Of a stretch of 64,000 bases of DNA, positions 1 through 64,000 are shown piece by piece. This stretch comes from Zopfochytrium polystomum (lineage: Eukaryota; Chytridiomycota; Chytridiomycetes; Chytridiales; Chytridiaceae). The translations under genes and the position numbers were made by a program. The DNA lies in NCBI GenBank assembly GCA_025765615.1, contig JAIVFJ010000015.1, forward strand, positions 62,001 through 126,000. Reading direction: 5' to 3'. Each line of letters starts with the position of its first letter. Within the stretch, counting starts at the first letter, position 1. Below the pieces are notes generated by a model. The model did not search any database, had not been told where the DNA came from, and saw nothing but the letters and a program-made list of their open reading frames with translations.

Positions 1-827
1 CGGCGCCGTTCAGAAGAAACGGTGCGCGATTTCGAGGTCGATCCTCTATTTCTCTTGGGTCTTGTCGCTGGACTCCGGGTTTGTGGATTGTGGAGAAGGG
101 GACGGGAAAGGGTGGGAATGGCCACCCGAGGCAAAGACCCATCATGCTACCATTGCCTTCTCCAACTCGCGCCACACGCTCCATACCTGCACACATCTCC
201 CCTTTTCATTTTCAGCTCCAATCTGTAAGCGCTGATTCGGTTGTTCCTTTCGCCTTGCGCCAAATGGAGGACTCTCTTTGGAGCACTCTGGGCTTTCGGT
301 ACTGCACAACGAGCACATCGACCCCTGGGAAATATTCGGCCCGAGGGACGAATGGTCTGCATTGCAGGAAACGACATCGTCATACGCAAAATGATCCTTC
401 CTTTCCCTAGCTAATTTCCGCCTTCGTCCATTCTCCGTATTCTTTTCATTGGCCCTCGCTGAAAAAGAAACGCTCAATGGGTGGCACCAACCTTCCTTTT
501 TCCGTGGCAACGGAAAACCTGGAAGAGCCAAAACCTTTAACCCCATAAGCGAGCATTATTAATACTTACTCACCCTCTCCGGTTCTTCGAGAGAAGGCCA
601 AGAAAGAAAACACCTTCCCTTAATTGCCCGTTCTCCGCCACCGCTGCGCTCTGCGCTCCGTGAGCCTTCCCCCGTCCTCACGTAGCTCGAGAGCGTTTGA
701 AAGGTATTACTTACTGTACACCGCTCTCCCAAATCATGCTCACATGTGCCATGGCAGCCTCCAACCGCATCATCGGAGGCGACACGACCACACACACATA
801 GCAGAACGCACACATCCATCCTCCGGC
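1..827. other. Intergenic, no gene recognised
   Basis: I see no convincing coding region, RNA gene or repeat here. The open frames are short, overlap on both strands and carry no recognisable domain. The last 200 bases lead into the Frizzled-like gene and presumably hold its promoter, but no clear TATA element stands out. Confidence 0.5.
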
Positions 828-1877
828 ATGTGTACAAAGGCTCAACGCACCGTCGCCATCCGCCATCTCTCTCCTTCTCCATCAATCACTAATGCCATCG
901 CGATCCTCTTGATCTCGTCCATCATCGTGTCATTCCTCATTCTCCCGTCAGCGCGAGCCATCGCGGCGACGACCGACCTGCAGCAAGGAGCTGGATGCGC
1001 ACAGGGCGTGCGGTACCTGGGGACGACCTGCTCGACGGTTGTTGACTACGAGACGTCGATCGCCGCCGCCAACCAATCGACCGTTGACGCATCGCTCTCG
1101 CTGTACCTTAACGTTCTGGCTTCGATCAAGAGCGTAGACCCGAACTGCTACTCGGCGCTCGTTGCGCTCTTGTGTGGGGTTGCGTACCCAAAGTGCGCCA
1201 ATGGTATGACGGAAGACACAACCTCAACCACCATTTGTGCGATTACTTTGCCCCATCGCGTGACCACTGCGCATCCACCACACCACCGATAAACCAACCC
1301 CTCCCTCCACAGGCACAACATCCCTGCCGTGCCAGGTCGCGTGCACCACGGCAGTGTCTGTGTGCACGGCGACCTTCACGTCGAGCGACCTGATGAGCCA
1401 GCTGAACGCGGCTACCAACAACTGCACGAAAGTCTCTACCGCGGATCCGGAGCCGTACCCGACGACCGCGTGCTTCGTGCCCCCCGCCATCTCGGACGCG
1501 GCGGCGAACCAGTCGGCGACGGGCGGTGGCGGCGGTGGAGGCGTCGTGACCAGTTGAGTTTGAAACAGAGTGCCCACCCACGGGGGATCTCCTAAAAAGG
1601 AAAATTATTGCTGACTCCCGCTCACGTGTTCAACACGGCGACCCCTTCACAAGCCTTGCCAAAGACCTGCCCGGCCCGACCCGCGGAGGGTGCTCTGCGC
1701 GGACGAGGTGACCATGGCGACGAGCAAGAATAATGCGTTGTGCGCGACGAACGGCGCCATGGTCGTGTTCTTTTCGTATGCCGCAGTGCTGTGGGCGACG
1801 TATATGGTAGGTGTGGAGGGCTTCGCTGGTTCCAGACAGGCTTCGCTCAACCCGCCTCCACAAAACAAAACAAAACC

Positions 1878-1908
<31 letters not shown>

Positions 1909-3804
1909 GATAGCGAACGTCCACCTCACAATCGTGTGGCGTTCCAACCTCCTCCAGCGGTACAAGCTGTTCGGCATCGCCTTTTGCTGGGGCTTCCCCA
2001 CGGCGGTGACCACGGCGACGTTCCTGACGACACGGGTGGACGCGTCGATGGGGATCGACTGCTTCATTGCGGCGGACCGCGCGAACGAGATGGTCTACGC
2101 GGAGCTGAGCGCTTTTGCGATTCCGGCGTTCTTTATCACGATCGGCACGGTCGTGCACCTTGCAGTCCTGTCGAACCGGTCGTGGAGTAGCGGCGCCAGC
2201 GGGTCTGGCGGCGGGACCAGCTCGGACGGCCGGGCGGTCAACGGCGGTGGCGGCAACATGAGCGTGGAGGACGCGTACCGGCCGATCCGCACGCGCGGGC
2301 AGTTTGCAAGGGTGGTGAAGACGAATTGGCGGGCGCTGCTTTTCGGCGTGATTTTCGTTCTGACTTACGCAGCGAACGGTGAGGAAGCTGTTGCTACTTT
2401 GTTCATTTTTCCTATACCGACTGAGACCATGCAATGTCTGATGGAAACCATGCCGTCTCTGTAACTCGTGCAATCACTCCCTCTCGCCAAAACCCAAACC
2501 CCCGGACCTTGTCCGCAGTCATAATGTTCAATGTTTTCGTGATCCCGACGGCCAAAACCGACCCGCAAGCGCCATGGGTCCAAGCGTGGAAGCTGTGCGT
2601 GTTGCAGACGTTCGTCTCCACCAACGGCTCGGCGACGGCGACGCAAGACACGTGTGCGGACGAGATCGCCGGGAACCTGCCGCCGCTGTCAGCGCTAATC
2701 GCAGCGGGGATGGCGTCGGGGACCGTCGGGATATGGACGTTCCTGATCTTTGGAGTCAACTTGCAGGTTCTGCGGGACTGGCGGGAGGTGTGCTGCGGGC
2801 GGAGACGGCAGCGGGAAAAGTTGGGTGCCGAATCGTGGGGCCAGGAAGCGGTTGGGGTGAGGTTGGAGCGGTTGGGCAGTGTGGGGAACGTTGGGCCGCA
2901 TTACCCACCAGCGCAGGGTGTCTTGGACAAGGATGGTGGCGGAGAGAAGTGGGTAGGGCTGAGCAGGACACTGTCTGCGCCGATTGGGCTCCGTGGCGAC
3001 GGGGTCGGATCTTTGCCAGCCTCAACGGCTCGCGATGTGTACCGCCTCCCCGACGCTGCGGGCACCGCTGCGGGACCGGCTACCGGCCTCGTTCGGTCTA
3101 TGTCCAACGGCAGCTCTGTATCAACGAGGCACCGGCTGGGAGATCTGCCGACGGCGGCGTACGTGACCGAGCCTTGGGGTACGTTCACCAGGACCGCCCC
3201 GCCGGTGTCGCACGGAGGAGCAACGGCCGTCGAGAGGAACTTTGGCGGCCAGCACGGAAATTTTTCAGGAGCTCTTCCACGAGAAACTGGCGTAGCCGCT
3301 CAACCAACGGTTATCCTTGGTCGATTGGACAGCACGCCACAAGGTGCAAGTCCCGGCAGTTTGCAGTATAGCCCGGCGGGACCGGGGAGCGCCGGAGACC
3401 CAAATGCGACACCGCAGATGCGGGGAATCGGCCTGATGCTGCAAAGCCCGATCCCAACCTCTCCAAGAGCCCCACGCCAATCGGAAGAGAGCTTTGACTT
3501 GCCGGCTCTGCCATATCGCCGCCCCAGCCATGGAGCTGCCCCTTACGACCGCGAAGACGGGCGCACACCATTCTATCAACTGGAACCGCAGTATGCTCTA
3601 CAACAGCGAGCGCCGCCTCTTCAGGAACTTAAGCGAGGGCCGAATCTTCCTGAGCAAACCGAACGAAGATGGCAACTCCAGCCGGCCAATACCACCTTCA
3701 TCACAGGACCCCAGGAGCGTGGACGTGCTCAGACAGTGCTTCCGTACGCGCGCGACCCGCCGACAACTACTGTGCACAACGGACCTCTAGCGTACCGAAT
3801 GTGA
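828..3804 (+). pseudogene. Frizzled/Smoothened-like receptor, copy A, broken by an internal deletion
   Basis: Exons inferred from splice signals and comparison with the paralogue at 41.9 kb: 828-1203, 1313-1552, 1654-1806, 1910-2378, 2519-3804. A signal peptide is followed by a Fz-type cysteine-rich domain (motifs AYPKC, LPCQVAC) and Gly-rich linker. Then come membrane helices corresponding to TM3-TM7 and a disordered Pro/Gly-rich cytoplasmic tail ending near a conserved LPYARDP. Exon 3 starts like copy B (TLPKTCPA versus TLPSSCPA) but jumps directly to the DPRRV segment. About 290 bp, encoding TM1, the first loop and TM2, are missing. The deletion is not a multiple of three, and the new frame meets TAA at 1732-1734. 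Class F receptors normally signal from the plasma membrane; this copy should not make a full receptor. Alternatives are an assembly deletion or unseen alternative splicing. The family call is well supported by copy B. Confidence 0.75.
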
Positions 3805-4458
3805 TTGGGGTTTTTCCCGCTCTTTGCTCTCTTCTTTTTTCAATGATATCTGTCTATCTCTTTGCCGCACTTCAGTTTCTGTAAAGAAACTCTTCGCCTT
3901 CACTAATTTTGCCGTGACGCTTTTGCTGATGCTTTGAATTGTTCTGTACAAAGTGATGGATTGCTTCTGTACGAAATTGGTCTTACGATGATTCCGTTTC
4001 AATCATTTGAGAAGAAAGTAGATTTTCGCGAGACTTGAACTTGATATCCGCAACCAAAAAGAAAAAAAAAAATAATACAATGTTTCAAATCGGCCTTGCG
4101 GCAAATTGGTGCTTAGCCGCGCTTCCGGTGCCGAATGGAGCTTCCCAAAGTGCCAGAACCTGCTCAGCCCTGTTTACAAGGAAAAGCACTGCTCGATGAC
4201 AAATGCTGGCTCCGAGTTGAGCTCGATGGGATGATTTGCGAAAGATGAAGGACAAGCCAATCCTTCGAGTAACGGTCCTCCGCGGATCGTGGAGGGGGGT
4301 GTTTCGGATGTCGATTTGCATATCAATGCATACGCTCTGAGAAAGATGAAAAATCGAGCAATGTCCAGAATACTCCAGAAGCCGTGACTTTCAATTTTTT
4401 ACACTGCTAACGACAGTCAAAACCCAAGACGCACGGAACCCCCTGTATACCGCACCAA
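3805..4458. other. Intergenic
   Basis: This is the 3' flank of the Frizzled-like copy and of the convergent small basic-protein gene. It is AT-richer than the neighbouring genes and holds a short A-run near 4,061-4,071. No gene or known repeat is evident. Confidence 0.5.
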
Positions 4459-4851
4459 TTACTTCTTTTTCCCCACAGCTGCTTGCTTCTTTACAGGCGC
4501 CGCCGCTGCTGCACCCGACCTGCTAGACTGCGTCTTCACGGGCGCCCGCTTGCTGGATTGCACACTGCCAGTCTTCTCCTTGGTCATCTGCGCCTTGCCC
4601 AACGGCAGTTTGGCCTTGGACGGTGCCTCCTTCGTGGCTTCTTTTTGTCGCACGGCGGCGGTGGAGGTCGCGGATCGCGCATTTCCGGCAGCGGGCTTCG
4701 CGGAGGGGTTTGCTTGTTTGGCTGTGCAGGCGGCCCCCGCGCGACGGTAGAGCCTCCCCGCTGAGCGGAACTCGAAGCCGTGCGCTTTGCACGTTCGCGC
4801 GATAAAGTTCTTGTCCAAAGTTTTTTCCATGTTTACTTGCGACGCTGGCAT
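4459..4851 (-). CDS. Small basic Ala/Lys-rich protein, unrecognised
   Basis: A single-exon frame of 130 residues. The first ~40 residues (MPASQVNMEKTLDKNF onward) contain a modest ordered-looking segment with two cysteines. The rest is a low-complexity tail rich in Lys, Ala, Ser and Pro with the motifs KPAAGNAR and PVKKQAAVGKKK, ending in a lysine run. The composition resembles linker-histone tails or ribosome/nucleolar accessory proteins, but no winged-helix or other domain is visible, so no function is assigned. The second methionine (residue 8) is an alternative start. A 36-base T-run on the plus strand lies just upstream of the start (4,872-4,907). Coding status rests on the uninterrupted frame and biased but protein-like composition. 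Confidence 0.5.
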   Translation of the reverse strand: MPASQVNMEKTLDKNFIARTCKAHGFEFRSAGRLYRRAGAACTAKQANPSAKPAAGNARSATSTAAVRQKEATKEAPSKAKLPLGKAQMTKEKTGSVQSSKRAPVKTQSSRSGAAAAAPVKKQAAVGKKK

Positions 4852-4870
4852 GCTAGATGGTTTTTCCGCT

Positions 4871-4871
<1 letters not shown>

Positions 4872-4907
<36 letters not shown>
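4872..4907. repeat. Homopolymer run (T36)
   Basis: Thirty-six consecutive T on the plus strand lie immediately upstream of the basic-protein start. Its length is likely to be polymorphic or assembly-limited. Confidence 0.95.
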
Positions 4908-4908
<1 letters not shown>

Positions 4909-5006
4909 GGTCGGTCGGTGTTATGAGGATGCAGAGATACACGAGGGAAGATGGGGGAGCTAAACTCATCAAATGCGGTTCGTACCGTACGCCCAGTCGA
5001 CCAACT

Positions 5007-5903
5007 TTATTTTCGGCGCACCCTGTAGAAAATGGCTGTCTCAAAAAACGCGCCACGAATATATCCCCTCCGGCTCACCGTTTTTTTCGACGTTTTCGTG
5101 GTGTCGACGCGAACGTTGTTAATATTCACGTCCCTGTGCCTATATCCAGCCTTGTCCTGGTGCTTTTCTATTTGCCGGACGATCTCTTTACTGTCTGGCG
5201 TCCAGCCGCCAGGGTTGTCCTTTTTGTTTTTCAGGTAATCGGACAACCCCTGCGTGCCGACCTTGTGCTGGACCATTCGCTTGTCGTCGTGCGCAATGAG
5301 CTGCTTGGCTGTGGGAGGCGAGGTGGGTTGGGGAGCCGGAAGGAAAGGGAGAATCATGTGCGGATTGTGAGGACGGAACGGGGCGGCCGAAGATCGCACG
5401 ACTGCAGACACAACTAAGGACCGCAAAGAAAGCAACTCACCGGCTTTCGTCGCAGCGATCTCGTTCTCGCCCCAGCTTTGGCCGTCGTGCAGGGTCTTGT
5501 AGATCGCAGGGTTTCCGTTGCTGGTCGCGTGATGGACCTCTCCATGCGTGCCGGAGGTCAATGGCTCTCCTACCTTTTGTTGTTGCGGTGTGGGTTGACG
5601 AGAGGGGCGGAAAGCACTGTTAGAGGGAGATGTTGCGAGCTTCAAAATTGATGTGTGCCGATTGTATGCCGGTGTGTGATTAACAGGGGCTCTCACGTGG
5701 ACAGTCTGCCCGCCCACAACAGTCTCGAAAGCGGCCGACACCGTGATGCCGAGGGCGGGGACGGTCGGCGCACAAAGAAGAGCCGCGACGGCGACTGTGA
5801 CGGCGACAGCGGCTAGTGTGATGATGATGCTGTCGCTTGAAGCAGGGCAAAGGCAGGCTCGACTGCGAGCGCGGCCGCGGCGAGGACAACGACGGGCGGT
5901 CAT
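5007..5903 (-). CDS. Signal-anchored minimal protein-kinase-like protein
   Basis: Start chosen at the methionine of MTARRCPRRGRARSR, which puts a basic stretch before a hydrophobic segment (IIITLAAVAVTVAVAALL): a signal peptide or anchor. A clear intron lies at 5309-5440 (GTGAGT...CCACAG, phase 1). A further in-frame intron at 5574-5696 (GTGAGA...AAAAG) is probable, giving about 213 residues. The product has a glycine-loop-like GTHGEV, a VAIK-like AIYK, and a catalytic-loop-like HRDVNINN that keeps the Asp and the Asn five residues later but has Asn in place of the usual Lys. No DFG motif or activation segment follows, and the frame ends about 35 residues later. At a third to half the normal kinase-domain length it is probably an atypical kinase or pseudokinase facing the secretory lumen. 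That is inference; the motifs are what is seen. Confidence 0.5.
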   Translation of the reverse strand: MTARRCPRRGRARSRACLCPASSDSIIITLAAVAVTVAVAALLCAPTVPALGITVSAAFETVVGGQTVHVRAPVNHTPAYNRHTSILKLATSPSNSAFRPSRQPTPQQQKVGEPLTSGTHGEVHHATSNGNPAIYKTLHDGQSWGENEIAATKAGELLSLRSLVVSAVVRSSAAPFRPHNPHMILPFLPAPQPTSPPTAKQLIAHDDKRMVQHKVGTQGLSDYLKNKKDNPGGWTPDSKEIVRQIEKHQDKAGYRHRDVNINNVRVDTTKTSKKTVSRRGYIRGAFFETAIFYRVRRK

Positions 5904-6974
5904 CGACAATCGGGAATGAATGGAAGCACAGAAGGCAACAGAACGAGGGAAAAAGGCGGAGGCAGATGAGACACTGGCATTGAAGTGCGGGCACGGTGGG
6001 ACAAAAAGCATTAACAAAGCTGGAAAAATTAGCGAGCGGCTCAGCCCGCTTCCGATTCCGCACGCGGCGGTTTGCCGCCGTTGTTTGCCGGGTCCACAAA
6101 TTCAGTGCCCAGCTCCTGACAAGGTGCCCTCGTAATGCATGAGACAATTAGGGACTACGAAGACTTCTGCCTCGATACAGCCCATACTGCCCGGCTCAAT
6201 TCATGTTTTGGCCATAGCATTTGTGGCATTTGGGTTGGCAGTTGCAGCGACAAAACGGCACCTTACCCACATCAACTTCGCGGGATTTTGGCATGTGAAG
6301 CGAGTCCTGGTCGAACTAGGAGCGAAACAACGCCCCCCGCTTCCATGCCCTTAGATCTCTTAGATTGCCTTGCGTTTCTTCCACAACGTTAGGGGTTAAA
6401 CACAATCAAAATGGGGGAGTGTCGGTGTCATGGCGCGTTTGGATCTGGTGGGCGGGATACGGAACGGGGTTACGGATGGCCGCCGCCGAGTGTGTTTGCG
6501 CTCCTGCTGCTGCGAGCGCGGGCGGAACCTTGTTATTTCTCACATGTTGCCATTTTCGAATTTTTTCTTCGCTGAGAGTGCACATATTACATCCGATGCC
6601 AAACATGCCCCTCCTCACCCACGAACACGCCGTCTGCTGCCGTCTGCTGCCGCCTGCTTTCACACCAATACCGCCGCGCAGCAAACCACCTTACGATAGA
6701 GCGCAGAGAGCAGGGTTGGGCTCCCTGTTCGCTCCGGTTGCTCTAGTTCGGTCGGGCCTTCTGTATGGGCTAAGTTCCAGAAATCCTCACGACTTCAGAC
6801 ACTCAAAAGGATTTTTGATTTTGATTCAAGAAAAATCAAAGTCGCGCCAAACAATCGAAGCCTGGTTATGTCAGACCAATGGCATTTCGCCTATGCCGAT
6901 TGGCGCTGGAGGTCGTGCGTGAAACCAGTAGATTGCAGAATGTTATTAGCGCATGAGAAAACGTCTGTCTTATT
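5904..6974. other. Intergenic
   Basis: No convincing gene. Overlapping frames on both strands lack domains and codon bias. The stretch separates the kinase-like gene from a tRNA gene, and no repeat was recognised. Confidence 0.45.
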
Positions 6975-7054
6975 GGTGAGTATGGGGTTCGAACCCATGC
7001 GACTTTCGTCAGAGGATCTTAAGGCCTCCGCCTTAACCACTCGGCCAACTCACC
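6975..7054 (-). tRNA. tRNA-Leu (anticodon UAA)
   Basis: The reverse complement folds into an 80-nt type II cloverleaf. Acceptor GGTGAGT pairs with ACTCACC. The D arm holds GCCGAGTGGTTAAGGC, the anticodon loop is CTTAAGA, and a long variable arm (GAC/GTC stem) follows. The T arm is ATGGG-TTCGAAC-CCCAT. The A and B boxes match Pol III consensus. One oddity is a C-U apposition closing the anticodon loop. Four T on the minus strand shortly downstream can terminate Pol III. No intron. Confidence 0.9.
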
Positions 7055-7069
7055 GGTAAGGTTTATGAC

Positions 7070-7367
7070 TGTTAAAATGTGGCACCAAGACGATGGTGGA
7101 AGGCAGCCGATGGAGGCAGTGACAAGTCAAGTCCACACGCCCTTCCAAGACTTCAAACAAAACCCTCCAGAGGTAAGATACTGGGGACGAGTGCTTGAAG
7201 CCCCTGCTCGGATGAAAAACCCAAATCAATTGGCTGATCTGGGAAAACTGTGGCAGGGAAAGGAAGTGAAAATATCTGGGAAAATGCTGAGGAGTGAACT
7301 TCAAGAGGGTAGGAATAAAAATACATGAAGAGCCAAATAAGGCAAAAGGTAAAGAAAAGTTTGTCCA
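7070..7367 (-). repeat. Probable 3' LTR of the copia element
   Basis: On the minus strand the sequence runs from TGGACAAAC to ...CATTTTAACA (TG...CA ends). It follows a purine tract (AAAGGGGAAGGGAGGG, 7373-7388) located downstream of the copia RNase H and terminal peptide. Part of it, around 7,130-7,260, is clearly related to plus-strand sequence at 9,558-9,660. Its outer end lies only 15 bp from the 5' end of the tRNA-Leu gene. The boundaries are inferred from TG/CA and the purine tract because no second intact copy is in the window. Confidence 0.45.
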
Positions 7368-7518
7368 GTGCCCTCCCTTCCCCTTTGGGCCTAATCTGCT
7401 GATTTCCCTTTGCGCGCCAGCTGCGCCTTCCACACGACAGTGTGGTCTGAGTTCTTCCGTTCCTTCTTCTTGATACTCTTTTGTCTAATATGTTCCTCAG
7501 GTTGTTTTGATCTTGTCT

Positions 7519-8571
7519 CTAGGATTTTCTTGTGACGTTGCAGGTATCGTCTTGGGTTGAGTCGACCAGTCCAAGTAGAGTCCGGCCCTTATAGACCATG
7601 TCATGTCCATGTGGCTTGGTCAGGAGGTCTGCAAGCTGGTCCATCAAGTAGACGTACTCAACTTGCACAAGTCCTTCCTCAACAAGTGACCGAATGTGGT
7701 GGTACCGAAGGCAGATGTGCTTGGAACAATCAGTGCGAAGGTCGTTAACTGTCATGTGTATTGATGGTGTGTTGTCCTCGTAGGCAATGATCAGTAGGTT
7801 GAGGGGATGCTGAATTTATAAGTGGAGGTTGTTGATGGCCTCAAGTTCCCGACCAAGCTCACTGAGGGCAATGTACTCTGCTGTTGTGGATGAAGTTGGG
7901 GCAGTTGCTGATCTTGTTGACTTCCATGCTATGGCTCCCCCTGCTAATAGCACCAGGTATGCTATCTGTGAGCGAGAGTCGTGGCGGGAGTTGTACGATG
8001 CATCAGCATAGCCAACAACTTGGTTGTTCCTGTCTGAGCTGTAGCGAAGTCCAACTGTGGAGGTGGCCTTGACATACCCCACAACGTCGAGTGGCTTGTG
8101 CCAGTGCCAGATGCACGGGTCTTGAGCAAAGGAACCAAGCAAGCTGACACTGAGTGCCAGGTATGGTCTTGTTGATGTTGCAGCGTAGTTGAGGCTGCCA
8201 ATCAAATGAAGGTACTCAGTGCTGTTGATGCTCTCCTCACTTGGGTCAGTGGAGTGCCAGTCGCAAGGGGTGAGCTTGGTTGCTACTTTGAGTGGTGTGT
8301 TGCAAGGCATTACAGGTCCGTGCTTAGCCTCAAAGGGCAAGAGGAAGTTCTGGAGGAAGTAAGTCTGATGGAGAATTGTGAAGTTTTAACCACGAATGAC
8401 CTCCATTGGAAGAATGTAGCTGAGTTTTCCCAGCTCTCAAAGCTTGAACTCTGTTTTGAGATCTGCAACGGCCTCCTTGATGGCAGCAGTGTGACCAAAG
8501 AGTGGAAGGTTGTCGACATACGCCAGAATGAAGCAGAGCCCGCACTTGGTCTGGTGCCAGAAGAGGCAGTA
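7519..8571 (-). pseudogene. Copia pol, 3' half (end of reverse transcriptase, RNase H)
   Basis: Three minus-strand frames joined by indels encode the end of a Ty1/copia polyprotein. The first has the reverse-transcriptase palm (CLFWHQTKCGLCFILAYVDN), where the catalytic YVDD reads YVDN. Then comes a broken linker, then a long RNase H frame (8340-7816) with YADASYNSRHDSRS, AWKSTRS and TAEYIALSE. The terminal peptide has KHICLRYHHIRSLVEEG and QLADLLTKP. The 5' side is abruptly fused at 8571/8572 to gypsy gag codons. The missing 5' half of a copia element lies in the opposite orientation at 29.6-32.75 kb. Frameshifts and the Asp-to-Asn change make it non-functional. Confidence 0.85.
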
Positions 8572-9209
8572 CTCTTCCAAGGTCTCAAGGATGTGCAGAG
8601 ACTGGGAGAGCATGTCTTGGATAGACTCATGGAGACCATCATGGTACAGCTCCATCAGAGCTGCATCATTGTATCCAGAGACTCTGGCTAGTTGCTTGAA
8701 TTGGTTGGTGTAGGCCACACAAGATTGCTTTCCTTGCTTGATATGCTTGAGCTTGGATCTTGCTGTCCAAGATGCGTAGGGGTCACCAAAGGTAGCCTCC
8801 AGCCCCTCCCAGAGCTTTTGCAGGGCGGTGGGTGTGCTTGGGAGAGATCGGTACCATGATTGAGCTTGACCAGACAGGAGGGTGCTTGTGAAAAGAACCT
8901 TGACTTGCTCACTGGGAAATCTTGAAGGTTGGAGAAGGATGACATTCTCCACAGTGGCCATAAAGTTCCTGAGGTCTTTGGCCAGCCCAGTGAACTTGTC
9001 AGGGCTGGGAACCTTGGGCTCTCTTGCTTGGTTGGCTTGGGGCAGGGGAAGAGCTTGATGTTCTTGTTGTGAAGTTGTTGTTGAAGCTGGTGCTGCTGGT
9101 GAAGGACTTGTTCTTGAAGTTGGTGTGTCTGTCTTGAAAGGGCTTGTAATTGGTCCATCAAGGCTTGGAAGGCAGTTGCATCAGGGAAGGTGTTGTTTGG
9201 GTCAGACAT
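8572..9209 (-). pseudogene. Gypsy gag, 5' part (truncated by rearrangement)
   Basis: The minus-strand frame begins 40 bp inside the 308-bp LTR with MSDPNNTFPD, a Gln-rich coiled-coil stretch (QLQEQVLHQQHQLQQQL). After a one-base frame change near 9,050 it continues into a typical Ty3 gag core with SGQAQSWYRSLPS, LWEGLEATFGDPY, YTNQFKQLARVSGY and ELYHDGLHESIQDML. It stops being gag after ETLEE, where copia reverse transcriptase begins. The expected continuation (LLLAIKIDNRLYSKR) is found at 32,752 on the plus strand, beside the matching pol. The product would be the structural capsid protein of the retrotransposon particle. Confidence 0.85.
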
Positions 9210-9249
9210 GATGGCAGAGAGCAGTAGGAGAGGGTGAAGTGAATTATGA

Positions 9250-9557
9250 TGTCAGGAACAGGGCAGGACAGGACAAGGCAGACAAGGAACTGAGAGGAGT
9301 GATGATTGTATTGGAAACAATAATTCACTTGAGGGATGGGACAGGTTCCCCATCCCCCTTTTATACCTTTTGAGAGTGTTCCTTGTCAAGACTCAAAGAA
9401 AGTTCCAGAAAGAGCAATTAGTAATACAATGATACCAATGATACCAATGACAACAAGACAAGTCAGGAAAGCAAAGAAGGTCCCAGAAGGTTCCACAAGG
9501 TTCCATGAAGGAATGTTCTAGAAGGTTCCAGAGGTTTCCAGAGGGTGATTCATAACA
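9250..9557 (-). repeat. 5' LTR of the gypsy chromovirus (308 bp)
   Basis: The minus strand reads TGTTATGAATCACC ... CTGTTCCTGACA. It is the same length as the LTR at 36,671-36,978 and I count three differences between them. It contains repeated GGAACCTTCT units and a TATAAAAG box. Immediately inside, after two bases, lies ATAATTCACTT. This 11-mer is the exact complement of LTR sequence just downstream of the TATA box and is a candidate self-priming primer-binding site. Confidence 0.9.
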
Positions 9558-9835
9558 AGATTGGCCAATCAGTTTGGGTTTTTCATCCGAGCAGGGCTTT
9601 ACGCCCTCTTCACCAGCTTATCCTTGGAGGTTCCTCTGTAAGTCTAGAAGGGCGCATGTGCAAGGGGGAGTGTTAAAATATGCCCCGCGCAATTATTCAG
9701 TAAAAACGAAGAAGAAAAAGTTGATTGCAGACCTGACTTGTCACCTGACCTCCCTCCACTGTGCTCCATCACACTCGGATTTCAACAATCAGCGCAGTGG
9801 TCGCTTTGAAATTGTATGATTTGCAAAAACTCTCG
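9558..9835 (+). repeat. Diverged copia-LTR-like relic
   Basis: The segment GTTTGGGTTTTTCATCCGAG and its surroundings match the minus strand of the LTR at 7,070-7,367, and a second patch (CTGACTTGTCAC) matches further on. Between the patches lies a polypurine tract followed by a possible LTR start (AAGGGGGAG then TGTTAAAATATG, about 9,660-9,680). It is either an indel-containing solo LTR relic or the edge of a related family. Borders are approximate. Confidence 0.4.
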
Positions 9836-9888
9836 TATGCTAATTAGAGCCATGAGACTGAAAAAATCACGGAAAGAAGCCAAAAAAA

Positions 9889-9961
9889 GCTTTGTACAGG
9901 GATCGAACCTGTGACTTTAGCGTTATTAGCACTACACTCTAACCAACTAAGTTTACAGAGC
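9889..9961 (-). tRNA. tRNA-Ile (anticodon AAU)
   Basis: The 73-nt reverse complement folds fully. Acceptor GCTCTGT pairs with ACAAAGC with one C-A mismatch. The D stem is ACT/AGT, the anticodon arm TAGTG-CTAATAA-CGCTA, and the T arm ACAGG-TTCGATC-CCTGT. Seven T on the minus strand directly after the acceptor form a Pol III terminator. The A box is weak (A at position 10 where G is usual). It could be a decaying copy, but structure and terminator favour a gene. Confidence 0.75.
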
Positions 9962-10238
9962 TTTTATTCGACTTGCAGTATTATAAGTATCTTATAAGTA
10001 TTTGGCAAGCAGAGGTCACACGTGGGATCCCTGTCCTGAAAATTGGAATGGCATGAACCAGCACTGGTGCAGTGTCAGTATTTCTGTGTGAGAGGCCGTT
10101 TCAAGTGGAAAAGGTGGAAATCTTTATCGGGGAAGAAATTATTTGATTGGCTGAAAACTTAATGGAGGAAACATTTTCCGCTATTTCCTTGCCAGAGCTA
10201 ATCTTGCTCTATTTCGTTAATTGAGCTAAATCAGACAA

Positions 10239-11481
10239 ATGAACTTGCCCGTGTTCGCAGCAGTTGTCTCATCGTCCTTGTCCGCCGCGCTCGCTGGGTA
10301 TGCATCAGCAGTTGCAGCAGTCTCCGATGGACGCTCCCACCCACCAGAGAGAACGCGAAAGTGGAGCAGTCGTATATCACAGTGGCTGGAGGTTGAGAAT
10401 GACACTTCGTTTGACAATGGCTGGTACTTTGATATGTTCCGTTGCACTCGCAGATCATTCGATCAGATTGCCAGCTGCATCGAAAACAACTGGTTAAGAA
10501 CCCACGGATGGCTGCCTGCGATTAACTCAGTTTTTGACATGCGAGCCAGGACAGCAGTCACTATGCACTACCTCTGCCACTCCCTTGTTGAATCAGCGAC
10601 AGCCTTCGAGACAAGCAAGCCTTCAGCTTCGCGATATGTATGGGAGGTTGTTGAGGTCATCGAAGCATCGTTCGACCAGATTGCCCTTCCCAAGACAGCA
10701 GAGAAGTGGCAAGCGGAGCGGGAGGGCTTCGAAGCGATCTGCGGCTTCCCAAACACCTATCTTGCAATAGACGGGTCGCTGTTCGAAATCGAACGCCCCC
10801 ATGTAAGTTGAGTACAACTGGTTTTTGTTTGCCAGTTCCCGCTGTTGTCTAATAATTGCACCAACGCAGGATTTTGAAGGGTGGTACTGTCGGAAAGGGT
10901 ATCCCGCCTTCAATGTTCAGCTTGTGGTGGACCATCGCAAGTGCATACGCGACTATGACATCAGAGCTGGATCAGCAAACGACAAGCAGATCTTTAACAA
11001 CTCGAAGTTTGGTAAAACAATCCACAACCTCCTTCCTCGTAATGGGCACATCGTAGCTGATGCTGGCTATGCATTGATGCACCACGTTATGACCCCGTAC
11101 CCAATTGAGGATTCCATGCCGCGAGACAGACGTTGCTATAACTACTTACATTCTCGAACACGGATTACTGTTGAGGGCACCATTGGGATCCTTAAGGGGC
11201 GTTTCCGAATCTTTCAGCAGCCGTTGAATCAGCACTGTCGTCTTGATCACGCTAAAGTGGAGATTTCTGCTGTGGAGTCGATGGCCAGACTGATGAAAGT
11301 GTGCTTCCAGTTGCATAACGTCCTTATCGATCTCAAAGACGAAGCCCCAATCGTATCTTTTGTTGATGATGCAAACACGGACAATGAGGACGAGCAAGTG
11401 CGGGAAGAGGAGGTTGTTGTTGGTGATGCTGCTGTTCGAAAGAGGGACACCATAAAAGCATATTTGGCCGCAATGCAATAA
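10239..11481 (+). CDS. Harbinger transposase (DDE_Tnp_4 family)
   Basis: Two exons, 10239-10802 and 10870-11481, are joined at GTAAGT...CGCAG in phase 0, giving 391 residues. The N-terminal third is helical. The catalytic triad is visible: Asp in AIDGSLFEI, Asp in HIVADAGYALM, and Glu in VEGTIGILKGRFRIF. The surrounding blocks GWYCRKGYPAFNVQLVVDH and AGSANDKQIF are typical of PIF/Harbinger nucleases. The C-terminus is acidic (DNEDEQVREEEVVV). The enzyme cuts and pastes the element in the nucleus, usually needing the Myb-like partner encoded convergently 10 bp downstream. No disabling mutation was seen, so it may be active or recently so. Confidence 0.9.
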
Positions 11482-11490
11482 ACTGCTTTA

Positions 11491-12584
11491 TTACTGTTTC
11501 AACTCTCGCACAGCTTGAAGGAACACCTGTCCAAGGCGATCTAGCGACTGGTCCTGCCTTGTCGCCAGATCTGCCAATGCTTTATCTTGCCGATCAGCCA
11601 GCTCCTTCATGGCTTCAGTAAGCCCAGCTTTCGTGATCCCACCATCTCCACTCAACGCAGCCCCTCGAATCGCATCACCCAGATACTCCATCCCGTTCTG
11701 AATACCTTTGCCAATGGTACTCAACGCTGATGGCAGGTCTTGCTTTTCTTGCTTGAGAGTTGGGGGAACACGGTGCGATGAGCCAGCTGAAGTGGAACTC
11801 GACGATGAGCTCAAACTGGGAGTGGGTGCAGGCCCTGTCCGTGGACGCTTGGATGAACTGCTATCGGGGTCATCTTCAGTCTCGCCAGAGACTGTGTCAG
11901 CCTCTTCCACCGTGTTGGCATCCTCAAGCTCGAGATGGGCAAAGATTTGATTGTCCAGCTCTGCGGCATGAGTACTGGGATCCGCCACGCCCAAGCGGGT
12001 GCCAGGAGTTCCAAATGATTCACCCGAAAGCCCCTTCCGTCCACCGAAGTAGTGTACCATGGTGTTCCAATATGACGGCGGATGAAGCCTCTTCTTGTTG
12101 CCTGTTTCAAGGAAAGACACACTCAAAGAACCATATTGCTTCTTCAAGGCGCTAAACTTTCCTTTGATCTGTCATCGTGCAAACTCAGTTAAATGGTAAT
12201 TAAGATCTGACTGCGTCATACCTGAGACTCTGAATAAAGAACGCCGCTCTGAGCATTAAACTCCAAGATCACCTTATTCCACGTCGCGATTATCCCATTC
12301 TTGTCGGTGGAGTCCAGGAACCCATCGCGATGAGTTTCGAGGCGACTTTTGAGAAGAATTTCCACCTTACCATCATCCCAGTCTGCCTCGTCGAAACCTC
12401 CTTTTGGGACCTCCTCTGCAGACTTTTTCGGCGGTCGTCCCCTCTTTTTCTTTGGTGGAGCGTCCAAGGTTCCGATTTCGGCTCCCTTTTTCGGGGTCTT
12501 GGCTGGATGAGTGGTAGCGTTCCTTGTTGGTGCTAGGAGGATTGGGGTCACTGAGGGCGGCGCGGATTCTGGGTTGACTGACAT
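11491..12584 (-). CDS. Harbinger Myb/SANT-like DNA-binding partner
   Basis: Exons 12584-12222 and 12168-11491 (CAG|GTATGA ... GACAG|ATC, phase 0) give 346 residues. An AT-hook-like KKKRGRPPKK precedes a Myb/SANT-like module that spans the intron: WDDGKVEILLKSRLE, IIATWNKVILEFN, then IKGKFSALKKQYGS. An acidic Ser-rich linker, a basic patch (SSKRPRTGP) and a C-terminal amphipathic helix with repeated DRQDKALADLATRQDQS follow. In Harbinger elements this protein binds terminal repeats and imports the transposase; that role is inferred from family and position. An earlier methionine at 12662 exists, but the chosen start (MSVNPESAPPS) gives a cleaner N-terminus. Confidence 0.8.
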
Positions 12585-12933
12585 GGCGTTTCCTAAATGA
12601 AAAAGGTGCAAAACAGCACTGACCAGCTTGGAACAACAATTTCCCAGTTTGCTCAAAATCATTTTGCGCCTTTTCCACTTGAAACTGCCAGTTTGTCTTT
12701 CTCGTTGAATGAGATCGCTTCTGCCAGATGGAACACAATGCAGTGTGGAAATGCTGGGTCCCTATTCGCCAAAAGCGCAATTTAATTTCTATCCAAGTGG
12801 AAGAATGGGGATAGTTCTGTTGGTAAGAAAAAATTAAACAAAGTCAGGAACTCCGATGGTCCGCCTCTTGTGAAGTGGGTCTAGTAAAAGAAAATGAACA
12901 GAGTTGAATACTACAAGAAACTGTGATTAATAT

Positions 12934-13128
12934 TCACTCGTCGTCCTCAACCCCCTCCCCGTCGACCTTATCCTCGTGGACCGCCTCCGACTCGTCCACT
13001 GCCTCCTCATCCGCGGCCTCGTCGTCCTCAAACTCGTCCGCCTCGACAGCGCCAAACTCCTCCTCGTCAACTGCCTCTTCGTCGTTGTTCGCTGTCGAGT
13101 ACGTATCGGCAGAGTCGGTGTCGGACAT
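12934..13128 (-). CDS. Small acidic protein or terminal exon, uncertain
   Basis: An open frame of about 64 codons starts MSDTDSADTYST and is almost entirely Asp/Glu/Ala/Val. It lies directly downstream of the secreted-protein gene on the same strand. No usable AG acceptor links the two in frame, so it is either an independent micro-protein, an exon joined in a way I could not find, or a chance GC-rich frame. Confidence 0.25.
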   Translation of the reverse strand: MSDTDSADTYSTANNDEEAVDEEEFGAVEADEFEDDEAADEEAVDESEAVHEDKVDGEGVEDDE

Positions 13129-13258
13129 GGCGGCGTTATTTTCGGAGAGGCCCAAGGGGAAGATGCGACGAGGGGCGGAAAAAGAGGGTTGTCAGGCCAG
13201 AAGATCAGTTCACCAAGCTACGCAGAACGGGCAAATCGTAGCTTCGGGCTGACAAAAG

Positions 13259-13786
13259 CTAGAAAATCTTACCGTCAGGACCGCCGCCGCCGCCGTTGCC
13301 CTTGGGGGACCCTCGAGCTTTTCTGCCGCGATTCCCGTTCGGGATGTAAGGCGAGCCGACCTTCATCATGAAGGGCATTCCCGGTATGGATGACGGGTCC
13401 TTCATCTTGGCCTTGCCGTACTCTTTGGCCTTGGCGACTAATTTGCGCTTCGTTTCACCAAAGTTGGGTATCTTCGGCATCTTGAGGCCACCGATCGGAC
13501 CGGATACTTTGGGGGGCTTGGCGTCGCCGACGCCGCTGCCGGCTGAGGAAAGGGTAGGGGGAAGGGGCGAAATCTTTGAACATTGCTTGTTCACGAACAA
13601 TGTTCTGCGTCATTATACGCGACAGGCAGAGAGCTCACCACGTCGGGTCAACTCGACCGGGGCCTTGGCGCCGAGAGTGGAAGCATACTCTTCGCCAGAA
13701 GTTACGACAGCTTGGGGCGTTGGTGCGGCGACGGCGACGGTGCCGACGGTCGCAACGATGACGGCGAGGAGGGAGATAACTCGCAT
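13259..13786 (-). CDS. Small secreted protein, unrecognised
   Basis: Exon 1 (13786-13639) encodes a textbook signal peptide, MRVISLLAVIVATVGTVAVA, with cleavage after AAPTP or nearby. The phase-1 intron GTGAGC...CTCAG joins exon 2 (13542-13259), which encodes a basic Gly/Pro/Lys-rich chain with KMPKIPNFGETKRKLVAKAKE, SPYIPNGNRGRKARG and a Gly run before the stop, about 143 residues in all. No cysteines, enzyme motif or membrane span appear in the mature part. A secreted matrix or effector-like protein is possible, but there is no direct evidence. A GT at 13272 could begin a further intron, but no in-frame acceptor was found. Confidence 0.5.
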
Positions 13787-14457
13787 GGATTGTCGAGTGG
13801 ATGACTTGGGGGATCGCAATAAAAGGAACGCCACGGAGAGTTGGGGGTGGGTATTGTGTTGCTTTTTTCGTCGCTCTCTGTTGGAGGGGGAGGTTTGATT
13901 TTGGTTTTTATCTCAGCATGTTGGAATTTGAATCGGGGCTGAGCGCCCTTGCGACGCGTCCGATGTCTCACGGCCAAATCTGCTGACGCGGTGTTCTCAG
14001 CCCGCGTGCGCGCGCGGAGGACTGCGATTGTCTGCACTCGATCGTGCCGGCGAATGGCGGAAACGGGCGGCAAGCAAGAAGTGCTGCTGTGAGCAAACCA
14101 ACAAAAAAAGCAAAGACGCACACACACACACACAAAACCATCTGTTGCATCGGGCGGATGCACCACCCGTTGGAAAAAAAACTTCACGTATTTGGAAAAC
14201 GAGAACAAAAGAAGAGAAAAAAAAGAAAAGAAAAGATAAGAAAAGAAAAGAAAAGATAAGAAAAGAAAAGAATTTCTCCAAACGAAACCCAGTTTATGGC
14301 GTTACGAGGCGGTCACCAACTCGGAAGAAGTGTCGCCGATGTCAGTTCCATCCTCCCCCAATTCTCTTGCTCTCTCCTCGTTTGGAGGTTCTATGCCGAC
14401 ATCGCGCCGCCGCCCTGACTCCAGCATCGGTCAGGCCGTTGCCTCGGGATCTTAGCT
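13787..14457. other. Intergenic with AAAGA-type simple repeat
   Basis: This is the likely promoter side of the secreted-protein gene. It contains a (CA)-rich patch near 14,119-14,135 and a (AAAAG)n purine tract at about 14,214-14,272. No gene was seen. Confidence 0.6.
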
Positions 14458-14916
14458 TTAGTTAGTGGCAGCAAGGACGACAATCGCGTTCAAAGATGTG
14501 AAGACGACGATCAGCATTTTCCAATCTAGTGACGAGGAGAAGCCGAAATCAACCACAGCCATGAGAGCGCTGAGCTGGGAGATCTCGACGGGTTGGAATG
14601 TGGGTGGCGCACCGTCGTCGTTGTGGTCTGCAGGACGGTCGCCTATCTCCGTCGGTGGGTTCTCAAACAGGAAGCAGTCCAGGGTAAGGTGGCGTGCGTG
14701 CTGGCCGTAGGCAGCAGTGAGGGCAGCGATGGCGTCGGCATCCTCGGGTATGTTTGAGAAGCGGATGCCGCGGAAGACGGTGAGTGCCAAGATCGCGCGG
14801 TTGGCCGACGTCGCACTTAGGGCGACTCGGTCGCTGGCGTGCGGAAGGTAGTCCGATGTGAGGGTCCGCAGCACATCGACCGGAAGTGCATGTAAGCCGC
14901 GCGGAGCGGGTATCAA
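14458..14916 (-). CDS. F-box-like protein, short
   Basis: The N-terminus (LHALPVDVLRTLTSDYL...ASDRVALSATSANRAIL) fits the F-box helix pattern: Leu-Pro start, Asp-x-Leu, a central LS.TS.R block. F-box proteins recruit substrates to SCF ubiquitin ligases through Skp1. The following ~100 residues contain HARHLTLDCF, which could be the start of Leu-rich repeats, and end at a stop after IVVLAATN. At 152 residues it is short for the family, and a 3' exon or a truncation is possible. A stop follows near 14458 without an obvious donor. Assignment is from the F-box pattern only. Confidence 0.5.
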   Translation of the reverse strand: MIPAPRGLHALPVDVLRTLTSDYLPHASDRVALSATSANRAILALTVFRGIRFSNIPEDADAIAALTAAYGQHARHLTLDCFLFENPPTEIGDRPADHNDDGAPPTFQPVEISQLSALMAVVDFGFSSSLDWKMLIVVFTSLNAIVVLAATN

Positions 14917-16141
14917 GGGTTAACGCTGGGAGTGGAAGGTCTCTGATCCAGATCTAGCCACGAATCAAAAACAAGCAAGCGATCACCCACACCAACGTCA
15001 AGTCGGAGCTGTTTTTTTGAAGTCGCACTTGCAACAGACATGTACTACTCCACATCGCCGCCATCTCGAAATATTGGTGGTGGAAGGAAGGAAGGAAGGA
15101 AGGAAGTCGGAGTTTAAAGAAAGTACCCTCAAGATATTTTGTTGCTCAGAACGGCGGCCATGGGTGGGACAAAACCAAGAAAAGGAGTCTTCGGAGGAGA
15201 ACTTCAGAGGACCATCTGTCGGCCCGAGTAAACTGCCAGTCTCGTCTTCCTGTCCGTTGCACCAGGGTTTTCTCAACATATTTTCTTTTTCGGTGACTAA
15301 CGGACACTGCCCAACTGCCTAGGGATGGGGTGCCTGACAGGCCATACCCCAAGCCCGCCTAATTTATTATTTATTTTCGGCACTTGTACATACGTGCATA
15401 GGGTTGGGGTGTTGGTGGCTGCGCCCGGTGCAGCCCCCGACAGCTGAGAGTTCGATCTACAAGTGCCTGCCTCAGTCCTATTGCTGTGAGGGTGAGATGT
15501 GTGAGTACAAGTGCGATGCAATAAAGCCCGTTGGTCGAGTGATCGTGCCGACACAGCCCGGCGGGGTGTGTGTACGATTGCAGGTGTTTCCGCGTGCGAG
15601 GTCCCTGCTGGCGACCTTCTGACCCCTACATAGTTGACTTCCTTCTCTCTCTCCCCCCCCGTCACTGGCAACGATGAGGGCTCCCGCAGCACCGTCCGCA
15701 ACAAGGGGCGCTAGGTTGCGCCCTCTCCGTCCTGTCGCTGTGAACCGCTCCTGTTGTATTTGAGATTAGGTTCCTGAGATAAAAACCCCCGTTTCCCTCC
15801 TCTCTCTTTATTCTGCAGTTGTGTTGCGCCCTCAGGAGTGTCCTCCCGTTTCCCCTTGCATCGGCCCACGGCCACGCGAGTAATCGGTGCTCCAGCACTG
15901 ATGCTTCAGAGGATTGTCCCTCTGAATGTTCATTCTTTGTGTTTGAGACCCCTGTTAGACAGATCAGTAGGACACTTCATGGACTAGGCAAGTAGTAGGG
16001 TTGAAACACCCCCCAGACAACAGCCCAATAAAGTTAGTTTTAGCCTATTATTTGCTTTCCCTCACTCTAGGGCCTAGATCCCAGGGTCAAAGGAGTGAGT
16101 ATAGTCTCACAGAAGAGTCTGTCTGTTTGGCTATAAGTTAA
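14917..16141. other. Intergenic, about 1.2 kb
   Basis: It contains a (GGAA)n tract near 15,084-15,107 and C-rich patches. A TG...CA-bounded stretch from about 15,326 to 15,630 with an internal AATAAA could be a solo LTR, but I could not find matching target duplications or another copy. No coding gene was recognised. Confidence 0.4.
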
Positions 16142-16304
16142 GGATTTTGCTAATTGTCGCCCTCAACCACTAAGTGGTCATGTCGCCCTCATTCCCCCAC
16201 ATCCTCTGTTGTTTGTCTCTTTTTTTCGCCTGATCCTTTTTTGCTTTTTGTCGTTTTCTTCTTTTTCAATGTTCCTTTCCTTCCATTGCCAGAGCAGACA
16301 AAAC
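16142..16304 (+). repeat. Left terminal inverted repeat of the MULE
   Basis: Inverted match to 24,661-24,830, including the internal palindrome-like ACCACTAAGTGGTCAT. An open frame starting MEPTTDEGGDVDAVGDCDLD at 16,327, just inside, is acidic and may be the remains of the transposon's own leader or first exon. Confidence 0.8.
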
Positions 16305-16555
16305 AAAAACCTCTGTCTGTGTCCGGATGGAACCCACCACTGATGAGGGCGGCGATGTTGATGCTGTTGGTGACTGTGACTTGGATTTGGACGAGAGTGA
16401 CAGCTACGGCAGCGATGACTTCGACAACAGCAAGGGCGATGGGAATGCTGGGGATAAGGATAACAAAAAAAACCTTGTCAAGAGACACTCAAGACTGCAC
16501 CCTCCACCACCACCACCCTCCACCACCTTGCCACTGCCCTCCACCGCCTTCCCAC

Positions 16556-16970
16556 TGCCAGATCGACGTCAGATCAACGTCAGATTGTTGTCAGATCGTC
16601 AGATCATCTTCAGATCGACTTCAGATTGACTCCAGAACCATCCACCGCCTTGCCACTGCCAGATTGATGTCAGATCTTCATCAGATCGTCAGATCATCGT
16701 CAAGTCAATGTCAGATTGACTCCAGATCGTCAGATTGACATCAGATCATCAGATTGATGTCAGATCATCATCAGGTCAATGTCAGATTTTTGTCAGATTG
16801 TCTCCAGGTCATCAGATCATCGTCAGATTGTTGCCAGATTGACTCCAGATCATCACCAGAACGCCTGATTGTCGTTAGATTGCCAGATCATCATCCAATT
16901 GTCGTCAGATTTTCTTCCGATCGTCAGATCATTGTCAGATTGACTCCAGATTGCTGCCAGATTGCCTCCA
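16556..16970 (+). repeat. CAGAT-type minisatellite in the LINE 5' region
   Basis: Dozens of imperfect copies of a 9-20 bp unit built from TCAGATCGTCAGATCATC and TCAGATTGACTCCAGATC are present. A similar but GC-richer array lies at 37,136-37,300 and 37,390-37,560 in the second LINE copy. In frame it would encode SDRQI/DCCQID peptides, but it is more likely a 5' regulatory array of the element. Confidence 0.85.
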
Positions 16971-17213
16971 GCAATCGCTGTCCTCGCCCCCCAAACCAGA
17001 CTGCATCACCCCCTTCACCACCACAACCACATTGCAACCACATCACAACCTTTGTGCTGAATTGGGATTGGAACCCCCCTATTTCACGAGCGGCCCACCT
17101 CCCTCTGTGTTCTTCGGCACCCACGCTGATCAACACATATTGACAATCACCACTCAGCCAGACCCCACTAATGCCCCACTCACTGAACTTGACATCCTAC
17201 GCTTCACCTCCAC

Positions 17214-17837
17214 TTGCAACCTCACCATCCGACAGCGGCCCTTGCTCTCAAAGGACCAGACTTCTTACTCGCTCCGCCTTCTGCATCAACAGCCAGACAG
17301 CACAAGGCCCCCCCTGACACCGCAACTCCCCCACCTGTCCCCCCTGCCCCCCCTTCTGTCCCTCCTCCAGAGCTGCAGTCAATTTTGAAGATCCTTGAAA
17401 ACATCCAGCAGCGGCTTCACGCACAACAGACCTCCTTGCACACAGAGCTGAAAGAGCATCAGACCTCAGTACGCACTGACATCCAAAAACTCACCACTCA
17501 GCTTACCCAACTTGAGCCAATCCCTGCAGCACTGGAACACGGCTTAGCAAAGGTGGACCACAACATTCAGAGACTCGCAGTTGCTGCAGCCAACGTGGAT
17601 ACTTCACTCAAAAACCATGCTGGCGCCATCCACAACCTAAATCAGCGAGTCACCACACTGGTGCCACTCACTGCACAATTGGACAGCTGCCTCACCGCAG
17701 TGGACACGACCACCCAGCTCCTCAGCTCTCGCCTCTGGACAATTGAAGAATGGTTGAAATACAATGACCCGATTGATGAGGACCTTGACGACTGTTCCTC
17801 CGCTGAACCTTCTTCTACTACTACTGTCCCAGCTTGA
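17214..17837 (+). CDS. LINE ORF1 protein (coiled-coil, nucleic-acid-binding type)
   Basis: The frame has 207 codons. A Pro-rich N-terminus (PPPVPPAPPSVPPPELQ) is followed by a long amphipathic heptad region from about residue 55 to 180 (LENIQQRLHAQQTSLHTELK, VDHNIQRLAVAAANVDTSLK, LWTIEEWLKYND). It ends in an acidic Ser/Thr tail. ORF1 proteins of non-LTR elements trimerise through such coiled coils and coat the RNA. No CCHC knuckle or RRM is visible. The true start may lie upstream, because the 16,951-17,388 frame also contains related Pro-rich sequence and an indel may separate them. Confidence 0.6.
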   Translation: MQPHHPTAALALKGPDFLLAPPSASTARQHKAPPDTATPPPVPPAPPSVPPPELQSILKILENIQQRLHAQQTSLHTELKEHQTSVRTDIQKLTTQLTQLEPIPAALEHGLAKVDHNIQRLAVAAANVDTSLKNHAGAIHNLNQRVTTLVPLTAQLDSCLTAVDTTTQLLSSRLWTIEEWLKYNDPIDEDLDDCSSAEPSSTTTVPA

Positions 17838-18078
17838 TCAGCTGTCACCACACACTCAAGCTCCAGTTCCTCTTCAACTCCTCCCAACAGAACTGCCCCC
17901 AAACCTGCCCCCAAACCTGCTGCCAAACCTGCCCCAAAAACTGCCTCAAAAACCAGGACCACTGCCTCAACTTGACCAATATCCTCATTCATTCTTTGTG
18001 AAAGCCCTTTGCTATTGATATCACTCTAAAAAAATTAGAGACATTATTAGCAGGACTTCCTGCACCCCTTAGGCAACT

Positions 18079-21000
18079 ATGTCAACTAGCCCTGTGTCTA
18101 GCACACCACCCCCAACACCACCACCCCTCCTTCGCTTTGCGACTTGGAACATCTGTTGTGCCTTCCCCACCAAGGCTGCATCTATCTTCCACTGGCTCGA
18201 TCACACCAAAACCACCATCCTTGCCATTCAAGAAACTGGCTGCTCTGACACAGAGGCCACCCACTCCATTTGTCACATCACTAGGAATTACAAAGGTTTC
18301 TTCATATCCTTCACCCCCTCCCGTCACGCTGGCGTTGGTTTCATCATTTCATCTTCCCTGGCACCACACATCACTGACATCTCCCACTTTGGAACTCGTG
18401 CCATTGCCCTCACCTTATCTTTTGCTCGATGCTCCATCCTCCGCGAAATATTTACTGGCCTGCTGACCCCCAATCTGAGGAACTCCCTGACTTGCAAAAA
18501 TGGTGCAACTCTCTTTCCTCATCTGACTCCACCTCACCCCACCAAGCCTACTGGTTTGGTGACTGGAATGCCATCACTGACCCCCTTGACCACTCCACCA
18601 GAGCCCCCACACCTACTTCCCGCCACAGGTTCCTCCTCACCCTCTCCCTGAAAGGCTTTGTTGATTCCTTTCGACACCTGCACCCAGACTTACCCTCTTA
18701 CACACACACTGCTGGCTCCTACTCCTCTCGTTTGGACAGCATTTGGCTCTCACCACCTGCTCTTGACTACGTCACTGAAGCTAACATTTCTTCTCCACTT
18801 GAAGAGCCCCATCTCACTAACACCTCCGCTTCAACATAATTCTTGCTTCCTCCCCCTTCCACACTTTTCCCTTCTCCCCTCTGCGCCAGCAGGTCATCAA
18901 ACCCATGGAAGCTTCAGAAGAGCAACTCGACAATAATACATCAGCCATCTCAGTTGAGCTTGCCCCTCTCAGAAGCCCTTGCAGCCTTGGACAGCATTCT
19001 TCTCCCCTCTGAGCTTGAGTTCCTCCATTCTCCATCCCTACCCTGTCAATACCCCTCCCCAGAACGTGCATCACTCCTCATCAGCCACCTTGACACACTC
19101 TCCACATCATTTCACGAGTTGCTGCTTGGGCTTGGCAAAAAGTTCCTTCCTCACAAGGGAACCTCCTCAGTAGCGCCAAAGATAGATTGCCGTGCCAAAC
19201 CATTCCTTGTTGCAAGTTGGAAAGTAGAGAAGCTGTGGGCACTTGCCAAAGACCCTGTGCATGATCTGGCTAACATCTTCCCTTCCATTCCTTTGACCCC
19301 ATCTGAGTGGGGCGCAGATCAGTCTTACTCCTTCTTGTCCCACATCCACTCTCAGTACAAAGCCCGCTTCTTTGACACAACTGACTATCGTGATGTTTTA
19401 CTTCCCGCCCTCAACTGCCATCGCCAGGCCATCTACTGTGCCCAATGCCAGGCAGCAGAAAAGCACAAAATGGAGGACATTGCCACAGCTCTCACACATA
19501 GACACGGCCTTTTCTCTTCTGGCAAGATAAAGACTGTCCTCAACAACATCCTCAAACACCACCTTTCGACACCTAGGCAACTACTCCACAGCAGACAGTA
19601 TGAGCTCAGCAGCAGCATGGCAGCAAATCCTTTCCACCACCACCAATTTCCTCGACATTATCAAACCCAAAAAGATGGGTGACAAAATTGCTTCTTACCT
19701 CATCCGTAACATTCTCCTCCCACGTGTCCGCTTTCTGTGGAAAACTGCCATTCTCCTCCATACTTTCCTCAACAACCTCACCACACTCTGTCTCAAAACT
19801 TTCAAACGCCTAGTTGGCTACTGCACCTCTTTTCCCAATGCCCTCCTCCATCACCCCATGACCCATAACTTCCCTGACTTTTACAATGAATACTGCTGTG
19901 ACATGATTGTTGACCTCAACTCTCGCTTGAACTCCCCCTCTCTCGTTGGCCACATAAGCCGTATCATGATGCACCGCCTCCAACTTGACCTGGCCTCTGG
20001 AACTCCAGTTTTCTCACATCCCTTACCCTTGTCCCAGCCAAAAAAACACTTCACCAAGTCTCTCATTCCCCTCCTTTTTAACCAACACACATCCTTCCAA
20101 TACTCTGGTCCACCCCTATTTTCTGTTCATGCTCACTCCATCAACTCATTAGTTCCTTGGCATATTTTTCTCAAAGTGCTTCCCACTCTCCGTTCACACT
20201 CTGTCTTCTTTTTTGAACAACTTTTGACCTCCACCTCACCAGTCCTTCCTACAAAGACAGCTCTCTCCCTGACAAACTCTGTGAAGTGTACCACATCATT
20301 AAGACCTTTATTTTTGCTGATCCCACCTTTGGCTCTCCCATCTTTTACCACAGCCCTCCTGATGGTCCTCTTTACAATCCCTTTTACCCATCTTCTTTGG
20401 ATCCACTTCACCATCCCCCCCTTGCTCGTGGCAGTTTTTTTCTGTCTGATGACCCCACCACAAGTGGAATTCTTCCGCATTGTTAACTGGACTCACACAC
20501 TCCCAAACCCCCAACTCCTTTCTCATCACTATCCAGGCTCCCTGAATGCCTTCACCCTTCCTCCCACAATTTCCACTTGGTCCAATGCCTTGGCTGCCCC
20601 ATTGGCTCACCCCCATTCTCTTACCCCTGCAGCAAGCACATCTCTCCCTACAATCCAACTTCCCTTGCACACTCCACCTACAGTCCCCATCAGCAGCCGC
20701 ACAACTGACTGCAACTCGACCCTCCCAGCCCATTTTCTTTGTTAACTCGCCTTCCCCAACCACCGTTTTCACACCCACACCTTTCCCACGCCTCACCTCC
20801 CGCCACTCCCCTTTCAATCCAGCTCCCTTCATGAATCCCTGCTTTCAACCAATGGACGTGCCCCTCCTCCCTGCTGACCTTGCTCATACCCACCCATCCT
20901 TGACCTTTGAAACTGATGGCTCCCTTCGCAAGGAGGGCTTCATGGCTGGCTCTGCTATTTGCCTTGAGCTTAACTTTGAATTTTCCTTTGCCCTCCCTCC

Positions 21001-22130
21001 ACTCACTGCCACTTCCACAACTGCTGAAATTGCTGCTCTCCTTGCTGCCCTCACCATCACTGCAAAGCTTTCCCTGCCCCTCACTTTCCGACTTGACAAT
21101 CTTGGAGTGGTTCACACCTTTGAGAAACTCTTTCCCTCTAACTGCTTTAGTTCCCATCCGCACAGCAAGCTCAACACACCCCCTCTCTCTGATTCCCTCC
21201 ATCATCTTTTGCACACCACTTCCCACCCCACCCTTTGGGCAATGCGTTGCAGCCATTCTACAGTCTTGGATTGGCCCCCCTCCACAAGTTTCCTGGGTTT
21301 GTGGACACAACGGCGACGCTGGCAACGAACGAGCAGACAAGCTGGCATCATCTGTACCCTCGACTTCTGACCCAACTTTGTTACCAATCCTCTCACAACA
21401 GATCCTCCCAGCCACCGCCTTCATCTCAAATACCCCGGTCTTTGGCCAACTTCGACGACAACTGCGACTCCTCACAGGTTTTTCTCACCATTTTGCACTT
21501 CTGAACACCTCAGCCTTTGCCCACATCACCCACAACCCTGACCTGGTTCATTGGGAAGCCACATTTCTTGCTCTCCACTCTGGAATTAAACCCTCTTTCC
21601 TCTTTGGCACCCTCCCTGGCTCTGCTCGTCACAAGTATCGACTTCAAATCCTCAGCAACACTTTGTCCACCCAAAAAGTTCTACACCAACGACACCCTCA
21701 AGTCTACCCTGATGGGCTCTGTCGTCGATGCCACCATGCTCTGGAAACCACAGAGCATGTCTGGCAATGCCCTGCAGCTGCTGACGCCATTGCCATGATT
21801 TGCAACACCCTTGCTGAAACTCTTTCCTCCTCTGTTCCTCCTGCACCTCATGGTCGCTCTCCTCCCCAAGCTCATCCCATTTACTGGCTCTCCCACCCTG
21901 AATTTCTCTTTGATCATCAATCTTGTATCAATTTTTCCTCCCTCCTTCGTGGCTTCATCCCTCAATCCATTTATGACTCCCTATTCTCACTTGATAACCC
22001 TGCTGCCTCTGTCCTTAAAACCCTTGTCACCGCTTTCCATCAGCTCCTTCTTGATGCCCATCAACTTATTTGGATCCCCTGTTGCGACGACACTATCTCT
22101 TGGAGAAGTCAAGTCCATCAAGCCCTCTGA
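18079..22130 (+). pseudogene. LINE ORF2: AP-endonuclease, (deleted) RT, RNase H, zinc motif
   Basis: The endonuclease starts at RFATWNICCAFP, with the LAIQETG glutamate and GVGFIISSS, then shifts frame near 18,465 into YWFGDWNAITDP and SSRLDSIWLSPP. The final SDH is degenerate. From 18.84 to 19.68 kb is linker and fingers-side sequence. The palm with the YxDD motif is absent, and at 19.6 kb the frame resumes in the thumb/connection (KKMGDKIASYLIRNILLPRV). RNase H follows with FETDGSLRKEG, TAEIAALLAAL, FRLDNLGVVHT and, in another frame, VCGHNGDAGNERADKLASS. A CRRC....TEHVWQC motif is near the C-terminus. At least three frame changes and the missing palm make it dead. Confidence 0.85.
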
Positions 22131-22959
22131 CAAGCACTCCAAGCCCCGCAGATCCCCTCCACCAAATTCCCAGGCCTCTCACCCTCATTCTGCAGCCCCT
22201 CACCCACTGTCTTCTCCAAACATCAACTCTTCCCTCCCTCCCACTCCATCATCCCACAGAACTCGTAACAGCTCTTCACAACCCTCTCAACCTTGCTGCA
22301 CCACGTGTAGTCGCCAGCACTCCACTGACACTTGCCCAGGCATCTGGCTTTTGCGCACCAAGGCTTCTTCCAGATGGATTGACCACTACCTCGGCCACAT
22401 AAAACTTGTTGCAGGCATTGTCTGGCTTCACCACACAATACAACTCCCCTCACGCCAACAAGCAAGAGCCACTCGTCACCCATCTCCTGCTGAGCCCCCT
22501 GACGTTCACTGAGCCACTGTTGCCCTTCTCAATCTTGACATGGGCTGTACCCTAATCTGACTTATCCCAACCCTCCGACTTTTCACAGCTGCTCCCCTCT
22601 CTTACACTGACCTCCTTCAGACCCACTTCGCTATTTTCTTGATTCTGTGTTTTCCCCTTCTCCTTTGATCATTGTGGCTTTATGTGCGTTGGAGATGCCT
22701 GACAACCATGTAAGTCCGTAGCACATGGGGTGGGTTTGCTGAGGTGATACCTGGACGTAGTCCATTATGGTTCACCGTTGATGGCTCTTTCTCTTCCCAC
22801 CAGCCCCTCTGGGGCTGGAACAATAAATAAAAAAAAAAATAAAAATAGAGCTCCTGATCTGGGGGAGCGGAGGTTGATTGCTGCTGGCACACAGGGCCAG
22901 CAGCAACTCGCAGTCAAGGGATGTGGAAGTTGACTGTGACATCCAGCCCATACCTGCCC

Positions 22960-24584
22960 ACCAGAGAGCTTTCAATCGCTTGCCGCAGCAAGAAGGCTCA
23001 CCCCAGAGATGCTGACATATTTCAACAGCCTGCACAATGCTGGCCTTTCCGCACAATCCATCATGCAGGCCCATCGATCGAAGTTTCCAGAAATGCTGGC
23101 CATCCCAGAAGGATATAGCAAACATGAGCCAAAAGCGACGCTGGGATCGACTGGAAAATGGATCATCGACTGAGGCATTGCTGGATAAGCTTGACACAGA
23201 GGGATACCACAATCGATATGTGCTCGAAGCGAAAGGTGCTCACAGCGTGAACCGAAAGCTGCAGGCACTGTTTTTTGCTCCCCCAAACGGAATCAATGAG
23301 ATTTGCAAACAACCAACCGTTCTTTTGATGGACTGTACCTAAAAGACCAATCAGTTTCGTCTTCCACTCTTGAACATTGTGACAGTTTCTGAAAATAACA
23401 GGACAGTCAACGTGGCTTCGCGTTTTTGTCAAAGGAGGAAACAGCTGACTATTTGTGGGCACTCCAGTGCCTCAGAGAACTACTTGTACGCGACCCAAAT
23501 GTGATCGTCACAGATCGCGAGCTGGCCCTGATGCGCGCGATTGACATCGTTTTCCCGACAACTGCAAACATTCTGTGCATTTGGCACATCAACAAAAACG
23601 TCCTTGCCAAGCTCAAAACCGTGCTCACCGGGGCTGGAAGTTCAGAGATCATCAAAAAGGTGATGCAAGATTGGCAGCGACTGGTTGGAAGTTCAACGGA
23701 GGGCTTATATCACGAAGGGAAGCGGCAATTCTTGGAAGCTCTTCAAAATACAAACTGCCCTGCAGCGTTGAACGAATACTTTGACGGTTGGCTGCAGCAC
23801 AAGGAAAGCTTTGTCGCTGCCTGGGTCGATTCTTACCTTCACCTGGGTCACAAGGCCACTTCTCGAGTTGAGGGAAATCACAACGTCGTGAAGAACTCCA
23901 TCAAGGTGTCAACAAAAGATCTGCTTGGCGCATTTGATGGCATTCACCATGCAATCAAGGATCAATAGCACCATGAAGCCTGGCATCGATCGAGGTCGCT
24001 GAGTCGAAAAGTAACAAAGCATGACGTACCTTTTCTCTGGCCAGGAATCAGTGTTGTATCCCTTTACGCCCTCAACAAACTACTTGAGCAGTTAAATCAA
24101 GTCAGCAGCATTAGTGACAATGAACAGTGCTCAGGTCGCTTTACCACAACATTTGGATTGCCATGCAAACACTAGATCGCAGGTTCTTTGAGAGCTGGCC
24201 AAACGCTGAATGTTGCAAGCCTGGATGCGCACTGGCTAATCAAGATCCAGGACAGCCAGCAATCACTCCAAACTACTGACGCTGTTGTGAACAATCTCAC
24301 TGAGATAATCCAAAAGGCACCAACATTGACAGCAGCAAATGACAGCGCCTGTTGGATCAAGTGAATGAGATTATTAATGGATCTGTGCAGCAGTACATTG
24401 TGGAGCCAGCTGCAGCTGCCGCCCATGGGCGGCCAACAGCAGCCCAGAAGCGAAGACTACCTTCTAATTCCACCAGGTGCAATCCTTGTTGATTCGAGAT
24501 CGTGGATGCACAAGAGCAGCAACGCAAGTGCGGTTGATGCCATCAGTATGGGCACAACCGACGAACCTGCACAGCAGACGTGAA
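22960..24584 (+). pseudogene. MULE transposase (FAR1/Mutator-like)
   Basis: Fragments in several frames line up as one transposase. The N-terminal helical part has NAGLSAQSIMQAHRSKFPEM. The first catalytic Asp is in TVLLMDCT, followed at once by a TAA stop (23,339-23,341) where Tyr is expected before KTNQFRLPLLNIV. Next is a 180-residue clean frame (23,426-23,968) with DYLWALQCLRELL, VIVTDRELALMRAID and ILCIWHINKNVLAKLK. A SWIM-like FTTTFGLPCKH and a terminal knuckle CHQYGHNRRTC follow, each separated by stops. Such enzymes cut and paste MULEs. This one is inactive. Confidence 0.8.
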
Positions 24585-24660
24585 CTAGACTTGGGTGGAG
24601 ATGGGCGAAGCCGCAGCGTCGACAGCCTTGGGATGGGTGAAGCGGCGGCCTCGGCAGCTG

Positions 24661-24830
24661 TTTTGTCTGCTCTGGCAATGGAAGGAAAGGAACATTGAAA
24701 AGGAAGAAAAATCCAACAAGCAAAAAAGGATCAGGCGAAAAAAAGGAGACAAACAACAGAGGATGTGGGGGAATAATGAATGAGGGCAACATGACCACTT
24801 AGTGGTTGAGGGCGACAATTAGCAAAATCC
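24661..24830 (-). repeat. Right terminal inverted repeat of the MULE
   Basis: Reverse complement of the left terminus at 16,142-16,304, differing by a handful of substitutions and homopolymer-length changes. Confidence 0.8.
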
Positions 24831-25839
24831 ATACACACCCCAAAACGGGCAGAAGGTTCGAGGGTATTCCGGCTCCGCCTGGGTTCAACAAGTATTCGTG
24901 ACAAAGCTTGGAGAAGGTTGGGGGCACTCATGTTGAACCAAGGTCCGACATGTCATGTCTGGCGCAGACGTGGTAGTCAGATGCTGTGGGAATATTTCCT
25001 CGTCGTTACACACACACACGCACGCACAGAGCGAAACTGAATGGGGCTTGGTGTGCGTGTGCGACTTAATATCCCCCAAAAGCCTGCGCCCTTCTCTCGA
25101 CCACCTCATCTGCCGATCCCACGCTGAGGTCCGTTCCTGTTGTGTGCTGTGGAAGCTGCCCTCGACTCGATCGTGTACACCCCCTTCGTCCCTGGCTTAA
25201 TCATATCCACCATACTCAGTTCAGATGAAATCGATGACATCGGCTCAACTTTTGCCGTTGCACAGACTCCACCGCTCCACCTCACACTCGGACACAACCT
25301 GCCCTGAGCAGCTTCACAAAACTCATTCGCAGGCATCGCCACACATTCTCTTGATATTACCCAGCGTCGTCTTTCGGCATCTGCAGAGGGAATCACAAGC
25401 ACCGGATGGACGATCAACTGCAATGAGGTCAGGGTGGCTCCCAATTGTAATCGATCCCGTCCCAACCCTTTCACCTTGCAGTCGCTACCTTGTCTTTCCC
25501 CCTTTTCCCTCCCGCCATTGATTTCGTTTTTCACAGCTACATACGCCCAGACCATCTGCAACACCATCCCCAACGTCTGTTAGCAGTGTCTCGTCCCCGT
25601 AGTTGCGCACCGCTTCCTTTGCATCTTTGTGATTGCATAATCTGAGATCCTGGCTGAGTGAGTCACAGACAAGAGATGGCAGCCAGGAAGAACGAGTGGC
25701 TGTTGCGAGCTGACACTGCTCAAAGTCGGGTGGCAGGCTTGAGCCTAGCCAGTCATGCGACAAACGGCTGAGGGCTGGACCTGTGCTTACAGGCAGACAT
25801 GGGAATTGGTGTGAGCCACTTTAATAAGATCTTGTCAAT
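24831..25839. other. Intergenic
   Basis: About 1 kb with no recognised gene. It contains a short (CA)n patch at 25,005-25,025. The overlapping frames on both strands show no domain. Confidence 0.45.
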
Positions 25840-26205
25840 TTGACCAACCAATTGTTCTCGATGTCCTCTGAGTGGCGCTGCTTTCCATGCAACTGCGAGT
25901 TCGAATACAAAAGCATACTGGACTGGCACTTACGCACTCAAAAGCACCAAGTTAGTACGTCTCTTTTCGGCGAGTTGGAGAATGCAGATCACTTGGCTGG
26001 GCCTTCAAATGACAGGCGATCAGACAGCTGCGCTTGGGATTTCCCTCCACGGGGTGGAACGAGCGATCCATGTGTTGGTGCCAGTGAAGGTGATGTTGCC
26101 TCAGCACCAGACAATTGCAGTGGCAACAAGCAGTATTTTTCGGGAAGTCAATCATTCCATTCGGAGTCGGACTCCCGGAGCAAGATGTCAGAATTGGATG
26201 AGTAG
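25840..26205 (+). CDS. C2H2 zinc-finger N-terminal fragment, probably transposon-derived
   Basis: A 121-codon frame with one C2H2 finger near the start (WRCFPCNCEFEYKSILDWHLRTQKH; Cys-x2-Cys, then His-x5-His), followed by an acidic, Ser-rich linker and a stop. The next plus-strand fragments downstream look like the continuation of a decayed DNA-transposon protein. A lone N-terminal finger followed by a long linker is typical of some fungal Plavaka/KDZ transposases, but I cannot confirm that family. It could instead be a degenerate host gene. Confidence 0.35.
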   Translation: MTNQLFSMSSEWRCFPCNCEFEYKSILDWHLRTQKHQVSTSLFGELENADHLAGPSNDRRSDSCAWDFPPRGGTSDPCVGASEGDVASAPDNCSGNKQYFSGSQSFHSESDSRSKMSELDE

Positions 26206-26353
26206 CTGGGGCCTTTAGACCCATCAGATGAAAGTGAATATGATGAAATTGATTTCGTAATGCACAGCAGCCCAGAGCCAAATACGGAAAATCAAGACCA
26301 ATCTGGTCCGTCAATGTGCGTGCCCCAATCTAACTGCTAACCTTGCCATAACA

Positions 26354-27560
26354 TTGGCAAATAAAACTTCACACCCTAATATTCAACGTAATGCATCAGA
26401 AACTCCATCTCCACCAAATTTACCATTCTACTTTGATGTTCCAACTCTGCATATGAAATTGGCACAATTCTTCAGTCAGCAGCCTTTTCGATTTCCAAAT
26501 CCAATGAAGAGAGCAATTTTGCAACTTCTTGTATATTCGGAGTCCATGATGTTCCCAGTTTGCACAAAATCAAACAAATCCAGAAACTTGCAGTGGACAT
26601 ATGTCAAGTTACTTTTTTTATTTTTTATATTGTTCCAGCTCCGAAGGGCCAACGGAAGAGAAAGCGCCATCAACAGTGCACCGTCATAGACTACGTCCAG
26701 GCATCACCTCAGCAAACCCACCCCATGCACTACGGACTTACAGGGCCATCAGGCATCTCCATCGCGCCACTCCATGTGATTCAAGACCGTACTCTTTCTT
26801 GTAGCCTTCACCAGCTGGCGTCGTGACTTGAACCCTGGGCCCATGAGTGACAGATACCCAGACCCCCCATGCTTTCCCAGCTAGGCTCTTGTAAGGGGCC
26901 ATATGTCAAGTTACTACTCGAAAGTTCAATACTTCAACTGGAAAATTGATCTATTACAATTCTATTGCAGACACAATCCAATTAGAGCTTGCAAAGCCAG
27001 AGATCTGGAATTATCTCCACTTTTATCCAACACTTGACGATTATGTCCGTGAATTAAGTGGATGTAGCAAATGGCTGTACTCAATCTCATCACCAATGGT
27101 GCCCGGAGTGGGGAGAGGGAAGTCATTTTGCTGAAGAGGTTTATTCTCTACAAAATGGCAGTACCCATGCAGGAACATTTTACATTACAACCTTTGCATA
27201 TGATTGTCTCAACAGAGAGATGGTGTGTGGTTTGGCTACCAATGTGACTTGAGTGACAATGTTCTCCTCATTGACCAAACAGCAGCAGTGCAATTCCCGA
27301 CGATTTGCCTAATTTCACTGTGCCCACATTTGCATCGACACATCCTCCCCAGTCACAAAAAGTCATCATTGCATGTTACTTTCATCTGGAGTGTCAGTTG
27401 CTTCTTGGACTGGAACAAGTACAAGCTGCATTGCTTTTGCCTTTTTGCACAAGGTTCGAGGGGTTGGGGTTGGCATCACCAAGGGATCAATTCGCATGGA
27501 TCTCTGCTTTTGCTTGAGCTTCCGGCAGCTATCTTCCTCCAAAATCATTTTCAGAGCTGA
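26354..27560 (+). pseudogene. Decayed DNA-transposon ORF, family uncertain
   Basis: Broken plus-strand frames include FDVPTLHMKLAQFFSQQPFR, KRAILQLLVYSESM and, further on, HFAEEVYSLQNGSTHAGTFY with NREMVCGLATNV. The first is split by a SINE insertion at 26,614. The order and spacing, after the zinc finger at 25.86 kb, suggest the N-terminal half of a large fungal transposase. Stops and frame changes are frequent. The function is not established. An alternative is a degenerate host gene. Confidence 0.3.
26614..26899 (-). mobile_element. tRNA-headed SINE with LINE-like tail (286 bp)
   Basis: Flanked by perfect 16-bp target duplications CATATGTCAAGTTACT at 26,598-26,613 and 26,900-26,915. Read on the minus strand, it begins with a tRNA-like head: A-box-like TAGCTGGGAAAGC and B-box GGGTTCAAGTC. 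It continues into the roughly 170-bp tail shared with the LINE at 22.69 kb (GTAAGTCCGTAGTGCATGGG ... GGAGCTGGAACAAT) and ends in an A-rich run. This is the expected structure of a SINE mobilised by the partner LINE. Confidence 0.8.
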
Positions 27561-28932
27561 AGGATAGTTCCAAGAGAAAAGCTTCTTCTCTGTGGTTCTA
27601 TCAATGTAAGTTGAGCCATTTGCTGATTTGGTGAGTGAGAAGCCACGCTTGGAATCTGAGGTATTTATGAATTTTTCAACAACAAGAGAAGATCGGACTG
27701 AGCTCATCATTTCAGTGGCAGTTGACTGATCATTTCTGTACCATTTTGATGAGCTCAATTACAACACTTTCCTGTCATTTTTGCTCTTCCTTCCAAGGCC
27801 ACCACTGCAATTTTTCTCTCAAATAATTCGAAATCTCTGCTCAGCAGGATTTGAACTCAAGGCACGAGTATTGAGAACTGGACAGGGAGGTCTTCCTTCA
27901 GAGAGAGCCTGCTGAAGATGCAATTTGTTGCATGCAATGTTTTCCAGGTATGTTATCTGGGCAATCAGAGCAGTTGCATTCATGATGACACCCCAAACAA
28001 CTTCGCTGTTCAGCCCTTTAAAGTGGTTCGTGGCTGAATGAACCTGGGCTAGTTCTTCTCCAATAGAACTGCGAAAAAACTGAAGAATTGATTGACAGGC
28101 AGACATTCGCTGATGGTTTGAAAGCCCTTGCCTGTCAAAAGCTTCATAAAATTTTCCAACCATAGAAGCAAAGTCAGCCTCCCGCTCATGTCCGAGGGAC
28201 CGGAGTGTAGCAAGAACAGCTGGGCTCCAGAACAAGGTCCCTTGCTCAACATCCATTGCATCACGCTTCCACCATGACTCAGGAAGTACTGAACTGTCTG
28301 CTTTGGTTACTTCTCTCCAAGCCTGTGGATTCAGGCCTGCAAAGCCACCTCCTTTTTTTTTTATTTATTTTATATTGTTCTGGCCCCAAAGGGCCGACGG
28401 GAAGAGAAAGCGCCATCAACAGTGAACTGTTATAGACTACCTCCAGGTATCACCTCAGCAAACCCACCCCATGCACTACGGACTTACAGGGTCGTCAGGC
28501 ATCTCCACTGCACCACTCCTTGTGATTCAAGACCGTACTCTTTCATGTTGCCCTGCAAAGCCATCTTCATCCAAAAAGATCAAAACTATTATATTTCAAG
28601 CGCAGGTACCTCAAGTGAGACATCATTCCACGAAGAAGGCATCACATACTCTGGGATGAAATGAGTACTCAAGTCCAACCTACCTTTTCTCGTTGGCACA
28701 AATTGTCTTCCACAAACCATTTCACTGTCGTTCCAGTAACATCTGCTGCACCATGAAATCTGCCTGTTCTTAGGCTGAAGGTGACAGGCACAGTCTTTCC
28801 AATCATCAGGGTTAGGGTTATAAAAATATGGCTTGGAGTCTCTGATTCCAATTTCTTTGCTGCAGCAACAATCATGGCAGTTCTCTCAGGGTCTGTTGGT
28901 TTAACTGCTGGCTCAGCAAGCTCACCAAGCAA
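27366..28932 (-). pseudogene. Unidentified minus-strand reading frames, probably one decayed gene
   Basis: Three minus-strand frames are in order. 28932-28669 contains HIFITLTLMIGKTVPVTFSL and TVKWFVEDNLCQ. 28256-27819 has a helical frame with FWSPAVLATLRSLGHE, QSILQFFRSSIGEEL and ALIAQITYLENIACNK. 27758-27366 is a Lys/Arg-rich frame with KKLFSWNYPSALKMILEE. A SINE tail at 28,353-28,551 interrupts the series. I do not recognise a domain. The setting among transposon relics suggests a transposase or accessory gene, but a host gene is possible. Confidence 0.3.
28353..28551 (-). mobile_element. 5'-truncated SINE/LINE tail copy
   Basis: The same tail family as 26,614-26,899 in the same orientation, without the tRNA-like head. 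The flanking CCTGCAAAGCCA occurs on both sides (28,336-28,347 and 28,552-28,563), with similar bases continuing, and is a probable target duplication. Confidence 0.75.
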
Positions 28933-28969
28933 TCAAGGGACAAGCGTCAGCAAGGGCAAGCGTGGGCAG

Positions 28970-29200
28970 CCAGGTTGCAGTTGCAGACCACGCTGACGCG
29001 GAGGAGGCGGCGCAGGTGGTGCAGGTCGGCGGTGCAGGGCAGTGGCGCGATGGCTGGAAGGGCTGAGCCAAGTTGGAACCCAGTGTGGTAGGGCAATGGT
29101 GGGCAGATGGGTCGTGGTTGCAGATCGTGCTGAAGCGGTGGCACCGAAGCGCGCGACAGCTGGAAGGGCCGAGCCAAGTTGGAACCCAGTGTGGTACGAC
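28970..29200. repeat. Two-copy tandem duplication (about 108-bp period)
   Basis: GCTGGAAGGGC(T/C)GAGCCA followed by AGTTGGAACCCAGTGTGGTA occurs at about 29,051 and again at about 29,159, with related GTTGCAGA(C/T)C(A/G)(C/T)GCTGA sequence before each. The second copy leads into the 5' flank of the copia element. It may be part of a 5' LTR or leader, but no match to the 7.07-kb LTR was seen. Confidence 0.7.
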
Positions 29201-29612
29201 TTTTTTGCTCGTTTTTTCAATGTTTCTACTTTTTTTTCACCTCCCACTAATTGGGTTGTCTTTTTCTCTCTGATTGCCGTCAAAAAAACGATTCTTCGTG
29301 GGCTACTTGAGGGGTCTGGGAGAGCTCTCCAGAGCAAGAAGAGACCAGCTGAGCGACTGATCGAGCGAGCGATACTCCATCAAGGAATTGAACCAAAGCC
29401 GTCCACTGCTTCAAGAAAGCAATCAATCAAGCAAACCCAACCTGAAATCGTGACAAACGACTCACGACAAGAGCGAGTTGAACCGACCATCCATCGATCA
29501 CCACCACCGATCAAACAATCACCTTCACCAGTTAGCTAAACAGCCACTGTCCCCTCACCCACTGATCACGAGATGTATTTCTCTCGAAAACGAACCTTTG
29601 CCCTGACACAAT

Positions 29613-32600
29613 ATGAGTGTCAAACCAGTCCACCAGGCTCTCAATAACCTTATCTACTTTGACACATGGTACGAAGACGTACTTGGCTACCTTGCTGGCA
29701 AGGATGCACTTGCTACTGTGAGCCTTCAAGCAGCACAACATGCCAGCGCCGCTGTTGGCACAGCCGCCAGAGCTGGAGTTGGAGCTGCTGGAGGTGGTGC
29801 TGACGGAGGTGGTGCTGATGCAGCTGCTGCTGCTGGAGCCGCTGCTGGAGCTGGCCCAGCTGCCACTGGTGCAGGATTCGTCAACTGGACAGCTGCAGCA
29901 CCCCGTGATCAGATGTCATGCATATCCTCCCAGTGCATGTACCCAACCACCCACAGCATGTCAGCTACTGGACCTTCAGTGACGACAGAACTGTCTTTCC
30001 TGCAACCTACGCAGAAAACAAGCCGGCCATGATGCACATTTGGAATCATGTTGGCGAAAACCTCAAGCAAAAGATTAGCGGCATCCACTTTGTCTTCAAG
30101 GCCCTTGCCGAACTCAAGTGTAAAGTCGGCTGTGTCAACCCTGCACAGATTATGAACCTTATTGACAAGTTCAAGAAACTTTGAGAAAGAAAGAATCACG
30201 GACTTCCAACAGAAATTTGAGACACACTATGCATCCCTACAGCAAGCACAGGAACTCACTCCAATCGACATGCGTGACCAGATTGACATAACCCTAAGTT
30301 TTTGTTCTGCTGTCCATGTACTAAACCAAAGTTTCAAGAACAACAAATACTGGTTTCCCCAAGTCAACCACTATATGGGCAAGATTGATGATGGCACCAT
30401 CACAGACATCACGAGTCTGTTTGACTACCTGAAGATTATGGAGGCCTGCAACCGCGATCCTGAAGATTTTGTGGAGCCACCTGCCGACCCAGCGAACAAG
30501 GCAGCCTTACTCAGTGGTCCCCAAGGTCGAAGGAATGATGGCCACTCCTGACGGGCAGACAGGTCAGAGCAGCGCCATGCTTGCTTTGACTCTCGTGAGA
30601 AGCTACGCAGCAACCATCAGGAGAGGCCTCATAAGGAACAACCTGACTGAGGTGGTTGTCAGTACCAGGAGGAGTCTGAGCGTCGCCGCAGCCAGAGAGA
30701 GAGGAACAGCAACAACAACCCACCTGCAGCATCAGCAACTGTGGACCAACAGCAACGAGATGCTTCAGTAGTTGACAGTGTTGTCGTCTGTCACCAGTGT
30801 GGCCTCAAGAACCACTATGCCAGAGACTGCCTTGCAAAGAAAGCAGATGCTCCAGTTGCCCTTGTTGCAGCCCTGGACGCCTCGCAGTCTCTCAGCGAGT
30901 ATGAGACTGAGTCTGACTACAGTGATTCAGGGGAGTCAAATTTTCAGTATGCCCGAGGCTTCCACCTCAGGCGCACCAAAAGAGAACCTCTAAGAGAGAC
31001 GGGAAGTTCTTTGCCTCTATGGATGTGGATAAACCTGGCACCATATTCAACAGAAGCGATAGAACTCCCGTTGGTTGTTGCACTAAACGTCTAGGGCTCC
31101 ACTTCCTCGTCACCAAGAATTTTGAGACTTCACTGTCTCAGCCATACCTCTGCCACCATCATCGCCCTTGTCCACTGCAAACACTTCCCAAGCTCAGACA
31201 GGCAATTACCTGTCGTGAGCAAGGCCGAGAGACTCCAGATTGCAGAGGTTGAAAGACTTCATCGCGCCCTGGGACACATTGGCTTCCAGCGCCTTGGCTA
31301 TATGCTCCACCACCAGACGACAGCAGACCTACTGCCCATTGATGCTTCACACCCCACAAAGTGCCAAACTTGTGTCACTGCCAAGATGTGCCAAAAGCCA
31401 TTCCCAGAGCATGATGAGGAAGAACTCCCATTTGCCCACACCCTCAATGTCGATGTCAACTCCATCCCCATTACTTCCTTTGATGGTTACAACTACGCAA
31501 TCACTGTCGTTTGCGAGAGCAGCTGTTTCTCTTGGGACATTCCTATTGCTTGCAAGAGCGATGCATTACTGTTTCTAATTTGCCTGCTTCTCTTTCTTGA
31601 GAAAACAGAGGGACTCAAAGTACAGGCCATCCAATTGGATTGTGGCAAGGAGAGCTTCAATCGGATCTTCAAGTCCTTCTGCGACTCCCATGGAATTCAG
31701 CTCAAAGGCGTCTCCTTCAAGCACAGCCCAGATGAACTCTGTTGCAGAACGCCACATCCAAACCGTCACGGACATGACCTGGTCACTTCTACTTGGCGCA
31801 CCTAATGTTCCACTCACATTTTGGAGCTACGCTTATTGTCAAGCTTCGCAAATCAAGAACTGTCTACCAAACATCCAATGTGGCATAGTTTCTGGGCCCA
31901 GTGATCTGGAGAATTTGCCCAGGTCCAGCGCAGAGGCTCATCAGCAGGCAGGTCGGGATGGTGAGGGCCCTGCGTCGCCAGACGTCTTGAGTTCTCTATC
32001 CGCAAGGAGTATTGACAGGCCCAGTGGTGAAGTGGACCCTGCTGCATCAGGTGAAGTGCTACCCGCTGACAGCGCCTGTTGTGCAAGATGTGCTGTTTGC
32101 GTGTGAGCCTGACGAGGACTTAGATGATAACGATATCCAGCCAGTCTATGAGTCTGATTCTGACGATGAAGACAGACTCCTTTACGCCCTCAACGTCAAC
32201 TCCAACTCAATCAAAGTATCCCCAGACACATACAAGGATCCACTGAAGCGCAAGGAAGCCATGGCATCGCCTCATGCAGAGCAGTGGAGGAGGCTGGTGA
32301 TATGCTTCGCAAGATGGGAGTCTTTGTGGAGTCAGCAGCTCCTCCTGACACCAACATCGTCAGCTGCAAGTGGGTCTACAAGCTTAAGTTAAAACTTGAT
32401 GGCACCATTTGAGCGGTTCAGTGCTCGACTCATTGCTTGTGGATTCACCCAGCAGCCTGGCGTTGACTTCACCCTCACCTACTCACCAGTTATTAGAGGC
32501 AACACACTTCGTGTGATGATTGCCCTCAGCACCCTGTACGGCTTGGACATGGAGAAGATCTACATCTCCTCAGCCTACCTGTATGGGATCCTAGACATAC

Positions 32601-32751
32601 CGATCTACATGGCACCACCACCTGGCGTATTGATTTCCCCAGGACTAGTGTGGCTACTACTGAAGGGTCTCTATGGGCTGAGGCAATCAGGACAGATCGG
32701 CGCCTAGCCCTCCACCTTCGGTCAAAAGGCTTTGCTCAGAGCTGGGCAGAC
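29613..32751 (+). pseudogene. Copia gag-pol, 5' part (to mid reverse transcriptase)
   Basis: Successive frames in copia order. The gag-like start is MSVKPVHQALNNLIYFDTWY, with an Ala/Gly-rich linker and DYLKIMEACN helical region. A CHQCGLKNHYARDC zinc knuckle sits at about 30.79 kb. The pre-integrase domain has LHRALGHIGFQRLGY and CQTCVTAKMC. The integrase core has LNVDVNSIPI, QLDCGKES and NSVAERHIQTVTDM. The reverse-transcriptase start has SCKWVYKLKL, ACGFTQQPGVDFTLTYSPV and LKGLYGLRQSG, then HLRSKGFAQSWAD. A protease D-T/S-G motif was not found. Many stops and frameshifts are present. At 32,751/32,752 it changes abruptly to gypsy gag. The matching 3' half lies inverted at 7.5-8.57 kb. Confidence 0.85.
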
Positions 32752-35700
32752 CCCTTCTCCTTGCCATCAAGATTGACAACAGACTCTACTCCAAGAGGCT
32801 GAAGCAAAGACAAGTAGGAACTACATCAAGACCTACCCCAGTCCCTCAAGCTCTTACAGTTCCTGAACCCATGCAAGTGGATGCAGTTGAGACACTTCCT
32901 AAGGGTCCTCTGAGCCAAGAGGAGAAAACAAGGAGGGCCCAGCAGGGACTGTGTTTCTACTGTGGCTCCAAGGAGCATGCTGTCAAGGACTGCCCAAGGA
33001 AGAATCACCCAAACTCCCAGGTCCAGGCTCACTGAGGGGCAATTCCCTGGACCCTCCTCCAAGCTGCCCCTGTTTCATCACCACCACCAGCACCACAAAC
33101 ACCTCAGATTCCAAGCCCCACCAACTCACCATGGATGTCAAGATTCAACTCTCACCCAAGTCAACCATCACAACCAAGGCCCTTATCGACTCTGGATCAT
33201 CCTGCAACACCATTGATGCCACCCTTGCCAAGTCTTGTGCCATTCCTACGATCAAGAAATCCACACCCCTCAAGGTCCACTTTGCCAATCATGCTCTGTT
33301 CAAGGAAATCAGCCATGAAACCAAGCTAAACCTCCACATCCAAGACTTTCCACCATCCATGGTCAATCTGGAAGTATTGGATCTTGGCTCACCCACATTC
33401 TCTGTCATCCTGGGATTACCATGGCTGCAAGCCCAGAACCCTGCCATTGATTGGGTCACTGGTCAAGTCCAACCTCCACCAATCGGAACAGTCACCCAAA
33501 ACTCAAGTCAAGCCCCCAAGTCTCATGCTCTCAAGCCCTTGATTCAAGATTCACAGCCAGCCAAGACTCAAGTTCCACAGTTCACAGTTCACAGTCAAGA
33601 TTCAAGTAGAGCTCATAGAGCTCACAGTCATGGCCATGACTCTTGTTCACAGAACCCACAGTCAAAGATTCAAGTACCACAGTTCACAGTCCACATTCAA
33701 GATTCAAGTTCCACAGCTCACAGTCTTTGCCAAGAACAGAACTCTCAGTCAAAGATTCAAGAATCACAGTTCCCAGTCAAGAATTCATGCCCCACTGCTG
33801 AAGAGCACAGGAACTTGGACCCATCAGACCTTTTGCTGGCATCCAAGCTACCAAAAGAATATCTCCCTTATGCTGATGTGTTTTCCAAGACCAAGGCAGA
33901 CCTGCTACCAGCTCAGAGGCCTTATGACTGTGAAATCCCACTCAAGGATGAAACTTGCAGCCCACCTTTCAAGCCACTGTACCACCTCTCTCCACCAGAA
34001 GCCAAGGCCCTCCAAGAATACATTGAAGAAATGCTGAACAAGGGATTCATCCAACCTTCCAAGTCACCAGCTGGAGCTCCCATCTTTTTTGTCAAGAAGA
34101 AGGATGGGGGGCTGAGACCCTGTGTGGACTACAGAGATCTCAATGAGATGACAGTCAAGAACCGCTATCCACTGCCTCTCATCTCTGAATTACTGGACAA
34201 ACTGAGCCATGCAAGGATATTTTCCAAGATTGACCTCAGAGGTGCCTACAATTTGGTCAGAATTAAGCCCCAGGATCAATGGAAGACTGCCTTCAGATGC
34301 AAATACGGTCACTTTGAGTACTTGGTTATGCCCTTTGGACTTACCAATGCTCCAGCTATTTTCCAAGGCATGATGAATGACATCTTCAGGGATATTCTGG
34401 ACCTTTTTGTCATTGTCTACCTGGATGATATCCTGGTATTTTCATCTGACACTGCAAGCCATATGGGACATGTCAAGACTGTCTTGGAGAGACTCAGACA
34501 GCATCACCTCTATGCAAAGCTGGAGAAGTGTGAATTCCACAAGACCTCCATTGAGTTTTTGGGGTTCATTGTGTCTGACAAAGGGATCTCCATGGCACCA
34601 GACAAGATCCAAACTATTCTTGAATGGAAGGCTCCAAATTCCATCAAGGATGTTCAAAGCTTCCTTGGATTTTGCAACTTCTACAGAACCTTCATTGCCA
34701 ACTATTCTGCCATAGCCAAGCCTCTCACTGATCTCACCAAGAAGACCACCAAGTTTGAATGGACCCCAGCAGCAGAGCAAGCCTGGCTAGCTCTTAAGAC
34801 AGCAACCACAAGTGCACCACTCCTTAAGCATGTGGATCCCTTGCTTCCCTTCACCTTGGAAACTGATGCCTCAGACTATGCCCTTGGCGCTGTTCTGTCC
34901 CAGCCAAGCTCTCAGGACCCCTCTGCTCCTCTGCATCCAGTGGCATATTACTCCAGGAAGCTGAACAGTGCTGAGTGTAACTACACAGTCCATGACAAGG
35001 AGTTGCTTGCAATTGTGGAAGCATTCAAATTCTGGAGACACTACTTGGCTGGTTCTAAAGGCATCTCTGTCTATTCTGATCACAAGAACCTCACCTTCTT
35101 CAGGGCAAGGAGGTTGCTCAAGCAGAGGCATGCCAGGTGGGCTGAACTGCTCTCTGAGTATGACTTTAAGCTGTGCTATTCTCCTGGCCACCTTAACACT
35201 GTGGCTGATGCCCTGTCAAGAAGAACAGACCTTGCACCTGAAGGGGGAGATGGTTTCACCCCACCATCCAAGACACACCTTTCATTGCGTCCTGACAGTG
35301 TGTGGGCCCATGCTATTTCTAAGGACCCCAAGCCTCACAAGATTCAAATCAGCCAAGAAGAGGAAAAACTTGAGATACTCAAGACAAGGCATGATGCAGC
35401 AACAGCTGGACACCCAGGAGAGCACAAGACATATGAGCTTGTTTCCAGAGACTTCTACTGGCCAGGCATGAGGAAGTACATCAAGAACTATGTCAGCAGC
35501 TGTGAAACCTGTCAAAGAAACAAATCCAGCAGACACAAGCCCTATGGACTTCTGGAGCCCCTCCCAATTGCCATCAGCCCTTGGTCATCAATATCCATGG
35601 ACTTCATTGTGAAACTGCCCCCATCCCATGGATTTGACTCTATCCTTGTTGTCATCTGCAGAAGGACAAAGTTGGCCCATTTCATCCCCTGCACTGAGAA

Positions 35701-36670
35701 TATAGATGCACAAGGAACAGCAGACCTGTTTTTACGGCACATATTCAGGCTCCATGGGCTGCCTCAGTCAATCATCAGTGACAGAGGACCTCAGTTCAGA
35801 TCTCAATTTTGGAAAGCACTCACAGCAGCCCTTGGAATCAAGTCTCAACTGTCAACTGCTTATCACCCTCAGACTGATGGACAAACAGAAAGAACAAACC
35901 AGACTCTGGAGCAGTATTTGAGGTGCTATGTCAGCTATCAACAGGATGATTGGCCCACCCTCCTTCCGCTGGCAGAATTTGCTCTCAACAATTCTCTCCA
36001 CTCAAGCACCCAGCTATCTCCTTTCTTTGCAACCTATGGCTTCAATCCAAGAGGAGATCTTCTGGGACAAGAGACCCTATCCAATGTCCAAGCTCCTGCT
36101 GCGGCTTCACACTTGCATAAGCTCAAGATCATCAGCACCTTCCTGGACTCCACCCTGAAGCAAGCCCAAGAAGATGCCTCAAGATTTGCCAACACTCACA
36201 GAATGGACCATGACCTTGCTGTGGGTCAGCAAGTTTGGCTTCTGAGGAAGAACTTGCAGACCAAAAGACCAAGTCCCAAGCTAGACAACCTCAAGTTGGG
36301 ACCTTTCAAGATCTTGGAGCAAATCAATCCAGTCACCTTCAAGCTGGATCTCCCTGTATCCATGAAGATCCACCCAGTTTTCCATGTCAGCCTTTTGGAG
36401 AAGTTTGTGGCCAATTCCATTCCAGGCAGAGTTGTTCCTCCTGCTCCTCCAGTTGAGGTAGAAGGTGAAGAGGAATTTGAGGTTGAACAAATCTTGGATG
36501 CCAAGTGGTTTGGAAGGACACTCAAGTTCCTTGTTAAGTGGAAAGGTTACTCAGATGCTGACAACACCTGGGAACCAGAGTCAAACCTCACTCACTGCCA
36601 AGACCTTCTGCTCAAGTTCAAGACCAGGTACCCCACCAAGTTGCAGAAGAGGCCTAAAAGGGGGAGATGA
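32752..36670 (+). CDS. Ty3/gypsy chromovirus: gag C-terminus and intact pol
   Basis: The gag frame enters at LLLAIKIDNRLYSKR and runs through a CFYCGSKEHAVKDC knuckle to a TGA at 33,033. Pol continues in the -1 frame and is uninterrupted for over 1,200 residues. The protease has ALIDSGSSCNTID. The reverse transcriptase has FVKKKDGGLRPCVDYRDLN, FSKIDLRGAYN and VYLDDILVFS. RNase H has LETDASDYALGAVLS. The integrase has a zinc-binding HPGEHKTYEL...CETCQRN and a core with SMDFIVKLPP, ISDRGPQFRSQF and QTDGQTERTNQ. A C-terminal chromodomain (EVEQILDAKWFGRTLKFLVK, WKGYSDADNTWEP) may steer integration to marked chromatin. Only the gag start is missing; it lies inverted at 8.57-9.21 kb. Confidence 0.92.
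33008..33053 (+). promoter_or_regulatory. Predicted -1 ribosomal frameshift signal (gag/pol)
   Basis: The slippery heptamer C-CCA-AAC (33,008-33,014) is in the gag reading frame. Five bases later an 8-bp perfect stem, GGTCCAGG (33,020-33,027) with CCTGGACC (33,046-33,053), encloses an 18-base loop. The gag stop TGA (33,033-33,035) lies in the loop. A -1 slip at the heptamer leads exactly into the pol frame (LPGPGSLRG). Confidence 0.75.
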
Positions 36671-36978
36671 TGTTATGAATCACCCTCTGGAAACCTCTGG
36701 AACCTTCTAGAACATTCCTTCATGGAACCTTGTGGAACCTTCTGGAACCTTCTTTGCTTTCCTGACTTGTCTTGTTGTCATTGGTATCATTGGTATCATT
36801 GTATTACTAATTGCTCTTTCTGGAACTTTCTTTGAGTCTTGACAAGGAAGACTCTCAAAAGGTATAAAAGGGGGATGGGGAACCTGTCCCATCCCTCAAG
36901 TGAATTATTGTTTCCAATGCAATCATCACTCCTCTCAGTTCCTTGTCTGCCTTGTCCTGTCCTGCCCTGTTCCTGACA
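36671..36978 (+). repeat. 3' LTR of the gypsy chromovirus (308 bp)
   Basis: Starts TGTTATGAATCACC right after the purine tract AAAAGGGGGAGATGA and ends CTGTTCCTGACA. It contains TATAAAA at 36,863-36,869. AAGTGAATTAT at 36,898-36,908, at the predicted RNA start, is complementary to the primer-binding site beside the other LTR. The flanking five bases (CTTTA) do not match those outside the 5' LTR (AATCT). Confidence 0.92.
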
Positions 36979-37023
36979 CTTTACGTGCCCTTCAGTCCTG
37001 CTCCTGCTTTGTCCAAAAAGGCA

Positions 37024-39163
37024 ATAATATCTTAAATCTAAAAAACCCTTGTCAACTGACACTCAAGACCTTTCACCACCGCCTTGCCACTGCCCTCCAC
37101 CGCCTTGCCGCTGCGTTGCCGCTGCCTTGCCATTGCCAGATCGCTGTCAGATCGCTGTCAGATTGCTGCCAGATCGCGATTGCCCTGTTGAATCGCAGTC
37201 ACCAGTGGAATTTGACAGCGTCGCCATTGCAGGATCGACTGGCGCTGCACTGCTAGATCGACGCCAGATTGCCACCAGATTGCCGCCAGATCGCGATCAC
37301 AAGACTGCAGAAGCCAAATCAACCTCTCATCACCACCGCAGCCCACTCCATCAATCAGCGTTGCTGCCTTGCCACTGCCTTGCTGCCGCCAGATCAATGC
37401 CAGACCACTGCCTGATCTCGATCGCTGCCTCATCGATTATCGACTACTTGGGCGTCATGCCCCATTCCCAGTTGACTCTGATCTGGCAACCCCCACCACC
37501 GCCGTTGCAGTCGCCTTGCTGTTGCCAGATCGCCACCAGATTGCTGCCGGACCACAATTGCCCTCTCGAGTCGCAATCGCAGCTGAAGGCCGCAATTGCA
37601 AAGTTATCACCTTCACTACTTGCCGCAATTGCCATCTTTAAAAACTCCACCGCCAGTCCCCAGTCAACTTGCCACCACCGCTGACCAATATCATTGGTGT
37701 TTCCTGCCGTCGTCTCGATCCAATCGCTACACACTCCTGTCCCTCCTCCGCATCCCCAGAATCCAAGCCACCTCGCTGATAAAGATCGGCAGCCACTGCT
37801 ATTTCCTCAATCACGTGGCCTATTGCTCCCCACTTTCGTTGTCGCCTGCCACATCATTTCTGTCTCACCCATCTGGCTTCCATCTGACTTCTCGTCGTTG
37901 AGCACTTGTGCCTTGTCGACACCTCTGCTGCCACTTCTCACTTCCATTAAACTTCTTCCAATTGACCTCCTTGCTGTCTGCATCTAGGACATGATCTACC
38001 CTTAGCTCTTGCCCTTCTGACTGTCATCCTCAGATCTCCCCCACCTCATTGCCACCATGCCACCCCTCCCAGCAGACTCACAGCCTCCTGTCACCATTCA
38101 TCTTTCCACTTCAGAAGGCCTGTCACCATTTGTGTTGCCAATTTGCTCCATCACAACTTCCCTTCATCAGCATTCCTCATTGACCCACCTCATCTCTCAT
38201 TGTTCTCACAATCACAAGGGTTCCTGCAAATAGGCCATCTCCAGATTGCTTATACTCAAGATTTGCCTCTCAGAATGTTTGCTTGGCCCGTTATCCTTCA
38301 CTTTCAGTTCCAACCCTACTGTCCTTTTTTTTTTTTACCTGGCTTTTGCCCCTCTGACTATAAACCTTGATGCTGCCTTCTCCAACCTTCCCTTTTGGGA
38401 ACTCTGACTCCGGCTTTGCCTACTTTGACTACAATTGCAACGTATATTACTCATTCTTTATCTCTGCAATTCTGTCTTTGAGAACATTTGCCCCTTCACC
38501 TCTCCAGTACAACTACTACTTCTCTTCAACCACCAAATCTCCCAGTCATCTTCCCAATTCCCTCTTCTTTATCACCATCGTTTATGACTTTGCCGCTTTG
38601 GGGCCACTGCTCTCGCGGCCCTCGACTTGCCGTTTCCTATCCCTTGAAACCTCACTCACTACAACTTATTCATTTACCTGGCTTTTGCCCCTCTGACTAT
38701 AACCATTCATGCTCCTCCAACCTTCCCTTTTGGGAACTCTGACTCAGGCTTTGCCTGCTCTGACTACTATCACAACGCATATTTGTTTACCTTTCCTTTT
38801 GAACTTCCATTTGGGCCTCACCCTTCTGACAACAACTCTTGGCCTTGATTTCCCCTCTGGCTCCTGCCCCTCTGACTATTACTCTTTCCTGATCTCTTCA
38901 ACTCTCTCTTTGAGAGCTTCATCCCTCAACCTTTCCATTTACTACTACAACCTCTCTTCAACCACCAATCCTTCCCATTCCCTCTACTTTGTTACTATCT
39001 TTTATATGTGGTGGAGATACCTGACAACCCTGTAAGTCCAAAGTGCATGGGGTGGGTTTGCTGAGGTGATACCTTGACTAAGTCAACTATGGTTCACCGC
39101 TGATGGCACTTTCTCTTCCCGCCTGGCCCTCTGGTGCTGGAACAATAAAAAAAAAAAAAAAAA
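37024..39163 (+). mobile_element. Internally deleted LINE-family insertion (2.14 kb)
   Basis: Perfect 16-bp target duplications TTTGTCCAAAAAGGCA flank it at 37,008-37,023 and 39,164-39,179. The 5' end (CCTTGTCAACTGACACTCAA and a CAGATCGC minisatellite) and the 3' tail (GTAAGTCCAAAGTGCATGGG to a run of A) match the LINE at 16.5-22.85 kb. ORF1, endonuclease, RNase H and zinc-motif sequences are absent. The interior is C/T-rich with its own tandem repeats. It is a non-autonomous derivative, probably mobilised by the LINE machinery. Confidence 0.85.
38290..39000 (+). repeat. Tandem repeats inside the LINE derivative (about 340-bp unit)
   Basis: The phrase CCTGGCTTTTGCCCCTCTGA begins near 38,339 and again near 38,680. 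Each is followed by CCAACCTTCCCTTTTGGGAA, and by a CTCTTCAACCACCAA block (38,521 and 38,953). A third, partial unit begins near 38,862. The units differ by substitutions and indels and contain no open frame of note. Confidence 0.75.
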
Positions 39164-39175
39164 TTTGTCCAAAAA

Positions 39176-39245
39176 GGCAGGACTCAAACCTGTGCACCCA
39201 GAGAGTAACAGATTTTGAGTCTGTCACCTTAACCCAGGTGGTGAC
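39176..39245 (-). pseudogene. tRNA-Leu(CAA)-like relic
   Basis: On the minus strand an anticodon arm ACAGA-CTCAAAA-TCTGT, a D-arm-like CACC...GGTTAAGGTG, a long variable region and a T-arm-like ACAGG-TTTGAGT-CCTGC are recognisable. The acceptor halves do not pair, and the LINE derivative has inserted at its 3' edge. It is a tRNA fossil or the head of a SINE rather than a working gene. Confidence 0.5.
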
Positions 39246-40723
39246 AAGGAACAATGGGTGCAAAAACAAGATTGTGGCCTCAGTAAGGCTGCATACCGCC
39301 AATGCGGTTGGCCAACATCTTCACCCTCCACTCTGCAGGATGGCAAGCCTGCGGTGGCAGAGGGCCACACACATCTGTATTTGTGGGTCGCAGAGACCTA
39401 ATTTTTGAAGAATCCGCCCTAAAATCATGCAGATAATGCACTTCTCTGCATTCTCCACATCAGAAAGGGCGTTTTTTGGGCCAAAGCATTTGCAGTTGCT
39501 GGGCAGTTTTTCATGGAAGTCTGCTCCAAGTCGGGGGGCACACAGCCTTCGTCCTCCTTTAATTGGGAGTGGGGTGGTTCAACAATATTGGTTCGAGGAT
39601 TTCAGTTTTTGAGATGAAATATCCGACCCGCCCAGCCGAGGGACGAGGCGTTTGTTTTTTTGCCTTGGACATTGAGAACCTCGGGGCAAACAACAGGGAA
39701 AACCCTCTTGTTGCGAGATCAAGTCAACAATATCAACTCGGCCCTTTTCTTTTTTATTTTTTTATTTTTTTTTTTGTTTGTTCAAGCTTCGCCGTTTTCG
39801 GCAGTGACCGATCAAGTAATTATTGACAGCTCTCCGAAATTCCGAAATTGAGTACCGTGAGCCGTGACAAGGTGAAAAAAATGGAAACGAAAAAAGACAA
39901 ATAGGAAAAGAATGAAGACAGCCGCAGCCAGCATCCCCTATGCAACTCATGCAAAACAAACAAACACCAAACGTTGTTGTACTTGCTCGAAGCCCAGACC
40001 AGTGGCAACTCCGGCCAACGGCCCTTGAGCTTGGTCCTCACCCCGTTTTCGCACTGGGTTTTCATGCAAAAGAAGGAAAAAAAATTCTCTTTTACTGATT
40101 TTTCGAGGTTTGGGAAGTGAAAAGGAGGTGAGAGAACCAAACTTCTCGGGATTCTGCTGTAAAAATGCACCACTGCATGTCCGCTCCAAACAATTCTGAA
40201 CAGAACAACAACATCCTGGTGATGAGCGTTTCAGCTCTGAATTCTCGCCCTTTTTCTTTTTTCTTTCTCTCGGTCAAGACCGCCCGCCGCTCTCTTACGC
40301 CCGGCCCTTGCCCCTCGGACCCGTCCTGATCGGGGGATGAAACAAGAGGAAAACTTCGCGCGGGCGGGAACAAGAAGAGACGTGTACACGTTCCATGTAT
40401 TTATAGTTTTCTGGACGACGAGAGATCCGAGCCGAACTAAAGACGCGATGTGGGGGGGGGCCTGAGAGCCGTGCCGTGCCTTGGACGATGGCATTGTTTT
40501 CCCTCCTGCGCTGCGCGTCACGGGTTGCTCTTTTCGCTCACGGGACTACCACCACCCTATCCGCCCATATTTACTCAGCCGATGACGAAAGGGAGTGGAA
40601 TGGGGTGGCTCTCCAGGCGTGCTTGGGTTGGTTTTGTTCTAGATCAGAGAACTGGGCTGCAGACAGACGGAGCCAGGAAAATTGCGACCGAGAAAAGAGA
40701 GTGTGAGTGAGACAGAGACAGTG

Positions 40724-40760
<37 letters not shown>

Positions 40761-41900
40761 TGAGATGAGACAGTGGGCAACTCCCGAAGGGCAAGGGCGG
40801 AGACAGTCAGAGCGGACGAGCGATATTGTTTGGGTGAGAAAAAAGGGAGAGAGCGAGAGGGAGACAGTGTGAGACAAAGAGAGAGACGGGGACAGGCTGA
40901 CGAGCCAGACGCTTCCTGCAGACATGCAGACTGGCAGACAGACAAACTCTGCTGCATCCTCACGTGCAGAGGCTCAAACAAAAAAAATTTGGGATTCAGA
41001 GAGGTAGAAGCAGCAAGACAGACAGACAGACAGACAGACAGTGAGGAATTGGAGATAGGGCAGACGGGCAGACAGACAGACTGAAGATGAGAGAGAGAGA
41101 CAGAGAGACAGCAAGGCAGACCGGCAGACAGACAGACACGCCACCTGAAAACTGAAACTCGGCCCGGCCACCAACTTACTTGCTGCGCGAGTCAACTAAG
41201 CCAACACAGCAGCCGCTGCCGCTGCCTCTTCTTCTTCTTTATACTCTCCCTCGCTCGCACGCACGCACACTCGCCCGCTGCCCCCCGCCTCGCCCGCCTC
41301 GCCCACGTCGTGGCGAGCCAGCAGCTAAAGCAACAACTACAACTACAACTACAACCCCAACAGTCACGTCAGCAGCCAGCGCCGCACTCAAAAACATAAA
41401 TCGATCAACCAAGAAGACAAGCCCCCCAACGCTGGCCTCCTCCACGCTTTTCTCTCGCTTCCGTCCCTCGATCGCCCCTTCCCTCCCTCTCTCTCTCTCT
41501 CGCTCTCTCTCTCGCAGCAGCATCAGCAGCACCACACCAGCCAGCACTCCTCATTACAATTAAATAGTTGCCCCCTAACCCTCAACCAAGCACCACCGGC
41601 TCCCTCCCGTCTCTCTCTTTATCTATTCTCTCGCAGTTTCCACGCAATCCTCCTGCGAAGACAGGCGGACACCGACACCAAAACAGCTCTTCCCTGCCGC
41701 TCCGTTTCGCCGTTGTCCGCGCGTGATCGGCCCATTGTTTGCGTCTTCGACCCACTTCGCATCCGCAAACACCCAACCCCTCTCCCAAACAACAAGAGGA
41801 AAAAAATCGAGAACGAAAACCCAACCAGCGCAAAATCTGCAAACTCTACCACCGCGAACAGCCCGCGCGCGACCGCACAACCCGTCCCTCTCCACCAGCC
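39246..41900. other. Intergenic with GA- and CAGA-rich simple repeats
   Basis: No gene was recognised in 2.6 kb. From about 40,680 to 41,140 the plus strand is dominated by (GA)n (40,729-40,756) and (CAGA)n tracts (41,013-41,042 and others). From 41,200 to 41,900 it is C/T-rich, including (CTT)n near 41,226 and (CT)n near 41,486-41,512, as expected for the promoter and leader of the Frizzled-like copy B. Frames here are low-complexity shadows. Confidence 0.6.
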
Positions 41901-44900
41901 ATGCCCGCGCCGCGTCCCCATCCCCGACCCTCTCTCCCCCACCTCCCTCTCCTCTCCTTCGTCCTCCTCCACCTCCTCCTCCACGCCACACCAACCCACT
42001 CTGCAACTCCAACGCACGGCTCCGCCTGCACGGCGGGTGTGAAATACACGGGGACGGTGTGCCCGGCGAGCGTGGTGGACTACGACGTGGCGATCGCGAC
42101 GGCGGACCAGGCCGCTGTGGACGCGACGCTGTCGACGTCGGTGGCGCTGCTGACGACGGTGGTGGGCGGGTCGGACCCGGCGTGCACGAGCGCGCTGGTG
42201 GCGCTGGCGTGCGCGGACGGGTTTCCAAAGTGCGTGGACGGTGAGTTAGTGTTTTTTTTTTTTTTGCGTGGTACTTTTTTTTTTTTTTTTTTGTGCGAAC
42301 CCCGCTTCTCTCTCTCTTCTTTCTCCTAACACGACGGCATCACGGAAAATAAAATAAAGGCAAGACGACGCTGCCGTGCCAGTCGGCGTGCACGACGGCC
42401 GTGTCGGTGTGCGCGGCGACGTTTGCGGCAAAGGGGCTGACGGCGCAGCTGGCGACCGCGACGCGCAACTGCACGTCGGTGTCGGCGGCGGACCCGGAGG
42501 CATACCCGACGGCCGCCGAAGGGTGCTACGTGCCGCCCGCGATCACGGCCGCGGCGGCGAACGCGACGGGGGGCGGCGGGACGGGTACGGGGACGGCGGG
42601 CGGTGTTGTGACCAGTTGAGTTTTTGCCTTTCTCTGTTCTCTGTCTGTCTGTCTCTCTCTCTCTCTATCTCTCTCTCTCTCTCTCTCTCTCCCTCACTCC
42701 TTCTCGCTGTCTCGGCATCCTTGGAGATGTGTGAATGGTCGGAGCTTCTCCCTTGAAGGCCGGTCATGCGCGCAGGCCGAGCCCCGAGCGGCCGGACTTT
42801 GCCATATAAGGAAAGCACTGTCAGATCCGTGGGCGCCCGCCTGCACTGTCAGGCCAGAGCGGCGGACAGATGGAGACAGAGAGAGTGTGTGTGTGTGTGT
42901 GAGACAGCGCCATCGCTTGTCTCCCACTGAAACTGATAATCCCCGCAACCCACTCACACGCACACACTCCCAATCCCTCACCCACTACCCCACCACACTA
43001 CGCACTACCCAACACACAAAAACCATTCAGCCCTCCCGTCCAGCTGCCCAGCCATCTTCAAGCCCGCCACCTCGCTCGCCTACCTCAACGCCTCCATGAA
43101 CTGCGATCCGTCGACGGGCTGCTGCGTGCCGTGCCCGTACCAATCCTACTTCTACCGCACGGGCGAATTCGACCGGATCGTGCTGTCGACGATCGTCATG
43201 AACCTGACCTCGGCGCTGCTGTCCGGCTACGTGCTGGTGTCGTGGGCGCTGCTGCCGGGGCGGCGTGACCACCCGGGCGACATTGTGCTGCATTTCAGCG
43301 CCGCGCTGTGCGCGTGGATGGCCGCGCAGGCGTTCTTTGTCGGCGACCCGAGAAGGGTGCAGTGCGCGGACGAGGTGACGCTCGCGACGAATCACAACAG
43401 TGCGGTGTGTGCCGTCAACGGCGCGTTGGTCGTGTTCTTGACGTATGCCGCGGTGATGTGGGCCGCGTACATGGTGAGCTTCTTCGTTTTGTCGTCGTTT
43501 GCGCTTTGAGGGTCCGACTAAAAGGAAAACCCCTGGTGACGCAGATCTGGAACGTGCACCTGACGATCGTCTGGCGCTCCAACCTCCTGCAGCGCTTCAA
43601 AACCGCGGGCGTGATCGTGTGCTGGGGGTTCCCCGCCGTGATGACCGCCGTGACGTTCGCGACGTCCGGGGTCGACGCGTCGGTGGGGATCGCGTGCTTC
43701 ATCGCGCCGGACCGCGCCAACGCGCTGTTCTTTTCGGTGCAGGGCGTGTTTACGATCCCGGCGTTCTGCGCGACCATCGGCACCGTCGTGCACATCGCCG
43801 TGCTGGCGAACCGGTCGTGGAGCGGGTCGCGCGGCGCGGGAGGGAGCAGCGTCGACGCCGGGGCCGCTAGCGGGAACGGTAGCGGCGGTGCCGCGGACTC
43901 GTATCGCCCGTTCCGCACGCGCGGGCAGTTTGTGGCCGTCGTCAAGACGAACTGGAGGGCGCTCATGTTTGGGTTGATTTTTGTCGTCACGTACACGACT
44001 TACGGTGAGCAAGACCGCTTCCTTCTTTTCGCTCCGTCCGCTCGTTCTAACCCCCTCCCCTGGGACTTCCCGACAAAACCCCCAGTCATATTCTTCAACC
44101 TCTTCGTAATCCCGACCTCCCGCACCACGACAACCACCCCCTGGATCCAAACCTGGAAGATCTGCATCGTGACAACCTACCTCTCCACCAACGGCTCGGC
44201 CTCCGCCACACAAGACACCTGCGCAGCCGAAGCCGCGGGTAACCTCCCCGCGCTCGGCGCGCTGCTGGCCGCCGCCATCACCACGGGAACCGTGGGGCTG
44301 TGGGCGTTCCTCATCTTTGGCGTCAACCTGCAGGTGCTGCAGGACTGGCGCGACACGTGCTGCGGCGGCGGGTTCGCGAGACGGAAGCGCGGGTCGCCTG
44401 GGCCGGGTGCGGTCGTCGTGAGGAGCAGGGCGGATAGCGGCGCGAGTGTGGGGCCGGGGGCGAGCAGCGCGACGGGGGGGAGTAATTATTACCCGCCGCA
44501 GCTGCGGGCCGGGTATGCTGGCGGCGGCGGCGGTGGTGGTGGGTACGGCGGCGGCGGCGACGTGAAAACGGCGGGCGGGGAGCGGTGGGACGCGCCGGCG
44601 CCGACGTGGGCGGCGCCGCCGCAGCAGCTGCAGCTGCAGCAGCAGCAGCAAGTGTACTTGTACAGCGGCGGCGGCGGGCAGACGGTTCCCGGATCGGTGG
44701 TGGGGACGGGGACCGGTGTGGACGTGCACCGGCAGACGTCCATGTCGAGCAGCGTGACGGCGGCGTCGTCGGGGCGGGGTCGGCCGTCCGTGCGGAGGCC
44801 GTCGGCGGAGGCCGCGGCGGCGGGATACGCGGCGGAGCGGTGGGGCGGCGGCGGCGGCGGCGTCGACCATCAGCAGCAGCCGGCACAGCAGTTGCTGTCG

Positions 44901-45371
44901 CCGCCGGGCGCGGTCGGGCGGCGGTCGGACAGCTTGCCGCGCGGGGCGGCGGTCGCGGCGGTTTCGGCGGCCTCGGGGGGCGGGTACCCTGCGTTTTCCG
45001 CGAGGGTCGAGTCCGGGTCGACGGCGGACGTGGGGGGTAGGGGCCACGCCGCAGCTGCGCGGGATCGGGATGATGCTGCAGGGCGGCGGCGCTGCGGAGC
45101 CTGTGGCGACCGCCCCGGGGTTCCAGACGCGGCGGCCGAGCCAGGGCGCATACTCGGCGGGAGACGGGTACTGGCAGCAACAGCAGGTGTATGCCCCGCA
45201 GCAGTACACGCCGCAGCAGCAGCAGGCGTACCAACCACAGCAGGCGTGGGGGTCGCAACCGACGAGCCCGACGTCGCCGACGGGCAGACAACCTTACGCA
45301 GGGCTGCCGTACGCGCGCGACCCGGCGCAGTACGGCGGAGGGGGCTACGGCTATCGGCAGTAGAGTCTTGA
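41901..45371 (+). CDS. Frizzled/Smoothened-like seven-helix receptor, copy B
   Basis: Exons 41901-42240, 42360-42614, 43031-43473, 43545-44004, 44086-45371, all GT-AG with consistent phases; about 927 residues in the open frame. The signal peptide (LSFVLLHLLLHATPTHS) is followed by a Fz-type cysteine-rich domain with FPKC, LPCQSAC and the NCTSVS site, then a Gly linker. A membrane-proximal Cys block (MNCDPSTGCCVPCPYQ) precedes seven hydrophobic helices: IVMNLTSALLSGYVLVSWAL, a segment around HFSAALCAWMAAQAFF, the VVFLTYAAVMWAAYM/IWNVHL helix across an intron, and four more to FLIFGVNLQVLQDW. The long tail is Gly/Gln-rich. Near 45,040 homology to copy A moves to the +1 frame (LRGIGMMLQ, later LPYARDP, ending at 45,363), so a one-base indel is likely. 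Family role: plasma-membrane signalling; the ligand is unknown. Confidence 0.85.
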
Positions 45372-46254
45372 AGCAACCCCCCGGCCTCCACCAAACTCCG
45401 CAGTAAACCACCGTCTTCCCGCCGAAAACTTCCCCTCACTATCACCACCGCCCACCATCCGAAACCAAGACTCCAAGCACATCACTATAACCCCTTCAGG
45501 CTCCGCCGCCTTTGCCCCGCAACACCTGGCGGAACTGTCTATTTGTGTTGCTATTTTTTGTTTGTTTATGTACCGTAATCACAACTCTGACTACGAACGC
45601 GCTCTACGCCTTCGCCTATGCTTTTATGTGTTTTTTTTTCTTTCCCCACCTCAACCCCATCCACCACCATGAGGCTGCCGCTCTAAAGACACCCCCCTTA
45701 TATTCGCCTATACTTGTTGTTATTTTTTTTTCATTTTTTTTGTGTTGGTTCCCTCAGCCACCTTCGTAGGCAACTGTTTGAATTCCCTTGATTTTTTTTT
45801 TTTTCTTTTTGTGGTAGGCCGTGGTGTCCGCTAACCAAAAATGAAACGAACGAAAAGAATGAGTTGCTCTGAAGTTGAGATGAATGTGTCTCATGGATGG
45901 TTGTTTCGCTTGACGATGACTGACAATTTTTTTATTTTTTTTTTCTTGAACTCGTTACAACAATCCCTCTGGAAGAATTGTCGAGTCTGGAAGATAGATT
46001 GAGATTGATGGCACAAGCTGCCATCCCATTTTGGCGAAAGTTATTTGGCGAAAGTTTTCTACAACCACATTGGCAAGTACGGCACCTCTCTTCGTCACGT
46101 CCCCTCTCATATGCGGATTCCCCCATCGTTGCCTTGAAACTATATTGTATTTCTCAGATGCCCTCACCCGCGGTCCAGCTGTCTCCAGCATTCCCCCTCT
46201 CTCATCTCCCATATCGCAAACAACGACGAAATGGCTCCGCTGCCCCCCAAACAG
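45372..46254. other. Intergenic between convergent genes
   Basis: 3' flanks of the Frizzled-like copy B and of the first tandem membrane-protein gene. Several T-runs of 8-12 bases are present. No additional gene was seen. Confidence 0.6.
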
Positions 46255-47998
46255 TTAATACCTCGAAACCTTCAGCGGGCTGTGTTGCGCCCTGACCGCC
46301 GCCGGCGGGAACGCGTTCATCTGGAGCACGGGCTGCGGCGGCGGAACCACCACGACCGGCGCGGGCGGGGGTGCCGCGCCGCGCTGCAGGTCCGTGACGA
46401 GCTTGCGGATGCGGCCCGAGTCCGTCAGGAGCACGATAAAGAGGATGGACGGCGTTGTTGCGACGAAGGTACTTTGTTCCCACCAAAAACAAAGCAGTAA
46501 TATGGTCAGTATTGGTGTGGTTGGGCGGAGTGCTGTGACTCACATTCCTGTGAGCAGGCGGTGGTTGTGCAAACGGGTTAGTCTTTGACACGGCGTTTCA
46601 TTGGGACTCATACCGTCGTTGGGGTTGAAAAAGAGCCCGTCTTTGTTCGTTTGTAACAGAAATAGGTTGAACAGTCAGTGCATACACTTTTGGGAAGGGG
46701 CCCACCAAAAAGCGGGAGGTCACCTACCGACAGATATGTTGAACAGAAAAGTCGCGCCCACAAATAAAAAGCCGCGCAGCAGCGCGTCCAGATAATGCGA
46801 GTGCGGGGCGTTTCTCCGGTGGATCTCCTTCATGACTGATATGATGCGCCACTGGGTGGTGACGAAAAAGCCAGAGTTCACGATGGCAATGTACACGAAC
46901 AAGAACAGGGTCAGGTGCTGCGTGAAGGAGTCTCGAGCCATTTTGTAAAATGCCTGTGGGATTGTCATGAACTCTATCAACGATGGGGGGGGGGGGGAAG
47001 AAAAAAAAAAAAATTGGGACAAACCGCCAGGTTCAACTGAGTGACGACCAAGACTGATAATAAAAAGTTAAAAAAGGTGGAAAAATGATGCACTGAGCCG
47101 AAGCAATATTCTCCACAACACACTTCTTTGAGTCGCTCTCGCCCATTTCCTCTCCCGCGCGCAAATCGCTGCCGTCGTATATGGTATGGTCAGCGACCCG
47201 CTCGGAGTCTCGCCGGCCGACAAGTAGATCAGCATAGTGTATTTTGAGAGCTTTGTGAGAACCAAGAAGGCGGTCTTACGGGTGCTTTATCACGACATAA
47301 ACATAAACTCGTTTTTTAGTGTCATTTTGCGGGCAGACCAAGAAAGACTTACGTGTGAAGAGCCAACTCGAATAGCGTAAACACTGTTGCAACAATCCAC
47401 GGGTGCCGCTGGCGGTCGGGCCAAACTAAACCATGGCTCGGTAGACGTTGTAGTAAGTAAATGCGCAAAACTGTGGGGATACACGAAAGAGTGCGTGTGA
47501 GGGGCGCAAAAAGTCTACTTTAGCGCTTGATCGACATTCCACCCCCGACCATACCGAAAAGCTTTCAAACACTGAAACAGGTTCGAATCTGCATAAGCAA
47601 GACATTTGATGCGCCATCGAAAAGAAGCACGGCCTCACCCGCCGGAACAATAAACGCAGACAAGTATGCGAACATCTGGTCGTCGGGCACCGTCACCCTC
47701 TGAAGCGCGGCCCCCGACGTTGGTCGCAAATCTGAGCATCAGGGAGCCCACCAGCGACACCAGCAGATGGGGGTTCCGGATGAGTCCCAGCTCCTCGCGG
47801 AAGCATACGATCTTTGGAAGTTGAGTCCGATGTGACGGTGCCACGTTTGAGACTGCAAGGAAGGAAGAATAGGAAACGTACGATTGCTACGACGATAAGA
47901 GACCCGGCGATATACTGGTTGCTTTCGCTGAATCGGTTCGTTAATTGGTTGCTGCTGGAGGAGGAACAGGAGGAGGCAGGAGCTCACTTTACAGTCAT
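46255..47998 (-). pseudogene. Multipass membrane protein with microexons, copy B (two indels)
   Basis: Same ten-exon plan as the neighbour at 49.1-50.7 kb: 47998-47988, 47927-47882, 47811-47639, 47571-47555, 47470-47353, 47284-47280, 46973-46728, 46640-46614, 46547-46544, 46471-46255. Recognisable helices include HLLVSLVGSLML, FLFVYIAIVNSGFFVTTQW, ALLRGFLFVGATFLFNISV and TTPSILFIVLLTDSGR. Relative to its sister, exon 3 lacks two bases in a GGGGGCCGCG context (about 47,711) and exon 5 lacks one near a T-run (about 47,431), giving early stops. The losses sum to three, so the downstream frame is restored. This could be a pseudogene or two homopolymer errors. The function is unknown; the layout resembles a seven-helix protein. 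Confidence 0.55.
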
Positions 47999-49077
47999 GT
48001 GGCCGTTCGAAGTGGCAGGTTGAGTGTTGTTGGGCTATCACAGCAGCGAGAGCAGCGAGCCGTTGCAAGAGTGGCCTGGGTGGGCGGCGATCGGGTGAGG
48101 AGCGGGCGAACGGCAGTTACTTTGCGGTCAGTCAGGCGATTTGCTTCTTTCATGAGTATTTTTATTTGTTCTCAAGCGGTGCCCGCAGTTTTCCCCGTGC
48201 GAATTCAGACAAAAATATGTTTCGAGCCAGCTCGCTCTCTTATGAACACGCACACTCTCGATCCTAGAATTTTTTGTTTTCCCGTCCGGACTCGCTCGCT
48301 ACCAAATGAGGGCGTGCTGTTCCGTGAGTCGCCGCCGCCCGTCAGGGAGATGTGGAGTCAGTCTGACGCCTCGTTGTTTTGCAAACCCCCCTTGCCCCGC
48401 TGGGCGCTCCACACTCCGTGGTAGTGGGTCCGACGCCAAACAGAGTGTGGCGCATCCATGCCGCAGATTTAGTGGCAGGATTGGAAGTTGTCGGTCTTCT
48501 TTCTTGAATTATCCTTGCAACTAGCATCACCGCACTTTAATCACACTTCCTGGTTTCAAACTCCGAGGACTAGGAGTGTTTGGCCGGTGATAATGACGGC
48601 GGACCGAAGAAAACGATTCTTTCTCCCCTAACGTGAAACGATCGCCCTCGTTCCGTTAAGGTTTCCTGTTGTGATGAGGTTTTTTTGGTTCGACTCGTTC
48701 TTGTTGGTTGCCAGGAAAAAAAATTCTGTCTATTAGTGGTAGTCTCACAGACGACGACGACGACGAAGGCGCCGTCACATCCTCAACCGCTCTCAGCACC
48801 TTGTACCTGTTGAAAGCCAAGATTCTGGAAGGAACCGTGACATGGCAACCACTCAATGACTGCGCCCCAACTGACAATCACAGCAGGTGGCTGGAAAAAC
48901 AAACAGAATAGGGGGGGGAAAAAAAAAACAAAAAAAAAAAGGGGTATCAGGGACAAGGCCAACATAAAGAATCAACAGTTGTGTTGTTCTTGTCTCCGCT
49001 TTCTCGAGGAAAGAAAAAAATATCCCCCTCTCGCAAAGCCAGCGAAAGATGAGTCGCCCGCAACCTCCAAAACCCAA
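47999..49077. other. Intergenic between tandem paralogues
   Basis: Upstream region of copy B and 3' flank of copy A, including an A/G-rich stretch at 48,911-48,941. No gene was recognised. The short frames lack domains. Confidence 0.5.
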
Positions 49078-50674
49078 CTATCTAGAGACATAGTGTGGGC
49101 TCCGTTCACCCCTCACCACTGCCGGAGGGAAAGTATTCAATCGGTACACCGGCGCTGGCGCGAACCTCTCCACCACGAACGGCGCGGGGGGCGCTGACAA
49201 TCGCTGCAGCTCCGACACAAGCTTGCGGATTCGGCCAGAGTCCGTCAGGAGGACGATGAAGAGGATGGAAGGTGTTGTTGCAATGAAGGACCTTTTTTTG
49301 GGGGAGAACAGGATGGGCGTTTCAATGGTGGTGGGGTTGCAGGGTGGTTCGGACTCACATTCCTATATGCGTCGCACGTTGGTGTGCCAAGAAGGTTAGT
49401 TCTTGCCCAGTGAGTTTTCAGGTACATACCATCATTGGGGGAGAAAAACAGCCCGTCTGTGTTCGTGGAAAACAGGAAAGTTGAGCAATCATCGATCATG
49501 TGTGAAGTGACGCAGCAAACCGTTGCCTACCGACAGAAACGTTAAAAACAAAGGACGCTCCAACAAACAACAAGCCGCGCAGCAATGCGTCCAGATAGTA
49601 CGACATCGGGGTATTCGCCTTGTAGACCTCCTTCATGACCGAAATGATGCGCTGCTGAGTAACGACGAAAAATCCAGAGTTCACGATTGCGATGTACACG
49701 AACAGAGCCAGAGTGACTTGCTGCGTGAGGAGGTCTCCGGTGAGTTGGCCCTGTGCCTGGGTTGTTGACTTAAAGCACATAGCAGATTCAGCGATCCTGT
49801 TTTTGGCTGGGAAACAGGGGGAAAAAAAAGTGGAAACCTTCGACAAATCCGATCGAATGTGAACTAATACTAAAAGTGAAGGCATGTTAAAAGAAGGAAA
49901 AATTGCTATCCTAGTACCAAAAGGTAGCCTTACGGAAGCTTTTCGAGAATAAAGGAAAATTCGTTTAGAGTGTCGTTGCGAGAAATCGCTCAGATCGAAA
50001 ACAAGAAATTACTCACGTGTGAACGGCCAGCTCCAACAGCGTAAAGACTGCTGCAACAATCCACGGGTGCCGCTGCTGATTGGGCCAAACTAGAATCATA
50101 GCTCGATAGACGTTATAGTATGTAAATGCGCAAAACTGTGGGAACAAGAGTGGGATGAGGAAGGGCAGCGAAGCAATTGCAACGGTTGAATCCCGCAATT
50201 TCGCAATCCCATCATACCGCAATGCTTTCAAACGCTGAAGCGTGGAGAATCTGCGTAAGCAAGAGCTTGAAATCGACCATAATGCACCTTCAACAGGTGC
50301 AAGGCCTCACCTGCCGGAAGGATATACGCATTCAAGTAGGCGTCCCTCTGATCGTCGGCCACCGTCATTCTCTCAAGCACGGCCCTGCCCACGCAGGTCG
50401 CAAAGCTGAGCATCATGGAAACCACCAGTGAGACGAGCAGGTGGCTGTTTCGGATGAGGCGCAGCTCCTCGCGGAAGCAGATGGTCTTGTGGGTGGGTGT
50501 AAGGCATTGCATGGAGCGGGAAAAGGCAAAATAAAATATACAAACGATTGCCACGACGAGTAGCGACCCGGCGATGTACTGGTTGCTTTCGCTGCATCGG
50601 TTCGTTCAGGTCGCTGTCATTGCTGCAGAAGTAGGAGTTCGCAAGCGGCGCATCGGTGCTTACCTGACCGGCAT
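49078..50674 (-). CDS. Multipass (about seven-helix) membrane protein with microexons, copy A
   Basis: Ten exons with fully consistent phases give 297 residues: 50674-50664 (11 nt), 50591-50546, 50485-50311, 50234-50218 (17 nt), 50135-50017, 49938-49934 (5 nt), 49806-49531, 49456-49430, 49362-49359 (4 nt), 49291-49078. The start is MPV then SESNQYIAGSLLVVAI. Helices include HLLVSLVVSMMLSFATC, FCAFTYYNVYRAMI, WIVAAVFTLLELAVH, LALFVYIAIVNSGFFVV, ALLRGLLFVGASFVFNVSV and SILFIVLLTDSG, then a short charged tail (IRKLVSELQR). No known family was recognised. A GPCR-like or transporter-like role is a guess from topology. The exon plan is shared with the tandem copy downstream, which supports the very small exons. 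The second intron (60 nt) could be retained in frame. Confidence 0.65.
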
Positions 50675-51600
50675 GCTGGCGTCTTGTGCTGTGACTAGTT
50701 GTGGGCGACTCGGAGTCGTTGGGGGGGCCGGCCGGGCTGGGCGGAGTCGGGTGGAGAGCGGACGAAAGGTGCAGTACGGTTTACTGCTTTTTACGCCTTT
50801 TTTTTTTTCTTCTACGCATCGAACATGCATGTGACAGGCATCACCCCCGCAGTTTTTCCGAGCTTCAGTGTTAAAGACAAATTCCAGCTTACATCATCTG
50901 TGCTAGTATGGCACAAGCTCACCGTAGCTCTGTCTCTCTCCTCTCTCTCTTCGTTCCTCCAGTTTCAGTTCTGAACGAGCTGCTTGATCGCACTAAGTTA
51001 CTTCTGCATTTATTGTGTGACCGTCTCAGTTCCGAGTGCCGGGCCGGCGGAGCGTCACGTTAGGTCTGTCTGACGCCCATTGGTTGAGCCGGACAAGAAC
51101 ACATCAGGAAAGAAGAGAGAGCGCAGCAGAGAAGCAAAATCCTACCATCGACCGCATACCCGATTTGGACTTTGTTTGGCTGCCGACTCGCGTGGTAGAA
51201 TGTTTGACCGAGGTTCGGGCCAATCAACACCGACTGTGTTTTCCGCCCTCGCCCAAACTTGAAGTGCCAACACAAGTTCCTGTCGGCAATGCCGACGGAC
51301 CGATGCTGTGTCATTCTATGCGTGATTACGAATGAGATACTGACAGCCCTCACGTTTTGCCAAGACGGCATGTTGAACGACAACAGATCCTTGCCAAGAG
51401 AAAAACTAATCCACCCGCTGTACTGCGAAGCACAACCCCCGTGTTCGCTGCGACCTGCTGCATATTATAAACCTACCTCCCCTAATCGGAAAAGATTGGG
51501 CCTGCCTGAAAAACTGTCTGTAACGGCGTGAACTAAAGGATCGAACGAATTGTCGGTCAAATTAAAGTGAGCTATTAATATGAGATGAGAACATCAGGAA
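50675..51600. other. Intergenic
   Basis: Presumed promoter of the membrane-protein copy A, with T-rich and (CTCT)n patches near 50,930-50,950. No gene was recognised. Confidence 0.5.
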
Positions 51601-51685
51601 ATGCACGTGGTTTGGGTGCTTGGCGGTCCTGGTCCTGTGGTGAAGCGCCGGAAGGGACCGTTGCACGGAAATATACCCGTCTTTC

Positions 51686-52663
51686 TTATTGATCCCACCG
51701 CGATGCGCGCGCGCGCAGCACCCTTGCCACCGCCCGCGCCCCGCCGCCGCCGCAGCAGACTCTACTCGCACGCCGTTCGAACGATCCCGCACACCCCGGC
51801 CGCAGCGGCGTCGCGTGGGCCTGGGGTTGGGGTGTATGGGTTTGGGTTTGGCGTGGACGCGGACGACGCGGTGCTTGTCGCGCTGGACGACCGGATCGGC
51901 GTGGGGCGTACAAGTTTGTGGATTCCGCGGGCGAGGAGGGGGCGGCGGTGCAGGACGCGTTTGCAGGGTGTCTGGGCGCGGTCAAGGCGACGCTGTTTGC
52001 TGGAGTCAGGATGGCAGGGGCAGGGAAGCTGGGACCGGAGATCACAGCCCGATTGGCTGTGGCGACGCGGAGGAAGGCGTCGTCGGTGGAGGCGGCGGCG
52101 GAGCGTGCCAACCTTTGTACACCCCGCCCGTCGCCCTCGCCCTCCCGTGGCTCCCAGCCGATAAACGACGGCGGCGGCGGCGGCGCCAACATCAGTGCCG
52201 CCAGCCTCCGCACGCAGAACCCGCGGGTCGTGCAGGAAGCGCTGCGGATACGCACGGGCAGCGCGGGGTGGGGCGAGGCGGCAGCCCACGAGGTGGCGGG
52301 GGCGGAGGACGCGTCACGCTGCTCTCGCGCAGCACTGGACGTTGTTTCTGTGGGAAGCCGCGGCGGAGACGTATCGGGGTTCCGCTGCTGGAGCTCCTGG
52401 ATGTGGTCGGGTGCGGGCGGCGGCGGTGGGTCGGCTTCCATCGGCGTTCGACGCGACGGACGGGGCTGCATCGGCGCCGCGGGTGGCGCGCGCTGGTGAG
52501 TAGTCCGTGAGCGCCGCTTGCGCGTACGGCCACGGAGTCGGGCGAGTGAGGAAGACCGTTGCTGGGGGATGGAAGCTCTTGCGAACTGGTCGTCGTTCTG
52601 CAAACCTTTCTGCATCGCCTTCCCCACCTCCCTTTCAGCAACATTGTTCAAAAACAAAAGCAC
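51686..52663. other. GC-rich possible coding region, strand unresolved
   Basis: Long open frames overlap on both strands. The minus frame (325 codons, starting MLLFLNNVAEREVGKAMQKG) is Ser/Pro/Arg/Ala-rich without domains. On the plus strand, two frames read in series give a more protein-like stretch (GVDADDAVLVALDDRIGVG, then KFVDSAGEEGAAVQDAFAG and CLGAVKATLFAGVRMAGAGK) with a frame change near 51,900-51,915 that might be an intron or an indel. I cannot choose between them from sequence alone. Confidence 0.3.
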
Positions 52664-53420
52664 AAGTTATTACTGACTGAGAAGGCCTTTATTCGCGAGA
52701 CCGTGTTCGGTACAACTACATACATAGGTATGGTGGCAGTCAAAAAAAGAGAGAAAAAAAGTAGTCCTACCCAAGAAGGCTTTCTGCCAGGCCATTTGGT
52801 TCGGCAAGTTTTCGCGCGCATCGAACGAGGTTAAATATATGTTTCTGGACCAAGACGAGAAGAGGGACGCAATGCCGGTCAGGAGGAGTCGCGCGGTCGA
52901 AGGAGCTCCTCTCAAGTTACTCCTTGCCTCCCAAACCTACACAGACGACGAAAAATCCGCACTTTTCGGAAAAAACGACTGCCGCGTAAGGCAGGGCGAC
53001 CACTGTTATTGAACGGGAAACCGATTGCATTGCGCCAGACTCCCTCCCGCCATCCCAAGTCCTCATATTCCCCTATTAGAACAAAAATCAAGTCCCAAGA
53101 CAAAACAAAAACAAAATGCAGATGGGACCAGCATCGGTATCCCGAGAGGGAAGGAGGGGTGGGGATAAGGCGTTGATGTTTCTTTTGCAGTAGGGAGGTA
53201 AAACCGAAAAGCAAGAAAAGGTGGAAGCTGGAGAAAACATAGGAACAGAGCTCTGAAACAAAAAAGTGAAGGAGAGAACGAGTGTGGGGGTGAAGGGTCA
53301 AGAAGTAGGTGGCTGTCTGAGCGGAAGGGGAGAGGGTGGGTGTTTCTGGCCCGGGGAAAGGAGAAACAACCTTCCGACCCCTTCTTGTCTTACCCACACC
53401 TCCCCTTCCCTCTAGGGGCA
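52664..53420. other. Intergenic
   Basis: No recognised gene; short frames only. This is the 3' flank of the Ser/Pro-rich gene. Confidence 0.45.
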
Positions 53421-53455
53421 CTACCTTTCCAGGCCCACCAAAGCCGCAAACATCT

Positions 53456-55174
53456 CTAGCCTCCCCTCGTCAATGCCAGCGCCTGCGCTTGCGCGGCGAC
53501 CTGCGCCTTCAAGTGCAACGGGATCTCGGGGACGGGCGGGATGGCGGGGTACGCGGCTGCAGCGGGGTTCGCAACGGGGGAAGCGATGCCCGCAGCTGAG
53601 ACTGCGGCTGCGGTGGCGGAGGACTGGTGCGGCGGGGGGGAGAGCAGCGGCGAGAGCGGCAGGGATCCGGAGCCCGGGGACGGCGGCGGGGTCGCAGCTG
53701 TGGCCGTCGTCGTCGTCGCGGGCGTGACGGGCGAGGCGTTGACGGGGTTGGGGAAGTAGGAAGTGTGCTGGTAGTGGTGGTGGTGGTGGTGGTGGTGGTG
53801 AAGGTGGAGGGGGTGCGACGGCGACGACGATGACGACAATGAAGACGACGGGGGTGGGGTGAGCGGGGTGAGCGGGGGAGAGGAGCGGCTGGATCGGCGG
53901 CAGCGGCGAGGAGGCTCCTGCTGCAACGACGGCGGAGACTGGGGTCGACGGCATGGAAAAGTAAGCACTGGAAGAGGAGGAGGGCAGCTGGTAGACGAGG
54001 GCGCCGTTGGGGGCGTTGGCGGCGGCGGCGGCGGGAGTGGCACTGGGGAATGCGGCGGCGGCGAGAGCCGCGACGGGCGAGACCGACGGGGGGAGGTGGT
54101 GGTGCTGGTGGTGCGGGTTTGTGGTAGTAGAAGAAGATGCGGTTAAATGCGAAGGAGTAGGAGGCGGCGGCGGTGGCGCCGCCGCGTTGGTAGTTGTAGC
54201 TGTAGCGGTCGCGGCGCCAGTTCCCGAAGCAGAGCCGGCAGACGACACAGATGAGGCACGTGACCTGCTCTTGTTATTTGTGTCCGAACGCGCCACGTCA
54301 AGGCCCGAGAGCGGCGGGCCCAGCACCGTCGGGGACACGTGTCGCGACTGCGGGCGCGGCGGCGGCAGGGCCGGCACAAAGACGATCGACGGGATAGACG
54401 GGGTCGACGGATAGGCGACGGCACCGTGGAGCTGATCAAAGGACGCGGAGCGCGTGCGGAGGCCCGGAAACGGGCGGCAGTCGTCGGCAGCGGCGGGGGC
54501 GGCGTGCATGGTCGCGGCGATCGACGCGGGCGAGCCGCCGCCGCCGCCGCCGTTGGGGGCGATCGCAGGCGACGAGGAGGACACTGAGGCAGCGGCGGCG
54601 GATGTGAGGACGGGGGGCACCTGGTTGGAAGACGAAGCGCGGCGGCGGGCGGCCGTGGACCGAAACTTGGCCGAGGCATTCCGAAGCGAGGACGACGAGG
54701 CCGGCGAAGACAACGTCCCCGTCTTCTCCTCCGAACGAATTAGAGAGGAGGGTGTAGGACTCCTTCCGCGTGACGACGATGACGATGACGAAGATGGGGT
54801 CGACGAAGCCGAGGCAGAGGAGAGTGGCTGAAAGAGGCGCGCAAAGGGTCGCCAGTGGGAGTGGCTGTGGCTGTTGCCGCTGCCGTTTCCGTTGCTGCCG
54901 TTGTTGCCGCTTCCGTTCACAAATGCGCTCTTAGCCGACGGCGATGAAGAGGAAGACGAGGTGGCGGTGGCGGTGGTGGTTGTGGTGGACGGATACGCTG
55001 CCGGCGCCGAGGGCTTGCGGCCAAGGGATGCGACCGTGTAGAGGGCCGCCCCCATTTGGCTGTTGGTGTTGTTAATGCTGTGGCCGTGGCCACGTCGCCC
55101 TCCGCTACCATCATTGTTTGCGCCACTGCTGGTTGTGGTGGTGGTTAAGAACGGAGACTGTGGCCTATTCGCGT

Positions 55175-55212
<38 letters not shown>

Positions 55213-55334
55213 GTAGTGCTGGGGCCGAGTATGGGGTAGTGGGCGGTGGCGGCAGCAACGTGGCTGTTGCTGTTGCTGTTGCTACTGCCGCTGGTGCCCT
55301 TGAAGGAGGGGGTGGCGGCCATGACTGTGAGCAA
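53456..55334 (-). CDS. Large intrinsically disordered Ser/Pro/Ala-rich protein
   Basis: From MLTVMAATPSFKGTSG the minus strand encodes more than 480 residues of low-complexity sequence: Ser, Thr, Asn and Gly runs, then motifs such as RRRASSSNQVPPVLTS, FPGLRTRSASFDQLHGAV and IPSIVFVPALPPPRPQS, which look like phosphorylatable linear motifs of a regulatory protein. Near 53,880-53,850 the natural composition moves to another frame (SSPPLTPLTPPPSSS, a His run, IPPVPEIPLHLKAQVAA, stop at 53,456). The original frame becomes Arg-rich and ends at 53,421. An indel or very short intron is implied. No folded domain was recognised. A scaffold or signalling adaptor is possible, but this is not established. 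Confidence 0.5.
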
Positions 55335-55344
55335 ACGCTTTCTT

Positions 55345-55360
55345 CTTGTTGACGGAGCAC

Positions 55361-55393
<33 letters not shown>

Positions 55394-55690
55394 GCCTGTG
55401 TGTCTGGCTGAATGTCTGAATGTGACTGAATGTCTGTTATCTCTGTCTGTCTGCCTGCCTGCCTGTCTCCGAGTCCTATGTTTGAGTTTGTTTGTTGTTG
55501 TTTCCTTCTTTCTTTCATTTTCGATTCTGACTTGTCATGGTTGTGGGTTGTTTGTTTTTTGCGTCTTCCGTTTTTCCAGCGGCTCCTGTATCTATCTGTC
55601 TCTGTCTCTGTCTCTGTCTCACTCTCTCACTCCCTCTCACTCTCTCTCTCTCTCGCTCTCGCTCTCGCTCTCTCACTCTCTCTGTTTCTG
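55345..55690. repeat. (CTGT)n, (CTGC)n and (CT)n simple repeats
   Basis: The plus strand shows (CTGT)n at about 55,363-55,393, mixed CTGT/CTGC at 55,443-55,470 and (CTCT)n from 55,600 to 55,685. They lie directly upstream of the Ser/Pro-rich gene, in its promoter or leader. Confidence 0.9.
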
Positions 55691-56502
55691 ATCACGTCGA
55701 AGAAGAAGCTTGGTTGTGCGCAGCAATGGAGAGCGACAAGACGCTCATGTAAGCTCGAAAACGGTTTTGCCTGAAATAAACAAACACTGCAGGCGTTTGA
55801 TTCCACTGGGCCGCGTGACACAGTGTTGGATGTGCAAGCCACAAAACCACTGAATATTAATATCATCAAATATTCCCTCGAAATGACGTCGGGCGAGGGC
55901 ATACTTACCCTTTATCATCCAAAAAAAAAAGGAAAAAAGAAAAAAGAAAAAAAATCCCCCACAGGCCCGATGATTTCAAAGTAATACTTTTGAGGAGTAT
56001 CAAACAGTTTCTGGTAAAATTTTATCATATTAACAATAATAGATGTTGCTAGTGCAGTTCTTGGTCCGCTAAATTTGGAATAACAGAGTGTTGTATTGAA
56101 ATGAATCTTCAACATTTGTTCCTTCATCATCGGCGTGTGTTCGACTCGGGATCCTTGATGCAGTCCCTACCCCCGTATCTTGCTGTAATAAATGGGATTT
56201 GCACTTCCCCAAGAACGACGAACCTGGCAACCCACCACCCCACCATCCCCGGTCGCGATTGGCACCTTCTCCTCCAGTCCTTGGCTTTCTCCTCCGCGGC
56301 GCGCGTGGGCTTTTTTCGCTTGGTTTATTTTCGACGCCGAAAAAAAAAAAAAAAAAGCCACAATAAATATACAGATCATGGGGGGGGAGGGGGTGTTTTT
56401 GGTGCGGACGGATGGCGGTCCACGATGGTGGTGCGGGGGGCAGTCGGTCCACGAGTGGGCGGCTGCAAACAACAAAACAGAAACGGTAACCAAAGGCAGA
56501 GT

Positions 56503-56557
<55 letters not shown>

Positions 56558-57092
56558 GGTGGTTTGGGAGCAGCAAGCGTAGTGAGGGTGGTGGTAATCT
56601 TGCAGCCGGGCCGGTTCTGTTGTGAATGGGGGCAGGTGGCAAAAACAAACAGAAAAAACAAAAAAAAAAGATAAAAAGAAAGCAGTGAAGAAACAACGAA
56701 AGAAAGGAGAGAAACAGGGTGGGACAGAGTAGTAGCGGGTTTGTGTGGCGAGACAAGGCGACAGACGCGATGCAGGTGTCAAAAAAAACCGAAACCAACC
56801 GGGGGGGCTGCGAGTGTGAGTGTGCGCTGCTGTGTCGTGAAAACGGAACAAACAGCAGCGAGGGAAGGTTGAAAGAAACGAAACAAAAAAAAGGCAAAAA
56901 AGCAGAAACGAATCAACAGAAGAAGAGAACACGGAAAAGCAACAACGGGAGGGGTGTAGAATTAGCACACCAAGCTCAAGGAGAAACAGGTAAAGGAAGG
57001 AAAAGGAAAGTGTGGGAAGGGGGGTCTGCTTCAGAAAGAAAACAAGAATCCTTCGAACCAGCCACCGGCGGGCTCTGTTCTCCCTTTCCTCT
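55691..57092. other. Intergenic with (GA)n tract
   Basis: No gene was recognised in 1.4 kb. A (GA)n array runs at about 56,507-56,554, and A-rich stretches near 55,921-55,955 and 56,340-56,356. The frames reading through are simple-repeat shadows. Confidence 0.6.
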
Positions 57093-60000
57093 TCACAACT
57101 CCACATCCAACACTCCATCCGAAATCGTCTCCGCCTTCACCCGCGCCTCCCTCCTCCGGGCCCCCGCCGCCGAGGTCGCCGTCGCCGCCTTCCCCTTCGC
57201 CTTGCCCGCCTTCGCCCCACCAGCAGCCACACCCCCTCCCGCCTTCCTCGCGACCCGGAACACGCCAGCAACCGACGGCTGCTGATGCTCCGCGGCTTTC
57301 CTCGCGGCGACGGCGGCAGACCGCGCGGCAGCGACGCCGCGCGCCGCGTCGATGCCAGCGCACGCGGCGCCAACGCCGGCGTGCGCGGCGCCGACGGCGG
57401 CGGCGGCGACGATGGCGGTGACGTTGAGGAGGTGCGAGGCGGCGGCGGGGTCGGAGGGGTTGTGGCGGGCGGCGACGCGGGCGGAGCGGCGGAGCGGGGG
57501 GGGCTGTTGCGGCTGCTGCTGCTCGTCGCCGGCTGCTGATGGTGCTGTTGCGGCGGGGGCGGTTGGCTGGTCGGGGGAGGCGGCGACGGCGGCGGCGGCG
57601 GCGGCGGGGTGTTGGGGCGGTGGGGGGTGTTGGTCTTCGGGGGGGATGAGCGGACCCGCGGCGCTGGCGGCAGCGGAGATTTCGGCGCCGGAGGGGGCGG
57701 GGAAGAGGTCGGAGGAGGCGGCGGCGGCGACGGCGAGGAGGTCGAGGAGCGAGCGGTGGGAGCGCTCGGCGACGAGGGCGGCGGCGGCGGAGGGGGAGGT
57801 GGGGGTGGAAGGCGGGGCGTTTGTCGGTCGGCGCGGCGGTGAGCCGGCGACGGGGTCGGATGCGGTGGACGACGAGGAGGGTGTTTTGCGCGGGGAGGCG
57901 TCCCCGCGCCGCGGGGGCGAAGATGGGAAAGCGCGACGCGCAGAGGCGGGGCCGGCCTTGGCGGCATCGTCGTCGCTGTCCGAGTCCACCTGCATCGGCT
58001 GGGGAGGAGTCGACACAGGAACCGGCGAGTGACGGCTCGTCGCTAGCGCCTTGAACGCTGACAGCGACGACGACGAGGCGGGCACAGTCGACGACGACGT
58101 TGTCTTCACGGGCAAGCGCTGCGACGCCGACAGCAGCGTGGACGCGGCGTCTCCGGGGTTTCTACGAGACTTTGGAACGACAGCGGGCACAGCCGCAGCG
58201 GACGCCGGCCTTCCGGGCAAGTTCGCGCGTTGCTGCTTGGGAGCCGACGAAGGCGGGGGCGCGGCACGGCCAGTGAGGCCGCTGCTGGCGCTGCCGCTTG
58301 ACGCCGGGAGCGCTCGCTTCGGGGCGAGCAGGGCCGCCGCGGGGCCGCCGCCGGCGGTGGCAAGGATAGGCGGCCCGAGGCGCAGGACGTCCTCGGGGAT
58401 GTCGCATGTGCGCTTCTGCTTCTTTGTCGGCGACTCTGGCGGGGCCGCCGAGGCCGCCGCGTCGTCCGAGTCGTCGGCGGCCTGCTGCCGGAGGGTTCCC
58501 AGTTCAGGCGCCGGCTGGAACTTTGCTGCGGGACCGTCGCGGCCGCCGTTGACGACGCCCTTCTTCTTTTTCTTTCCCCAATGTGCAACCCCCGCGGTGG
58601 GCTCCGCCGACGACGCGCGTTGGCTGTCTGGAATAACCTCTGAAGGCGGTGCGCTGGTGCTGCGGTGAGAAGAGCGCGACTCCACCTCCCGGACGTCATC
58701 CTCCTTCTCCTCCTCTTCTTCTTTGATTTCCATCGAGTCGCTCCAGCCTTCCTTGCACTCGTTTGCGTCGGCGTGCGGAGACGGCGACGGCGAGGGCGGC
58801 ACAAAGTCCATTCGCTCGTCGTTCTGCCCGCTCAAGGCGGAGGGCGGCGGCGCAGCGTGGCCGTCGTGGCCGACGGCGGGAAACGAAGCCGAGATCGCGG
58901 CGGCGGCGGCTGCGAGCATCTGCATGGACGTTGGAGAAGTAAACCGCTGAGGCTGTGGGGGGTGGTCGTCGGTTGGGGAGAGCGACAGCGGCGACCGGCG
59001 GGGCGCCGGGGACGAGCGCACAAAGGTGATGAAGGAGGAGCGCGCGAGGGAGTCTGACGCCAGAGTGCGGGGACGGACCGAAGATCCACGCTGCTGCGAT
59101 GCCGTCAGCACTGCCGTGAGGAGCAGGCGCTCCTCCTCCCTCCTTTCGTGGTCGATTGCAAATCCTTCGCTTTCCTCCTCATCGTCGTCATCATCATCTT
59201 CGCTCTCGTCGTCAGACGCAAGGTCGCTTTCCACTGTTACCGTTTCGACAATATTGGCTATTTCGTCATCGCAAGCGAAAGGGTCGTCGACGTCGTCGTC
59301 GTCCGAGCAACTCGGATCTTCCGAGACCCGCTCGTGCCGCATGCTATCTGCTGACAAGGACCTACGGACTCGGTAGTAAGAGCTTGCGGGTATTTCGTTT
59401 TCTTTAAAAGTGAGAGGGCCGCAGAGCAAGTAGAAAAACAAGGAAGAAACCAAAAGTTCAGTGTTGTTTTCGTTCTCGTCGATTCACCAACAGTCGCCGT
59501 ACCTTGTTTAATAATCGGCGAATCTGTCGCCCCATCGACAGTAAGATCGCCAATTCTCCCCGTGATATCCTCCGCTTCCGAGCTCGTCGCTGGCGAAACT
59601 CTCTCTTCGCCGTCCGCAACCTCATCAACCTCATCCTCTTCATCGTCGTCCTCGTCGTCCAAGCTGTCGTCGACGCTAATAACGCTGATGGCGTCCACGT
59701 CGGGCTTGGCCTTTCCAGACGCCGCCGGCTCCGAGTCATCCGAGTCGTCGACGACCTCGACGGCCACCGCCGCCGCAGCAGCAGCAGCCGCGGCCGCGAG
59801 GGTGGCCGCCTTGCGCCTGGCGGCGGCCTCGGCGCGCTTCGCGGCCGCGGCGTCGAGCTTGGCGATTTCCTCCTGCAGGAGGGCGACGGCGTCGTCCGAG
59901 TCGCCCCGGATCCAAATGTCAAAAACGTTTGCCCACTCGCGGCCGGGGGGCGTGCGGTTCACAAAGACCACGAGCCCGCGCGCTCTGCTGCGCGGCGTTG

Positions 60001-60841
60001 GGGCTGCGGTGGCTGCTGCAGTGGCGGCGTCGCCGCTCCCCGGGGACGCTCCCGCGTCGGCCGCGCCCGAGCATCCGTGGACGGCCTTGGCCATGTCGCG
60101 GACGAGCCGACGAACGCCCTCCACCTTGAGCGACGTGCCAACGACGACCAGCAGGTCGGGGCGCCTCCGCGCGTCCGACTGGGCGATGACGCCAATGTCC
60201 AGGCCGTTGGAGTGGTGCTCGTTGTAGAGGACCACGTTCGGGCGCAGCGTGCCGACAGGGAGGGCTCGCTTGCCCGAGGCTGCGCGGATGGTCATGGCCT
60301 CGACGCAGGAGGGGCAGGCGGGCGGACGGCCTTGCCGAAAGGTGGGGAGGTGTGTGGAGCCAAATGGAAACTTTGTGCGGCATAAAGTGCAGACGAGATT
60401 ATCAAGATCGCCGTGAAGATGGATGAGACGGGGTGTTGGGACACGTGTCCGTGTGTCAAAGGAGAAGCAGAGACGGTTTTCTAAACAGTCGATGTTCTGG
60501 TGTTTGTGTTGGAATTTTTTTTTCGGTGGATGGTGAGCATGCAAACGGAGGCATGGGATGCTGAAGGAAAAGGGCTCACCTGTGTATAACATCTCATTAG
60601 TTGGCCTTGGTCGTCGAGTGTTTTTAAAAATAAGTGAGTGGGAGTTAATTGGGCTTTTAAAACAAGGGCCCTGAGCTCTGCCATAAAGGCGTAGAAGAGC
60701 GCTGTCGACTGGGGGTCACGAAATAGGGACGCGTCGAACAGGTCTTTTCCTTTTAGGACGACATTAGGGTATCGTTTTTTGACGAGATTGTAAAGACCGT
60801 TTGGGGAGCGAAAGTCCTAGAGCGTGAATGGTAGACGCGAC

Positions 60842-60903
<62 letters not shown>

Positions 60904-61469
60904 TTACGTGTGTGGAGAGCGCGAGGTTAGGTGAAGCGTAGTGTTCGACAAGTCCAGGGTCCGGCCGCAAAATGTCCAGGAATGGGTTGGACTGTTGTGT
61001 TCCCCACCCCCTCCTCCCCACCTCGTCCAGTCGCCCACCGCACCACTCCACTCTCGGACATCTATCGTCGTACCGGAATTCCCGCAGACACCGATATGCC
61101 CGCGCCCGCGACGACGACGCAGCGTTTCGACTTGCGGACAGCAGCGGCGACGGCCTTGACGAGGGCGAGGGCCTTCCTGCGACGCTCTTCTGGACCTTCG
61201 CCGTTGCCGTCGCTGTCGCTGTCGTTTCGTTCCGTGTCGGAGGAGGACGGGGAAGGGGACGGGGGAGTCGGCGGCGATCGCCGGGAGCGGCGCGCGGTGG
61301 AGGGCGCTCCAGCTGCTGCTTGGGGTTTGGCGGTGAGGGCCGATCTGGCGGGTGCGGCGCGGGTGCGTCGGAAGCCGGTTGATGAAGTTGCTGCCGCCGC
61401 CGCCGACGCTGCTCCCACTCGGCGGGCGGAGCGCGGTGGGAGGATTAGGGCGAGATCGAGGCAGTCCAT
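57093..61469 (-). CDS. HST-type sirtuin (NAD-dependent deacetylase) with a very long disordered C-terminus
   Basis: Exons 61469-61074, 60816-60580, 60496-59503, 59347-57093 sum to 1,293 codons with matching phases. After a Ser/Arg-rich N-terminus the catalytic domain shows CVVVAGAGISVSAGIP joined across intron 1 to DFRSPNGLYNLV. TQ|NIDCLE spans intron 2. The catalytic His is in LIHLHGDLDN. A zinc ribbon (CTLC...CPSC), RPNVVLYNE, VVVGTSLKVEGVRRLV and VFVNRTPPG follow. The fold and the FLKTLDDQGQL insert resemble fungal HST3/HST4 sirtuins that deacetylate histone H3 in the nucleus; substrate assignment is inference. From about residue 400 the chain is acidic, Ala/Pro/Ser-rich and disordered, with a KKQKRTCDIP nuclear-signal-like patch and basic C-terminus. 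Intron 1 contains a (GT)n repeat. Confidence 0.85.
60844..60898. repeat. (GT)n microsatellite in sirtuin intron 1
   Basis: About 27 consecutive GT units lie within the intron separating the GAGIS and DFR parts of the sirtuin. Confidence 0.95.
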
Positions 61470-61816
61470 TTGGGGGGCAGGTTTTGTGATAGGAGGGGAA
61501 GCTGAGGGAATGGGGGTGTAGTTGGGAAGCCTTCGAATTCCCTCTATCCCCGCTCACTAAGACGCCCTCCAGTCCCCGATTACGGTTGCGATGGCAGAAG
61601 AAACGAGCCCGCACTCGGGAAGGTGGGGGGAGGGCGAGGAGAGGGAGCGTGTGAGTGGTGTGTGGTTGGGGGGGAGTGTGTGTCGGTCGGTCTGCAAATT
61701 TACGATTTTTTTTTTTGCTCGCTTCAGCCCTCTCTTCTCCGTCTATCTCTCTATCTCTCTACCCACAGCGTCCGAAAATGAGGAGGAGAGAACGGAGCTT
61801 TTAGAAGATCCACAAA

Positions 61817-61860
<44 letters not shown>

Positions 61861-62064
61861 AAGCTTCCTACCGAGAAATAGAGAGATAGATCGATGTGGG
61901 GAGAGATACACAGAGAGTGAGAGAGAAAGAGCGAGAGAGAGAAGAAGAGAGAGCCTTGCGGCGAAGACGCTCTTCTGCCCATGCTCCGCTCATTCACAGC
62001 TAGATACAGTCACACACTCTTACTCATCATCATCACCCACACAAAGAAACTTACTCTTAGTTCT
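61470..62064. other. Intergenic with (GA)n repeat
   Basis: The sirtuin promoter side and the 3' flank of the HAD gene. A (GA)n run occupies about 61,819-61,859 and further GA-rich sequence continues to 61,950. No gene was seen. Confidence 0.6.
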
Positions 62065-63526
62065 CTACTCTCCCCTCCCTCTCTTCTCCACCAGCCGCAC
62101 AAGCTCGTCAAGGTTGCTTTCCACTGTCGGCCGACTCAGTCCCGTTTTGTCGCCTCCGCCGTCGTCGTCGCCGTCCCCATAGTACTGGACCTTGAACCCA
62201 ATCCAGCCCGCCGCCTGAGCAGCCATCACGTCCCTTTTTGCCCCGCGTTCCCACAAAACAAGAACCACATAAGTCATATAACAAAGAAACACACCTTCTT
62301 CAGGAACAAAAAGGCTCTGTCGCCCTCCTCCCACTAATAGATCTCACCCGAATAAATCAAAGGAAAAACACACACCCCTCCACCCACATCCCCCCCTTTG
62401 ACTTACCTCTCCAGCGAGTCCCCAACATGCACGGCCCTCTCGGCCGCGATCGTTCCCGGCTGCCCGCGGCGGGTAAGCACGCCCGACGCCGCCTCGATGG
62501 CGGCGGCAAAGACGCGCGGATCCGGCTTCTCGAGCCCAAGGTTGTACGACAGCCTTTTTTTTTTAAATTTTGTTAATCAGATCCCCCACCCCAATCCCAC
62601 TCAACACCAAAAAAAAAAAAAAAAAAAAAAAAAACAGCATCAACAACAACAAAACGAGAGCCCCCTCCCCCGTTCTCACATGACAAAATCAAACATCCCC
62701 GCCAACCCAAGTTCGTCGATGACGTCGCGGGTGCGCGGGTCCGAGTTGGACAGGACGCCGAGGACGGGGCGCGGGGACAGCGCGGCGAGGCGGCTCAGGG
62801 CGTCGTGGACGCCCGGGCGGAGAGTAAAAGGTTCCTTTGTGGCGAACAGGCGGACGAGGCGGTCGGACAGCTCGGGGAGCGGAAGCTGCTGCTGCTGCTG
62901 CGACGACGAGACCTGCTGCGTGTCGGCGTGGACGCCGGCGAGGGTGAAGGTGTGGGTTACGACCTGGTTATTTGTTGTTGTTGTTGATGCGGTTTAGCAC
63001 GAGATGACGGGGCAACAACAAACACCACCACGCACGGACTGCCACCAGGCGCGGTACCCGATCGACGCCCTGCCAAAGACCGGGTGCGTTGCGTCGGCGT
63101 GCTTATACGCCGTGCGGAAGGCCGCCTCTCTGCGTTGTTGGGGAGAAGAAACCGAAAATCGGGGCGCGTCAATTACTTTTTGGAAACCCCCCACTTTTTT
63201 TTTTTTTTTTTTTTTTTTTTTTCCGCTTCCGGCCCCATTTCTTGTCTCACCCACATTCTGCGTTCCAGCGGCGAGGGCGGCGCAGCAGCGTTGACCATCC
63301 CTCCCGGCAATGAAGACGCCGACGACGAAGGCGAGCCCGCGCCGCCGATCGGCAGCTTACTGCGATCGACTCCGCTGCCCATACCGCCGCCGCCGACGCT
63401 GCCGCCGTGGCTTTGTCCCACGACCGCGGTGGCGCCGAGTGCGTCCGCGTAGATGCGCGCGACGGGGCGTGCGAACGACCAGAGGGTGCCGAACGCGTCG
63501 AACGTGACAAGGAACGGTTGCTGCAT
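62065..63526 (-). CDS. HAD-superfamily hydrolase (HDHD3-like)
   Basis: Five exons with consistent phases: 63526-63251, 63129-63036, 62963-62680, 62553-62407, 62233-62065, about 322 residues. Motif I is FLVTFDAFGTL (nucleophile Asp and the second acid/base position replaced by Phe, as in HDHD3-type proteins). The cap region contains EAAFRTAYKHADATHPVFG and YRAWWQSVVTHTF. Motif II is VLGVLSNSDPR (Ser). Motif III is LGLEKPDPRVF (Lys). Motif IV is VHVGDSLERDVMAAQAAGW (acidic pair). A low-complexity Gly/Ser insert follows motif I. These proteins are phosphatase-like hydrolases of mostly unknown substrate. A Tc1 transposon adjoins the start codon, so the native promoter may be displaced. Confidence 0.85.
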
Positions 63527-64000
63527 AGAGTGGCTCACCCAATTGTGCCAATGTTTTATCCACAATGACAGTCTCTGCTCAAACACACTCAATAATTGCA
63601 GAACAGACAAAACTGAGATCAGTTACTCTCAGAGATCTGTTCTATCAGCTGCTAAAGTGCCACATACGTACTGTACATATTGTCCAAGAGGCAGAGTTGA
63701 ACATGTGACAACTCCATTGGCACAATTTTGTGTGTTGATGTGATTCGGTAATTTGTGTTCCCTCCCTTTGCTGCAATGACTGCTGCAATCCTCCTAGGCA
63801 TACTTTCAACCAAATTTTTGCACATTTCGGCTGGAAAATTCCTCCATTCCTTCCGGATTCGTTCACAAAGCTCCAAGTTTGACTTTGGTGCAGTTTCATA
63901 TGAATTGAGCCTCTGCTTCAAGATATTCCAAGTGTGCTCAATTGGATTGATGTCAGGAGACTGAGAGGGCCATTGCATAAAGCGAAATCCATTGCTGTTG
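63527..64000 (-). mobile_element. Tc1/mariner transposon, partial (runs off the window)
   Basis: The minus frame 63978-63652 encodes the C-terminal third of a Tc1 transposase. MQWPSQSPDINPIEHTWNIL contains the third catalytic residue region (SPDxNPIE) and is followed by RIRKEWRNFPAEMCKNLVES and PRRIAAVIAAKGG, then the family-typical tail. The end next to the HAD gene begins GAGTGGCTCACCCAATTGTG directly after a TA dinucleotide (63,526-63,527), the expected target. The rest of the transposase and the other terminus lie beyond 64,000. Confidence 0.85.

Follow-up and report, generated by a model that had tools for sequence, protein, structure and literature searches.

Composition of the locus

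The window analysed here is the whole 64,000-nucleotide stretch at positions 62,001 to 126,000 of contig JAIVFJ010000015.1 (C15, 566,993 bp) of Zopfochytrium polystomum, a fungus of the Chytridiales, whose assembly comprises 80.16 Mb in 761 contigs. The window contains neither N nor gap. An interval of 24,185 bp (8570-32754) lies in it between two points at which a copia and a gypsy retrotransposon are joined to each other. The features of this block and of its edges are listed in Table 1.

Table 1. Coordinates of the features at the locus (positions in the window; a slash marks a joint)
Feature	Position	Strand	Remarks
copia-1, 3' part	7070-8569	-	End of the reverse transcriptase region to the end of the partly deleted 3' LTR; outside the block
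Left joint	8569/8570		gypsy GAGTA[C]TGCCTC copia (minus strand); the bracketed base, 8569, fits both elements
gypsy, 5' part	8570-9557	-	5' LTR (9250-9557) and first part of gag; left end of the block
copia-2	9558-9787	+	3' remnant of a second, diverged copia holding the gypsy 5' LTR; LTR 9671-9787; end set by eye
tRNA-Ile (AAT)	9887-9962	-	Inside the block
DNA transposon with DDE_Tnp_4 transposase	10094-12688	+	Pfam PF13359; the Harbinger element of the earlier note; inside the block
Host-gene stretch	12823-14950		Present at full length once in the genome; inside the block
MULE-type element	16142-24830		Matching terminal inverted repeats, Pfam MULE; holds a LINE-like insertion
copia-1, 5' part	29319-32754	+	Degenerate, two internal deletions, no 5' LTR; right end of the block
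Right joint	32754/32755		copia CCCC/TTCTCC gypsy; one gypsy A missing
gypsy, 3' part	32755-36978	+	Rest of gag, pol ORF (32951-36670), 3' LTR (36671-36978); outside the block

The LINE-like insertion was recognised solely from features of its sequence and from an RNase_H match below threshold. Part of the host-gene stretch (12823-14272) has a paralog, ~89-90% identical, on contig C20, which copies window positions 9805-14568 without the DDE_Tnp_4 element. This paralog crosses neither joint. Past 9805, a further 284 bp of C20 were compared with the window and matched no part of it, and when window 39165-45371 served as query, C20 did not appear among the matches listed. Moreover, the host sequence left of the block (5000-7060) has only one full-length occurrence in the genome, and so has that within the block (12850-14950). 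The assembly therefore contains no un-inverted allele of the locus, and the idea of a second haplotype in it was rejected.

Transposons and other repeats make up 24,635 of the 32,534 bp between 7071 and 39604 (76%, with some boundaries set by eye), and two breaks placed there at random would both fall in such sequence with a chance of ~57%. With roughly three quarters of these 32.5 kb made up of such sequence, it is unsurprising that both breaks lie inside transposons.

The two joints and their counterparts elsewhere in the genome

The joints were mapped by searching the pieces around each of them against the species' own genome and reading the points at which homology stops. At the left joint, base 8569, a C, is both the last with homology to copia and the first with homology to gypsy; at the right joint, copia homology ends at 32754 and gypsy homology starts at 32755. 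Microhomology is thus 1 bp at the left joint and 0 bp at the right. Reciprocal copia/gypsy joints had been described in the earlier note, which placed them at 8571/8572 and 32751/32752; the reciprocity holds and the positions move by 2-3 bp to those of Table 1.

Other copies of both elements show how each reads when it is not interrupted. Across its joint, copia reads CCCC/TGCC (in longer form, ...GGCAGACCCC/TGCCTCTTC...), and the two halves are contiguous in 19 of the 19 other copies fetched (L050-L068; the right-joint copia search scored the best 40 of 108 candidates). Across its own joint, the gypsy gag reads GAGTACATTCTC (in longer form, ...GGAAGAGTAC-A-TTCTCCTTGCC...), its halves being contiguous in other copies except for one A that is absent from the window. 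This A is present in all 25 aligned rows, which represent 24 distinct copies (rows L003 and L019 come from a single one); 26 loci were fetched, and L018 was left out of the alignment as too short. Flipping the interval restores both interrupted elements to within one base. The net loss at the joints is one A of gypsy, and copia loses nothing when the shared C is counted once, in line with an earlier estimate of at most a base or two gained or lost.

Neither joint was found elsewhere in the genome among the places scored, that is, the best 40 per search: 39 of 40 carry the gypsy part only, both for the left joint (best 40 of 754 candidates) and for the right (best 40 of 769). Around the breaks, the similarity between copia and gypsy is at chance level (best E 0.22 in stretches of about 2 and 3 kb), and the longest word shared within 15 bp of the breaks is 4 bp in direct and 6 bp in inverted orientation, against 4.6 and 4.5 on average at random. 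There is thus no support for homologous recombination at the joints. The preference for end joining over homologous recombination, proposed from the lack of long homology, stands: similarity is at chance and the joints are explained to within one base. No inverted duplications flank the segment beyond the single shared C at the left joint.

A 24-kb piece inserted backwards during assembly would also give an apparent inversion, and the interval indeed has high-copy repeats at both ends (the genome contains 2,109 exact gypsy LTR starts), where assemblies often fail. Errors of this kind arise within shared sequence, however, whereas both joints here lie between unrelated sequences; moreover, the joints are complementary to one base in a window without gaps. 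We consider such an error quite improbable and the inversion very likely real.

The copia halves

The family assignment follows from the order of integrase before reverse transcriptase and from an RVT_2-type reverse transcriptase, as in Ty1/copia elements. In another copy, the copia ORF spans the joint, which falls within the RVT_2 domain (Pfam, E = 2.1e-43); the window copia itself gives only sub-threshold rve and gag_pre-integrs matches, upstream of the RVT_2 region. Judged by its sequence, copia-1 is an old, broken copy. Its LTR ends at 7070 and is partly deleted at 7133/7134, ~309 bp at 30993 and ~890 bp at 31886 are missing relative to other copies, and at 29319, where the 5' LTR is expected, it adjoins another repeat. 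Flipping does yield a contiguous reverse transcriptase region, as had been claimed, in an element that is itself degenerate.

We compared the substitutions private to copia-1 on the two sides of the break; the counts are 23 over 699 bp and 27 over 600 bp (p = 0.31). In the 19 other copies, the 5' side carries 0-11 private substitutions and the 3' side 0-9 in 17 copies, with 99 and 237 in the remaining two. It should be noted that these two copies end soon after the joint. A private load that is unusually high and similar in both halves is what a single old copy would show after being cut, and the halves gave no sign of belonging to distinct subfamilies, an outcome that the earlier note had named as refuting the inversion.

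The gypsy element

The gypsy pol ORF is open over 1239 aa and matches Asp_protease_2, RVT_1, RT_RNaseH, Integrase_H2C2, rve and Chromo of Pfam. The order gag, protease, reverse transcriptase, RNase H, integrase, together with the chromodomain, is that of Ty3/gypsy elements. A gag ORF of another copy spans the joint and holds the Retrotrans_gag domain, the joint lying ~20 codons past it. Both LTRs are 308 bp long, a length type found in 7 of 29 other LTR rows, and they share 305 identities; one of their 3 differences is a family-variable site, with C in 17 and G in 12 of the 29 rows.

The outer flanks of the element are unmatched, with AATCT before the 5' LTR and CTTTA after the 3' LTR. We surveyed 14 other gypsy copies for target duplications. 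Eight were readable (in the other 6 the fetched stretch lacked an LTR end), and seven of these have a perfect 5-bp duplication; the eighth, L026/L100, has none. Because its target duplications are unmatched, the window gypsy probably arose by recombination between two insertions rather than from one tidy insertion. On the simplest reading of these flanks, two gypsy insertions would have recombined with loss of the intervening DNA, before or after the inversion; had the exchange taken place a few hundred bases past the joint, a single gypsy would be left at the break and the mismatch would be explained. The layout of gag, pol and two 308-bp LTRs announced in the earlier note is present, although probably not as an element of one insertion. 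Near-identical LTRs alone are no proof of a single insertion.

We also looked for the lost partners of such an exchange. An LTR start preceded by CTTTA had 0 exact matches in the genome, with ~2 expected by chance among the 2,109 LTR starts, and an LTR end followed by AATCT and the expected copia continuation was found at 3 places, with 3 mismatches each, none of them convincing. The continuation of copia-2, sought after the gypsy 3' LTR, was not found there.

Private changes are unevenly distributed over the gypsy, the 680 bp left of the joint carrying 6 and the first 1500 of the 4224 bp to its right carrying 2 (p = 0.014); when an identical comparison set is used, the counts are 7 versus 2 (p = 0.005). 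Beyond these 1500 bp, the pol was searched as a whole, the best other copy scoring 4304 of 4358 bits. As proof of a chimeric gypsy the imbalance was dropped as weak, since L013, a copy whose target duplication is perfect, is similarly uneven (5 versus 0, p = 0.003). Copies of this family are recombined patchworks, so that the nearest relatives of the two window parts differ without deciding between one element and two; those of the gag part (L004, L003 and L005) belong to another pol type. Applied to the gypsy, the subfamily comparison proposed in the earlier note thus favours neither one element nor two.

These observations bear on the idea that the gypsy parts come from different elements and that the joints arose in two independent events. 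The unmatched flanks, the variable LTR site, the unequal private changes and the pol type of the nearest gag relatives would all suit it. However, it needs both elements to have been broken twice at the same base by chance. The imbalance recurs in L013, nearest relatives vary along a patchwork element in any case, and an exchange point a few hundred bases past the joint accounts for the mismatch while keeping one element at the break. We therefore regard two independent events as very improbable.

Probable mechanism of the inversion

We consider it highly probable that window 8570-32754 was inverted by end joining of two breaks. One double-strand break would have occurred in the reverse transcriptase region of the old copia copy and another in the gypsy gag 24 kb away, and the segment between them would have been rejoined in reverse by non-homologous end joining, the ends being blunt or almost so, with a net loss of one base. 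A single event presumably rejoined both breaks, and the order with unbroken elements would be the ancestral one; we infer classical end joining as the repair route, and likewise the repair proteins that acted. The gypsy probably went through an additional step, most simply an unequal exchange between two copies of its family, either earlier or later than the inversion. The lack of both homology and inverted duplications fits simple breaks followed by end joining. It does not fit staggered breaks, whose duplications could at most be represented by the one shared C, or ectopic recombination, as these two routes are described for Drosophila inversions (PMC3355041 and PMC6861252).

Ectopic homologous recombination between inverted transposons could have made the inversion if the present joints were secondary. 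Unmatched target duplications, as seen around the gypsy, are a mark of exchange between two copies according to the part of PMC3355041 that deals with such exchanges. Nevertheless, copia meets gypsy without homology at the joints, and an exchange between two gypsies leaves two whole chimeric gypsies instead of copia/gypsy joints. An inversion by this route should show two chimeric copies of one element, oppositely oriented and with their target duplications swapped, which is not the arrangement here. The flank mismatch would fit a separate exchange of this kind; as the source of the inversion itself, ectopic recombination is hardly credible. Nor is there evidence for an inversion made by a transposase, the joints lying in coding parts of LTR elements and not at the ends of DNA transposons.

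A further idea, which we hold to be unlikely, is that the young and very abundant gypsy family is break-prone and that the locus went through two successive rearrangements by way of one copy, namely the exchange that would have left the unmatched flanks and the precise gag break that would have given the inversion. If this is true, serial rearrangement could act as a general force throughout this genome, given the more than 2,000 LTR starts of the family in 80 Mb.

The case leaves the understanding of how inversions arise unchanged. This kind of rearrangement is already known, and what is added is the gypsy as a probable product of recombination, together with a clean chytrid example of end joining with almost no loss. 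A narrow open-access search for work on inversion breakpoints in chytrids gave only a match on another fungal group, which is no proof of absence. To define an inversion to the base, an un-inverted relative is usually needed. In the present case, the cut transposons, with their many copies, serve as their own reference, so that further events of this kind could be looked for in one genome at a time.

Comparison with known inversions

'Cut-and-paste' inversions by non-homologous end joining are reviewed in PMC6861252 and PMC3355041, and, as outlined in the relevant sections there, they resemble the present one in having two breaks, wrong-way joining, no homology and minimal loss. The staggered-break form that these sections describe for Drosophila has inverted duplications at its ends, whereas the inversion in the window has none. 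Unlike the cut-and-paste cases covered in those sections, both breaks lie here inside retrotransposons and the event was read from one genome.

Breaks inside transposons are likewise a feature of the human TEMR-NHE class (TE-mediated, non-homologous), whose median microhomology is given as 1 bp in the relevant part of PMC9675761, close to the 1 and 0 bp seen here. In the cases treated there, both elements are of one type (Alu or LINE-1), whereas an unrelated copia and gypsy are involved at this locus. A similar contrast applies to a human-chimpanzee inversion for which, in the account of PMC2603318 used here, breaks within two L1 copies in the same orientation were proposed. There too, a segment was reversed and repaired without recombination between inverted repeats, but the same element family lies at both ends.

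Among fungi, 30 inversions of 1.3-355 kb (median 9.5 kb), 70% of them bordered by transposons, are reported for Leptosphaeria maculans in PMC4210507. They are of similar size to ours and, for the most part, likewise bordered by transposable elements. As presented there, the L. maculans inversions come from a comparison of species, whereas in Z. polystomum the interrupted transposons themselves fix the joints to the base, with no relative needed.

Gypsy and copia copies elsewhere in the genome

The gypsy-in-copia arrangement occurs elsewhere in the Z. polystomum genome: in another copia copy, on contig C335, a gypsy LTR breaks into the copia sequence close to its 5' end. The gypsy copies retrieved from the genome (L002-L028) fall into no fewer than two pol types, which diverge by about 17% and share LTR and gag to within about 2%. 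Their LTRs measure 308, 353 or 398 bp, i.e., they differ in steps of about 45 bp.

Elements within and beside the inverted block

Features of the transposon nest and its flanks
Feature	Window position	Remark
Frizzled-like receptor gene	about 900-3804	Fz domain
tRNA-Leu gene	6974-7054
copia-1 3' LTR end	7070
copia-2 LTR end	9787
tRNA-Ile gene	9887-9962
DDE_Tnp_4 transposon	10094-12688
MULE-type element	16142-24830	holds a nested LINE-like element
LINE-like insertion	about 37024-39163	16-bp repeat on both sides (37008-37023, 39164-39179)
Frizzled-like receptor gene	about 42000-45371	Fz domain

A paralogous stretch of contig C20 (L070) corresponds to window 9805-14568, and is collinear with it in everything except the DDE_Tnp_4 transposon, which it lacks. 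In effect, the C20 paralog represents an empty site for that transposon. The terminal inverted repeats of the MULE-type element match well; inspection by eye of its surroundings revealed no 9-bp target duplication.

To the right of gypsy, the LINE-like insertion, bracketed by the 16-bp repeat TTTGTCCAAAAAGGCA, splits a tRNA-like repeat. At least 17 further genomic copies (91-95%) were found for window 39165-39604, covering most of its length. The whole transposon nest is flanked by the two frizzled-like receptor genes, which are mutually paralogous and lie in the same orientation.

Both copia remnants end close to tRNA genes: the copia-1 3' LTR lies 16 bp from tRNA-Leu, and the copia-2 LTR about 100 bp from tRNA-Ile. 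Copia elements may possibly prefer to insert at the side of tRNA genes.
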